Shown one piece after another: positions 1 to 64,000 of a stretch of DNA of 64,000 nucleotides. The position numbers and the translations under genes are program-made. Location: NCBI GenBank assembly GCA_023105745.1, contig JALGQZ010000002.1, positions 77,417,285 through 77,481,284 of the forward strand. Direction: 5' to 3'. Source of the DNA: Austropuccinia psidii. Lineage: Eukaryota; Basidiomycota; Pucciniomycetes; Pucciniales; Sphaerophragmiaceae. The notes beneath the pieces are model-generated. The model made no database searches, was not told the DNA's origin, and saw only the letters and a list, made by a program, of their open reading frames with translations. Each line of letters begins with the position of its first letter. Position 1 is the first letter of the stretch.

Positions 1-1
1 A

Positions 2-304
2 CTGGAAAATAAACATCCAACATTCCCTGTCAGTCTGGTAAAGCATTACACTTCAAGTGACAAGGAATCATTTCCTTTAAGAAATGAAACACCCTTAGAA
101 GTACCCCCACTGGACCTAAGTGAGGAGAAAAAGGTACTGAAAGTCTTGAAAGAAAGAAGACTCAGGGGAAAAAATGAAAGAGAATACTTGGTCAGGTATA
201 GAAATCCACAACATGAAGATGAGTGGATTGTAGAAAACAAAATACCTGATTCCCAAAAGTTTCTCAGAAGATTCAGACATGAGAGAAGACCAATTTCTCA
301 ATAA
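2..304 (+). CDS. Ty3/Gypsy polyprotein, C-terminal end only (chromodomain-like tail)
   Basis: The frame is open from base 2 to a TAA at 302-304, and its 5' part lies outside the window. The start carries the motif HPTFPVSLVKHY, equivalent to the [12 protein letters not shown] block that ends the integrase in the other Ty3 elements of this window. It is followed by a chromodomain-like stretch (EYLVRYRN, then DEWI and FLRRFRHERR). Such tails in chromoviral Ty3 elements are known to steer integration to chromatin marks. A polypurine tract and a 2.2 kb LTR follow downstream, so this is the 3' end of a plus-strand element. It is divergent from elements A-D and its LTR is unrelated to theirs, so it belongs to another family. 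Confidence 0.85.
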   Translation: MENKHPTFPVSLVKHYTSSDKESFPLRNETPLEVPPLDLSEEKKVLKVLKERRLRGKNEREYLVRYRNPQHEDEWIVENKIPDSQKFLRRFRHERRPISQ

Positions 305-428
305 AAAGTTTGAATTGTGTGCTTTACATACTTGAAAGTATAAGTAGAGAGGTTGGACAGTGGATTATACCCCCCCCAAATAACTTGAAGTACACTACAA
401 AAGAAAAATTGTGGTACAATTTTTTTTT

Positions 429-440
429 GGTGGTAGGGAA
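429..440 (+). other. Polypurine tract of the plus-strand Ty3 element
   Basis: The run GGTGGTAGGGAA lies directly against the TGTGAGCC start of the LTR, the position where plus-strand DNA synthesis is primed in LTR retrotransposons. Confidence 0.6.
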
Positions 441-2614
441 TGTGAGCCTGTGAGGTATGTATGACATACCCATAAGGCCACAAATGATTTTATAAACAGT
501 TAATTTTGTCTTAAACAGACTTTTTGGTTGAATTTAAAATAAAAAATAATAAAAAATAAGTATAACTTTTTTTGGATAAACAAAGTTATAAATATTATGT
601 CATTTTTGGATTCTACACCAAAAATAACCTAGGGTACACCCATAGGGTGTTATACCCAAAACCACTTATTTTTTATGTTATTGGAAGATTTAAGAATCTC
701 ACAGTACCAATGTAGCTTTTTTAACATTTTTTTAAAATTGTTAAATTTAAGCTTAATTAAGCTTAAATTTAAAGTTGCATAAGGTTTATGCAAACTTACC
801 AAAATTTTAGTTAAAATTGAGGTGTGGTGTATATTTACTGAATTGGCTAAGGATTTGCCATACAGAATGTAAATCCTGCGTGAGCTCAATTTAAAAGGGT
901 TTAAGGCCATAGTATGGCTTTAAATAAATAAAAGGGCAAAATCCACGCAAAAAGGTGGGACAAAGGAAAAAGACCAAATAGAGCTGGGGTACCCATTTTT
1001 TTGGATCTGCAAGGATTCAATTAAGGTTGTCCACCTGTATTGGAGGATTTTCAACCTTATTTAAACTTTAATATTAGACTTTGATCCAACCTTAAGGTTT
1101 AAACTGGTTTTATCCCAATTTGGACAGGAATTTCAAGCTGCCAAAGGGTAAATCCCAATATGCAGGCTTGAAATCAAGGTTTTAAGAACTGTCAGAGCTT
1201 AATTAAGCTTAAAACTTTAAAGTTTCAAGTATTAAAACCTTATCAAAACTTAAGGTTTAGTGTGTTTTGCTATTTTACGTGGAAAAATAGCAATAACTTC
1301 AAAAATTCATTAAAAATCCAATTCTTAATGGATTTGCTTGAAAGGTTCACACAACTTAGAATTTAATATGATCAATATATAAATTAAATTTTAAGTATCT
1401 TTTATAAATAAATTTCCTGGTTAATTAGCCTGGAAATTTACTCTTTTAATTAAGCTCAAAGAAATTTATGATTTCTTTAAAAATTAATTAAAAATTGAGT
1501 TTAAGAGATTTCTACTTGAAACTCTATTTTTAAGTTTTTCATGTGATGAACTTTAATATAAATAAGCTTATTTTTATTAAAAACTTAAAATAATTAGTTT
1601 AAATGAGGATTAAAGTTACATGGAGTTAAGAATAACACTGGTAACTTTAAATTGGAAGTAAAAATAAGTTGCCTTAAGTTAAGAACTTTATTTTTAAGCA
1701 TGGTTTTTCAGTTTTGACCTGAGCACGCCCTCTACATCCATTATGAATCATGAGAGCTGCTCTGAAGACATAAAAAGAGTCTTTTCATCACTGTTTTTGT
1801 CCATCATTCATTATCAATCCAATCATATTAGACATCTAAACAGGTAAAGTTTTATTAAATATAAAATCTTATTATTAAAAGTAATTCTTAAGTTATTTTT
1901 ATTCTTTATTTATTGAAATTAAAGAATTGAAGTCATAGAATTCAGATTATTGTTGTAATCACCAATAATATATTTTATTATATAAAATTATCTTCTTAAA
2001 TATCTTTTAAAATCCACAAATTCCTCTAAAAAACTCTTTAATCATAATTTATATTATAAAAAGTTGTTTTATCTTTAAATTTATTGATTTTTGACGTGTT
2101 TTTAACTTATAATTATTATTTAATATTATAACTGTTGTTGTTTGACTTATTATATTAAATAAATCTTATAAGTAAGTTTTCTCTAAAAATTCTATATTTT
2201 TTTTAGTATTAGTTTTTTTTTTATATATAGAATTTTCTCTATAAGAATTATTTCTTCACAGTGTTTGCTTTAATTCTTTTATAAATAATATTTATATTAT
2301 TTATAAGTGGTTAAATATTTATATTTTCCACGTGTAATTGTCTCATTAAGAGCTTTACACTTCTTATTGTTATAACTGTCAGTGACTATAACAATAATAG
2401 AATAATTATAATTTATTATAATTATTATATTTTTTTTATTATTATATTATTATAATAATAATTAAATTTATTTTTTTTATATATAATTATTTTTAATAAT
2501 TATATTTAAATTTGTGGTTATAATATCTTATTATATTATATTTTTCTACTGAGGACAGTCATAGTACTCTTGATATTGTTACTATTATCAAGAGTTTCAT
2601 TGACAAACCTTACA
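441..2614 (+). mobile_element. 3' LTR of a large-LTR Ty3 family (about 2.2 kb)
   Basis: It begins TGTGAGCCTGTG and ends CCTTACA. The boundaries are supported by two further copies in this window: 33243-35173 in the same orientation, and 61578-63632 in reverse orientation with a perfect 5 bp TSD. The interior is very AT-rich, includes AT microsatellite-like runs (2395-2560) and has no convincing ORF. Shared landmarks among the copies are a block reading GATTCTACACC near 610, a TTCAAAAATTCATTAAAAA block near 1300, and an ACTCTTGATA block near the 3' end. Confidence 0.75.
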
Positions 2615-2877
2615 GAAAATAAGAAGCCAAAGGCCAAAGGTAATAAGAGAAGCCAACCAAGTGCATCCTCAAATCACTGTTTCAACCTGCCAGAAAAGGA
2701 AATAGAATTAGCAAAGGATATGACCACCAATATCCACTGACAGGCAAGGAAGAAAAAGAGAAAAGGTGCTGAATGACTGACTTAATATTATCAGTATCAA
2801 CTTTATTAAAGTAAAAGAAGATAAAGATAAACATAAATCCAGTATATAAATTACCTGGGGAAAAAGTCCCCAGGTGC

Positions 2878-3516
2878 TTAAAGGTGGCCAGTATATGTTA
2901 AAAGCTGAAAGACTGATCCTGGAGGGTGAGTCACCGGCTGAATCGTCTGAATTGGGTCAATACAGATCTGACCATCTTGAAATTTGAACGGTGTTACTGA
3001 ATTTCCACAGTGGAATACGCATTGGCCCAATTGGGCCAAGTACATACAGGTTGATTTATTGCTGCCTTCATGGACAAATTGAGTTGTCAAAGGAGTATTG
3101 AAATACTTGATGCCTTGACAGCTGATTGAAATAATGTATAACCTCTGACAATGGCCCTTGAAATAATCCTGAATGAATTTCCAACCCAACTCCTGCAGGG
3201 CCAGGTGATTGGGATACTTGAATGGTCTTCTGATTGCCGCCATGGATGAGCAAAAATGGTGCATAATGGTATATAATACCATATATGCACCACTCCTGCA
3301 ACCTTGAGTATGGGGTGCATGGAGGAAGGGAAGAATTCCCCTTAAGGTTAGGGGAAAGATTGAGCTGAGAAGATCTGGTGGCCTCTTGTGGGTACCAGGG
3401 GCCATGGGCTGAAAAGTGGTCCATGGTGATCCTGGGCCAAAATGGGTCCTATGGTGATTTATGGTCATTTTGGTGCCACGGTGATTTGTGGCCAAATTTG
3501 GCTCAGGTGGGCCCAC
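2878..3516 (-). CDS. Hypothetical 212-residue ORF in repetitive DNA
   Basis: An uninterrupted minus-strand frame rich in Pro, His, Gln and Gly, with no domain, signal peptide or membrane segment that I recognise. Its style (runs such as GPGSPWTTFQPMAPG and CIYGIIYHYAPF in the overlapping frame) recalls repeated hypothetical proteins from Austropuccinia gene predictions; this is recollection. At least two overlapping frames on the same strand are also open (3068-3424, 3087-3320), as expected for compositionally biased DNA. I regard it more as a reading frame inside a repeat than as a functional gene. Confidence 0.2.
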   Translation of the reverse strand: MGPPEPNLATNHRGTKMTINHHRTHFGPGSPWTTFQPMAPGTHKRPPDLLSSIFPLTLRGILPFLHAPHTQGCRSGAYMVLYTIMHHFCSSMAAIRRPFKYPNHLALQELGWKFIQDYFKGHCQRLYIISISCQGIKYFNTPLTTQFVHEGSNKSTCMYLAQLGQCVFHCGNSVTPFKFQDGQICIDPIQTIQPVTHPPGSVFQLLTYTGHL

Positions 3517-3900
3517 CTGGCCTTGGGGGCTAGTGGGCTGACCCCTTTGTCCCCTTATGGCCTCATTGGATTAGGCCAAAAGGGGCCTGATTGGCCCATA
3601 GACCATAGAGGCCGTAGGGGGCCTAAATGGCCCAAAAAGGCCATTTAGGGAAGGACCCACCTAATGGAAAGGGTAGGCCTAAAGCCAATTATGAGGGCTA
3701 GGAGACAGAGAGACCCCCCAGGCCTAAAGCAAAGATAGAGACCTGGGGGTTGAGGATATGGGAATTGGCCAGGGAGGCCAATGATGGCAGGATTTAGCCT
3801 GAGGCCATAAATGATGGTTGGGTCCATGATTGGCCAGGGAACAGTGGTATGGCCAAAAAGCCATAGAGCATCAGAGGGGGCCAAATTGGCCATAAAGATA
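3440..3900. repeat. GGCC-rich, GC-elevated island
   Basis: GGCC or TGGCC recurs every 15-30 bases (for example GTGGGCCCACCTGGCC, AGGGGCCTGATTGGCC), with several short palindromes such as GGGCCC. The composition contrasts sharply with the AT-rich flanks. Both strands have open frames here, which follows from composition. Confidence 0.5.
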
Positions 3901-4125
3901 TGGTGTGGCCAATTTGCCCCAGCTTAGTCTCAGGTTCCAATTGCTGCAACACCGATAGGGGAGGGGCATTCTTTGTGGTTGTGACAGTGGGTCACGTCAC
4001 ATCTGCGTCAAGACAATGTCAATTGTCAAATGTGTCACATGAGTATGTCAATTACTGCAAAAACCCATATTCACACCATTTGCAATGTTTGGGTAGTTAC
4101 ATCTTGAGGTTCAAGGCAGCAGTTT

Positions 4126-5625
4126 TGTCAGGGTGAGTCTATGTAGAAGCTTAAAAACAGTAAATACAAGCTAGTACTATGACTGTGACACGTCAAAATA
4201 AGTAATAAAAAAATTCTTCAGGTCCTACTGCTACGTGGTAACAGTGGTGATGAGTCTATTGAGGACCTGGGTTGCAATGTTCTAATATCTTTGACTGTAA
4301 AGAGACACTACAATAATTATATTTAGTTATATCTTTAAGTATTCTAAGGACACTACTGATGATTAACAGTCTTGTCACGTAAGAATATATAATAAAAAGA
4401 TAAGATGAGGATTTTTGAAGGCAAAAACCCTTCTTTTTATATCTTTCAGGACTGTCAAGAGTTATTTACTCTTCACACGTCAGAGGAGTGAAAATTTTCA
4501 CTCCATTGGCCAGTCTGTGGTTCTGGATCCTCAATTCTGACGTCAGTAGAGGCAGAATTGTGGTTTTGGGACCACAAATGATCATTCTGGATCAATACAG
4601 GATGAAAAAACTTTTCACCTGCCACGTCAGCACTTGGATGACGTTGTTCTGGTGTTTGTATGACCAATACTGGTCATTCTGGGCGGGTTTAAGCTTTGAA
4701 CAACCATTATTTTGAGTATTAAGACTGTACTGGTTGGTACAGGTTTGGTACAGGCCAGTATTGGCCAAAATTCTTCCAACCAAGATATCTTGGTCGGTTT
4801 TTGAGATATCAAGAAACTAAGGGCACAGAATTGAAGGGCTTAATGAGCTCTTCAATTTGGTATGCTTCATGTTTACCCTTCTTCAATATAGCAAAAGTTA
4901 TAAGGGTTTTAAGTTTTTGGATGTATTTTTGTACATCAGTATGAGGCTTCAAAAACTTCCATACCAGATATCTTCTTCAGTTTGGAAGATATCTGTATTC
5001 TGATGATACAGTTTTGTAGGGCTTGATGAGCCCTACAGTTTGGTATATGACACTGTACAGTTGTATGAGTGTATACCAAAGATACAGGGGTTTGTTTATT
5101 TTCTTATTTTCAGAATATCTGTATTTTGGTTATTAAACCTTTGAACCAAGATCCCTCAGTCAATTTAAGAGATACAGAGGTCTAAGGTATCTCAAATTAA
5201 AGCTCTTGTTGAGATCTTTAATTTGGTTATACTTTTGTACAGTTTTGTACAAGCCCTCTTTGACTTTCAGGGGGACTTGGTTTGGAAAATGAGGTTATAT
5301 GGTATCTCCAGTTGTAGTGGTGTTACAACAACATGGATGATATCATTGTGTAGCTCTTTATGTGAGCTTTAAGAAAAATACCATTTTGGTATAGGATAAC
5401 TTAAATATGCATAAGTTATATGAGAGGTGAAAATAAGGGTTTTGACTTATTTATTTTCCTCTAGGTTTCCTTATTCTGTTTGGATAAGGTTGGTGTTTAA
5501 TGTAAGAGGATTGTTTTCTCTTAATTATTACCTGTATTGACTATGTTTGTTCAATACTTGTCATACCATTATTTATGGTATGTTGGATGTCATGCTAGTG
5601 CTCTGTTTTGAGTCACAGGCTGACA
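4126..5625 (-). repeat. Element A 3' LTR
   Basis: Plus-strand ends are TGTCAGGGTGAG and GGCTGACA. It is nearly identical to 12712-14211. Short ORFs inside it, such as 4473-4667, occur in both LTRs and overlap on both strands, so they are not annotated as genes. Confidence 0.95.
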
Positions 5626-5636
5626 TACCCTCCCTC
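5626..5636 (-). other. Element A polypurine tract
   Basis: Read on the minus strand it is GAGGGAGGGTA, immediately before the 3' LTR. The same tract sits at the equivalent place in element D. Confidence 0.7.
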
Positions 5637-5649
5637 AAAAGAAGGCTCA

Positions 5650-8600
5650 TCATTGATGAGACTCTTCAGCCCTCTTGGAGGCTCTGAATCTTCTGAGGTG
5701 TATTTGTCCATCTGGGATTTCTTTCTCAGTTAACCATTTGTCTTTATCTGCTGGTTGATTCTTAAATCTAACCAGGTATTGCCTGTTGTCTTTCCCATTG
5801 ATTCTGATCTTCCTGGCTTTAATGATCTTTTTCACTGGTCCAGGTGAGTCATCTTCCTCTACCAATCTTTCATGGGTGACTGTCTTCTTCCTGTCAGGGA
5901 ATTTCTCCTCATCTGTCTGGTGATAAGGTTTGACCAGGCTCACAGGGAAAACTGGGTGTTTCCTAGAGAACTCTTTGGTCAGGTTGACCTCTACTGCATT
6001 ATTTCCTATCAATTTAATAATGGTGAATGGTCCTATGAATGAGTCTCTCATCTTCTTGGGTCCTTTTAGGTTGTTGAAGTTAAAAGTTGAGATTAGAACT
6101 TGGTCTCCTTCTTTGAAATCAGGTTCTTGGTGACTTTTATCATATCTCTGTTTGTTATATAATTTGGCTTCAGCCACACATTGTTCTGCTTTTTCGCAGG
6201 CAGTCTTCTACATTGTGTGAAAGTCTTTGGCTGTAGGATGTACTGAGAGGAGGTTCTTCTTCAAGTAATCTACTGGAAGTAGTGGGTTCCATCCTTTCTC
6301 TAATGTGGCAGGGGTTTTTCCTGTCACTGAGTGTATACTTGTGTTGTATGCCAATTGCACAGCTGGTAGGAGGGTTACCCAGTCATGGGTATATCCCTCA
6401 TTGTCTTTATATTCCATGCCATATGCACAAAACCTTCTAATGATGTCTTCCAATGTCTGGATCATTCTTTCTGCTAGACCATCTGTTTGTGGATGGTAAG
6501 CTGTGGAAAATGCTAGTTTGGTTCCCAGCATCTCATATAGATTAGTCCAAAATTCTGATGTGAATTTAGGGTCTCTGTCACTAATTATAATTCTTGGGAC
6601 TCCACAGTTAGCTATCACATTGTTCCAGAACAATATGGCTGTGTCCATTGCTGTGTCCTCTTTGTGACAGGGGAGACATCTGACACTCTTGCTATACCTG
6701 TCTACTACTACTAGGCATGCATTAAAGCTGTCTTTCCCTCCAGGGACCAGGCCTGTTACCCAATCCATGTTTATTATTTCCCAGGGGTGTTTGGGCTCCT
6801 CTATACTCTGGAGTAATCCATATCTTTTGCCATGACTTCTGTTGGCTTTTTGGCATCTGGTACAAGTGTTGATGTATTCACTCAAGTCTTGTTCCCACTT
6901 TGGCCACCAAGCTGTGCTAAAGACTCTTTCTTTAGTTCTTTCTTCACTCATATGTCCCATGTATGGGCAGTCATGGCATTCCTGTAGTATGAGGGAAATG
7001 TGTTCTCTACTTATTATTACCAGGGCACTTGTGTGTTTTTCCCTATGGTACAGTAGGTCATCTATCAGAAAAAATCTATTTTCTTTAAAGTTTTTGAGCC
7101 ATGGCTCTTCCAATTGACTCTCTAGTTCAGGACTCCTGTACTTTTGTTTTAGTAGTTGTATCAATATACTACACTGTTTGTGTTTATTGTATGCTGATTG
7201 TACTATGCTAAAGAATTCTGTGTTCAGATTAGAGGAGCTGATTCCCAGTATGGGTATCTCTTTAATCTCCCCATAGCTCTGTGCTGGGTTTGATGAATCA
7301 TTCCCTAATGCCCAGTTTGATAGTTTGAAGTTCTTTCTCCTGTCTATCTCCATGCATTGTATAGGTATTTTGGCCCCATTTTCAGGGTCATATGCTGGAT
7401 TTTCTTGGTCATTCTTCAGTGGCCACCTGCTGAGACCATCTGCATTAGTATGACTTTTCCCTTCTTTATAGATGATAGTCATATTCCCTCTGTATTCTTG
7501 TATGGCTATTTGCCACCTAAGCATGTGTCTGTTTGTTGTTTTCATGTTCAACAGTGACTTGAGGGCTGTGCAGTCAGTAAAAACTTCAAATACTGCTCCT
7601 TCTAAGTAGTAATGGAGTTTTTCTAATGCCCATACCAAGCATAGACATTCTGTCTGGGTAGCTCCATATCTGGCTTCTGAGTCTTTCAGTTGTCTTGAGA
7701 TATAGCAAATTACTCCTTCTTTGGGTATGCCATCTACTAGTTGCCTCTGGTGTAGTGCTGCTCCTAGCCCTTGGCTACATGCTGCATCTATGTATAGTTT
7801 GAATGGTAGTTCAAAATCAGGCATCATTAGGACAGGGGCATTGGTCAGTTCATGTTTGATCTTTTCAAATGCATCCCTTCTTTCCTTGGTAATTTCAAAG
7901 ACCACATCTTTTGAGCACAGTTTGTATAGGCTACTAGTGATGTGTGCAAAGTTCTTTATGTGGCTTCTGTAGTAGCTAGCAAAGCCCAAAAAAGATTGCA
8001 TTTCTTTGATGTTCTTTGGTACTGGTTTCTTTAGTACTGCAGCAACTTTGTTTTGGTCTATAGCTAGACTTAAACCTGAAACTTTGTGTCCTAGGGCTAG
8101 CAGTTCTTGCTGTCCAAAGTTACATTTCTTAAGAGATATCTTCATATTGATTGGTGTGCATTTTCCCAATACTTTATCAATTTTCTTCACATGGTCTTCC
8201 CATGTTTCTGAGTATATGATGATATCATCAATGTACACTACCATCCACCCTTCCATTATTTCATCTTGAAATATGGTATCCATCATCCTCTGAAAATGGG
8301 CTGGTGCATTCTTAATGCCAAATGGCATTCTGGTATATTCATATATGCCCATATGGCATATAATTCTTAGCAATTTGATGGAATCTGGTTTTACCCCATT
8401 CTGGTGAAAACCTTTCATGCAGTCCATTTTTGTAATGAACTTGGCTTTTGCTAGTTTATCTAGTGCATGTGGTATCCTTGGGATGGGGTACCTATCTGCT
8501 TTGGTGTAATTATTCAAAGCCCTGAAGTCACCACATAGTCTGGATTTACCATCATGCCATGTTATAAGGACTGGTGTAGTGACCTCTACTATCTCATTAT

Positions 8601-11511
8601 GTCCTATCTTTCTTATTACCCCCATTTCTAGGAGTTCATTGATGTGTTTCTCAATTTCCTTCCTAGTTTCCATGCTGGCTGGGTATGGTGGTCTCCTAAG
8701 CATAGGTGGATATGGTCTTTCTACATCCAGATATAATTCTATATCATGTCCTTTGATTTTTCCTAGTGGTTCATCTCCTATTGCAAAAGCTCCTCTATGC
8801 TTTCTCAATACTTTGAGTAAGTTGAGTTTCATTTTACTGGTGAGTTGAGTGCCATATTGGGCCTCTTTGAATTCTTCCACTAGTTCTTTCAAGGTGTTAT
8901 CATTTGTTATATGGTTAATGTCAAAGGAAAATTTTTTATCTTTGTTTGTACCTATGGTAAGATATCTGTTTTTACTATTGCAAATATCCATACCATACAT
9001 TCTTTGGTACTCTGTACCTAGTAAGAATCCTTGTACATGTGCATTTTCTAGAACTACAAATTCAGGTTCCAGTCTGATATTTCCTTTTTGGTGTGGGATA
9101 ATTATCTCTTTGATTATTGTCCCTAGTGAGTGCATTTTGCCTGATGCACTTTTGAAGTTTCTGGCTTTTGTTGGGATTATATCATCTTCCCATTTGGGGA
9201 AATGTTGTTCCAAGTATTCTTTTGCCACTATGGAGCAACTTGCTCCTGTGTCAATGATCATTGGGTGTTTACAGTTCTCAATATAAACTGTCAATTTTGT
9301 AGGTGTTCCATGAATGAATCCCATCCCTCTATTGGGGGTTACCAGGAATGTTTGTGCATTCTGTGTGTGCTTACAGAGCTCTTTGTCTGTTGTTATTTGT
9401 GGTATGCCTGAATCCAATTCAATGTCTTGTATATCAAGTGAACTTTCTTCATTGCATTCCACTATGTATTCTTCTATGGTATCAGGTTCACTTTGTGATT
9501 CTGCTCTCATACCATTTCCCATGCTGTCAGAATCAGATTTTTCACCTGTTTGTTCTTCTTCTGATTCTTCATCAATTGCATCTATTTTCTTTTTTGGTTT
9601 TGTGCAATTGTTAGCATAATGGTCTGGTGAACCACAGTTGTGGCACACATATTTCTTTTTTGGGGTTTCTTTCCCTTTTTCTTTGTTTGTCTCTTTAACT
9701 TCAGACCTCTTGTCTTTGAAGTTTGGTTTGAAAGATGTGTACCTTCCTATGCAGGTCTTTTTCGTCACATCTTGTATAACATTTGCTATGTCATCAATGC
9801 TGCTGATGTTGTTGCATCTGCATTTGACTGCATGTTCTAGATCTCCTGGCAATTTTGTCAGGAGTTTATGGTTTCTCATTTCTATTGTCATATTGGGATC
9901 AATAGCTTTTAGCCTCTTTGTTTGTTTGAGGCACCATTCATAAGGGTCTTTTTCTGTGGAGTATCTATCACTTTCAAAGGACATGGTTTTTTGCCAGATC
10001 CAGCTACCATTGCTATACTTTTGTATAATCTGGTTCCTCCACCATGGCCAGCTTTTCCTGCCATGTATTTCTTTCATTTCAGTATATCATATGTTTGCAT
10101 GGCCTCTGAATGCTGTGTTGAGTCTTGTTGTGATCCAGTAGTCTGGTATCTTTGGGACATCAACAAAGAGTCCATCAATATAGTCAATGATCTCCATATG
10201 GTCATATTCCCCTATTCCTGAGAACTTTGGCCAGTTTGTTACTTCTGGTAACTGTTTCAGTGCCTGTTTCTCTGAATAGTTGAGATTTTCCCCATCTTGG
10301 TACACTGACTCTGATCTTAACTTTGGAATCTGATATTCAGGTTCCTGGTCATAGTCTTTGTCCTCTTCGTTTAATTTTGTAGAGGTAGTAGGGTGACCTT
10401 GTGTTGGAGGGTATTGATTGTCTTCCCTGTCATAGAGGTAATCAATTTCTTTGTCAAGGTTATCCTGCTGCTGCTGGATATTCCTCAGATCCCTCCTCAC
10501 AGTTTGTTGTTCTTCTAGAATTGAATTCAACTGTCTGTTGGTTTTTTCAAATTCTGTCCAGATTTTGGCCAGATTTGAATTCAAGTCTTTTATGACTGTT
10601 GCTTGGAAAGCATTTTCTTCTTTCAATGTTTCCACTTCTGTCCTCATTTTTTCTGAGGTTTCATGTGTCCACTCCATGAATTGGGCCAATTTGGTCCATG
10701 TGAATTTGTTTTCAAACTCATGAGTGTGCATGGTAGTTTCAGTTATTAATTCTGGGTCTATTGAGTCAGAACTAGAAAAACTATTTGTAGGTACAACTAT
10801 TTCTTGTTTTTGTGTACTTCTTGGACTAAGTCCATCAGCTTTTTCATCAATGGGTCTGCTTCTTTCTTCCTCTGGTTGAAAGAAGTTTTGTTTTTCCCTT
10901 GGGCTCCTTTTCTCCTGTTGGAAACTACCTGGAATGGTGGGGGAGCTTTGGATGAAGTTTCCTTTGGCTTGTAAGGCCTGGAACTGCTGGATGGTTGTGG
11001 GGAAGATGGGGCTTCTTCTTCCATTTCTGGGGGTGCCTGAATCTGACTGGGCTCTTCCTTGTGCCAAGATCTCTCTATGGCTTGTATGGCTGCCTGGTTC
11101 TCTTTGATTCTGGTTGCTCTTTCTTCTAAGAGTTTGAAATTCTTGTTGGGATTCCAACCTTGCATTTCTGTCATAAGTTCCATCCAAGCCATTTGCTTGA
11201 GACAGATCTTCTAGGTTGTTATCCCCACTTCTGCCCATGATGCTGCCATGGTGAACATTTTGCTGTCCATGCTCCATGTGAAGAGGTCTCTCAGGAGTTT
11301 GTGTATTTGGAGGACCTGTTCTGCATCTGTCCAATCTCCTGGTTGGACTCCTGGGTTGAATTTGATTTGGAACAAGACTTTGGGTAGGAGTTCCCTGATG
11401 GTAAGTCCTTTGCTGGTCATCTGCTCCATTTCTTCTTCCTCTGTGTCTTCTTGGCCAGTGTTCTGGTTGATTTCTTGGGAATCCAAGATCTCTAAGAAGT
11501 GGAGGTGTCAT
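5650..11511 (-). pseudogene. Element A Gag-Pol frame, interrupted by two nonsense codons
   Basis: One continuous frame of 1,954 codons runs from 11511 to 5650 but is cut by TGA at 10087-10089 (codon 475) and TAG at 6208-6210 (codon 1768). Comparison with elements C and D shows that both replace a conserved tryptophan (TGG), each a single G-to-A change. Domain order from the N-terminus: low-complexity Gln/Arg-rich region (shared with the overlapping spliced ORF), Gag-like region, CCHC zinc knuckle [14 protein letters not shown], aspartic protease (IIDTGAS), reverse transcriptase ([12 protein letters not shown] and YIDD), RNase H ([10 protein letters not shown]), integrase with HHCC finger and DDE residues ([24 protein letters not shown]), then a chromodomain-like tail (DKWLTEKEIPDG). 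Apart from the stops, the catalytic motifs look intact. Confidence 0.9.
10797..11491 (-). pseudogene. Element A overlapping spliced ORF, 3' exon
   Basis: A frame different from Gag-Pol, open except for one TAG near 11208-11210; the other copies read CAG at that codon. It begins after a splice acceptor CTTAG (exon upper edge 11491) and ends with TAA at 10797. The product contains a helical-looking segment (QIHKLLRDLFTWSMD) and a basic tail ([16 protein letters not shown]). Joined through the intron to exon 11573-11885 it would read on in phase. Homologous exons occur in elements B, C and D. Confidence 0.6.
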
Positions 11512-11572
11512 GTTAACAATGTTAAAAAATGACAGACAATAAAAAATGTTGTATTTTTCAAGGTTTATTTAC

Positions 11573-11885
11573 CTTTGGCAGGCCCTTGTACAAATTTATG
11601 ATCTATACTCTTTGGCAATTTGCCTTTGGAGTTTACAACTGGGTTGATAACAGTGATTTTCTGTTTCTCAACTTGTTTTGGTGATCCAACTGGTTTTGTT
11701 GGAGCTTTTCTGGGTTTTTTGGCCCTTGGCACAGCTATTGGTGTCCAATCTTTTGAGTTGATTGTCACTTCACTGTGTCTTTTCTGCTTGCCCTTGGTGT
11801 TTGGCAGCGCCTCTCTGTCTTCTGAGGCTGTCACAGATGGGTTTCCTTGTGACTGGGTTTCTAATGGAATGTAGTCCTTTTCCAC
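11573..11885 (-). CDS. Element A overlapping spliced ORF, 5' exon
   Basis: A frame of about 104 codons, starting behind a conserved acceptor (GAATAG, then TGGAAAAGG) and ending at a donor (AAAG, then GTAAAT, at 11572-11573). The product begins EKDYIPLETQ and holds a basic block (KKPRKAP) and a conserved ITVINPVVNSKGKLPKS segment. No in-frame ATG lies behind the acceptor, so a further upstream exon probably supplies the start. No domain is recognised. Confidence 0.55.
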
Positions 11886-12711
11886 TATTCAGAAAAGATA
11901 TTTCAGATTGTATATCAGTATTTTATGATAAAACAAAATGATTATATTCAATTCTACTGTTATTTTTCGAAATTTTTAAGTGTTTTTATGTTTTTTATTG
12001 TTTTTATATTTTTTTTGTTTGAAAAGTAACAGTTTTGAGTTTTTCACTTATGTTTTATAAGTAAAAAAACTGTAATATCCAAGTGTTTTGTGAATGATTC
12101 ACTTGGATATTATTGTGTTTTTGTGTAAACACGTCAAATTTATTAAATTATAATAAATTTGATTTTTTATTATAAATATTATAAATAATATTTATTATAA
12201 GACTTTGATATTAGTTAAATATCAAGTAATTACAAGTTTTCACGTCAATTTGAGTGATATCTTGTTTTAAAGGAAATATTTAATTAAAATATTCCTTGTA
12301 AAATAATAAAAAATTATTTTATTATTTTATATTTATTAATTATTAATTAATAAATGTTTATATATTAATTTTCACGCACTTTGGTGAAAAATAATAGTAA
12401 AATAAATAATATACTGTTTGTATATTATTATTTATATTGAAATTTAAATAATACAGATGTATTATTATGAAATTTCGTGGAATTTATTGCAATAAAAAAA
12501 TAAAGAGGATATGTACTCTTATTCTCAACAAAAATATTTTATAATATATATTTTTGGAGTAAAAAAAAGATTTGTATATAAAAAAAAATGATAATAAAAT
12601 AAAAAGTTTACTCACTTGTAGTGAAATACCTTTTAAATAGCTGAATTTTACGCCTAATTCAGTTCAAAATACGTCCAATAAGGTTGAATAACCACGGCCA
12701 GGCCCCCAAAT
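11886..12711 (-). other. Element A untranslated leader and primer-binding site
   Basis: An AT-rich leader between the 5' LTR and the first coding exon. The likely primer-binding site is at 12693-12708 (minus strand TGGGGGCCTGGCCGTG), three bases inside the LTR; the same site occurs in elements B, C and D. I did not identify the priming tRNA. Confidence 0.65.
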
Positions 12712-14211
12712 TGTCAGGGTGAGTCTATGTAGAAGCTTAAAAACAGTAAATACAAGCTAGTACTATGACTGTGACACGTCAAAATAAGTAATAAAAAAAT
12801 TCTTCAGGTCCTACTGCTACGTGGTAACAGTGGTGATGAGTCTATTGAGGACCTGGGTTGCAATGTTCTAATATCTTTGACTGTAAAGAGACACTACAAT
12901 AATTATATTTAATTATATCTTTAAGTATTCTAAGGACACTACTGATGATTAACAGTCTTGTCACGTAAGAATATATAATAAAAAGATAAGATGAGGATTT
13001 TTGAAGGCAAAAACCCTTCTTTTTATATCTTTCAAGACTGTCAAGAGTTATTTACTCTTCACACGTCAGAGGAGTGAAAATTTTCACTCCATTGGCCAGT
13101 CTGTGGTTCTGGATCCTGAATTCTGACGTCAGTAGAGGCAGAATTGTGGTTTTGGGACCACAAATGATCATTCTGGATCAATACAGGATGAAAAAACTTT
13201 TCACCTGCCACGTCAGCACTTGGATGACGTTGTTCTGGTGTTTGTATGACCAATACTGGTCATTCTGGGCGGGTTTAAGCTTTGAACAACCATTATTTTG
13301 AGTATTAAGACTGTACTGGTTGGTACAGGTTTGGTACAGGCCAGTATTGGCCAAAATTCTTCCAACCAAGATATCTTGGTCAGTTTTTGAGATATCAAGA
13401 AACTAAGGGCACAGAATTGAAGGGCTTAATGAGCTCTTCAATTTGGTATGCTTCATGTTTACCCTTCTTCAATATAGCAAAAGTTATAAGGGTTTTAAGT
13501 TTTTGGATGTATTTTTGTACATCAGTATGAGGCTTCAAAAACTTCCATACCAGATATCTTCTTCAGTTTGGAAGATATCTGTATTCTGATGATACAGTTT
13601 TGTAGGGCTTGATGAGCCCTACAGTTTGGTATATGACACTGTACAGTTGTATGAGTGTATACCAAAGATACAGGGGTTTGTTTATTTTCTTATTTTCAGA
13701 ATATCTGTATTTTGGTTATTAAACCTTTGAACCAAGATCCCTCAGTCAATTTAAGAGATACAGAGGTCTAAGGTATCTCAAATTAAAGCTCTTGTTGAGA
13801 TCTTTAATTTGGTTATACTTTTGTACAGTTTTGTACAAGCCCTCTTTGACTTTCAGGGGGACTTGGTTTTGAAAATGAGGTTATATGGTATCTCCAGTTG
13901 TAGTGGTGTTACAACAACATGAATGATATCATTGTGTAGCTCTTTATGTGAGCTTTAAGAAAAATACCATTTTGGTATAGGATAACTTAAATATGCATAA
14001 GTTATATGAGGGGTGAAAATAAGGGTTTTGAGTTATTTATTTTCCTCTAGGTTTCCTTATTCTGTTTGGATAAGGTTGGTGTTTAATGTAAGAGGATTGT
14101 TTTCTCTTAATTATTACCTGTATTGACTATGTTTGTTCAATACTTGTCATACCATTATTTATGGTATGTTGGATGTCATGCTAGTGCTCTGTTTTGAGTC
14201 ACAGGCTGACA
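12712..14211 (-). repeat. Element A 5' LTR, with putative promoter
   Basis: It matches 4126-5625 apart from about eight substitutions. On the minus strand a TATA-like AGATATAAAAAGAAG lies at 13017-13030, a reasonable core promoter for element transcription. The equivalent position in elements B-D holds GGATAAAA. Confidence 0.85.
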
Positions 14212-14728
14212 AGTTTAGCATCCTCATATTTGTCCTTTGGATTACTTCCGCCCCACTGCCTGATCATCTCACCCCTTTCCCAGGCCTACTCTCATGCACA
14301 AATTGGCTGCGGCACCAGTTGCTAATCATCTCTGCCACCGTCCAATTCTTCTTACACTTTATCCAAGACATGCTTCCCCTCTGACAATTTCAGCTCTCTG
14401 ATTACCCACCCTTATGCTTCCACATGCCTGGCAATCCTCTCTACCTCTTACCATGCTTACACTGTGGCAGTGCCATATAGAAGTTTCATCCCTCAAACAT
14501 CCTCCCACTTCCACATTCCTGTGTAACTATCTCAGCTACTTATCATGCTTATGCTCTCACATCCCCCTATAGATATGTGTCCCTCCCTGCCACCCCATGT
14601 CCGCAATCAACCATCCTTATACTTGTACATGCCTGCCCATGCTTACGCTCCCACTGTTCCCTATAGATATGCATCCCCCCGGCACCGCATGGCCACCCTT
14701 GACCATCCTTACGCTTCCACACACCCAA
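14212..14728. repeat. C/T-rich degenerate repeat DNA, right half of the dispersed repeat split by element A
   Basis: 14212-14280 (ATCCTCATATTTGTCC, then CCCCACTG) continues the sequence interrupted at 4125 and matches the uninterrupted relative at 28700-28760. Further right, motifs such as ATCCTTACGCTTCCACA recur, related to the minisatellite at 28880-29600. No gene is seen. Confidence 0.55.
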
Positions 14729-16151
14729 TGTCAGCCTGTGACTCAAAACCAGAGCACAAGCATGACAGCCAAAATACCATAAACCAATGGTATAGCCAAG
14801 ATACCACCAAGACATGGAACGGATCCAAATCAGCTCAAAAAGTATCAAAAGAAAGAGGAAACTCACCCCTTTTTGAAAATATAAGTCCCATCACCATAGG
14901 ACAAAGAATAACAAAGTTATTGCTGAGCATAAGCCTTAATTTTCACCTCTCATCTAAAATCTAGAAGGAAAGGCTTAACCCCATCAAATGTGTACGCAAA
15001 ATGAAGCTCTAAGCCAGGGATATCCAATGGTACCAGCCAAACTGAGCTAGCACCAATATTACTGGAGTTATGGTCAATTTCAGGCCAAATAAGGGTGAAC
15101 AAAACATTCACCTCTCATCTAACTTCTACAGTTTTAGTGTGAGATACTTGAAGTGGGGTCTTTTTGGAAAGAGCACAATCAGGGCTATGTGATGGTGTCA
15201 TCCACTTCCCCATATCTCAACTACAGCAGAACATATGGGGCAAACAAGCTCAATACAGCTTTTTGCCTAAAACACACATATGTCCCAAATTCTTGTACAT
15301 GGCATAACTTTGCCATATTTAATGATAACCATATCAAATAAGGTACCATTGTGTAGAACACATACAGTGCTACACACCGGTTCAGATTTGAGGTTTATAT
15401 CTCAAGAACTGACAAAGGTATAGCTGTTTTGAGGTCAAAATACCACATTCTGACCAATACAGCCTTACCATGGGATAATATCCCATAACCATGAATATGA
15501 GGTGTCAAATAGACAAAGAAGCTTGTTTTTACTTCAATACCTCATATGGCAGTCAATACTGGGGTCCCATACAGCTTCTGTACAGCATTCTACGCGTCAT
15601 ACACATCAGAATCAGGCTGTGAGGTCCCCAGATGAAAATTTTCACCCTGTATTGGTGAAAACTGCCCAGATGTGGTTTCAAAACCACATCTGAGCCCAAT
15701 ACAGGTTATACAGGCTGTTTGCAAACCCCAAGCCAGTACTAGAGAGTGAAAAAATCTTCACTTCCTCTACGTGGAAAGTTCTAGCACCCTTTCCACCCCA
15801 TTTCAGGATAAAAAGGAGGCTTTTCACAGCCAGAATTGTCTCCTCATCCTGCTCTTGAATAACCTATGTAGTAAACTGTCAAAAACAGATTCACTCTTGG
15901 TTAATAATCAGGTATAATTGTAAATCTTAATTATTGTAGTCTTTTATTATTGTAACCCAACAGATAAAGCTGCACCCAGGGCTTTCAACAGCGCTCACCA
16001 CCACTATATTATATATAGTAAAGCCCTTTTAATCTTAAATCAAATCATCTTCAACCCTTATAAATCTTTTTTAATTATTTTTACCATGTCACAAACATAG
16101 TTATAGTTTTAACTATCCTATTTACACCTTTATCATAGTTTCATCCTGACA
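14729..16151 (+). repeat. Element B 5' LTR with putative TATA box
   Basis: Begins TGTCAGCCTGTGACTC and ends ATCCTGACA; it is the reverse-complement form of the LTRs of C and D. A TATA-like GATAAAAAGG lies at 15807-15816. A near-perfect inverted repeat (12 bp arms CAGATGTGGTTT, 2 bp centre) lies at 15667-15692 and is shared with the C and D LTRs. Confidence 0.85.
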
Positions 16152-16718
16152 TTTTGGGGGCCTGGCTGTGTTTTAAACTTTTTTTTGGGACCTTATAAGT
16201 AATTTTTCTCTCTTATTTTTTATTTCTGAAAATTGTTTTATCTTTTTAGGCGTATTTTCTTTTAAAAAATATATGTTTTATATATATTTTTGTTTAATAC
16301 TCATATTATAGGAGTACTTACCACGTGGTTGATACCCACAAAAACCTTTATTTTTTGCATGTTTACATATAAAAACACATAATCCATCGATAGGTGCTGT
16401 ATTCTTGATTGAATAAGGACACCTCTGACTGAAAAACCAGCAGTTGAGGCGTGGTTAATTGTATTGTTAACTCAATTACACTTATCCAGATTACACTTGA
16501 AAACCACAGGTGTATCTGTGGGATACTGGCACACAAACAGTGTGAAAGGGTACCAAAAGCTGTAATTCTGACGTGGAATTGTTGATTCAATTACACTGTC
16601 ATTATACAGGGCAGATTTCTGTAACATACAAGCCCAGAGGCCAATCTTAGATGTGCAAAACCAGCATTTTTGAGAAGTCTTAACTGACATAAGCCCTCTT
16701 TTTCCTACCTTGATTCAG
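16152..16718 (+). other. Element B leader with primer-binding site
   Basis: The primer-binding site TGGGGGCCTGGCTGTG is at 16155-16170, four bases after the LTR. The leader ends in a splice acceptor (GATTCAG) at 16718, just before the first coding exon of the spliced ORF. Confidence 0.6.
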
Positions 16719-17018
16719 TGGAAGAAAATTACATCCCGCTTGAGACCCAGCCACAGGCCAACACACCAGTGACACCCTCAGAACCAGAGGGCAGCAAGCC
16801 CAAGGGAAAGAGGCACAGTGAAGGTCTCATCACAGCCAAGAAGTGGACTCCAATAGCCACTCATAGGAGTACAAAACCACAAAACTCTGCATCAATACAA
16901 GGTAAACCAAACTTAACCACTTGTACAGGAAAAATTACAATTATTAACCCAGTTGTAACCTCCAAAGGCAAACTGCCCAAATCAGCAGATAACAAATTTG
17001 TACAAGGCACAGTCAAAG
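16719..17018 (+). CDS. Element B overlapping spliced ORF, 5' exon
   Basis: One hundred codons, from the acceptor at 16717-16718 to a donor (AAAG, then GTAAAT) at 17018-17019. The product starts EENYIPLETQPQANTPVTPS, then a basic KGKRHSEG block, KKWTPIA and TIINPVVTSKGKLPKS. It is colinear with 11573-11885, 24648-24947 and 45920-46200. No known domain. Confidence 0.6.
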
Positions 17019-17066
17019 GTAAATACCCTAAGAACATAAAGATTTTGACTGCTTGAAAACACTGAT

Positions 17067-18954
17067 ATGTCCCCTGTATACCTCAGAGACCTTGGCTTCC
17101 AAAGGAAACAGCCAGAGGACAGAGAAGGCTTGTCCAGAACCAGAAGACCTGGAAGAGGAAACCTTGGACACAGTGGTGGATGGCAAAACAATGAGGGAGA
17201 TAATATCAACCTTGCCATTCACACTCCAATTCAACAGGAACCTCAAACCAGAGGACTGGAAGGATATGGATCAAGTTGTTCAGCTCCACCAACTCCTCAA
17301 AGATTTATTTCAATGGAGCATGGACCACAAAAGGTTCAACCTGGAAAGTCACTGTGCAGAACTTGGAGCAAGTTGCCAGAAGATCTGTCTCAAAGAGATA
17401 GACTTCAAAGACCTTATGATAATCACCAAAGGTTGGAATCCTACCAGGCAGTTCAGACTCCTGGAGACAAGGGCACAGAGCATAAGGGAGAATCAAGCCA
17501 CTATCCAAGATATAGAAGAAAAGTTAACCCAGACAGGGCCTACTCAGATTCCTTCAGGTTCACAAGGAGCAGGCCAAATCAGCTCTCCAGTGGCTTCACA
17601 ACATTCAGAAACCAGAAGATCAGGGGCCAAGAGTCACCATTCTTCACAATTACAGGAAGTTTCCAGGAGAAGACAAGGAAACAAGGGCAAGAACAAAACC
17701 TCCTTCACCCAGAGGAGGAAAGAGTCAGACCCCATGATCCAGAAGCTGTTAGATTTGGTGAAAACAGTACACAAGAACCAGAAGTAGTTGTAAACCACCC
17801 TAGAATCAGTAGTCCTAGTAATAGAAACATTACCCCCACTCAGATTGAACACAACATTGTCACACCTGAGAGTAACTTAAACAGTGATGCACTGTGGTTA
17901 CAAATGTCCAAATATGCTGAACAATCTGCAAAGCACTTTTAACAACTTGAAGCTGGCCATGAGAGGATGAAAAAAACACAATCCTCCTTGGAACAGATAG
18001 TTAAGAATCTTGAAGAAGGATATGCTCAATTGAGCAAAGCCTCTGAAGAAACCAACAAAAGACTTAATCTAGTCTTTGAAGAACAACACCACAGCAAAAG
18101 GGACAGGGATTGTCTGGATCAAGACATAAACAAACTGTTTAATTTCTACCATAGCTTGAATCCCATCCACAAGGCCAAGTTATGGATAATCCATATCAAC
18201 CAGATGACATCAAACCAGATGCCATGTTGTTGAATAAGGCAAGATCTCCATCACAATACCCGGATGGAGATGGCATGTCTTATTCAGAGAAGGAAGCCTT
18301 GAAACAGCTTCCTGAGGCCTCAAGCTGGCCCAAATTCTCTGGATCAGGAGAATATGATCATATGGAACTCATAGATTATATTGATGGACTCTTCATTGAT
18401 GTACCAAGAATAGCATACTACTGGATTACTGCTAATCTTAATACAGCATTCAAGGAACATGCTAGTTTATGGTACACAGAAATGAAAGAAATCCATGGCA
18501 GAAGAAACTGGCCATGGTGGGAGAGTAAAATCATCCAAAAGTACAGTAATGGTATCTGGATATGGAAAAAGACCATGTCATTTGAAAAGGACAAGTACTC
18601 TGTAGACAAAGATCCATATGAGTGGTGTCTCAGACAGTCTAAAAGACTTAAAGCCATTGATCCTCAAATGAAAATTCAGATGAGGAATCATAAACTCTTG
18701 ACAAAAATTCCAGGAGATTTAGAGCATGCAGTGAAATGCAGATGAAACCACAATTGAACTCTAGATGACATTGCAAATACTTTACAAGATATAAGAAAAA
18801 GAACTAATATAGGGAAATACACCCCATGTAAAAGCAGTGGGTTTAAAGAGAAACAGCCTTTCAGGGTGGAGTTTAAAGACCGGCCCAGAGAAAGAGTGGA
18901 AGAAGTGGCAAAGAAGAAGAATTCTTGTCACAATTGTGGTTCAACAGACCATTT
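17067..18954 (+). pseudogene. Element B Gag-Pol remnant
   Basis: Starts at the ATG equivalent to that of elements C and D ([12 protein letters not shown]). Visible lesions are a TAA at 17940-17942, a one-base deletion near 18160 that shifts the frame relative to element D, and a TGA at 18743-18745 replacing a Cys codon. The Gag core ([38 protein letters not shown]) is recognisable. The sequence is cut inside the CCHC knuckle at about 18954, where inverted element C begins. It is non-functional. Confidence 0.85.
17087..17787 (+). CDS. Element B overlapping spliced ORF, 3' exon
   Basis: Starts behind the acceptor ACCTCAG (17080-17086) and runs open to a stop at 17785-17787, overlapping the first 240 codons of the Gag-Pol frame in another phase. 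In-phase joining to 16719-17018 gives about 333 codons. It contains the conserved segments [31 protein letters not shown] and a basic C-terminus. Its persistence without stops, while the Gag-Pol frame of the same copy has decayed, argues that it is a real gene of this family. Confidence 0.6.
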
Positions 18955-21900
18955 ACTATTTCTGGTCGAGTGATGTTTTTCTTCCTGGAGGGGAATTTAT
19001 CCTCCTCTGTTTGGAAGTATGGTTTGACCAGGCTTACTGGAAAGACTGGGTGTTTCCTAGAAAACTCCTCAGTGAGCTTGACCTCTACTGCATTCTTCCC
19101 TATCAACTTAATGATAGTGAAGGGCCCTACAAATGAGTCTCTCATCTTCTTGGGTCCTTTGATATTGTTAAAGTTCAGTGTAGACACTAACACCTGGTCC
19201 CCTTCCTTGAAGTCAGGTTCCATATGTGATTTGTCCCACCTCTGCTTGTTATACTCTTTGGCCTCAGCTATGCATTTAGCAGCAGTATCACAGGCTTTCT
19301 TCCACATATCATGGAGGTCTTTGGCTGTGGGGTGGATGGTCAGAAGATTTTTCTTCAACTGATCCACAGGTAATAGGGGATTCCACCCTTTCTCTACCAG
19401 TGCAGGTTTTTTTCCTGTGGTAGAGTGCTGGCTTGTATTATAAGCCAGTTGGACTGCTGGTAAGAGGGTGACCCAATCATGGGTGTATGCCTCATGGTCC
19501 TTGTATTCCATGCCATAGGCACAGAACCTCCTGAGAATGTCCTCCATTGTTTGGATCATCCTCTCAGCTAGGCCATCTGTTTGTGGATGGTAAGCTGTGG
19601 AAAAGGCAAGCTTGGTGCCAAGCATGTCATATAAATTGGTCCAAAATTCAGATGTGAATTTTGGATCCCTGTCACTAATTATGATCTTAGGGACTCCACA
19701 GGTGGATATGATGTTATTCCAAAATAACAGAGCAGTGTCCATGGCTGTCTCCTCTTTATGGCATGGTAGACATCTCATGCTCTTGCTGAACCTATCAACT
19801 ATGATTAAGCAGGCATTGTAGTTTTCTTTGCCTCCTGGGACAAGTCCTGTAACCCAGTCCATGTTGATGGTTTCCCATGGGTGTTTGGGTTCTTCTATGT
19901 GTTGAAGCAACCCATATTTCTTCCCATGCTTTCTATTTGCCTTTTGGCATCTTTCACAAGTGTTGATGTATTCACTCAACTCCTTCTCCCACTTGGGCCA
20001 CCAAGCTGTGCTTGCTACCCTCTCTTTAGTCCTGTCCTCACTCATGTGTCCCATGTAGGGGCAGTCATGGCATTCCTGCAGGTTTAAAGAGATGTGGTCT
20101 CTGTCTATCACTGTGAGTGCACTGGTGTGCTTTTCTCTGTGATAAATCAGGCCATCTATAAGGAAGAATTTATTGTCCTTATAGGCCCTCAACCAGGGTT
20201 CCTCCAGATGGGTTTCCAGTTCTGGGCTCCTGTATTTTTGTTGAAGGAGTTGGAGTAGTATGCTACACTGTTTGTGTTTAGCATATGATTTCAGTACTGC
20301 ATTGAAAAATTCATTGTGCAGTTCTGAGGAACTTATTCCCAGTATGGGGGTTTCTGTCCCTTCTGAATCAGTGTTTCCACTGTCAAGGGTACCACTCCCT
20401 GGTGCCCATTCAGAGAATCTGAAGTTCTTCTTCCTATTTATTTCCATAAAATGGATAGGAATTTTTGCAGCAACTTCAGGGTCATAAGCTGGATTGCTTT
20501 TGACATTGTCCAGTGGCCATCTGCTAAGGCCATCTGCATTGGTATGGCTTTTACCTTCTTTGTATATGATGGTCATGTTCCCTCTATACTCCTGGATGGC
20601 TATTTTCCATCTCAGCATGTGTCTATTAGTAGTCTTCATGTTTAGTAAACACTTCAAGGCTGTGCAGTCTGTGTAGACTTCAAACACTGCACCCTCCAAA
20701 TAATAATGGAGTCTCTCTGGAGCCCAGACTAGACATAGACATTCAGTCTGGGTGGCCCCATACCTGGCCTCTGAATCTTTCAGTTGCCTAGAGATGTAAC
20801 ATATTACTCCCTCTCTTGGTTCACCATCCACAATTTGTCTTTGGTGAAGGGCTGCTCCAAAGCCTTGGCTGCATGCTGCATCTATATATAACTTGAATGG
20901 TAGTTCAAAGTCAGGCAAGATGAGCACAGGTGCATTTGTGAGTTAATATTTGATCCTCTCATATGCATCCCTCCTTTCCTTGGTTATTTCAAAAACTACA
21001 TCCTTTGAACATAACTTGTATAAACTACTAGTTATGTGGGCAAAGTTTTTGATGTGGTTTCTATAGTAGCTAGCAAATCCAAGGAAAGATTGCATCTCTT
21101 TGATGTTCTTTGGTACTGGCTTTTGCAGTACTGCTGCTACTTTGTTCTGGTCAATTGCCAGACTAAGGCCTGAGACTTTGTGTCCTAGAGCTAGCAGCTC
21201 TTGTTGGCCAAAATTACACTTTTTAAGTGAAATTTTCATATTGATGGGTGTACATTTACTTAGCACTCTGTCTATGTATTGTACATGGTCTTCCCATGTC
21301 TCTGAGTATATAATGATATCATCAATATATACTACCATCCAGCCTTCCATTATTTCTTCTTGAAATATGGTGTCCATCATCCTTTGGAAGTGGGCTGGTG
21401 CATTCTTGATGCCAAATGGCATCCTGGTGTACTCATATATGCCCATATGGCATTTTATTCTGAGCAACTTCATGGAGTTTGGTTTAACTCCATTTTGGTG
21501 GAAGCCTTTCATACAATCCATCTTGGTTATGTATTTGGCTTTGGCTAGCTTATCCAAGGCATGAGGTATCCTTGGTATAGGATACCTGTCTGCTTTTGTA
21601 TAGTTATTCAGGGCTCTGAAGTCTCCACACAATCTAGACTTGCCATCATGCCAGGTGATCAGGACAGGAGTGGTGATTTCCACTATTTCATTATGTCCAA
21701 TCTTCCTGATGACATCCATGTCCAGGAGTTCATTGATGTGTTTTTCAATTTCTTTCCTGGTTTCCAGACTTGCTGGATAAGGAGTTCTCCTCAGCATGGG
21801 TGGATAAGGTCTTTCCACATCCAGATATAGTTCTATATCATGGCCTTTAATCTTGCCTAGTGGTTCTTCACCAATGGCAAATGCTGGCCTGTCCTTCCTC

Positions 21901-24599
21901 AGCATCTTCAGTAAACTTAGTTTTTGTTTACTGGTGAGGGTAGTGCTAAACTGTCCCTCCCTGAATTCCTTCAAGAGTTCTTCTAGTGGGTCCTGTGAAG
22001 ATATGTGGTATATATCAAGTGAAAATTTCTTTTCCTTGTTGGTACCAATGGTAATGTGCCTGTTTTTACTGTTGTAAATATCTATGCCATACATCCTCTG
22101 GTAATCTGGTCCCAGTAAAAACCCTTGGATGTGGGCATCTTCAAGCACCACAAACTCTGGGTTGAGTCTGATATTACCCTTCCTGTGGGGTATAATTATC
22201 TCGTTGATAATTTTCCCAATGGCAGTCATCTTCTCTGATGCACTTTTGAAGTTCTTTGCCTTAGTGGGCAAGAGCTGTTCTTCCCAGTTAGGGAAATGGT
22301 TATCCAGATAATTTCTGGCCACTATGGAGCAATGTGCTCCACTGTCAATGATCAGTGGGTGCTGAGCATTGTCAATACATACAGTCATTTTTGTGGCGGT
22401 TCCATGTATATATGCCATTCCTTTGGTTGGTGTAACCAGGAATGTCTGTGCATCTTGTGTGTGTTTGCACAAGTTCTTGTTGGCAGTGTCCTGTGGCATG
22501 CCTGCTTCCAACTGTATATCCTGGATTTCCAGTGGGGTTTACTCTTGGTATTCCACTAGAAATTCCTCTCTTGGGTCTTGATCATCATCAGATGGTTCTC
22601 TGATGGCATCTCCCATAGAGTCTGATTCAGAATCCTCTGTTGGAGGTTCTTCTTCAGGGACGTTTTCTATAGCATAGACTTTTTTCTTTGCTTTTGGACA
22701 GTTGTTGGCATAGTGGTCTGTTGAACCACAATTGTGACAAGAATTCTTCTTCTTTGCCACTTCTGCCACTCTTTCTCTGGGTTTGTCTTTAAACTCCACC
22801 CTGAAAGGTTGTTTCTCTTTGAAACTACTGCTTCTATATGGGGTGAATTTCCCTATATTAGTCCTTTTCCTTATGTCTTGTAAGGTATTGGCTATGTCAT
22901 CTAGAGTGCAATTTTGGTTGCATCTGCATTTCACTGCAAGCTCTAATTCTCCTGGCAGTTGTGTCAGAAGTTTGTGATTTCTCATCTGGATGTTCATCTG
23001 AGGATCAATGGCTTTAAGTCTTTTAGACTATCTGAGACACCACTCATATGGATCTTTGTCCACAGAGTATTTGTCATTTTCAAATGACATGGTTTTTTGC
23101 CATATCCAAGTTCCATTACTGTACTTTTGGATTATTTGACTCTTCCAACATGGCCAGTTTCTTCGGCCATGGATTTCTTTCATTTCTGTGTACCATATAC
23201 TTGCATGACCTTTAAGTGCAGTATTCAGTCTAGCAGTAATCCAGTAGTCTGGTATGCTGGGTACATCAATGAAGAGTCCATCAATATAATCTATGAGTTC
23301 CATATGATCATATTCTCCTGATCCAGAGAATTTGGCCCAGTGTGAGGCTTCAGGAAGCTGATTAAAGGCTTCCTTCTCTGAATAAGACATGCCATCTCCA
23401 TCCTGGTATTGTGATGGAGATCTTGCCTTATTCAACAACATGGCATCTGGTTTGATGTCATCTGGTTGATATGGATTCTCCATAGCTTGGCCTTGTGGTT
23501 GGGGCTTCAAGCTATGATAGGCATTAAACAATTTGTTAATGTCTTGATCCAGACACTCCCTGTCCCTTTTGCTGTGGTGTTGTTCTTCAAAGACTTGGTT
23601 CAGTCTTTTGTTGGATTCTTCAGAGGCTTTGCTCAGTTGAGCATATCCTTCTTGAAGATTCTTAACTATTTGTTCCAAGGAGGCTTGAGTTTGTCTCATC
23701 CTGTCTTGGCTAGCTTTAATTTCTGCAAATTGCTTTGCAGATTGTTCAAAATATTGGGACACTTGTAACCACAGTGTATCACTGTTGATGTTACTCTCAG
23801 ATGTGACAATGTTATTTTCAGTCTGAGTGGGTGTAATGTTTCTATTACTAGGACTACTGATTCTAGAGTGGTTTACAACTACTTCTGGTTCTTGTGTACT
23901 TCCTTTACCAAATCCAACAGCTTCTGGATCATGGGGTCTGACTCTTTCCTCCTCTGGTTGAAGGAGGTTTTGTTCTTGCCCTTGTTTCCTTGTCCTTTCC
24001 TGGAAACTTCCTGGAATTGTGAAGAATGGTGACTCTTGGCCACTGATCTGCTGGTGTCTGAATGGTGTGAAGCCACTGGAGGGTTGATTTGGCCTGCTCC
24101 TTGTGAACCTGAAGGAATCTGAGTAGGCCCTGTCTGGGCCAACTGTTCTTCTATAGCTAGGATAGTGGCTTGATTCTCCCTTATCCTCTGTGCCCTTGCC
24201 TCCAGGAGTCTGTGCTGCCTGGTAGGATTCCAACCCTTGGTGATTACCATAAGGTCTTTGAAGTATATCTCTTTGAGACAGATCTTCTGGCACATTGATC
24301 CCAGTTCTGCCCAGTGAGTTGCTAGGTTGAACCTCTTGTTGTCCATGCTCCATTGAAAGAAATCTTTGAGGAGTTGGTGGATCTGAAGAACTTGATCTAT
24401 ATCCTTCCAGTCCTCTTGTTTGAGGTTTCTGTTGAATTGGAGTGTGAATGGCAAGGTTGATATTATCTCCCTCATTGCTTTTCCATCCACCACTGTGTCC
24501 AGGGTGTCCTCTTTCAGGTCTTCTGGTTCTGGACAATCCTCCTCTATCCTCTGGCTGGTTCCTTTGGAAGCCAAGGTCTCTGAGGTATACAGGGGACAT
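18955..24599 (-). pseudogene. Element C Gag-Pol remnant, three nonsense codons and truncated 3' end
   Basis: A single frame from ATG 24599 down to the junction, interrupted by TAG 23028-23030 (CAG in D), TAA 22539-22541 (GAA in D) and TAA 20943-20945 (GAA in D). Domains: low-complexity N-terminus, Gag core, intact CCHC knuckle [14 protein letters not shown], protease DSGAHCS, reverse transcriptase with YIDD, RNase H, and integrase with HHCC finger and intact first catalytic Asp (INMDWVTG). The chromodomain-like tail is lost at the junction with B. The catalytic motifs are cleaner than in element D, so the loss of function comes from stops and truncation. Confidence 0.88.
23879..24579 (-). CDS. 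Element C overlapping spliced ORF, 3' exon
   Basis: Open from the acceptor (ACCTCAG, exon edge 24579) to the stop at 23879, in a phase different from the Gag-Pol frame that covers the same bases. It carries the conserved [20 protein letters not shown] segment and a basic tail. It joins in phase to 24648-24947 across an intron of 68 bp. Confidence 0.6.
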
Positions 24600-24647
24600 A
24601 TCAGTGTTTGCAAGCAGTCAAAAACTTTATGTTCTTAGGGTATTTAC

Positions 24648-24947
24648 CTTTGACTGTGCCTTGTACAAATTTATTGTCTGCTGACTTGGGCAGTTTGCCT
24701 TTGGAAGTTACAACTGGATTAATAATTGTAATCTTTCCTGTACAAGTGGTTAAGGTTGGTTTACCTTGTATGGATGCAGAGTTCTGTGGTTTTCTACTTC
24801 TCTGAGTGGTTATTGGTGTCCACTTCTTGGCTGTGATGAGACCTTCACTGTGCCTCTTTCCTTTGCCCTTGCCGCCCTCTGGTTCTGAGGGTGTCACTGG
24901 TGTGTTGGCCTGTGACTGGGTCTCAAGTGGGATATAATTTTCTTCCA
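24648..24947 (-). CDS. Element C overlapping spliced ORF, 5' exon
   Basis: One hundred codons between the acceptor TTTCAG (24948-24950) and the donor GTAAAT (24642-24647), colinear with the element B exon. No recognised domain; a serine, proline and lysine-rich segment followed by TIINPVVTSKGKLPKS. Confidence 0.6.
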
Positions 24948-25524
24948 CTGAAATCAAGGCAGAAAAGGGAGAACTTATGTCAGTTAAGACTTCTTAAAAA
25001 TTCTGGTTTTGCACGTCTAAGATTGGCCTCTGGGCTTGTACGTTACTACAATGTGCCCTGTATAATGACAGTGTAATTGAATCAACAATTCCACGTCAGA
25101 ATTACAGCTTTTGGTACCCTGTCACACTGTTTGTGTGCCAGTATCCCACAGATACACTTGTGGTTTTCAAGTGTATTCTGTACAAGTGGTTTTTGTATAA
25201 GTGTTATTGAGTTAACAATACACTTAATCCACGCCTCAAATGATGGTTTTTCAGTCAAGAATACAGGACTTATTGACGGCTTATGTGTTTTTATATACAA
25301 AACACGCCAAAATTAGTTATATTCAGTGGGTATTAGCCACGTGAAAAATACTCTTATAATATGAGTATATATATAAAGAAAGATAAATATATATAAAATA
25401 TATTTTTAAATAGAGAAATTATGCCTAAAAAAAGATAAAACACTGGTTAATAAGTCATAAAGAGAGAAAAGACTTACTTATAAGGTCCAAAAAAAAGATT
25501 TAAAACACGGCCAGGCCCCCAAAA
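24948..25524 (-). other. Element C leader with primer-binding site
   Basis: The primer-binding site, minus-strand TGGGGGCCTGGCCGTG, is at 25506-25521. The rest is an untranslated leader closely similar to those of B and D. Small ORFs such as 25077-25316 have no conserved reading. Confidence 0.6.
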
Positions 25525-26946
25525 TGTCAGGCTGAGTCTATGTTGAAGAGGTAATAAGGCTATTTACAACTAAAACCATGACTGTGACATGGTAAAAAAT
25601 AGATTTTTAAAGATAAAAGGTTGATAAAAGATGATTGAATTGAGATTTTAAGGGCTTTACTATGGAAATATAGTGGTGGTGAGCACTGCTGAAAGCCCTG
25701 GGTGCAGTTTTATCTGTTGGGTTACAATAATAAAGACTACAATAATTAAGTTTATAATTATACCTGATTATTAACCAAGAGTAAAACTGTTTTTGACAGT
25801 TTACTAAGTAGGTTATTCAAGAGCAGGATGAGGAAAGGGTTTTGGCTGTGAAAAGCCCTCCTTTTATCCTGAAATTGAGGTGGAAAGGCTGCTAGACCTT
25901 TCCACGTAGAGGAAGTGAAGATTTTTCACTCTCTATGACAGACTTGTGGTTTTCAAACAGCCTGTATACTCTGTATTGGGCTCAGATGTGGTTTTGAAAC
26001 CACATCTGGGCAGATTTCACCAATACAGGGTGAAAATTTTCATCTGGGGACCTCACAGCCTGATTCTGACGTGTATGACGCGTAGAATGCTGTACAGAAA
26101 CTGTATGGGACCCCAGTATTGACTGACATATGAGGTATTGAAGTAAAAACATGCTTCTTCATCTATTTGACACCTCATATTCATGGTTATGGGATATTAT
26201 CCCATGGTAAGGCTGTATCTGACAGCAGGTGGGATTTTGACCTCAAAATGGTCATACCTCTGTCAGTGTTTGAGATATCAAGCTCAAAGTTGGTTCATTG
26301 AATAGCTCTGTATGAGCTCTACACAATGGTACCCAACTTGACATGGTTATCATTAAATATGACAAAGTTATCCCATGTACAAGTATTTGTGTACATTGGC
26401 GTGGTCTGGGCAAAAGCTGTATTAAGCTTGTTTGGCCAATAACCTCTGTTGTAGTTGAGCTATGAGGAAATGGATGGCACCATCAGATAGCCCTGATTGT
26501 GCTCTTTCCAAAAAGACCCCACTTTAGGTATCTCACACTAAAACTGTAAAAGTTAGATGAGAGATGAATGTTTTGTTCACTCTTATTTGGTCTGAATTTG
26601 ACCATAACTCAAGTAATACTGGTGCTAGCTCAGTTTGGCTAGCACCATTAGATAGCCCTGGCTTAGAGCTTCATTATGAATACCCATTTGATTGGGTTAA
26701 GCCTCTCCTTCTAGATTTTAGATGAGAGGTGAAAATTAAGGTTTGTGCTCAGCAATAACTTTGTTATTTCTTGTCCTATGGTGATGGGACTTATATTTTC
26801 AGAAAGAGGTGAGTTTCCTCTTTCATTTGATACCTTTTGAGCTAATTTGGCACAGTTCCATGTTTTGGTGGTATTTTGGCTATACCATTGGTTTATGGTA
26901 TTTTAGCTGTCATGCTTGTGCTCTGGTTTTGAGTCACAGACTGACA
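25525..26946 (-). repeat. Element C 5' LTR
   Basis: Plus-strand ends are TGTCAGGCTGAG and AGACTGACA. The TATA-like GGATAAAA on the minus strand is at about 25859-25868. It contains the same 26 bp inverted repeat as B and D, at 25983-26008. Confidence 0.85.
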
Positions 26947-27239
26947 GGTATGGTGGAAGCATAGTATTTGAATGATAAAATTACATGAATTTCTGTTTAT
27001 CAAATATTTTCTCTTCATTTTCTCTGCCATTTTTTGTGTTGAATTGTGTCCACCAAAACATGGCATCCAGAATTGGTTCTTTTTGGTGTCAATGTGAGTC
27101 ACACATGATTCAAATGTTCTTTTATCACATTCAATCAGTTGATACACTCATAAAGGCAGATTTAATGTCAATTTAGTGTGATTGACTTCAAATCACACCT
27201 CTTCCCTACACAATTATTACTCTCATGCATGAATTGGCT
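26947..27239. other. Flank with no recognised feature
   Basis: Moderately AT-rich sequence beginning GGTATGGTGG right after the element C LTR. Short ORFs on both strands (26893-27147, 26985-27176) are not supported by any motif. Confidence 0.4.
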
Positions 27240-27530
27240 TACACACCAGCTTCTCATTATCTCTGCAATTTACAATAATTGAACTCACACAAATTTTGTC
27301 TTTGGACCTTCCCCCTCATCATGATCTCCGCAATTTACCATGTTTAAACTCCCACACCCCTTCCTCATCATCTCTGCAATTTACCATGCTTACACTTCCA
27401 CACATCCACCTCATCATCTCTACAATTTACCACTCTTATGGTTCTGAAAAACCACTTCATCATCTCTGCAATTTACCATACTTACACTTCCCCACATACA
27501 CCTCATCACCTCCTGCTCATTGATGGGCAG
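27240..27530. repeat. Degenerate minisatellite, unit about 46 bp
   Basis: The core CTCTGCAATTTAC recurs near 27263, 27328, 27372, 27417 and 27464, giving mostly 45-46 bp spacing. Between cores the unit reads like ATGCTTACACTTCCACACA, then CCTCATCAT. Confidence 0.65.
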
Positions 27531-27544
27531 ATTCATTACTAAAA

Positions 27545-28460
27545 AAAGTTAAGCCTGCACATGCTTTTGCCTTTATATGTGTGTGTCACCCTTACAATGC
27601 TGCACCCGCAGCATTATGGGAGTGCTTCCACCTATGTTGCCCACAAATTCTCAATCCCACTTGTTCTGAGAATATTCATAATTACATTAACTTAGGCCTG
27701 CACATGATTTTGCCTCCATGTGCATGTGTCACACTTACACACCCACACCAACAGCATTAAGGGGCTGGCTCTGCCCCTGTCACCTGCTTGTTCCAAGTGT
27801 ATTCATGAATACACATGCTATTTCCTGCATGTGCATGTGTCACACTTATGCACCTGCGGCAGGGTGCAGTGGTCTTCACACATTTCACCCACAAATTTCC
27901 ATGCTTCTTGATATTAGACCTGCACCTCCTTTAGCGTTTATGTGCATGTCACACTTACACAGCTGCCACAGGGTGTGGCAAGCTTCACACATTTAACCCA
28001 CAAATGCTTTTGCCCTTGGGTTTGTGTGTCACACTTACACACCTGCCACACCTGTCACCTGAAAATTGTTGATGCCTCTTAACATGAATTAGGCCCTCAC
28101 ATTCTTTAGCCATGGTGTGCATGTGTTACACTTAGGAACCCAAACCTGCTAATTGCCAATTCCTCTAGTCATCAAGGCATCACATCCTTTTTTCCCTTGT
28201 GTTTATATCACACTTATGCACCCACTGCATTGTGTGGTGGGCTCCACCCATGTCACCTGCAAATTATCAATCTCACTCATGCTGAGCTCATTCATAGATT
28301 AGCTGGGGAAGTCACACACCCCTCAGCTACATCTAGACTGGTTGAAGGACCTCTCTGATATGTGCATGTGGAAAGATGTGGGTCTTGTGTTACTTTTACC
28401 AACCTTTGGCTTGTTGAGGGAGGATCAGGTGGTGAGACACCAAGTCAAATGTTGCATCAA
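27545..28460. repeat. Duplicated C/T-rich repeat block, copy 1
   Basis: Variants of GCCTGCACATGCTTTTGCC followed by TGTGTGTCACACTTACACACC recur about seven times at 90-140 bp spacing. The right end, GGGGAAGTCACACACC through GTGGGTCTTGTGT and GGGAGGATC, is repeated at 31130-31260, so the whole block is paralogous to 30745-31290. Open frames here are composition artefacts. Confidence 0.55.
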
Positions 28461-28544
28461 TTGACGGCTATTGACATCATTTTGCACCTTGTTAAGTATA
28501 AAATCTTGCTTCACTGGCATTAGTGTCACAGTAGAGTCACTGGA

Positions 28545-28960
28545 TTTAGTGGGTCACATCACATCTGCATCAAGAAAATGTCAATACAACGTCAATTGTC
28601 AAATGTGTCACATGAGTCTGTCACTCACTGAAAAAACCCATACCCACACCATTGACAATTTTTGGGTAATTACATCTCAAGGTGCAAGGAAGCAGTTTCT
28701 CATTCTCATATTTGTCCTTTGGATGACTCCTGCCCCACTGTCTGATCATCTAACCCCTTTACCATGCCTAATCTCACTCATGAGCTGGCTCCTGCACCAT
28801 CCACTAATCATCTCTTCCAGCAGCCAATATATGCTTCCACTCCTGCACTTCCCCTCCACAATCACCCATCCTTACGCTTCCACACCCTTGCTGCACCCTC
28901 ATGATTTCCCTCTGACACTTCCACCCCATATCTTCCCTCACTCATCTTCATGCTTTGGCA
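28545..28960. repeat. Dispersed repeat, copy without the element A insertion
   Basis: The sequence GTGGGTCACATCACATCTGC through CTCATATTTGTCC and CCCCACTGTCTGATCATC aligns with 3985-4125 joined to 14212-14270. It preserves the empty-site arrangement of the locus into which element A inserted. Confidence 0.65.
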
Positions 28961-29620
28961 CCCCTGCCACACCCTCATGATTTCCCTCCTACGCTGCCAC
29001 CCCATGTCCACCCTCACTCATCCTTACGCTTCTGCACCCCTGCGGTGCCATCACAATTTCCCTCCAACACTGCCAGTGCATGTCCACCCTCACCTATCCT
29101 TATCCTTCCGCACCCCTTCCTAATCCTCACACTCCCACTGCAACTACATGATTTCCTTCTGACACTGCCACCCCATATCCAGCCTCACCACTGTGTCTTA
29201 CCATCCTCTTCCTCCTGCTGTGCCCTCATGATTTACCTCCAACACTGCCACCACATGTCTGCCCTCACCAATCCTTACGCTTTGGCACCCCCACCCGCCT
29301 GCATGATTTCCCTCCAACGCTGCCACAACATATCCGCCCTCACTCATCCTTAATCTTCCACACCCCCGCTGCCCCCTCACAATTTCCCTCGAACACTGCC
29401 TCCACATGTCCACCCTTCCGCACCCCTGTGGCTTACCGTCCTCACGCTCCAGCTGCACCCTCATGATTCACCTCTGACACAACCACCCCAGGTCTGCCCT
29501 CACCCCCACTGCTTACCATGATCACAATTTCCCTCTGAAGCTGCCACCACATGTTTACCTTCACCCCCACAGCTTACAATGCTTACACTCACGCACAACC
29601 CTCAAGGTATGGGTCTGACA
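28880..29620. repeat. Degenerate minisatellite, unit about 76 bp
   Basis: The unit ATGATTTCCCTCC, ACACTGCCACCCCATGTCC, then ACCCTCACTCATCCTTACGC recurs about eight to ten times between 28900 and 29600, with spacing of roughly 70-95 bp and considerable drift. Related fragments occur at 14280-14728. Confidence 0.65.
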
Positions 29621-30744
29621 CTGCCCCCTCTCCCTACACTTTCACACCCCACCTAACCTTCTCCACAGGCTACTATTCTTACGCTCCCACATTAGATCCG
29701 TAGGTTATGGTGGCTTGTTGGCATACATGATGCACCCAATCAAATAGATATGCTGAGTGGCCTTCTCCACCAATGTCTTCTGGGGGAAATTGGTGGGGAT
29801 ATTTGCAATTTTGTGGTTAGGGTTTAAATTATGAGACTTGCAAATTTTAACCTGATAAGTGGACCATTTAAAACCATAAATGTGTCTTTTGTTTCACCAA
29901 AAAACCATTTTACTTCATATCATTCAAAGGGAAAACTTTGCTTAGTCCTTACCTCATGAGTGTTGAATAGTTCAAAAGTTGACTTTAGTAGGTTCCTCAC
30001 TAGTCAACTTTATTCAATTTATCACAGGGAGGTGATTTCATTTGAATGATGTGAAATAATTTGCAACACATCACCTCCTTGAATTTCCCAACACATCATA
30101 TTTTTCAAATGCAATTCAAGTTCAATAGATATTAATGGAAGGTTTCAAGGATGTTTATTGGCAGGTCTCCTTTGGTCAGCTTGTGGTTCTACAATTTATT
30201 TTTAATAGAAAATGCACTAACTATTGAACTGATTTAAATTGATATTTAACTTCTTTCAACCTTTTCAAAATTCTCCAATATTGATATTACCTAAAAAAGA
30301 TTCAATCATTAATATCTTAAACTTATTTTAATTCCACCACTTTAGGAACTCCTGCCTTTTTTGGTCAATTTTGTTCTTTTTATTCTACCATTTTCAATCA
30401 AGTGATGAATCAACTTGTCACCATCTATTTACTCAATAAACTACCTCTGCTATGCCCCAAGCCTCAGGAAATTCAACTGAATTTAATGACCTATTAACTT
30501 CAGCCCCAGAGGGTGGAAGTGAATTACTATTTTGACATTGGGTACGGTGTTAATAAGCTAATTTCAATGATCAAATGACCCACACACTCACATATAACAG
30601 GATCTAAAATGACACAACTGCACCATCATCATGTTGGAAGAGGAATAGGCCCATCACCCAAGTGGTCCTCAGCATTACATTGCTCTCATGAGATTTTGGA
30701 TTTTTGTAGGTCACATGGAGGTGTTGACATGCCCTAATGAGTGC
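29621..30744. other. AT-rich interval without a recognised gene
   Basis: No ORF, tRNA-like fold or repeat boundary could be supported. A short near-inverted context around TTCAAATGCAATTC and AATAGATATTAATGG was seen but is not convincing. Confidence 0.4.
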
Positions 30745-31290
30745 TTTGTGCAGGTAGGTTTCAGAAAATTACACCTGCACATGCTCTTGCCTTCTTGCGC
30801 ATGTCTCCCACTTATGCACAAGCACCGGCAAATGCACACAACACTGCACTAGCGCCTGCACAAGCACCCACTGACAGGGGCTCAACATGTGTCACCTTCA
30901 AATGGTCAATGCCACTTGACATTAGGCCTTCCCATGCTTTGCCCTTGTGTGCATGTGGCACACCCATGCACCCGCTGCATTGTGCTGCGGGCGCCAACCA
31001 TGTCACCTTCTCATGCTGAGCTGATTCATGGATACACAAAATTAGGACAACACATCATTTTTCCTTGGTTTTTTTTCACAAACACACCCACACCCGCGGG
31101 ATTGTTCTGAGGCAGAGTCCTTTCATGGATGACCTGGGAAGTCACACACCCTGCCTCTACATTAAGACTGGCTGGAGGACCTCTTTGATATGTGCGTGTG
31201 CAAACAGGTGGGTCTTGTGTAGTTTTTATCAACTTTTGGATGGTTTAGGGAGGATCCAGTGGTGAGGAAGATCAGTTGAAGGCACAGGGG
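30745..31290. repeat. Duplicated C/T-rich repeat block, copy 2
   Basis: Paralogue of the right part of 27545-28460. Shared landmarks are CTGCACATGCTCTTGCC, CACCCGCTGCATTGTG, GGGAAGTCACACACCC, GACCTCTTTGATATGTGCG and GGGAGGATCCAGTGGTGAG. Confidence 0.55.
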
Positions 31291-33242
31291 AACCAATATT
31301 GGTGGATGTCACAGGATTTGTGGTAAGACCAGAGTGTGACGTGTGCTTGACGTGAGCTTGACTTTTATCCTTCTTGATGTTTGCTTGACGTGAAGTCAAT
31401 TGCCGACGATTGACGCGAGATTCACCCTGGTGACTGTTTTCCAAGATTTAAAAAGCTTGGTCTTTGACAATATGTCTCCAATAAGATTTTCATTATGATA
31501 AATTTAACATTCTTCTGTTACTCTAAATCTAATAGCATCTTGCAGTTTACCACCGCATTTCCTCATTCTTCTTTTTTGTATTAAAAATTCAGAAATGTCT
31601 GCATATAAGTAAGTTATTCTTCCTTTCTGCTTTGAGAACCACTTTAATGGAATATCTATTTCAGCTTTAGATGGTTAATACTCTATGTTAGCTTCAATTC
31701 CTTATCTCAAATCATCATTTTTCCATTTTTCTATAATTTCCTTTTTCCACCAGTAACAATCTTGTTTGCCATATCATTTTCTTACCCCAAGATATCACAT
31801 TTTAGCAGTTTTCTCAAAACATTCATAGAATGTTTCAATTATTGATTTAGCGAGCAACTTGAATTATTCTTTAATAATTTCAACTTTTCTATTGAATTCC
31901 ATAAATTCATATTCCCATTAACCTGTAAAGCTGGGCCAATGTCCAAGTTTTGGAACTGCATTGGCTAAAATATTTGTGTCTGGTTTAATAATGCCCTCAA
32001 GCTTAGAAGTAAAAATTCAAGTACTGGTAAGTTGTTAAATTGTTTTATTAAGCAATTTTTACATTTAATAAAACAAAGGAGTTGACCATTTGTAATTTTG
32101 ATTCAAAAATCTTTTGACATATTTCTTAATTTATCTCCTCATTTTATCACCTCCTTCATCTTCTTTTTAGATTTAGTAAGGTTTTTGATAAGCAGATTCT
32201 TCATTTCTCTTAAAATACAATTTCCGACTTTCCAACTGTTCTGATAAAGTACTAATTCAATTGGTGCACACATTATCATTATTGATTAGAGTTATTTGAA
32301 TATTATTAATTTTCAAATTTGAATTTCTCAATAATTCTATGTCAATATTGGATTATGAATCAAAATCTTTTTCAATTTGTAATTAATTCAAGTCTGAACT
32401 AACTGAATTGACAAACATCATTAATAATTTCTACTCTATCACAAAGTCATTCAATTTCAATTTTGAAAGAACTATAGAAATTTTGTATAGCATTAATTTT
32501 CTCCTTATGGAATATAATCATTTCGTTATACAACTGATTAATATTATGGTGGAAGATGGGCTTGCAATCTTCTCTTCCTAAACTTTTTTAAACTCAATAG
32601 GGGGCTTGGCCATATCAAATACTGTATACATGGCTTTCCTTTCCCTCTTTGGAATAACATAGCCTGTTTAATAGGTTTTATTGAAGAATTTCTTGTTTTT
32701 GAGTAATTCATTCTTGTTTCCCGTTTTCTGAGGTATATTTTCATCAGTTTGAACCCTTCTGGTGCTTCTGAGCTCTGGAGTTCTTTTAGCTGGTCTTTTT
32801 GGGCTTTTGAGACCTCTTTCTTTTTCTTGAGCCAATCATTCACTTGTTTGACTTAAACCTTCACTCCCAGAGGGTACTATCATCCCAAGAGGTCTCTGGT
32901 CTTCTCTTCTCCAAGAAATGTTCTAACCAAAAATTAATATTTTATGGTCTCCTGAAGGTGCTTTGAGTTATCTCCAGGTTATTTTCTTTGTCTTCTCTGA
33001 ACTATACTTTGTATTTGTTCTGGTAGGTCCCTACAGAGGCAAATTTCCATGCTTCCAGACCTATCAGAGGAAGGAAAAGATTGTTTAAAGGGAATTAAAG
33101 CCTCTTATTCAAGTAGAATATTCCTTTAAGGGACTGAACTTGGGGAATTTGGTCCAAGGGGCTCATCTAAAGCTTTTTCCTTTCCCTTTCTGGGCATACT
33201 CTATTTTATATCCAGATCCATTTTCTTAAATGGCGGAGTTAC
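31291..33242 (-). other. Decayed, probably once-coding sequence
   Basis: 32544-32843 is an open minus-strand frame of 99 codons, rich in Lys, Glu and Gln, with a helical charged start (DWLKKKKEVSKAQKDQLKEL). Interrupted minus-strand readings continue up to 33242 (for example ENGSGYKIEYAQKGKGKS between stops). This could be an old retroelement Gag or a host gene relic; I do not recognise it. 31291-32540 shows only AT-rich sequence with GACGTG-like repeats near 31340-31420. Confidence 0.3.
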
Positions 33243-35173
33243 TGTGATCCTTGAGGTATACTTATATATACCCAAATAGGCCACAATTAATATTGAAAAA
33301 AATTCTGAACTATGAATACCCCATAATTCATGTATATATCCATAATTTATCAATTTTTACTTAAAGAAAGGTGAATACCTTTTTTGTGAGTAAATGAATC
33401 CATGTATTTCTGGCCAGATTTGGATTCTAAACAAAAACTGACCCAGGTAAGCTTCATAGAGTAAATAATATTAAACTAACTCTATAAGGTGTTAATATAG
33501 AAAATATTGCAACACCAAATCATCAATACCACATGAAGGAATTGTTGAAATTTTTGTTTTTCTTAATTTCACAGCAAAATAATGGGAATGTGGGAAATCC
33601 CAATTTACATATACACTAAGAATACTGTTATGCTTGTTTATTCCACATAATATTACACTGTTCTTAAATAAAGGCTTGGTAAATCCATGGTGGATATCAG
33701 TCTTGAAGCCTCAATTACTATTTTTGATGTGAAAATATCTAAGGGGGAACAAAGACATCAAAGAGAGCCAGTGTACCCAGCTTCTTAGGCCTCTGAAATG
33801 TGGATAGCTCTTAATATGTGATTAATGGCTTATAATTGCTCAATAACTGTACTAAAGCCTTTTGGGAAATTATCTACCAAGTTAAAGTCCCATTAAATCA
33901 GAAGAAAATAGCAAATAAGCTACTATTTTGACATGAAAAGGAGGTAATGAGAAACTCTGACTCCTTTAAACATGTCAGTTATTAACTATTTTCTATTAGT
34001 AAGACAGACAAGAGTGATTAAAACCCTTTTTGGACTAATATCCATGCATCTACCTCAAGGAAACCAGCTATTGGTGTGCTATTTGCATTTCTACGTAGAA
34101 ATAAGGTAAAAACTTCAAAAATTCATTAAAAATACAATTCTCAATTAATCTTTCTTAATATTTCAGTACCAATGTAGAATGATATGATCCTTATAAAAAC
34201 CAAAAATAATTTCTGTTCATAATTCAAATTAAAAGTTCTACTTACAGACCATTTTTGATGATTCCAAGTGAAACACTGAATCTTCAAAAATTCACAGAAA
34301 ATGAAATTTGTGATTAAATTTCTGATAACATTGATAAATTTGAGGACCTAACTTTTTTTGAAATGAAATAATATTGAAATATTTTACTCTTTTATTTCTT
34401 AACCATAAATGGGTTTGTAGTCATGTAAAATGACTTAATTAAGTAATTATGATAATCTTATGTGACAACAAGTTATTCAACCAATAATACAAAAATAATT
34501 AATGGATTCTCACTCATTTTTCTCCATTGCACTCCTCTGTGAGCTTTTATAAACTTAAAAGAGGCCTTTTTCCTATTTTTTCCAAATCATCTTATTATTC
34601 AATCATATCTTTAGTATGAAAAAGCAAGTATTAGTTAATTCTTCTCTTAAGTGTTTTAAATCTTTCCAAATGAATAAGAAAGATTTAAAATGATAGAAAT
34701 ATACCAATTCCAATTTTTTTCAACTATTGTATTGTTGAATTATTTCTATAAAAGAAATTGACCTTTTAAATCCACAATTTATCCCTCAAATCAGTGTATC
34801 AGTTCTTTGCAAGGTAGTATTGGATTATTAGCAAGTTTTTTTACTTTATTCTTGACGTTTTTTCCTAGTAATATTTTTCTTCAATAATTATCTTTATAAT
34901 TATTCTTTGAAAAAACAATTCTAAATAAAAATAATTTATATTATTTTAATAAGAAGGTTTATTATTAAATACTTCTTGGAATTGATTTTTGTAGACATTT
35001 ACTGCTTCCTGTTAGAGTCACTAGTAGTTTATAGCAAGTGAAAGTAATAATAAATTAATCAATTAATCCAAAAATTGGGTCATTATAAGCTTATTTATTA
35101 TATTTCATAAGAACAGTCATAGTACTCTTGATTAATAGTAATATTATCAACATTTTCATAGACACATCTTACA
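33243..35173 (+). mobile_element. Decayed LTR of the large-LTR Ty3 family
   Basis: Starts TGTGATCCTTGAGGTAT and ends ATCTTACA, colinear with 441-2614. Flanks are GTTAC and TTTAC, a 5 bp duplication with one mismatch, so it is either an old solo LTR or a 5' LTR with some internal sequence retained. Divergence from 441-2614 is large. Confidence 0.6.
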
Positions 35174-35229
35174 TTTACTCGCTTCCCTACTGGGATCTGC
35201 AACTGAATAAAAAAATTATATTTTTATTA

Positions 35230-35550
35230 CAGTTTATGGATATATCTAGGCTTGCCAGGTAGCTTCTATCAAATATTAAGAACTTCAATTGATTTTTCTC
35301 CTTTGTTAAGAAAAGTTACACCATATTCACTTTCAGAAGGAGGTTGATTTCTGAATACTATAGGTGCTGTAGTAGTACCTTCTGCTGAAACTAATGAAGT
35401 AGTTGCTTTATCAAAAGGAACTAAAGAATTAAATCAACAGAAAATCCTAATAAAACTTGTAAAATATTATCAAGAATATAAGAGAGAAGTTTATGATTAT
35501 ATTTTTTTAAATTTCAATTTATCTTTATGCAAAAGGAAAATAAGATAGAT
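35230..35550 (+). pseudogene. Short decayed reading frame right of the LTR
   Basis: About 105 plus-strand codons are readable with one internal TGA (near 35344). The product includes KVTPYSLSEGG before the stop and KGTKELNQQKILIKLVKYYQ after it. A possible splice acceptor (TTTTTATTACAG) precedes it. It lies where the internal region of an element behind the 33243-35173 LTR would begin, so an ancient Gag remnant is the simplest idea. The opposite strand is also open over 53 codons, so the direction is not certain. Confidence 0.25.
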
Positions 35551-36331
35551 ATATGAAGTCCAAATCCCCAAGAAAAACAAAAAACAATCCCTTGAAAGGT
35601 TTTCAGGTCTTATATTGTATTCATTTGACTTTATTTGTGATTATTAGGAAAATCATTAAAAAAAGTTATTTCAAATCACTGTGTGTCCACTTGTAAAAGA
35701 AACCTTGGTTTTTAATTTGATTCAAATATTTTCCAAGCAAGGTATAGGAGTGATTTATATAAGCCTCTTCATCATAAATTAAATCTCCTTCCTGTGCTCA
35801 CCTGAAAGAAATGAAAAACAACTGTAACACTTCTTGATTTGAATAACCAACAGGTAAATTCAATAACCAAAAAATTGGAACCAAAATGGCTTTGTCTCAG
35901 GCTTTATAATAATCAATTCCATACCTTCCTATCTACTAATTAAGTTTTATCTTCCAGAACCATTAACTCAGATACTATAGATAATATGCATTACTAATTA
36001 AAGACTCCTTAATGTTTCTAAATCTTGAAATTCAACTTGAAAACCTTTTTAACTAAGATTCCAATTTCACTTTTCTTGATATATGTTTTGTTTATATTTA
36101 AAATTGAATATCTGTCTCAAATCACTCTATTGTGCAATAAATTAAACTAAGAATGGTCATAATTATAAAATAAGATCTTATTGCCATCGATTCAAATCTT
36201 AATTAAGCAAAATAAACTGACTTTACAAGTCACTATTCATTATTATTCCTATCAAACTTTAGCTGTAATAAACCAAAAACAAAATCTTCAAGAAATAGCT
36301 GAGTAACTTTACTTAAGTCTTCACAGCTTCT
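35551..36331. other. AT-rich flank of the giant TIR element
   Basis: I see no gene, repeat or RNA structure that I can support in this stretch. Confidence 0.4.
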
Positions 36332-36339
36332 TATTATTT
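36332..36339. repeat. Left target-site duplication of the MULE
   Basis: TATTATTT, identical to 60880-60887. Eight base pairs fits the 8-11 bp range of Mutator-like elements. Confidence 0.85.
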
Positions 36340-36465
36340 GGGGAGTGATATTTCCACGCCTACGCCTATGCATAAGATTGTGGATTCAGATACGCCTTCA
36401 CGCCTTTCATGGATGTAGTTTGCTAAATCCACGCATCCAAGTGATTACTAAATCCACACCCCCAT
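36340..36465 (+). repeat. Left terminal inverted repeat of the MULE
   Basis: It pairs with the reverse complement of 60745-60879. Shared blocks are GGGGAGTGATATTTCCACGC, GATACGCCTTCAC, CATGGATGTAGTTTGCTAAA and AGTGATTACTAAATCCAC. Relative to the right end it lacks about 19 bp just after the first 21 bases, including one TACGCC hexamer. Confidence 0.92.
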
Positions 36466-38575
36466 TTTTTTTAATCGAAAAGAACTATAATTTCACAGTT
36501 ACCCACTTTCAATTTTGATTTTCATATGAGTCTCTAAGAAAAGTTTTGATAGCTCAGCATATGTCAAAGTACTTGCTAAAGTTGTTCTTACATGAAAAAA
36601 TAACCACCATAAGGACAGGAAAATAAAATCCAATCAGTGATTTGAATGATTAAAAATGTACACACCTTGCCAAAGTACGCTTCCTCTGTTGTACCTGTAA
36701 TTCATAAATATAAAATAAGTGGTTCTAAATTTTTCATTAAATAAAACTTCTTATGAATTAACATACCCTTTGCATGTTTATCTCCACTGTATCAGGTGAT
36801 ATAAAATGGTATTCCATTACATTTTTCCTTTGTCCAATACAATGTAGACGATCAATAGCTTGATCTTCAGCAGCTGGATTCCAATGAGGCTCCTAGACAT
36901 ATATGAGATATATAGATTATATTAAAATATTGCCTCATGGTCATATAATCATAATTCATACCATTATAAATACCACGTCTGCACAAGTTATATTCAGGCC
37001 AACCCCTGCAGCCCCTATTGAAGCCACAAGTACTCCTACATTTCTGTTTTCCTTGAATTTCTTGAGTTCTGCTTCCTGTGTAGCTTGGCCTATTGTTCCG
37101 TCAACACGTGTAAAAATGATCTTATTGTTTTCTAAGACAATTCCAATCTTACCAGTTTATCACAAATAATTGTCAATCAAAAGCTTCATAATTATCAAAG
37201 GAGAGGTACAAAGCAGAAGTTTAATAGACAAAATAAGGGAAATAACCCAACTTACAAATCAAGAAATGTTGTAAACTGTGAAAAAATCACTGATTTTGGG
37301 GTTGAATTTTTAATGTTTCGGCGTGATAAAAGATTTTTCAGGAGCCTCTGAATTTTAGTGCTTTGTCGACATGTTTTGACATCAACATGTTCTGTTATGG
37401 TACTATTAAAAAAACCCCCTTCTATCTTTGTCCCATATGGTGAGATTATACCTTCAATGTCATATATAATTTCACTAAGCAAGTGATGATTGCAACAAAG
37501 GCGAAGCTTGTTTATATACTTGAAGAACATTTCTGGGCCTTGATTAGATGATGATATGAACTCTTTGTAAATATCATTATATCTATCTAACGTCCAATCT
37601 GAGAGAGGTTCATGGATATAATCATGATTAATTTCAGGTAGATCATTTAAAATGCGGTCCTTGTTTCTTTGTAGACAAAGATGCCTCAGGCATAACTGAA
37701 GGGGGCTATAATTTCCTTTTTTGAGCTCTTCCAATATATTTGGTACCCAATTCTCTTGTTTTTCACTTTGAGGTGCTGTAATGAAGGTGATTAGGCTCAT
37801 TAAGTCATTTATACTGTTTTGAATAGGGGCTCCTGTCAGGAAAATGCGTCTGGATGTTTGTATTGCCTCAATTGCTTTGAAGAAAGTTGACTCCTGACTT
37901 CTTATCTGACTAGGTATGTCAATTTAATTTATATATCATTCATCAGAATTCCGCAATTTATAAATAATAATTTGAAAAACTCACTGGGCCTCATCTAAGA
38001 CAACTCGGTACCATTCACTATGGTAAATCCAAGATTTTTCTATATTATTAGGCTTACCAAACTCATGAGCTAACAAATGATAGCTGGATATTACAATATC
38101 AGCTTCAGACCATTTTTTCAGTCCAATCTCCTTTCTTTTCTTCCCATGATAGGTGACAATCTTTAGTCGGGATATGTCTGTATGTAATTTTAATTCATTT
38201 TCCCAACTCTTTATGAAACGAGGTAAGCATATTATGAGTGTGGAGTGTTTTTGTTTTTTATTAATAAAGTGAATGGATGGTGGAATATCTCTTCTGGAAT
38301 CTTCAAGAGTCATACATATGAGTGATATGCACTGAATTGATTTCCCTAGTCCCATGTCATCCGCAAGCAGACAGCCCAAGGGAGTATGGCTGAAGGTGTC
38401 TTCGAGGTTATTTACTTGCTTCTTTGTGATTCTATGTATCAAATTCATTCTTGCAGATGAGGATGATGGTTTACTTAACCACAGAGAGTTTGCCAATTTT
38501 CCATTTGGGGCTTCTCTATTTAGGAGAAATGCTAATCCTTGCTTTTGATGAGACTTGAGTGATGATTTTAGGAAT

Positions 38576-38580
38576 GGTAT
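38576..38580. repeat. Left target-site duplication of element D
   Basis: GGTAT, repeated exactly at 48234-48238. It falls in the SNF2 coding exon. Confidence 0.9.
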
Positions 38581-39991
38581 TGTCAGGCTGAGTCTATATT
38601 GAAGTGGTAATAAGAGTATTTACAGCTAGAATTATGACTGTGACACGTGGAGAATTGATTAAAAATAAGAGTTTTTGATTTTAAAGATGATTTATAATAT
38701 ATGCAAAGGGTTCTACTATTGGAAAACAGTGGTGGTGAGCGCTATTGAGAACCCAGGGTGCAATCTTACCAGTTGAGTTACTATAATAAGAGTTACAATA
38801 ATTAAATATATAATTATACCTGTTTATTACCCAAGAGTAAAACTGTTTTTGACAGTTTACTACGTAGGGTATTCAAAAGCAGGATGAGGAAAGGCTTTTG
38901 GCTGTGAAAAGCCCTCCTTTTATCCTAAAATTGAGGTGGAAAGGCTGCTAGACCTTTCCACGTAGAGGAAGTGAAGATTTTTCACTCTCTATGACAGGCT
39001 TGTGGTTTGCAAACAGCCTGTATACCCTTTATTGGGCTCAGATGTGGTTTTGAAACCACATCTGGGCAGTTTTCACCAATACAGGGTGAAAATTTTCATC
39101 TGGGGACCTCACAGCCTGATTCTGACGTGTATGACGCGTAGAATGCTGTACAGAAACTGTATAGGACCCCAGTATTGACTGAAATATGAGGTATTGAAGT
39201 AAAAACATGCTTCTTGGTCTATTTGACACCTCATATTCATGGTTATGGGATATTATCCCATGGTAAGGCTGTATCTGACAGCAGGTGGGATTTTGACCTT
39301 AAAATGGTCATAACTCTGTCACGTTTTGAGATATCAAGCTCATAGTTGGTTCATTGAATAGCTCTGTATGGGCTCTACACAATGGTACCCAACTTGACAT
39401 GGTTATCATTAAATATGACAAAGTTATCCCATGTACAAGTATTTTTGTACATTGGCGTGGTCTGGGCAAAAGCTGTATTAAGCTTGTTTGGCCAATAACT
39501 TCTGTTGTAGTTGAGCTATGAGGAAATAGATTGCACCATCAGATAGCCCTGATTGTGCTCTTCCCAAAAAAAACCCACTTTAGGTATCTCACACTAAAAC
39601 TTTAAAAGTTAGATGAGAGGTGAATGTTTTGTTCACCCTTATTTGGTCTGAATTTGACCATAACTAAAGTAATACTGGTGCTAGCTCAGTTTGGCTAGCA
39701 CCATTAGATAGCCCTGGCTTAGAGCTTCATTCTGAATACCCATTTGATGGGGTTAAGCCTCTCCTTATAGATTTTAGATGAGAGGTGAAAATTAAGGTTT
39801 ATGCTCAGCAATAACTTTGAGCAGGAATAACTTTGTTATTTCTTGTCCCATGGTGATGGGACTTATATTTTCAGAAAGAGGTGAGTTTCCTCTTTCCTCT
39901 GATACCTTTTGGGCTAATTTGGCTCAGCTCCATGTTTTGGTGGTATTTTGGCTGTCATGCTTGTGCTCTGGTTTTGAGTCACAGGCTGACA
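38581..39991 (-). repeat. Element D 3' LTR
   Basis: 1,411 bp. It lacks a 27 bp stretch (present near 48168-48195 in the other LTR) that lies between copies of ATTTTGGCT, the pattern of a deletion between short direct repeats. The shared inverted repeat is at 39039-39064. Confidence 0.92.
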
Positions 39992-40003
39992 TACCCTCCC
40001 TCT
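39992..40003 (-). other. Element D polypurine tract
   Basis: Minus-strand AGAGGGAGGGTA directly abuts the 3' LTR. Confidence 0.75.
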
Positions 40004-40015
40004 AAAAAAGGCTCA

Positions 40016-43000
40016 TCATTGATGAGACTGTTCAGTCCTCCTAGAGGCTCTGAATCTCCTTAGATGAAGGTTCCCATCTGGTATGGCATCTTCTGCCAAC
40101 CATTTGTCTTTGTCAGCTGTCTGGTTCTTGAATCTAACTAGATATTGTCTCTGATCCTTCCCATTAAGTCTGATTTTTCTGGCCCTGATGATTTTACTCA
40201 CAGGTCCAGGAGAGTCTTCTACTTCCACTATTTCTGGTGGAGTGATGTTTTTCTTCCTGGAGGGGAATTTATCCTCCTCTGTTTGGAAGTATGGTTTGAC
40301 CAGGCTTACTGGAAAGACTGGGTGTTTCCTAGAAAACTCCTCAGTGAATTTGACCTCTACTGCATTCTTCCCTATCAACTTAATGATAGTGAAGGGCCCT
40401 ACAAATGAGTCTCTCATCTTCTTGGGTCCTTTGAGATTGTTAAAGTTTAGTGTAGACACTAACACCTGGTCCCCTTCCTTGAAGTCAGGTTCCATATGTG
40501 ATTTGTCCCACCTCTGCTTGTTATACTCTTTGGCCTCAGCTATGCATTTGGCAGCAGTATCACAGGCTTTCTTCCACATATCATGGAAGTCTTTGGCTGT
40601 GGGGTGGATGGTCAGAAGATTTTTCTTCAAGTGATCCACAGGTAACAGGGGATTCCACCCTTTCTCTACCAGTGCAGGTGTTTTTCCTGTGGTAGAGTGC
40701 TGGCTTGTATTATAAGCCAGTTGGACTGCTGGTAAGAGGGTGACCCAATCATGGGTGTATCCCTCATGGTCCTTGTATTCCATGCCATAGGCACAGAACC
40801 TCCTGAGGATGTCCTCCATTGTTTGGATCATCCTCTCAGCTAGGCCATCTGTTTGTGGATGGTAAGCTGTGGAAAAAGCAAGCTTGGTGCCAAGCATGTC
40901 ATATAAATTGGTCCAAAATTCAGATGTGAATTTTGGGTCCCTGTCACTGATTATGATCTTAGGGACTCCACAGGTGGATATGATGTTATTCCAAAATAAC
41001 AGAGCAGTGTCCATGGCTGTGTCCTCTTTATGGCATGGTAGACATCTCATGCTCTTGCTGAACCTATCAACTATGATTAAGCAGGCATTGTAGTTTTCTT
41101 TGCCTCCTGGGACAAGTCCTGTGACCCAGCCCATGTTGATGGTTTCCCATGGGTGTTTGGGTTCTTCTATGTGTTGAAGCAACCCATATTTCTTCCCATG
41201 CTTTCTATTTGCCTTTTGGCATCTTTCACAAGTGTTGATGTATTCACTCAACTCTTGCTCCCACTTGGGCCACCAAGCTGTGCTTGCTACCCTCTCTTTA
41301 GTCCTGTCTTCACTCATGTGTCCCATGTAGGGGCAGTCATGGCATTCCTGCAGGATTAAAGAGATGTGGTCTCTGTCTATCACTGTGAGTGCACTGGTGT
41401 GCTTGTCTCTGTGATAAATCAGGCCATCTATAAGGAAGAATTTATTGTCCTTATAGGCCCTCAACCAGGGTTCCTCCAGCTGGGTTTCCAGTTCTGGGCT
41501 CCTGTATTTTTGTTGAAGGAGTTGGAGTAGTATGCTACACTGTTTGTGTTTAGCATATGATTTCAGTACTGCATTGAAAAATTCATTGTGCAGTTCTGAG
41601 GAACTTATTCCCAGTATGGGGGTTTCTGTCCCTTCTGCATCAGTGTTTCCACTGTCAAGGGTACCACTCCCTGGTGCCCATTCAGAGAATCTGAAGTTCT
41701 TCTTCCTATTTATTTCCATAAAATGGATAGGAATTTTTGCAGCAACTTCAGGGCCATAAGCTGGATTGCTTTTGACATTATCCAGTGGCCATCTGCTAAG
41801 GCCATCTGCATTGGTATGGCTTTTACCTTCTTTGTATATGATGGTCATGTTCCCTCTATACTCCTGGATGGCTATTTGCCATCTCATCATGTGTCTATTA
41901 GTAGTCTTCATGTTTAGTAAAGACTTCAAGGCTGTGCAGTCTGTGTAGACTTCAAAGACTGCACCCTCCAAATAATAATGGAGTTTTTCTAGAGCCCAGA
42001 CTAGACATAGACATTCAGTCTGGGTGGCCCCATACCTGGCCTCTGAATCTTTCAGTTGCCTAGAGATGTAACATATTACACCTTCTCTTGGTTCACCATC
42101 CACAATTTGTCTTTGGTGAAGGGCTGCTCCCAAGCCTTGGCTGCATGCTGCATCTATATATAACTTGAATGGTAGTTCAAAGTCAGGCAAGATCATCACA
42201 GGTGCATTTGTGAGTTCATATTTGATCCTCTCATATGCATCCCTCCTTTCCTTGGTTATTTCAAAAACTACATCCTTTGAGCATAACTTGTATAAACTAC
42301 TAGTTATGTGGGCAAAGCTCTTGATGTGGTTTCTATAGTAGCTAGCAAATCCAAGGAAAGATTGCATCTCTTTGATGTTCTTTGGTACTGGCTTTTGCAG
42401 TACTGCTGCTACTTTGTTCTGGTCAATTGCTAGACTAAGTCCTGAGACTTTGTGTCCTAGAGCTAGTAGCTCTTGTTGGCCAAAGTTACACTTTTTAAGT
42501 GAAATTTTCAGATTGATGGGTGTACATTTACTTAGCACTCTGTCTATGTATTGTACATGGTCTTCCCATGTCTCTGAGTATATAATGATATCATCAATAT
42601 ATACTACCATCCAGCCTTCCATTATTTCTTCTTGAAATATGGTGTCCATCATCCTTTGGAAGTGGGCTGGTGCATTCTTGATGCCAAATGGCATCCTGGT
42701 GTACTCATATATGCCCATATGGCATATTATTCTGAGCAACTTCATGGAGTTTGGTTTAACTCCATTTTGGTGGAAGCCCTTCATACAATCCATCTTGGTT
42801 ATGTATTTAGCTTTGACCAGCTTATCCAGGGCATGAGGTATCCTTGGTATAGGATACCTGTCTGCTTTTGTGTAGTTATTCAGGGCTCTGAAGTCTTTAC
42901 ACAATCTAGACTTGCCATAATGCCAGGTGATTAGGACAGGAGTGGTGATTTCCACTATTTCATTATGTCCAATCTTCCTGATGACATCCATGTCCAGGAG

Positions 43001-45871
43001 TTCATTGATGTGTTTTTCAATTTCTTTCCTGGTTTCCAGACTTGCTGGATAAGGAGGTCTCTTCAGCATGGGTGGATAAGGTCTTTCCACATCCAGATAT
43101 AGTTCTATATCATGGCCTTTAATCTTGCCTAGTGGCTCTTCACCAATGGCAAATGCTGGTCTGTTCTTCCTCAGCATCTTCAGTAAACTTAGTTTTTGTT
43201 TACTGGTGAGGGTAGTGCTAAACTGTCCCTCCCTGAATTCCTTCAAGAGTTCTTCTAGTGGGTCCTGTGAAGATATGTGGTATATATCAAGTGAAAATTT
43301 CTTTTCCTTGTTGGTACCAATGGTAATGTGCCTGTTTTTACTGTTGTAAATATCTATGCCATACATCCTCTGGTAATCTGTTCCCAGTAAAAACCCTTGG
43401 ATGTGGGCATCTTCAAGCACTACAAACTCTGGGTTGAGTCTGATATTACCCTTCCTGTGGGGTATAATTATCTCTTTGATAATTGTCCCAATGGAAGTCA
43501 TCTTCCCTGATGCACTTTTGAAGTCCCTTGCCTTAGTGGGCAAGAGCTGCTTTTCCCAGTTTGGGAAGTGGTTATCCAGATAATTTCTGGCCACTATGGA
43601 GCGATGTGCTCCACTGTCAATGATCAGTGGGTGCTGAGCATTGTCAATACATACAGTCATTTTTGTGGCTGTTCCATGTATATATGCCATTCCTTTGGTT
43701 GGTGTAACCAGGAATGTTTGTGCATCTTGTGTGTGTTTGCACAAGTTCTTGTTGGCAGTGTCCTGTGGCATGCCTGCTTCCAACTGTATATCCTGGATTT
43801 CCAATGGGGTTTCCTCTTGGTATTCCACTAGAAATTCCTCTCTTGGGTCTTGATCATCATCAGATGGTTCTCTGATGGCATCTCCCATAGAGTCTGATTC
43901 AGAATCCTCTGTTGGAGGTTCTTCTTCAGGGACTTTTTCTATAGCATAGACTTTTTTCTTTTCTTTTGGATAGTTGTTGGCATAGTGGTCTGTTGAACCA
44001 CAATTGTGACAAGAATTCTTCTTCTTTGCCACTTCTGCCACTCTTTCTCTGGGTTTGTCTTTAAACTCTACCCTGAAAGGTTGTTTCTCTTTGAAACTAC
44101 TGCTTCTATATGGGGTGAATTTCCCTATATTAGTCCTTTTCCTTATGTCTTGTAAGGTATTGGCTATGTCATCTAGAGTGCAATTTTGGTTGCATCTGCA
44201 TTTCACTGCATGCTCTAATTCTCCTGGCAGTTGTGTCAGAAGTTTGTGATTCCTCATCTGGATGTTCATCTGAGGATCAATGGCTTTAAGTCTTTTAGAC
44301 TGTCTGAGACACCACTCATATGGATCTTTGTCCGCAGAGTATTTGTCATTTTCAAATGACATGGTCTTTTGCCATATCCAAGTTCCATTACTGTACTTTT
44401 GGATTATTTGACTCTTCCACCATGGCCAGTTCCTTCTGCCATGGATTTCTTTCATTTCTGTATACCATATACTTGCATGACCTTTAAATGCAGTATTCAA
44501 TCTAGCAGTAATCCAGTAGTCTGGTATGCTTGGTACATCAATGAAGAGTCCATCAATATAATCTATGAGTTCCATATGATCATATTCTCCTGATCCAGAG
44601 AATTTGGGCCAGTTTGAGGCCTCAGGAATCTGTTTCAAAGCTTCTTTCTCTGAATAAGACATGCCATCTCCATCCTGGTATTGTGATGGAGATCTTGCCT
44701 TATTCAACAACATGGCATCTGGTTTGATGTCATCTGGTTGATATGGATTCTCCATAGCTTGGCCTTGTGGTTGGGGCTTTAAGCTATGGTAGGCATTAAA
44801 CAATTTGTTAATGTCTTGATCCAGACACTCCCTGTCCCTTGTGCTGTGGTGTTGTTCTTCAAAGACTTGGTTCAGTCTTTTGTTGGATTCTTCAGAGGCT
44901 TTGCTCAGTTGAGCATATCCTTCTTGAAGATTCTTAACTATTTGTTCCAAGGAGGCTTGAGTTTGTCTCATCCTCTCTTGGCTAGCTTTAATTTCTGCAA
45001 ATTGCTTTGCAGATTGTTCAGCATATTGGGACACTTGTAACCACAGTGTATCACTGTTGATGTTACTCTCAGATGTGACAATGTTATTTTCAGTCTGAGT
45101 GGGGGTAATGTTTCTATTACTAGGACTACTGATTCTAGAGTGGTTTACAACTACTTCTGGTTCTTGTGTACTTCCTTTACCAAATACAACAGCTTCTGGA
45201 TCATGGGGTCTGACTCTTTCCTCCTCTGGTTGAAGGAGGTTTTGTTCTTGCCCTTGTTTCCTTGTCTTCTCCTGGAAACTTCCTGGAATTGTGAAGAATG
45301 GTGACTCTTGGCCACTGATCTGCTGGTGTCTGAATGGTGTGAAGCCACTGGAGGGTTGATTTGGCCTGCTCCTTGTGAACCTGAAGGAATCTGAGTAGGC
45401 CCTGTCTGGGCCAACTGTTCTTCTATAGCTAGGATAGTGGCTTGATTCTCCCTTATCCTCTGTGCCCTTGCCTCCAGGAGTCTGTGCTGCCTGGTAGGAT
45501 TCCAACCCTTGGTGATTACCATAAGGTCTTTGAAGTATATCTCTTTGAGACAGATCTTCTGGCACATTGATCCCAGTTCTGCCCAGTGAGTTGCTAGGTT
45601 GAACCTCTTGTTGTCCATGCTCCATTGAAAGAAATCTTTGAGGAGTTGGTGGATCTGAAGAACTTGATCTATATCCTTCCAGTCCTCTGGTTTGAGGTTT
45701 CTGTTGAATTGGAGTGTGAATGGCAAGGTTGATATTATCTCCCTCATTGTTTTGCCATCCACCACTGTGTCCAGGGTGTCCTCTTTCAGGTCTTCTGGTT
45801 CTGGACAATCCTCCTCTATCCTCTGGCTGGTTCCTTTGGAAGCCAAGGTCTCTGAGATATACAGGGGACAT
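40016..45871 (-). CDS. Element D Gag-Pol polyprotein, full length but with damaged catalytic residues
   Basis: An uninterrupted frame of 1,951 residues, the longest in the window. Order: Gln/Arg-rich N-terminus (1-240, overlapped by the spliced ORF), coiled-coil-like stretch with [18 protein letters not shown] (about 290-370), Gag core (about 420-600), zinc knuckle (621-634), aspartic protease DSGAHRS (about 753), reverse transcriptase with YIDD (about 1090), RNase H (from about 1235), integrase HHCC finger (about 1500-1545), catalytic core, and chromodomain-like tail (about 1880-1940). Two key residues differ from elements A and C: the last knuckle Cys is Tyr634 ([14 protein letters not shown]), and the first integrase Asp (NMDWVTG) is Gly1581 (codon 41129-41131). 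The second Asp (SDRDPKF) and the Glu (ERMIQTME) remain. The protein should therefore be translated in full but be integration-defective. Confidence 0.92.
45151..45851 (-). CDS. Element D overlapping spliced ORF, 3' exon
   Basis: Open from the acceptor (TATCTCAG, exon edge 45851) to the stop at 45151, wholly inside the N-terminal quarter of the Gag-Pol frame but in another phase. It carries the conserved [20 protein letters not shown] and [13 protein letters not shown] segments. It is colinear with exons in A, B and C. Confidence 0.6.
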
Positions 45872-45919
45872 ATCAGTGTTTGCAAGCAGTCAAAAACTTT
45901 ATGTTCTTTGGGTATTTAC

Positions 45920-46200
45920 CTTTGACTGTGCCTTGTACAAATTTACTGTCTGCTGACTTGGGCAGTTTGCCTTTGGAAGTTACAACTGGGTTAATAATTG
46001 TAATTTTTCCTGTACAAGTGGCTAAGGTTGGTTTACCTTGTATGGATGCAGAGTTTCGTGGTTTTCTACTTCTCTGGGTGGCTATTGGTGTCCACTTCTT
46101 GGCTGTGATGAGACCTTCACTGTGCCTCTTTCCTTTTGCCTTGCTGCCCTCTGGTTCTGAGGGTGTGACTGGGTCTCAAGTGGGATGTAATTTTCTTCCA
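45920..46200 (-). pseudogene. Element D overlapping spliced ORF, 5' exon with 19 bp deletion
   Basis: Matches the 300 bp exons of B and C but is 281 bp, missing 19 bp near 46165 between copies of GTGTGAC or GTGAC. The loss shifts the frame, so only the part downstream (KKWTPIA onward) is in phase with the 3' exon. The donor GTAAAT lies at 45914-45919. Confidence 0.6.
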
Positions 46201-46795
46201 CTGAAATCAAGGCAGAAAAGGGAGGACTTATGTCAGTTTAGACTTCTTAAAAATGCTGGTTTTGCACGTCTAAGATTGGCCTCTTGGCTTGTATGTTACT
46301 ACAATGTGCCCTGTATAATGACAGTGTAATTGAATCAACAATTTCACGTCAGAATTACAGCTTTTGGTACCCTGTCACACTGTTTGTGTGCCAGTATCCC
46401 ACAGATACACTTGTGGTTTTCAAGTGTATTCTGTACAAGTGGTTTTGTATAAGTGTTATTGAGTTAACAATACACTTATTCCACGCCTCAACTGATGGTT
46501 TTTCAGTCAGAGGTGTCCTTATTCAGTCAAGAATACAGGACTTTATTGATGGCTTATGTGTTTTTATATACCAAACACGCCAAAAATATATAAATTCAGT
46601 GGGTATTAGCCACGTGATTAATACTCTTATAATATGAGTATATATAAAAAAGGATAAATATATATAAAATATATATTCAAATAAAGAAATTACGCCTAAA
46701 AAAAGATAAAACACTTGGTTAATAAGTCATAAAGAGAGAAAAGACTTACTTATAAGGTCCAATAAGAGATTTAAAACACGGCCAGGCCCCCAAAA
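46201..46795 (-). other. Element D leader with primer-binding site
   Basis: The primer-binding site, minus-strand TGGGGGCCTGGCCGTG, is at 46777-46792. The leader is AT-rich and contains the splice acceptor of the spliced ORF at its downstream end (TTTCAG at 46201-46206). Confidence 0.65.
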
Positions 46796-48233
46796 TGTCA
46801 GGCTGAGTCTATATTGAAATGGTAATAAGAGTATTTACAACTAGAATTATGACTGTGACACGTAGAAAATTGATTAAAAATAAGAGTTTTTGATGTTAAA
46901 GATGATTTATAATATATTCAAAGGGTTCTACTATTAGAAAATAGTGGTGGTGAGCGCTATTGAGAACCCAGGGTGCAATCTTACCAGTTGAGTTACTATA
47001 ATAAGAGTTACAATAATTAAATATATAATTATACCTGTTTATTACCCAAGAGTAAAACTGCTTTTGACAGTTTACTACGTAGGGTATTCAAGAGCAGGAT
47101 GAGGAAAGGCTTTTGGCTGTGAAAAGCCCTCCTTTTATCCTAAAATTGAGGTGGAAAGGCTGCTAGACCTTTCCACGTAGAGGAAGTGAAGATTTTTCAC
47201 TCTCTATGACAGGCTTGTGGTTTGCAAACAGCCTGTATACCCTTTATTGGGCTCAGATGTGGTTTTGAAACCACATCTGGGCAGTTTTCACCAATACAGG
47301 GTGAAAATTTTCATCTGGGGACCTCACAGCCTGATTCTGACGTGTATGACGTGTAGAATGCTGTACAGAAACTGTATGGGACCCCAGTATTGACTGACAT
47401 ATGAGGTATTGAAGTAAAAATATGCTTCTTGGTCTATTTGACACCTCATATTCATGGTTATGGGATATTATCCCATGGTAAGGCTGTATCTGACAGCAGG
47501 TGGGATTTTGACCTTAAAATGGTCATAACTCTGTCACCTTTTGAGATATCAAGCTCAAGGTTGGTTCATTGAATAGCTCTGTATGAGCCCTACACAATGG
47601 TACCCAACTTGACATGGTTATCATTAAATATGACAAAGTTATCCCATGTACAAGTATTTTTGTACATTGGCGTGGTCTGGGCAAAAGCTGTATTAAGCTT
47701 GTTTGGCCAATAACTTCTGTTGTAGTTGAGCTATGAGGAAATGGATGGCACCATCAGATAGCCCTGATTGTGCTCTTTCCAAAAAGACCCCACTTTAGGT
47801 ATCTCACACTAAAACTGTAAAAGTTAGATGAGAGGTGAATGTTTTGTTCACCCTTATTTGGTCTGAATTTGACCATAACTCAAGTAATACTGGTGCTAGC
47901 TCAGTTTGGCTAGCACCATTAGATAGCCCTGGCTTAGAGCTTCATTTTGAATACCCATTTGATGGGGTTAAGCCTCTCCTTCTAGATTTTAGATGAGAGG
48001 TGAAAATTAAGGTTTATGCTCAGCAATAACTTTGAGCAGGAATAACTTTGTTATTTCTTGTCCTATGGTGATGGGACCTATATTTTCAGAAAGAGGTGAG
48101 TTTACTCTTTCTTCTGATACCTTTTGAGCTAATTTGGCTCAGCTCCATGTTTTGGTGGTATTTTGGCTATACCATTGGTTTATGGTATTTTGGCTGTCAT
48201 GCTTGTGCTCTGGTTTTGAGTCACAGGCTGACA
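46796..48233 (-). repeat. Element D 5' LTR with putative promoter
   Basis: 1,438 bp. A minus-strand TATA-like GGATAAAAGG is at 47131-47140. Palindromes are at 47254-47279 (CAGATGTGGTTT arms) and near 47460 (ATGGGATATTATCCCAT). Confidence 0.9.
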
Positions 48234-48238
48234 GGTAT
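48234..48238. repeat. Right target-site duplication of element D
   Basis: GGTAT, identical to 38576-38580. Confidence 0.9.
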
Positions 48239-48453
48239 TACGGATTCGATTTGTGGAAGGTCATTCCCACTTGGAATCTTTAGGAGCTGTGAGTGCAGCT
48301 CAGGTGACAACAATACATTCTGAGAAGAGATAACAGGCTGGGGCTCCAGGTGTGAGATAAGTGAACACCCACAATGTCCAGAGCTGTTGTATGTGGCTGG
48401 TTGGTGAATTAATATTGAATTCTGTCTAATGAGGTCAAATATATCAATGCTTG

Positions 48454-49276
48454 CTGAGGAAAACAAAAAAATAAACATTACTATTGGAATAGTGATGCTT
48501 ATCTTGTTGTAAAGGTTAAACTTGAGAAAGCTTTTAATGAATACTTTCTGGTTGGGGTTTTTCTCTAGATTGGTGTGCCACATGCCAGAAGGACCACAGG
48601 ATATAAAGAAATTGGGGTCACCCAATAATGGTACAAGTGCAGAGCTGACATCCAGAGGAAGGCTACCCAAAGCTTCTCTTTGATGTCGTGTATACAAGAA
48701 TAAATTTTGACTTGTATGACATAAGAAAATCTAATCATCCGGAAGAAAAGGTTTCTGAATGGGATTAGTGAGGCGTACATGGGTTTTCAATATCCCAAGG
48801 CAATAAGGCTTGGAAGAATCCATATTTCTAAAAAAGATTCAGTTTGATCTTGACAGGAATGAATGGTAAATGCAATGAACTGGAGAGCAAGAATATATAC
48901 TAAAGTTATTTTGATACTAATCAGGCCAGCTTGTGGTTTGCAGTTACTATTTGTATTATAAATAGAAACACGCAAGGTTCAATAAAAGATTGTTTGGAAA
49001 AAACAGCTCAATTTAGAAAGGCAAGGAAATTTATTCTTGGATATGTAAATATAATTGTATCAAGCTCTGAATGAGAAAAATCTTTCTATTCAAAGTCCTG
49101 ACTTCAAACAGAATACATGAAGCAAATTCCTAAGGATACTTAAGGACATATATTTCAAGAAAGTCAACAAAGGAAAATATGTACTCAAGTTTGCATCAAC
49201 CATCCCATTTCATGCATAAGTATCCTAGTCTAAGGTTGAAAAGCTACATCAAAAGAAATGGTAAATTACAAGAAAT
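48454..49276 (-). other. Unresolved 5' part of the SNF2 gene and spacer to the dioxygenase gene
   Basis: A splice acceptor (TTTTCCTCAG) ends at 48454. Further upstream, an open minus-strand reading (HQREALGSLPLDVSSALVP and following, 48600-48697) looks coding and probably belongs to an N-terminal SNF2 exon, but its donor and the start codon could not be fixed. 48980-49276 shows nothing. Confidence 0.4.
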
Positions 49277-50687
49277 TTATATATTTGAAAGCTTCATTTT
49301 TTTTGGTTGATGTCTTTGCTTTTCATTTTGAATCCTTTCTTGACGTCCATATGTTTTCTCTTCTTGGGTTATTGGATCCATACATATAAGGCTTTTAGCT
49401 CTTGAATATAGCTTGGAGTTGATTTGGAAAGAACATCCAAAGTGAGTTATGGTAGGAAGTTCATCAAAAATAGGAGGTGGCTGAGTGGTCTGGTGAAAAG
49501 TGGTTGAAGTTTTCCAGAGAAGCTCAATAATACCTTGTTTGCGAGAAAAATCCAAAAGTGTGGAGTATTCAGGAAATGAGAGGCCATAGCCACAGGAGAG
49601 GATGGGAGATGGAATTGGTTTTATGCCTGATTTGTCAAAGAATGTGAACAAATCATAAGTCCAAGTATTCTTGTCCTTCTCATCTCTATGAACACAATTA
49701 TGAAAACCATTTGTTGTTATGATCACATTGGAGAAAGACCATAATTTTTGGTGGAACATTGGATTCCATTCACCTTCATGCCATTCAGATAGCTGGGCTT
49801 CTTGCATGATTTCATTATTCTCACGGGCAGCAGACATAGAAAGAATCTTGATGCGGGAGGAAACAAAATTTTCAAACCAAGAAAGGGTCATCCATTCTTC
49901 ATTATCTGCGTCTAATACTTCTGGATTCATTGTGGTCTTCCTGGCATAAACACCTAGTAAAAGGAGAATAAAATTAACAAAAAACTTGAATATAATTTTC
50001 TAAAGACTCACCTAAGGATTTACCACTATCACTTCCACAGCGAAATCCAACTCCTTTCATATGGCCATCAATGAGATCACTATTGGATTTAATATGAGGA
50101 TGATTTTGGGCTAATTTGTAAAGTGATATTATTAATTGATTTAATGAAGTGAAAGTTGGAGAAGGAATATGAAATGGATGCAAGTGATAAATGAAGAGGG
50201 GCTTGTGATTTTTTGAATTGAAAACAATAGAAGGATTTGGTGTTTCATTTATGGAAGGTAATAAAAGCTTATTTATTCTATTTTGCTTGGGCTTAACTGG
50301 AACTGTACTGAATTTGCCTCTGCTTCTTGATGCATGGTCCAAAATTTGGGTGAGTAATTTTTGTGCAATTTGAAATCTTCTATGCGAATGATTAGATTTC
50401 TTATTTAGAGATGAGTCATTTTTGGATAAGGGGGAATCATTCACAGCTGGTGAAATAGTCCTTCCCATGGAATGATCCTCAGAATGCAAAAAAGACTCAT
50501 CCTTTCCATTTGTGCTGTGTAAGCTTGAGTTTCGAAGGGTTTTTGGATGCATTGAGTCACTAATTGATGAAGAAAAACCATTTACAACTGGTGAAATAGT
50601 CCTTCCCATGAAATGTTTTTCTTCATCATTAAGTGACTCCATACATTTTGGGAGCTCAATGAGTTGGTATGGTGACTGTTGATTCAT
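49277..50687 (-). CDS. TET/JBP-like 2OG-Fe(II) dioxygenase
   Basis: Two exons, 50012-50687 and 49277-49953, joined across a 58 bp GT-AG intron (49954-50011), give 450 residues with no stop. Family members oxidise methyl groups of 5-methylcytosine or thymine in DNA, using Fe(II) and 2-oxoglutarate. Seen here: the entry motif GVGFRCGSDSGKSLGVYA created across the splice; NGFHNCVHRDEKDKN, with the iron-binding pair His314 and Asp316; a GIIELLWKTSTTFHQ block offering His379 as the distal ligand; and a basic C-terminus (QRHQPKKMK). The N-terminal 225 residues are Ser/Asn/Lys-rich and contain two copies of a GRTISPxVN motif (about residues 28 and 76). An upstream in-frame ATG at 50777 would add 30 hydrophobic, AT-encoded residues; I prefer 50687. 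Among the element's four genes this one has the cleanest frame. It matches the Tet-like oxygenases expanded in basidiomycetes; activity is inferred only. Confidence 0.8.
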
Positions 50688-50789
50688 GATTGGTGAAAAA
50701 GCAAGAAACGACAGGTGAGGCTTTCCCCTAGAATGATTTTTATTAAAAAAAAAGTAAAATAAGTCAATAAAAATCATGGTTGCTTGAAT

Positions 50790-51205
50790 TTTAATAAAAA
50801 AAACAAATAAGTTTATTTTTAAAAAATAATTGTTGTAACGAAATTGAAAAAAAATTAGTAAATATAAATTTAAATTTTTTATTTTAAAAAAATCAGAGTT
50901 TACGGTTGAATTAACACCAAAACAACCAAAAAAATAAAATTCAACAAAAAAAAAACCAAAAATATTTTTTTGGAAATTAAATCAAAAAAATAATGATAAA
51001 ATAAAAATCAAAAATATTTATTTTTAAAAAAAATCATTGTTGCTGCAGCTTAAATTATTGAAAAAAATAATTAAGAAGTAAAAAAAATGATTTTTCTTTT
51101 AAATAATATTTTAAACAAAAAAAAAAAGATTTTTTTTTTAGAATTTTTTGATTGTAATCAAATTAAATAAAAAAATTAAATATTAAAAAATAAAAAAAAA
51201 GATTT
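50790..51205. other. Poly-A/T low-complexity stretch
   Basis: Homopolymeric A and T runs upstream of the dioxygenase gene. No motif beyond composition is seen. Confidence 0.5.
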
Positions 51206-52194
51206 TTTTTTTTGGATTGCTGGGGCTGTAAGAGCCCCAGAAAGCAACTTAAATAAAAAATAAAAATAAAAAAAAAATCTTTTTTTTTAATCTTTTTTTG
51301 ATCGCTGGGAGTGACCAATTTGAATAAAAAAAAATAAAATTTAAATAAAATTTAAAAAAAAAATTAAAAGATTTTTTTTCAAATTAAATAAAAAAATAAA
51401 AATACAAAATTAAATATTAAAAAATAAAAAAAAAATGTTTTTTTTTCATTTTTTATTGATGGCTGGGGCTCTTACAGCCCCAAAAAAAATAAAATTTAAA
51501 TATTGCTTTTTTTTTGATTTTTTTTTGATCACTGGGGCTCTTACAGCCCCAGCGAGCAATTTAAATCAAAAAAATTAAAATTAAAATTAAATATTAAAAA
51601 TTAAAAAAAAATGTTTTTTTTTATTTTTTTTTGATCGCTGGGGCTGTAAGAGCCCCAGTGAGCAATTTAAACAAAAAAAAATTAAAATTAAAATTAAATA
51701 TTAAAAAATAAGAAAAAAATGTTTTTTTTTGATTGCTGGGGCTCCAGTGAGCAATTTAAATTAAAATGAAATAAAATTTAAATAATATTTCAAAAAATAA
51801 AAAAAAAGTGTTTTATTTTTATTTTTTTTTGATCGCTGGGGCTCTTCCAGCCCCAGCAAGCATTTCAAATAAAAAAAATAAAATATAAATAAAATTTCAA
51901 AAAATAATAAAAATGTTTTTATTTTTATTTTTTTTTTGATCGATCAAATTAAATCAAAAAAAAATTAAATAAAATTCAAATATTAACAAATAAAATTTTA
52001 AAAAAAAAATGTTTTTTTTTTAATATTTTTGGATTTCTGGGGCTGTAAGAGCCCCAGCAATCAAAATAAATAAAAATATATGAAATATAATTTAAATATT
52101 AAAAAAAGGTTTTTTTTAATATGTTTTGATCGCTGGGGCTGTAAGAGCCCCAGCAATCAAAATAAATGAAAATATATGAAATATAATTTAAATA
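51206..52194. repeat. Array of palindromic GGGGCT/AGCCCC hairpins in A/T-rich units
   Basis: Seven full hairpins of the form GGGGCTGTAAGAGCCCC or its reverse complement lie at about 51220, 51463, 51532, 51638, 51836, 52037 and 52133, with degenerate units near 51300, 51737 and 51940. Each is usually preceded by TTTTTTGATCGCT and followed by AGCAATTTAAA. The flanks keep one orientation while the five-base loop flips between GTAAG and CTTAC. Spacing is about 70-200 bp. The array resumes briefly after the nested element (53632-53700). Confidence 0.75.
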
Positions 52195-53631
52195 GGGTGT
52201 TGGTAAACACACGTAAGCTTTTAGTAAAAACACGTAAGCCCTTACGTGTTTTTACCAAATTATGGCCAAAACACGTAATTTTATGGTAAAAACACGTAAG
52301 TAACCTAATTTTTTTATAAAAATTCCTCAGGCTCATTTTTGAGCATTTTTAACATTTTTTTTTGCCATATTTTTTCCGACATGGGATGTGAAGGTCCCCA
52401 AATTTTTTCAAATTTTTTTTTTTTGCCCAATTTTTCTATTTTGGGCAATTTGGTAAAATGGCCCTTTTTTTTGAAAAAATTCATTAAAAATGTTCCCACT
52501 TATGGATTTGAATAATTTTTTTTTAAAATGAAGGTGAGAATGTTGAGAATAATAAACCAGAAGCCCAACATTTTGGTATTTTTTTGAAAGAACATTTGTA
52601 GGCCCAAAAAGTCCATGTTTTTTGATGTTTTTTTGTTCATGTTTTTAATTAAATTGAAAATGCCATTTATGACATAAATTGAATTCAAAATGTAATTTAT
52701 GATGGGTGGAGGTTAAAGTTTGATTTTTGGCATTAACAGTGCCATTTATCACATCAAAAGTGCCATAAATGGCATCACTAATGACATAATAATGCCATAA
52801 ATGGCATCAAGAATGACATACAGATGCCATTTATGGCCAGAAAATCGGCATAAATGGCATTAAAGCAATGCCATAAATTGAATTTAATGGCCTTGACAAT
52901 GCCATTTATGCATTTAAAAATGCCATAAATGGCCTTAAAAATGGCATTAATGGCCTTAACATTGGCCTTAAAAATGGAATTAATGGCCTTAACTATAACA
53001 TAAATGGCATCAAAAATGCCATTTATGGAATCAAAAATTCCATTTGTGGCATTACATAAATGGAATTAACAATGCCATTTATGGTGTTACATAAATGGCA
53101 TTATGCCATTTATTGAATTGATAATGCCATTCATGGAATTAGTAATGCCATTAATGGCATTGTTAATGTGGCATTATTAATGCCATTTATGGCATTAATG
53201 GCATCAGAAATGTTGCATTTTTGATGCCACAAATGGCATTAATGGCATCAATGATATTTCATTGATAATGCCATTAATGTCACAGTTAATGCCATTTATG
53301 ACACTGTTAATGCCCTTTATGACACTGCTAATGCCACTTATGGCACTGTTAATGCCATTAATGGCATTGTTAATGCCATTAATGGAATTAATGGCATCAG
53401 AAATATTTCATTGATAATGCCATTAATGGCACTGTTAATGCCATAAATAGAATTTTTAATGCCACAAATGGCATTAATGGCATTATAAATGCCATAAATA
53501 GCCATATTTCATTTAAAAACCATCCCTTACGTGTTTTTACCATAAAATTACGTGTTTTTACCAATTGATGGTAAAAACACGTAAGTTTTTAGTAAAAACA
53601 CGTAAGCTCTTACATGTTTTTACCAATACCC
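52195..53631. mobile_element. Nested 1.4 kb non-autonomous TIR element
   Basis: Termini of about 100 bp, GGGTGTTGGTAAACACACG on the left and the inverse of GGGTATTGGTAAAAACATG on the right, built from TAAAAACACGTAAG subrepeats. They are flanked by an exact 8 bp duplication TTTAAATA (52187-52194 and 53632-53639). It has no coding capacity beyond short, composition-driven ORFs. It inserted into the hairpin array. Confidence 0.85.
52730..53510. repeat. Degenerate AATGCCATTTATGGCATTAA satellite inside the TIR element
   Basis: ATGCCAT and its complement ATGGCAT alternate dozens of times, making most of the segment self-complementary at many registers. No fixed unit length could be set by eye. Confidence 0.7.
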
Positions 53632-53639
53632 TTTAAATA

Positions 53640-53905
53640 TTAAAAAATAAAATTTTAAAAAAAAAAGAAAAATGTTTTTTTCTTAAAAAAAACAATAAAA
53701 TAAAAAGAAAATATTGTTAAATTGAAAATTAACAAAAAAAACTTACTTCAGTGTATTGATTACAAGTTTTTGGTTGAGAGGATTATTTTATATTTAAGAA
53801 AAATATTTTATTAATTTTGAAAAGGTTAGGTTTGAGTGATTAAATTAAAAATGAAAAAAGGTCTGTGGGGGGGGTTATTTTGCTTTGAAAGGACCAACTA
53901 AAATC
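53640..53905. other. AT-rich spacer
   Basis: Remnant of the A/T-rich array followed by unremarkable sequence up to the SINE-like block. Confidence 0.4.
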
Positions 53906-54380
53906 AATTTGATGTGAATGACCTAATGGTTAGAGCATCTGCCTCTCAAACTGGTTTAGAGGTGGCATGTTTGATCCTGGGCGCTGGCCAGACTCACCTG
54001 GGGGCACCTGGGTTGTGAATCTGGGTGGTTGGTGACAATAGCTTTGGCAAACCAAATCCAACTCATTCTTCCTTGGTGGAACAGGTAGGCTCTGTGGGTT
54101 TAAGCCCCTCAGAAGGTCCCTGGCATCACTTCTCTCATACCTTCATCTTTTGGCGCTAAATTCCCATAAGCACAATTATTCTCTATTGTGATACTTGTGG
54201 CATCAACTTGTTACCCATGACTTTTTTTGCACTCAGGTGACAAAAGCACACTGGATAATCTTATAAGCAGCTTGGCACAAAGCTGTTTGAAGTCATGACT
54301 CCGCACAGTAAGTGTATCCTGCACCCAATAGTGATGAATCACAGGTCACAGGTAATAATAAGTAATATGACACACGCACA
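53906..54380 (+). mobile_element. tRNA-derived SINE-like element
   Basis: The head contains RNA polymerase III box A-like TGACCTAATGG (53919-53929) and box B-like GTTTGATCC (53969-53977), spaced as in a tRNA. A tRNA-unrelated body (GGCACCTGGGTTGTGAATC and following) and a GTAATAATAAGTAATA tail follow. The anticodon arm is degenerate, so it is not a working tRNA gene. No flanking duplication was found, so the ends are approximate. Confidence 0.6.
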
Positions 54381-54385
54381 CGCTA

Positions 54386-56595
54386 CTACACCTTTTGAAT
54401 TTCTTTGTCAATACCAACCATTTTAGGTAAGTTCATGATTAAATTAGACTCCAAAGGGTGTTTTTTTTGCCATGCCTCACTAAAATCCAATGCTAAATAT
54501 TCTGCAAGGCGGTATTTGCTTGGGCAAATTGGTGAAGATGAAGGATTTGAGAAAAAGCTTTCATGAAGGATTTCATATATATACTTGTTTGTGCGCTTCC
54601 AAATATCTTCATCTGACAAGGATTCTTTTCTCTTGAGCATTGATGTAATTTCCAGAAGCTGAAGGGTCCCTTTCGCTGAACTAATGTGGTAATCAGCTGA
54701 GCACACCAGAAGTCCACGTACACCCCCTGTAAAGAATGCTGCAATCAGATTGTAGCATGGCCTTCCAGCCTTCATCTGATCTTGAATGGTCACCAATGCT
54801 TGCAAAGGATCCACTCCTCTCTTGACCAATTGCTTTCCAATTTTCTGAGTAGTTTTGGAATCAACCTTAGTATGCGCCTGCACCCAATTAAATGCAATCA
54901 TCAGCTGGAGGATATTATTGACCAAGCCAGTCAAAGTTGGTGTAAAAATTCCCTTTGATGTGATAGTAGTACCTTCTTGACTTTCATTGCTTTTTGGAAC
55001 TAGTTGAACCTTGTTGACACTCAAACAGGAGCCTAAATATTGCATAGCACTAATTTCCACAGACAAAGAATCACTGGAAGCTGAATCAGAAATATTGAAT
55101 GTAACCGGAGGGTTCTGATCATCCATATAAAGTGCAATGGCTTCAAACAAAATGTTGGCGACTTGCTGCTTTTGATGTTGACTTGGTTGAACAAGATTGT
55201 GCACCAATAGATACAGTGCATGGAGCCTCTTGGGTAAACCTGCCAGTATGGACATGTCACTTTGAAATAATGACATATTCCAAATTGACTCATAGATTAA
55301 CGGCTCCTCAGATATTGGTGAAAACAGATCTAAGCCTATGAAAAAATGAGATTAGTGAGATACCAATATATATATTTCTGAAATCCTGTTTACCAGCTGC
55401 ATGGAGCTCTTCAAGCCACTCTTTCATTCTAATGTCCCTACCACTCTTGTAGCAAATCCCACATTGGAGCTTGGTCGGAAGTTCATCCTTTGGAACAAGT
55501 GATTTGCGCTTCATGAAGGTCATTTGAATGAGCGAATTAAATTTTATCCAATCTTCCCTTTTGAAGACATGATATGACATTAGAATGTAATCAAATTTGT
55601 TTTCATTTTCCAATATAATTTTCATGCATGAAGGACTTTGGGTTAGAGTTAGTGAACGAGCAACTGAATCCATTGATGGGTCAGAATTTGTTTGGGTCAA
55701 TACAATTTCATCCTCAGCCAATGTTCTTTGAGTTTCTGTACCGATATTTTCATTGGGAACAGTAGTTTCTTCCTGAGTGTCCAAATTTGGACTTGGAACA
55801 ATGTTTTCATGATGATTGGTTACACCTCCAATCTCAGGAATTTCAACAGGGTGATCATTTGTGGTGTTTATTTGATTTCCATTATTACTTTCATTACCAG
55901 AAGGACAAAGAGCCCCTGATTCCCCCTCATTAACTTCAGGGGCCAATTGAAAAGTTCAGCAAATTTTCTTTTTTGCTTGATTCTTTGAAGGTTTAAACTT
56001 CCTTTTTGAAGAAATGTTTGTCATTGTACCAATTTTAACATGTGATTCGGGAGGTAGTGTATTGCCCGATTTGACCCCTAAAGTTATAATTCCAAGATAT
56101 TAGGGTGGAATGTGAAATATATGAGATAGCAATTTTTTATACATACGATCAATATCAGCAACCAGCAGTTCTCTAGCCTCCTGGAGCTTCTCTTGTACAT
56201 ATTGAGGAATACGTGCATCTTTGGACATTTCTTCTAATGTTGGGGCTATTTGTGATGAATTGTTCAAGAACTGTTTCTTTGTAATCACTTCTATTTCAGC
56301 CCCAAAAAGCACCTCAGTAGATATTTCGGTGGAAGAAGCCCAATGAGCATGGGGTGCCTCTATGTTGCTTTTGTGCATTATTTCTGATTAATTGAGATAC
56401 TGATAAGACTGATTTGATCAGAAGTAAATTCCATTCAAAAAACATACCTTCTGGCAATTCTGGAGGTGGATTTGGGATGGCTGTACTAATTGAAATGATA
56501 ATTTCACTTGATGAGAACTCCATATCAGAAGATTTGGGAGAATTGAATTGCTTTTGAGGACCCATATCAGAGTTGTTAGTAGTATTGGCATCCAT
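54386..56595 (-). pseudogene. Unrecognised four-exon gene of the MULE, with one internal TGA
   Basis: Exons 56448-56595, 56147-56383, 55394-56077 and 54386-55335 have consistent GT-AG junctions. The lengths sum to 2,019 nt, an exact 673 codons, which supports the model. A single in-frame TGA lies at 55956-55958 in exon 3. The N-terminal half is Ser/Asn/Glu/Thr-rich and probably disordered, with a lysine-rich patch (KRKFKPSKNQAKKKI) just before the TGA and a CGIC motif. The last 300 residues look folded and helical (GLPKRLHALYLLVHNLVQPS, IGKQLVKRGVDPLQALVTIQ, AFFTGGVRGLLVCSADYHIS). I recognise no domain and infer no function. It may be an accessory transposition protein or captured cargo. If the TGA is suppressed or is a sequencing error, the gene would be intact. 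Confidence 0.65.
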
Positions 56596-57541
56596 AGAGA
56601 CAAAAATGACTAATTGTAGATAAAGATGATATATGTTCTTGGAAGGGAAGTATCTTTATGAAATTATAAGAAAGGGTTGTAGTTAAAGGCTACAAATTAA
56701 AATGAGAATCCCTTTTATAAACTCAATGAGGAGACAAAGAGGGCCAGAATGTGGTTATGGAATTTCTTGGTCTAGAAGCTTCTAATTCATATGAGAATAC
56801 ATAATGCAAAATAGTACCACACATAACAAGACCTGAGGGGAGCTTTGTATTTGCTCCCCTTACAGACTGAAACCTAATGAGAGCTGTGATTAGACTGAAA
56901 TTGTACACCTGTCACCAAATTCATCTTCCTGTTCGGAGTTGCCACATCGATCAAGGATCCATTTGAGAAATATATACAACTATTTGAATACTTCAAAAAT
57001 GTTCCAAGTGTATTTTGATGTGTTCAGAAATCTATCTTTGATTGTTCCCTGAAAGACTCAAACAAAGTCTCCCTTGGAATAGAACTTTATCCCACAATCC
57101 ATTCTAGTATGATTCTATTTTGATATCCAGATGTTGGTTGATTCAATTGAAAAGACCAAATAAATCTTAATTCAAATCATTAATAATCACAATTTTCTCG
57201 AAAATTCTATTGCCAAATCATTCTCACTCTAACCACAAGTTGCCAATATTAGTGTGAAAGAATTGGAAAGGTGTTCCTCTTTTACAAAATATATAAATTC
57301 CACCATTATTACAAGACTGTTAAGCTATTCATATCAATCTATATTCCACCAAAAATCATTTTTAGACCTCTATTTCTTAAACACATCAATTGTTTCAAAT
57401 ATTTTCGTCATCTACCCCCTTATGTCCCCTATCTTTCACTTTGAGCCTGATTACTCCCAATTTGATACCCATCCAGTCCATCATAATGAATCATAGTGCT
57501 CATATCCTTCTCAAAATACTATATTAACACCTGGGAAAACC
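56596..57541. promoter_or_regulatory. Divergent intergenic region between the unknown gene and the transposase
   Basis: About 0.9 kb separates the minus-strand unknown gene from the plus-strand transposase, so it probably holds promoters in both directions. The weak ORF at 57254-57496 has no motif. No specific box could be assigned. Confidence 0.35.
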
Positions 57542-60500
57542 TTGAAGCCCTACAACCTTCCACCACCTGAATGCTTGACCTCTAGAATGGAATCATTACA
57601 ACCCATTGAAGCTATGAATCTTCATGAATCTGGGACAACTCAGTTTAAAGGTGATATTGAGGAAATAAAATCATCTATACAGGCCACTACTCATTGCACA
57701 CCTGATTTTTCAGTCCCTAATTAACAATTCCCTCTCATTACCAACCCAGATCAATATGATTACTCCACTGGACGTAAGCTTACATATATTTCCATTCATC
57801 CACTACACTTTTACTGATTTGAATAACTATATAGTGAAATTAGAACCACCTCCACTTGCAAGGTTCAGTGATGTAGATACCCTCATCCAGTTTGCACAAA
57901 AGTGGGCTAAAAGTCATGGCTATGCATTAACAAAGAAAAATTCTCACCAAGGGAAGAACGTTTACTTGGCATGTGACCAATATGGTGAATATATAAAACT
58001 TAAAGGACCTACCCAGAGGCAGTCAACAACCAAAAAATGTGGATGCAAGTTTAGGCTCAGAGGCTCTATTCCTGCTCTGAGTAAGTCATCAAATATACTG
58101 TACGTATTTACTATGTTCTTACCATTAAGGTGATATCAATTCTGGGGAAGTTCACACAATTCACCTCACCAGATCTGGCTATTGGGTTTTAGTCCCACTA
58201 GAAATTCTGCACAATCATCCACCCTCTACAACCCCATCAGTACATCCCATTCATTGTTGGCTTAATGAAAAAGAACTTTTGCAAGTTGAAGGATTGATGA
58301 AGGCAAATGTCCGTCCTAATCAGATTTTAAGCCAGCTTTATTCCCAAGGAAATACCTGTACCACTAGCAGAACTCTGTATAACTACAAAGGACATCTATC
58401 AATCAAGGAAAGGAATGGTCAATCTCAACTGGAATATCTAATACGTCTTCTGAAAGAGAGCAATTGGATTCATAGTAATAAAATTAATATAAATGGAAAG
58501 ATTACCAACCTATTCTTTGCACACCCAGACTTCATTGAATTGGGTCATATAAACCACCATGTGATATTGATTGATGCCACTTACCGGACATGCAAGTACA
58601 ATTTGCCACTTTTCCACATGGTTGGCCAAACTGCAACTGGACACACCTTCTCATTAGCCTTTTGCTACATGGAACGGGAAAATGACGATCGATACATATG
58701 TGCCCTTCAAGAACTCAAAATGTTATTTCAGCCACCCAGAATTCCCAAGGTTATTATCACAGATCGTGAGCCAGCTCTGAAGATGGCCATTGAATTGGTC
58801 TTTCCTAGCTCAATCCATAATTATTGCACATGGCACATCAGCAAAAACCTTATCCAAAATTGTCACAAATATTTTCAAGAGGATGATTGGAAGGATTATC
58901 AGACATCCTGGAACCTACTGGTCAGTTCCAAGTCAACCGAGAAATATGAGAACAATCTTGAAAAAATCAAAGAGAAGTCAAAAGATTACTCAGGAGCATG
59001 GTCATATATCTCAAGCAACCTACTCCCATTCAAGAAAAAGTTTGTCACTGCTTGGGCAAGCCAGCTCCTGTGTTGAATCTGCACACTCATAAATAAAATC
59101 ATTTATTAATAATTCCAATGGAGAGCTTTCTACAGTATTCCAAAATTTCAAAACAGCAATTGATATTCAATTGAAACATATCCACCATACTATGGGAAAA
59201 GAAAGAGTTCAAAAATTGACTGATGTTTCCCCACCTTTCAAGCAGCTACTTGGCACTATATCAATAAAAGCAATAAAAATTATTGAAGACCAATTTCGAA
59301 AGCTCAAACACCAACCAAATCTTCAGCCATGCTCCAAAACACTAACTAATGGCATGGGGATTCCTTGCTCACATGAAATTTAGAAACTTCTTAATACTAA
59401 AGGCTACATTGGAAATGAAGATTTTTATCCACAATGGAATCTACTTTATAATCCTCTTGAAGTAGGTGACATCTTATTTCTGATATGTGTGATTGTGGTC
59501 ATGCTAAAATCATGTTTAACAGGACCATGATTCTAATTCACAATGGAATTTGAAACAACAAATGGAAAAGATTGAAAAGGAAGTTGATGAGCCCGAAATA
59601 CCATTACAAAAAAAATTGATCAAGCAAATTCAGGAGCTACTTAGCTTTCAATACACAACCATTAAGCTTTGTCACCCCAAAAAGGCTTTAATTTCACGTG
59701 GTAGGCCATCACTAAAAACGAAAAGGGTAAAATCTACCAAAAGGCTTCCATCCAATTTTGAAATCGAGCAGGATATCCTGAATTGTCACAAAAGATTTCT
59801 TAAAAAGATGCACAGAGCTACTATTGGTCCCAACACTCAATTTATGAGGGGGAAAAGTTCTATTTGATGAAAAAAGAGGCAAGCCAAGATGATGAAACTA
59901 CCACAAAAAGAAAAAGAAAACTATTAAATGATATTGGAAAATTGGAAAGAAACTTGAGACCCCAAAATAACTCAAATTGTTTGGAAGAACCAGTGAGTGG
60001 ATAAAATTTGATATGCAAATGAATAACTGAAAAATAACCTCCTTTTCAAAGACTCTCTATATTGATCAGATACAGCCACCTTTCATGCACCAGTTCATTG
60101 AGAAAATTTTTAATCCTCCTGCAGATGGGAATTGTCAATTCCATGCAGTGGCAAAAGGATTGTCACTTTCAAGCCCACAAAAGGAAAAGAGCTGGAGAGA
60201 AGTGAGACAAGATTTGATAGAAGAAATTGATAGGAATCACAATTATTACAGCCAAATATTGGGAGGAGCAGTGGAAATGGATAAGATAAGAGATAATCTG
60301 ATGGCTACAGCTATTACAAGAATGGATAACTGGTTAAGTAAATGGGATCATGGACCAATATTGACAAATACATATAAGTGTCCATTTGTATTTTTCCATC
60401 CAGATTGGCAGAACTTCCCACCACAAACATTCCTTCCAACCCTATTCAGTCCATGTGGAGTTTCAATTATGCATCCAATCTCCCTAGGTCACATAAATGG

Positions 60501-60675
60501 TAATCATTGGATACTCATCATTTTCAATGAACATGAGATAGGAAAATTACCTCTTCCCAAATTTCCACCGCAGTGGCCCGGGGCACATTCACATCAATCA
60601 GCTTCAAATTGGAGAAGAGTATATTCCTCATCAATAAAATTATTCCGCAAATGTAGACAGATCACTTGTATATAA
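57542..60675 (+). pseudogene. MULE transposase with FAR1-type and SWIM-like fingers and C-terminal OTU domain
   Basis: Model: about 57542-57773, 57835-58080, 58130-59461, 59523-59992 and 60052-60675, with four introns of 49-61 bp. Domains: FAR1-type DNA-binding region (FSDVDTLIQFAQKWAKSHGY, KKCGCKFRLRG); helix-turn-helix-like segment (LMKANVRPNQILSQL); MULE DDE core with LIDATYRT and ITDREPAL and the NYCTWHISKNL block; SWIM-like finger (GMGIPCSHEI); a RGRPSLKTK linker; and an OTU cysteine protease domain with ADGNCQFHAVA (Asp, Cys) and GNHWILI (His). Transposases of this class bind terminal inverted repeats and cut and paste DNA. Lesions: TAA 57722-57724, frameshift near 59070, TAA 59090-59092, TAG 59381-59383 and a frameshift near 59860. 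The start codon is uncertain. The gene reads toward the right terminus 70 bp away. Confidence 0.85.
60085..60675 (+). other. OTU-like cysteine protease domain of the transposase
   Basis: The last exon, joined by an intron (59993-60051) to the upstream linker, encodes an ovarian-tumour-type fold: DGNC with the nucleophile Cys, and NHW supplying the catalytic His near the C-terminus. The spacing of about 130 residues is normal for the family. OTU enzymes remove ubiquitin; fusion to MULE transposases occurs in some lineages. The reading frame of this part is intact. The element's other exons could in principle have decayed while this domain remained open by chance. Confidence 0.75.
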
Positions 60676-60744
60676 CATTTTTTCATTTTAGAGTTTTTTG
60701 TCAAATTTCTGAGATAAAAATCTTATAAAAATCTTATTTGGCGT

Positions 60745-60879
60745 GGATTTAGTAATCACTTTGATGCGTGGATTTAGCAAACTACATCCATGAAAGGTGT
60801 GAAGGCGTATCTGAATTCACAATTTTATGCGTAGGCGTAGGCGTAAGTTTTAGGTTAAGGCGTGGAAATATCACTCCCC
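60745..60879 (-). repeat. Right terminal inverted repeat of the MULE
   Basis: It ends GGCGTGGAAATATCACTCCCC, is complementary to the left terminus, and carries extra TACGCC hexamers near 60827-60845. Confidence 0.92.
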
Positions 60880-60887
60880 TATTATTT
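60880..60887. repeat. Right target-site duplication of the MULE
   Basis: TATTATTT, identical to 36332-36339. Confidence 0.85.
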
Positions 60888-61572
60888 TAATTACTTTAAT
60901 CATGAGGAGAAACTCTTTTCAAAAAAATGAAATCTTATAACATCTTCAAAAATGTATAGGATTCAAGGCTAATTATTATCTAAAGAAAATTGTAATTTCT
61001 GACTATTTATATTGTATATTGATTTTCGTGAACATTTCAAGTTACTCATTTGTATTATTTCTTTTATGAATTAGTTTCCAAACTTCTTATACTTAAATTA
61101 ATATTTTTTATTTACTCATTCCATTTAATCAACTTGAGATAATGTTTAATAATTTGGTCCATGAAATATTAGTTTTAGAAGAAGCCACAAGCTAAACAAT
61201 TAATCTCCCATATATTATTCTAATTCTTCTTTTACCTAAGCATGAATTATTCTTCATTTTTAATTACTTATTCTTATGAAAGAAAAGCTTATATTTTGAA
61301 CTAATTGTACTCATTAGCCTAATTATATTGTGGTTTATTACAAAAAGAATAATAAGAAATGCTTTTTGAAGCTATATCATAATTTGAGCACATTATTTAA
61401 ACATTTTTTGGAAATTGTATTATATTAAATCCAAGTCAGATATCTTAATGAAATAATCATGTCAAATATATATTACCTATCTGACAAGTATGTCCAACTT
61501 TAGATTCTAATTTTTTTCATTTTCATGGAAGCCTCAATATCATATGTGAATTCGTATTCTTTAAAAATAAAA
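60888..61572. other. AT-rich flank without a recognised feature
   Basis: Continuation of the locus into which the MULE inserted. No ORF or repeat is supported. Confidence 0.4.
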
Positions 61573-61577
61573 ATACT

Positions 61578-63632
61578 TGTAAGCTTTTTATATGAAACTC
61601 TTGATAATATCAATAAAAAAGTCAAGAGTATTATTACTTTCCTTGCTATAAATTATAATGAATCTAATGATTGAAATTAGAAGATAAAAAATGATTAATT
61701 AATTAATTATTATTTAATAAGCCAAAAAATAATGAAATTCTTCATAATCATAATATATTACAATTATTTCATTATTATCTTAGTCACTAATATCTATAAT
61801 GATAAGAAATATAAAGGCTCTTAATGAGACAATTATATGTATAAAATAAGAATATTGGACAGCTTAGAATTAATAAGAAGATTGTTTATGAAGGAAATTA
61901 TCACACACACTTTTCAGAAATAATTTTTATAGAGAAATTCTATACAAAACCTAATACAAGATGAAAAAATATATAGAAATTCAGAGAAGAGCTTACTTGT
62001 GATATTGATTTTATACCATGAGTCAAACAAAAAATCTATAGTATTAAGTTATTTTCATAAGTTAAAAAAACACCAAGAATCAATATATTAAAGAAATAGA
62101 GCAATTTTATATAATAAAATGTGATTTAAGAATTTTCAGAAAAATTTGTGGATTTGAAAGAAATTTGAAGACAGAAACTCTATGATAAAATTGATTATTG
62201 GTTATTAAAACAAGATAATCTAAGATTTATTATTTCAATTCTTTATTTAAAGCTTATAAATAATAAAATACCTTAAGAATTACTTAATAATATAAGATTT
62301 TATATATAATGAAATATTACCTGTTTTAAAATGTGTGATTGATTGATTATGATAATTATGGAAAAAACAGTTATTAAGAGGACTTTTCATGTCTTTATAG
62401 AAGCTCTCATGATTTTTGATGGATATAGAGGGTGTTCCTAGATTAAAACTGAAAACCCATACTAAAAATAAGGCGCTTATCATAAGGTAATTTATTTTCT
62501 ATCTTATATTAAAGTTACCAGTGTTATTTGTAACTCCAAGGAGCTTTAATCCTGATTTATGAATAATAATTATAGCTTTATTTCTTATAATTTGATAATT
62601 TGATTGAATTTCTCTATAAAGAATACTAGAATAAAGTTTTAAGAAAAATTCTTCTAAATAAAATTTTGAATCAACTTTGAAATGAATCTGAATTTTCTTT
62701 AAAAATAATTAAAAGAGGTAATTTCTATTCTAAATAGCACAGAATCTTACTTATAAAATATACTCAAAATTCAATTCATACACAGATGAAATTTATTTGT
62801 AATCTTTGTACAGCTTTCAAGAAAAACCATCAATGAATAGATTTTCTATGAATTTTTGAATTCATTGGTCTGTTTACACATAAAAAGGAAAATACACATT
62901 GAACCTTAAATTCTGATAAAGCTTTAAAGCTTCATTAATCTTAATTAAGCTTTAACAGTTCCTTAAACCTTGATTACAAGCCTTCATATGGGAATTTACC
63001 CTTTTTCAGCTTGTAATTCATGTCCAAATGGAGGATAAACCTCTCAAAAATTTCATATTCAATTGAAGACTAACTTGAATGTCTAAATACGGTTTAAAAT
63101 TACTCAATAAAGGAGGAAAACCTTATTTAGGCCCTTGAGTATTCCAAAAATTGAGTACCCTGGCATATTTTGCCATTTTTCCCTTTGTCCTATCTTTTGC
63201 ATTGATTTTATCTATTAATTTATTTAAAGCCATACCATGGCTTTAAACAGATTTTAATTGAGATCACTCATTATTTACAGCCTGTATGAAGATCCTTAGC
63301 TAATTCAATAAATAAACACCACACCTTAATTTTAACATTTTTTTTGTAGGTTTACATAAACCTTATGTGACCTAAAGTTAAAGTTAAAATTAACATTTTT
63401 TTTAAATTATGTAAGTGTACTTTGGGATTATTAAATTTTCTAATAACAGCCAAAATGGACCCTTTTGAGTATAACACCCCATTGGTCTACCCCAGCTTAT
63501 TGTTGGTGTAGAATCACAAAATGGCATAATAACTATAGCTTTGTGTAACCAAAGGAAATTTATTGTCATTTTTCATTATTTTTCATTTTAGAACCATTTT
63601 ATAAGTCAATTTTTTGACTTAACAGGCTCATA
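61578..63632 (-). mobile_element. Solo LTR of the large-LTR Ty3 family, inverted
   Basis: The reverse complement starts TATGAGCCTGTT and ends AGCTTACA, matching 441-2614. A perfect 5 bp duplication ATACT flanks it (61573-61577 and 63633-63637), showing that a whole element inserted here and then recombined between its LTRs. The first dinucleotide has decayed from TG to TA. Confidence 0.8.
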
Positions 63633-63637
63633 ATACT

Positions 63638-64000
63638 AGTGATTCATCTACAGATGTAGATTTGTAGTTTTTTTGTTTTTCATAAAATATAACATTATCA
63701 AAAGGATTCCTACTTTTTAGGCATAATGAGCAATTAAAAAGTTGATTTTGTATGACACAATTGTTATAACTCTGAGAGTTTATTTTTTTAATTTTTTCAT
63801 TCAAAAAATAGGAATTCTTTCCTTCAAGATTAAAATGCTTCATTTTTTATCACAAAAAGCACAATATTTAAGGAATTTTTAATTATTAAGAAAAATATCA
63901 ATTTCCAGCTTATTTCACTTAAAAGCCCAAAAGGGATCTAGAGCTCCTTAGCAATAATTTTATTGTAACAATAACAAGTGCATCATTATAATAATAAAAA
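63638..64000. other. AT-rich end of the window
   Basis: A 71-codon minus-strand frame (63628-63843) overlaps the LTR edge and is Asn/Lys-rich. It has no motif and is probably chance. Confidence 0.4.

What the first reader, a model, noticed from the sequence alone, without database searches (positions are those of the whole stretch)
36340..60879. A MULE-type transposon carrying TET/JBP-like dioxygenase and SNF2 ATPase genes
Inverted termini, an exact 8 bp TSD and a MULE-OTU transposase define one mobile unit. Inside are a DNA-demethylase-like 2OG-Fe(II) enzyme, a chromatin-remodelling ATPase and an unknown gene. Fungal TET/JBP expansions are known to be linked with KDZ transposases; a MULE-type carrier with both a TET-like and a SNF2 gene may be an undescribed class that opens or demethylates its own targets or source copies. 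The structure is seen directly; the functional reading is inference.
Basis: partly seen in the sequence, partly recalled or inferred. Interest (0 to 1): 0.92.

Follow-up and report, generated by a model that had tools for sequence, protein, structure and literature searches.

The report
Rust transposon with demethylase-like, remodeller genes
A large multi-copy jumping gene family of a rust fungus carries its own TET-like (DNA-demethylase-like) gene and a chromatin-remodelling gene beside its transposase, a combination that could help it escape the host's DNA-methylation silencing, although that function has not been tested.

Summary
The unit 36340-60879 has matching inverted termini and an exact 8-bp target duplication. 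It encodes a FAR1-MULE-OTU-like transposase, a PF20515 TET-like dioxygenase, an SNF2 ATPase and an unknown gene. The 24.5 kb is inflated: a 9.65-kb Ty3 LTR element sits inside the SNF2 gene. The transposon proper is about 14.9 kb; in this copy only TET is uninterrupted. The source is Austropuccinia psidii or a close relative. In its 1.0-Gb genome the arrangement recurs: 96 of 150 scored TET hits have the SNF2 gene nearby, all on the same strand (0.8 expected by chance); 81 of 126 MULE hits have TET in inverse orientation (0.7 expected). Of 11 copies with both ends read, 10 show an exact 8-bp duplication. The family bears CpG/TCG mutation of the kind described for rust repeats. Kojima (2025) lists seven rust transposon lineages carrying TET; MULE is not among them and SNF2 is not mentioned. 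I read this as a new carrier and a new gene pair in a known kind, resembling trypanosome JBP2 (TET/JBP plus SNF2) but with separate genes. Anti-silencing is the likeliest role, untested.

The parts
36332..36339 (.). target-site duplication TATTATTT, left
   Evidence: read directly; matches 60880-60887
36340..36460 (+). left terminal inverted repeat (lacks 19 nt present in the other arms)
36800..38580 (-). SNF2-family ATPase gene, 3' part: exons at about 36800-37156, 37255-37923 and 37984-38580 (exon ends approximate)
   Evidence: PF00176 and PF00271; interrupted at 38581 by the LTR element
38581..48233 (-). nested Ty3/gypsy LTR retrotransposon (not part of the MULE unit), LTRs 38581-39991 and 46796-48233, 5-bp duplication GGTAT
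   Evidence: RT, RNase H and integrase domains; LTR pair 95.8%
48239..48838 (-). SNF2 gene, 5' exon part (approximate end), cut off from the rest by the LTR element and holding one in-frame stop
   Evidence: six-frame reading compared with copies C5 and C9, which read through
49277..50687 (-). TET-like 2OG-Fe(II) dioxygenase gene, predicted intron 49954-50011, reading frame open
   Evidence: PF20515 1.1e-20, intron and frame, active-site residues
51050..52200 (.). AT-rich spacer with repeated CTGGGGCT/AGCCCCAG hairpins; the motif occurs 1-22 times in each of the 15 copies' stretches
   Evidence: counted over whole fetched stretches; copy C7 has only one
52198..53626 (.). apparent further insertion bounded by inverted repeats (CTTACGTGTTTTTACC...), filled with GGCATTAATG-type repeats (8 motif matches here, 1 in copy C4, 0 in the 13 others)
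54386..56560 (-). unknown gene (several exons, upper end approximate; C-terminal exon 54389-55351); one in-frame stop in this copy
   Evidence: 29 of 29 homologues of the C-terminal exon from A. psidii; relatives P0055/P0059 read through
57587..60675 (+). transposase gene: FAR1-type region 57801-58097, MULE core 58129-59073, C-terminal part 59520-59864, OTU-like 60031-60672; frame broken near 59.07 kb and by later stops in this copy
60740..60879 (-). right terminal inverted repeat
60880..60887 (.). target-site duplication TATTATTT, right

Best explanation
Shown: this is one damaged member of a multi-copy family of MULE-type DNA transposons. The four copies read with all four genes between both termini are 12.3-13.9 kb long, with ~140-bp CpG-bearing inverted termini and 8-bp duplications. 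The family carries a recurrent set of four genes: SNF2 ATPase and TET-like dioxygenase in tandem, an unknown gene, and a divergently transcribed FAR1-MULE-OTU-like transposase. Inferred: the TET and SNF2 proteins form a self-encoded anti-silencing module. The SNF2 protein would open or strip host chromatin on silenced copies so that the dioxygenase can oxidise 5-methylcytosine there. That would keep the element's promoters and CpG-bearing termini usable by the transposase and slow C-to-T decay. The module would act in trans on family copies until each copy decays.
For: Same gene order and spacing across the genome: TET with SNF2 within 15 kb in 96 of 150 hits, all same strand, 83 of them about 1.6-1.7 kb apart; MULE with TET in 81 of 126, 80 of 81 in the same divergent order; terminus hits near TET in 33 of 40. 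Exact 8-bp duplication in 10 of 11 copies. None of the 25 longest inverted-repeat pairs listed encloses TET except the outer termini. TET keeps the H, D and H of the iron site in 15 of 15 copies scored, and pooled pN/pS of its second exon is 0.71 against 0.94 for shuffled changes, below all 60 shuffles. The family is a target of methylation-type mutation: CpG transitions in 98 of 858 cells against 132 of 15676 for other cytosines, TCG 20% of 218 cells. A. psidii methylates CpG, more in younger transposon families (PMC12774611, passages). In trypanosome JBP2 the SNF2 part is thought to give the TET/JBP dioxygenase access to chromatin (PMC10057400, passages).
Against: No activity, expression or 5hmC data. 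The TET residue that by my alignment (TET2 motif recalled) matches the 2-oxoglutarate-binding arginine is histidine in 15 of 15 copies, so activity is not assured; of 6 MF-1 homologues that cover the distal iron histidine, 2 (P0001, P0004) have tyrosine there. The second SNF2 exon shows no constraint (0.89 against 0.96) and neither does the MULE core in 5 copies (0.99 against 0.98). The family still suffers heavy CpG decay. 5 of 10 copies have lost the MULE core. 31 of 150 TET hits have neither partner listed, and 66 of 150 have stops (my count). The structure prediction for TET failed (pLDDT 34).
Confidence: 0.62

Rival explanations
1. Passenger cargo: a MULE captured TET and SNF2 (pack-MULE style) and they hitchhike without serving the element.
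For: No constraint on the second SNF2 exon (0.89 against null 0.96); copies lacking most of SNF2 and the MULE core exist, for example C2m and C4.
Against: Multi-exon genes in a recurrent order in dozens of copies; TET frame free of stops in 84 of 150 hits (my count); TET exon and first SNF2 exon below all 60 shuffles for pN/pS (0.71 against 0.94; 0.66 against 0.80, lowest shuffle 0.69); TET repeatedly kept by other rust transposon lineages (Kojima 2025).
Confidence: 0.2
2. Helper for the transposition step: TET and SNF2 change the methylation or nucleosome state of termini or AT-rich targets, so that cutting or insertion improves, rather than lifting transcriptional silencing.
For: Termini carry many CpGs with fewer transitions than the body (9 of 160 against 89 of 698 cells, Fisher p 0.009); duplications are AT-rich.
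Against: Cells from related copies are not independent; no binding or methylation data.
Confidence: 0.12
3. The TET gene belongs to a different transposon nested in the MULE by chance.
For: TET genes in rusts ride on seven other transposon lineages, and nested elements are common in this window.
Against: Near-constant spacing to SNF2 and termini in many copies; none of the 25 longest inverted pairs listed encloses TET alone.
Confidence: 0.02
4. The TET-SNF2 pair acts mainly on host genes or other transposons, as a general epigenome modifier.
For: In mushrooms oxidised cytosine is also found over retrotransposons (discussion of Kojima 2025).
Against: No host-gene or expression data either way; the genes stay inside the transposon in the copies read.
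Confidence: 0.04

Closest known systems
TET+ DNA transposons of rusts, PU type (Kojima 2025, PMC12730594)
   Same: TET/JBP dioxygenase inside a DNA transposon of Pucciniales (A. psidii included); HxD; multi-copy; proposed anti-silencing role
   Different: Described carriers are Dileera, hAT7, Harbinger/PHISTA, IS3EU, EnSpm, ESTA and Helitron; MuDR/MULE is not among them and SNF2 and OTU are not mentioned in the main text
JBP2 of trypanosomatids (PMC10057400)
   Same: A TET/JBP dioxygenase works with an SWI2/SNF2 ATPase that gives chromatin access
   Different: One fused host protein acting on thymine, against two neighbouring transposon genes of untested substrate
Mutator-like elements with anti-silencing genes: plant Vandal MuDR; Phytophthora MuDR with SET genes (as cited in PMC12730594, passage)
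   Same: MULE-type transposon that encodes a factor against its own silencing or an epigenetic enzyme
   Different: DNA dioxygenase plus SNF2 instead of a VANC-type factor (name recalled) or a histone methyltransferase
DNMT5, SNF2-methyltransferase fusion of Basidiomycota (PMC13297926, passages)
   Same: SNF2 coupled to a cytosine-modifying enzyme; the first SNF2 exon here matches RAD5 best and, weakly, a chain deposited as Rad8 (7r76, E 0.0015), which I take to be DNMT5 (recalled)
   Different: DNMT5 writes methylation; here the partner is a putative eraser; the second SNF2 exon matches CHD4/SWI-SNF-related chains best, so the subfamily is open

Membership tests
Mutator-like elements (MULE/MuDR) | MULE-type DDE transposase domain | tested here: met
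   PF10551, 92 bits against cut-off 27.6; two aspartates of the motif (recalled) kept in 5 of 5 copies scored
Mutator-like elements (MULE/MuDR) | long terminal inverted repeats | tested here: met
   ~140 bp, 87-98% identity to the window's right arm
Mutator-like elements (MULE/MuDR) | target duplication of about 9-11 bp (figure recalled) | tested here: not met
   8 bp in 10 of 11 copies, just outside the usual length; a variant trait, so the filing as MULE-type rests on the transposase
Mutator-like elements (MULE/MuDR) | position in a tree of MULE transposases | not tested
   30-36% identity to the 8 other MULE loci fetched from the same genome; no tree made
TET+ DNA transposons | TET/JBP gene between transposon termini, recurrent | tested here: met
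TET+ DNA transposons | carrier is one of the seven described rust lineages | tested here: not met
   transposase is MULE; list from PMC12730594; its supplement was not readable
TET/JBP dioxygenases | TET-like profile | tested here: met
   PF20515, 75 bits against 27; P0001, P0010 and P0011 also
TET/JBP dioxygenases | HxD...H iron triad | tested here: met
   15 of 15 copies scored; 2 of 6 MF-1 homologues have Y at the last position
TET/JBP dioxygenases | 2-oxoglutarate-binding arginine | tested here: not met
   histidine in 15 of 15; position assigned from the recalled TET2 motif, so uncertain
TET/JBP dioxygenases | oxidation of methylated bases | not testable with these tools
   needs an assay
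SNF2 ATPases | both helicase lobes with the classical motifs (motifs recalled) | tested here: met
   PF00176 and PF00271; motifs I and II in 10 of 10 copies scored; motif VI is changed in the window and C5 copies and standard in C9
JBP2 | dioxygenase and SNF2 fused in one protein | tested here: not met
   separate neighbouring genes, hits about 1.6-1.7 kb apart
OTU proteases | OTU profile above cut-off | tested here: not met
   0.0018, 19.2 bits against 23.3; best PDB match E 0.18; catalytic D, C, H kept, so OTU-like only

The most novel reading that the evidence does not exclude
The element carries a mobile eraser unit that mirrors the host's writer. Basidiomycetes keep CpG methylation with DNMT5 (an SNF2 motor plus a methyltransferase). 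This MULE pairs an SNF2 motor with a TET dioxygenase, and an OTU-like protease on the transposase, to strip methylation and repressive chromatin from its own copies. It would be a JBP2-like partnership invented by a transposon.
Probability: 0.4. Interest if true: 0.88.

Novelty: new variant of a known kind. Interest (0 to 1): 0.74.

Why it matters
Why rust genomes swell to a gigabase although they methylate transposons is open. Here is an abundant transposon family with a plausible built-in counter-measure, in a species whose CpG methylation has already been mapped (PMC12774611). Copies with and without open TET and SNF2 genes form a natural experiment: methylation and decay can be compared directly. 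It would also add an eighth carrier lineage to the rust TET story and another case, besides JBP2, of a TET/JBP enzyme travelling with an SNF2 motor.

Tried and rejected
Rejected: (1) the unit as one 24.5-kb element: a Ty3 element is nested in it. (2) TET in a separate nested transposon: near-constant linkage. (3) Single-locus accident: refuted. Led nowhere: AlphaFold of TET (pLDDT 34) and of the unknown gene's C-terminal exon (pLDDT 43), so no fold search was made; PDB profile searches of TET and the unknown gene; SNF2 subfamily (RAD5, a helicase-like chain and RAD54-like chains best for the first exon, CHD4 and SWI/SNF-related chains for the second). OTU in other MULE families of this genome: 3 downstream frames tested, none matched. 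One MULE hit without a listed TET: the 5 kb where TET was expected held no family gene (L035); one locus of 29, inconclusive. A genome search with the unknown gene did not complete. The genome has no relatives held, so no other rust could be searched. Limits: each genome search scores only its best candidates (150, 150, 126 and 40 rows), so counts are lower bounds and the lists are cut at different identities. Partners were taken within 15 kb (TET-SNF2), 30 kb (MULE-TET), 40 kb (MULE-SNF2) and 25 kb (termini). For pN/pS only matches covering 90% or more of the query were kept, codons with stops were left out, and pairs share ancestry.
Full report
What is there. The termini at 36340 and 60879 match as inverted repeats and are flanked by TATTATTT on both sides. 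Pfam confirms a MULE transposase core, a Tet-like 2OG-Fe(II) dioxygenase and an SNF2 ATPase with a C-terminal helicase lobe; the OTU call is weak but the residues of its catalytic motif (recalled) are kept. It lies inside the SNF2 gene: in copies C5 and C9 the same gene runs uninterrupted through that point. Without it the unit is about 14.9 kb. The cut-off 5' part of SNF2 also holds an in-frame stop where C5 and C9 read on. The transposase frame of this copy breaks near 59.07 kb, with stops after it, where relatives P0012 and P0021 read on. The unknown gene has one in-frame stop. TET is the only one of the four that reads uninterrupted.

Where it comes from. All 11 TET homologues, 18 of 19 MULE homologues (the other is from tea) and 29 of 29 homologues of the unknown gene's C-terminal exon come from Austropuccinia psidii MF-1. 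The window's assembly has 1,015,390,075 bases. In MF-1 the unknown gene and the MULE bear consecutive tags (O181_052924 and O181_052923) and both are listed with a contig of 6479 bases, so they are neighbours there too.

It is a family. TET exon 2 has 150 scored matches (77-95% identity apart from the window itself; 6453 candidates); by my count 84 of 150, the window included, have no stop. I fetched 20 kb around the 10 best other hits: 10 of 10 have the left terminus, SNF2 sequence (a short piece in C2m and C4), TET and at least part of the unknown gene; 9 of 10 have the right terminus within the fetched stretch. Four of 10 (C5, C7, C12, C4m) hold all four genes between both termini in 12.3-13.9 kb; some frames are broken, for example SNF2 in C7. 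C15m holds SNF2, TET, unknown gene and MULE, but its right end lies beyond the stretch. Five have lost the MULE core by internal deletion (C1m, C2m, C3, C9, C4; 7.0-9.1 kb). Four lower-ranked hits (ranks 35, 79, 103 and 146) gave the same picture: three have the left terminus and SNF2; for the fourth that side was not fetched, but the unknown gene and MULE are there. Two SNF2 hits without a listed TET both carry the left terminus and a truncated TET.

Genome-wide linkage. Of 150 TET hits, 96 have an SNF2 hit within 15 kb, all 96 on the same strand, 83 of them at about 1.6-1.7 kb; random placement gives 0.8, at most 4 in 200 trials. Of 126 MULE hits, 81 have TET within 30 kb on the other strand and none on the same strand, 80 of 81 in the divergent order; random 0.7, at most 4. 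97 of 126 have TET or SNF2, 59 both; 29 of 126 have neither, and 26 of these 29 are below 90% identity. From the TET side, 58 of 150 have both partners and 31 neither. Of 40 terminus hits, 33 lie within 25 kb of a TET hit, 35 near any of the three genes and 5 near none; random 0.3 for TET.

Termini and targets. Of 11 copies with both ends read, 10 have an exact 8-bp duplication; C1m does not. Two of the 10 are homopolymer runs, which is weaker evidence. Targets are AT-rich. The termini carry repeated ACGCC motifs.

Constraint. Pooled pN/pS against a null that shuffles the same classes of change (60 shuffles): TET exon 0.71 against 0.94; first SNF2 exon 0.66 against 0.80 (lowest shuffle 0.69); unknown gene C-terminal exon 0.40 against 0.81; OTU part 0.46 against 0.87; transposase C-terminal part 0.26 against 0.74: all five below every shuffle. 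Second SNF2 exon 0.89 against 0.96; second unknown-gene exon 0.85 against 0.89; MULE core 0.99 against 0.98 (5 copies); FAR1 part 0.86 against 0.84: within the null (dN/dS medians). Single diverged pairs of TET lie inside their own nulls. Much of the divergence is therefore post-insertion decay, with modest constraint on top.

Methylation signature. In the left 4.7 kb of 10 copies, CpG sites show transitions in 98 of 858 cells, other cytosines in 132 of 15676; TCG reaches 20% of 218 cells. Rust TCG hypermutation is described in the discussion that I read in PMC12730594; CpG methylation of younger transposons in A. psidii in passages of PMC12774611. CpGs in the termini show fewer transitions (9 of 160 against 89 of 698), but cells from related copies are not independent.

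Mechanism. Shown: a multi-copy transposon family with a recurrent four-gene set, hit by methylation-type mutation. Inferred: TET plus SNF2 lift silencing of family copies. The nearest worked example is JBP2, where the SNF2 part is said to let the dioxygenase reach chromatin and mutation of it inhibits de novo base J synthesis (passages of PMC10057400). The first SNF2 exon matches RAD5 best and 7r76 (deposited as Rad8; DNMT5 by recall) weakly; the next exon matches CHD4 and SWI/SNF-related chains best. Cautions: the histidine at the presumed 2-oxoglutarate arginine in 15 of 15 copies, also in the distant P0010 and P0011, and tyrosine at the distal iron histidine in 2 of 6 MF-1 homologues that cover it.

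Novelty. PMC12730594 (abstract, methods, sections 3.1, 3.2 and 3.4, and part 1 of 2 of the discussion read) lists seven rust carrier lineages; the find call gave 0 hits for MULE, SNF2 and OTU and 2 for MuDR, both in one introduction passage. Its supplement could not be read. Searches for other reports (listings only, apart from the papers named) showed none of a MULE with TET and SNF2. Passages of PMC12774611 and PMC12210899: 0 hits for MULE and Mutator in either; MuDR 0 and 1. I file it as a new variant of a known kind.

Noticed in passing
window 4125-14211: A young Ty3 LTR retrotransposon with LTRs 99.5% alike (4125-5625 and 12711-14211).
   Followed up: no
window 14710-26963: Further, partly inverted copies of the Ty3 family that is nested in the SNF2 gene (96% and 88-89% alike).
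   Followed up: no
window 535-2614 and 61578-63590: A 2-kb inverted repeat pair, 73% alike, near both ends of the window.
   Followed up: no
window 27319-29416: Minisatellite arrays (46 and 75-76 bp periods), C-rich on the + strand, with two open frames of 145 and 171 codons.
   Followed up: no
window 52198-53626: Inverted-repeat-bounded block of GGCATTAATG-type repeats, 8 motif matches in the window copy, 1 in C4, none in 13 others; probably a third insertion in the MULE.
   Followed up: partly
window 51050-52200 and L009-L032: CTGGGGCT/AGCCCCAG hairpin motif 1-22 times in each of 15 copies' stretches, once outside the element in the window.
   Followed up: partly
L017/L018 and L027/L028: Two copies on different contigs share what looks like the same internal deletion: most of SNF2 and the MULE core lost, TET and OTU part kept, a likely non-autonomous subfamily.
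   Followed up: partly
L009-L032, TET exon 2: Histidine in place of the presumed 2-oxoglutarate-binding arginine in 15 of 15 copies of this TET family, the window included.
   Followed up: partly
G000:C7:50.6-51.7 Mb: Four SNF2 hits of identical score and identity within about 0.8 Mb (a fifth similar one nearby), suggesting segmental duplication.
   Followed up: no
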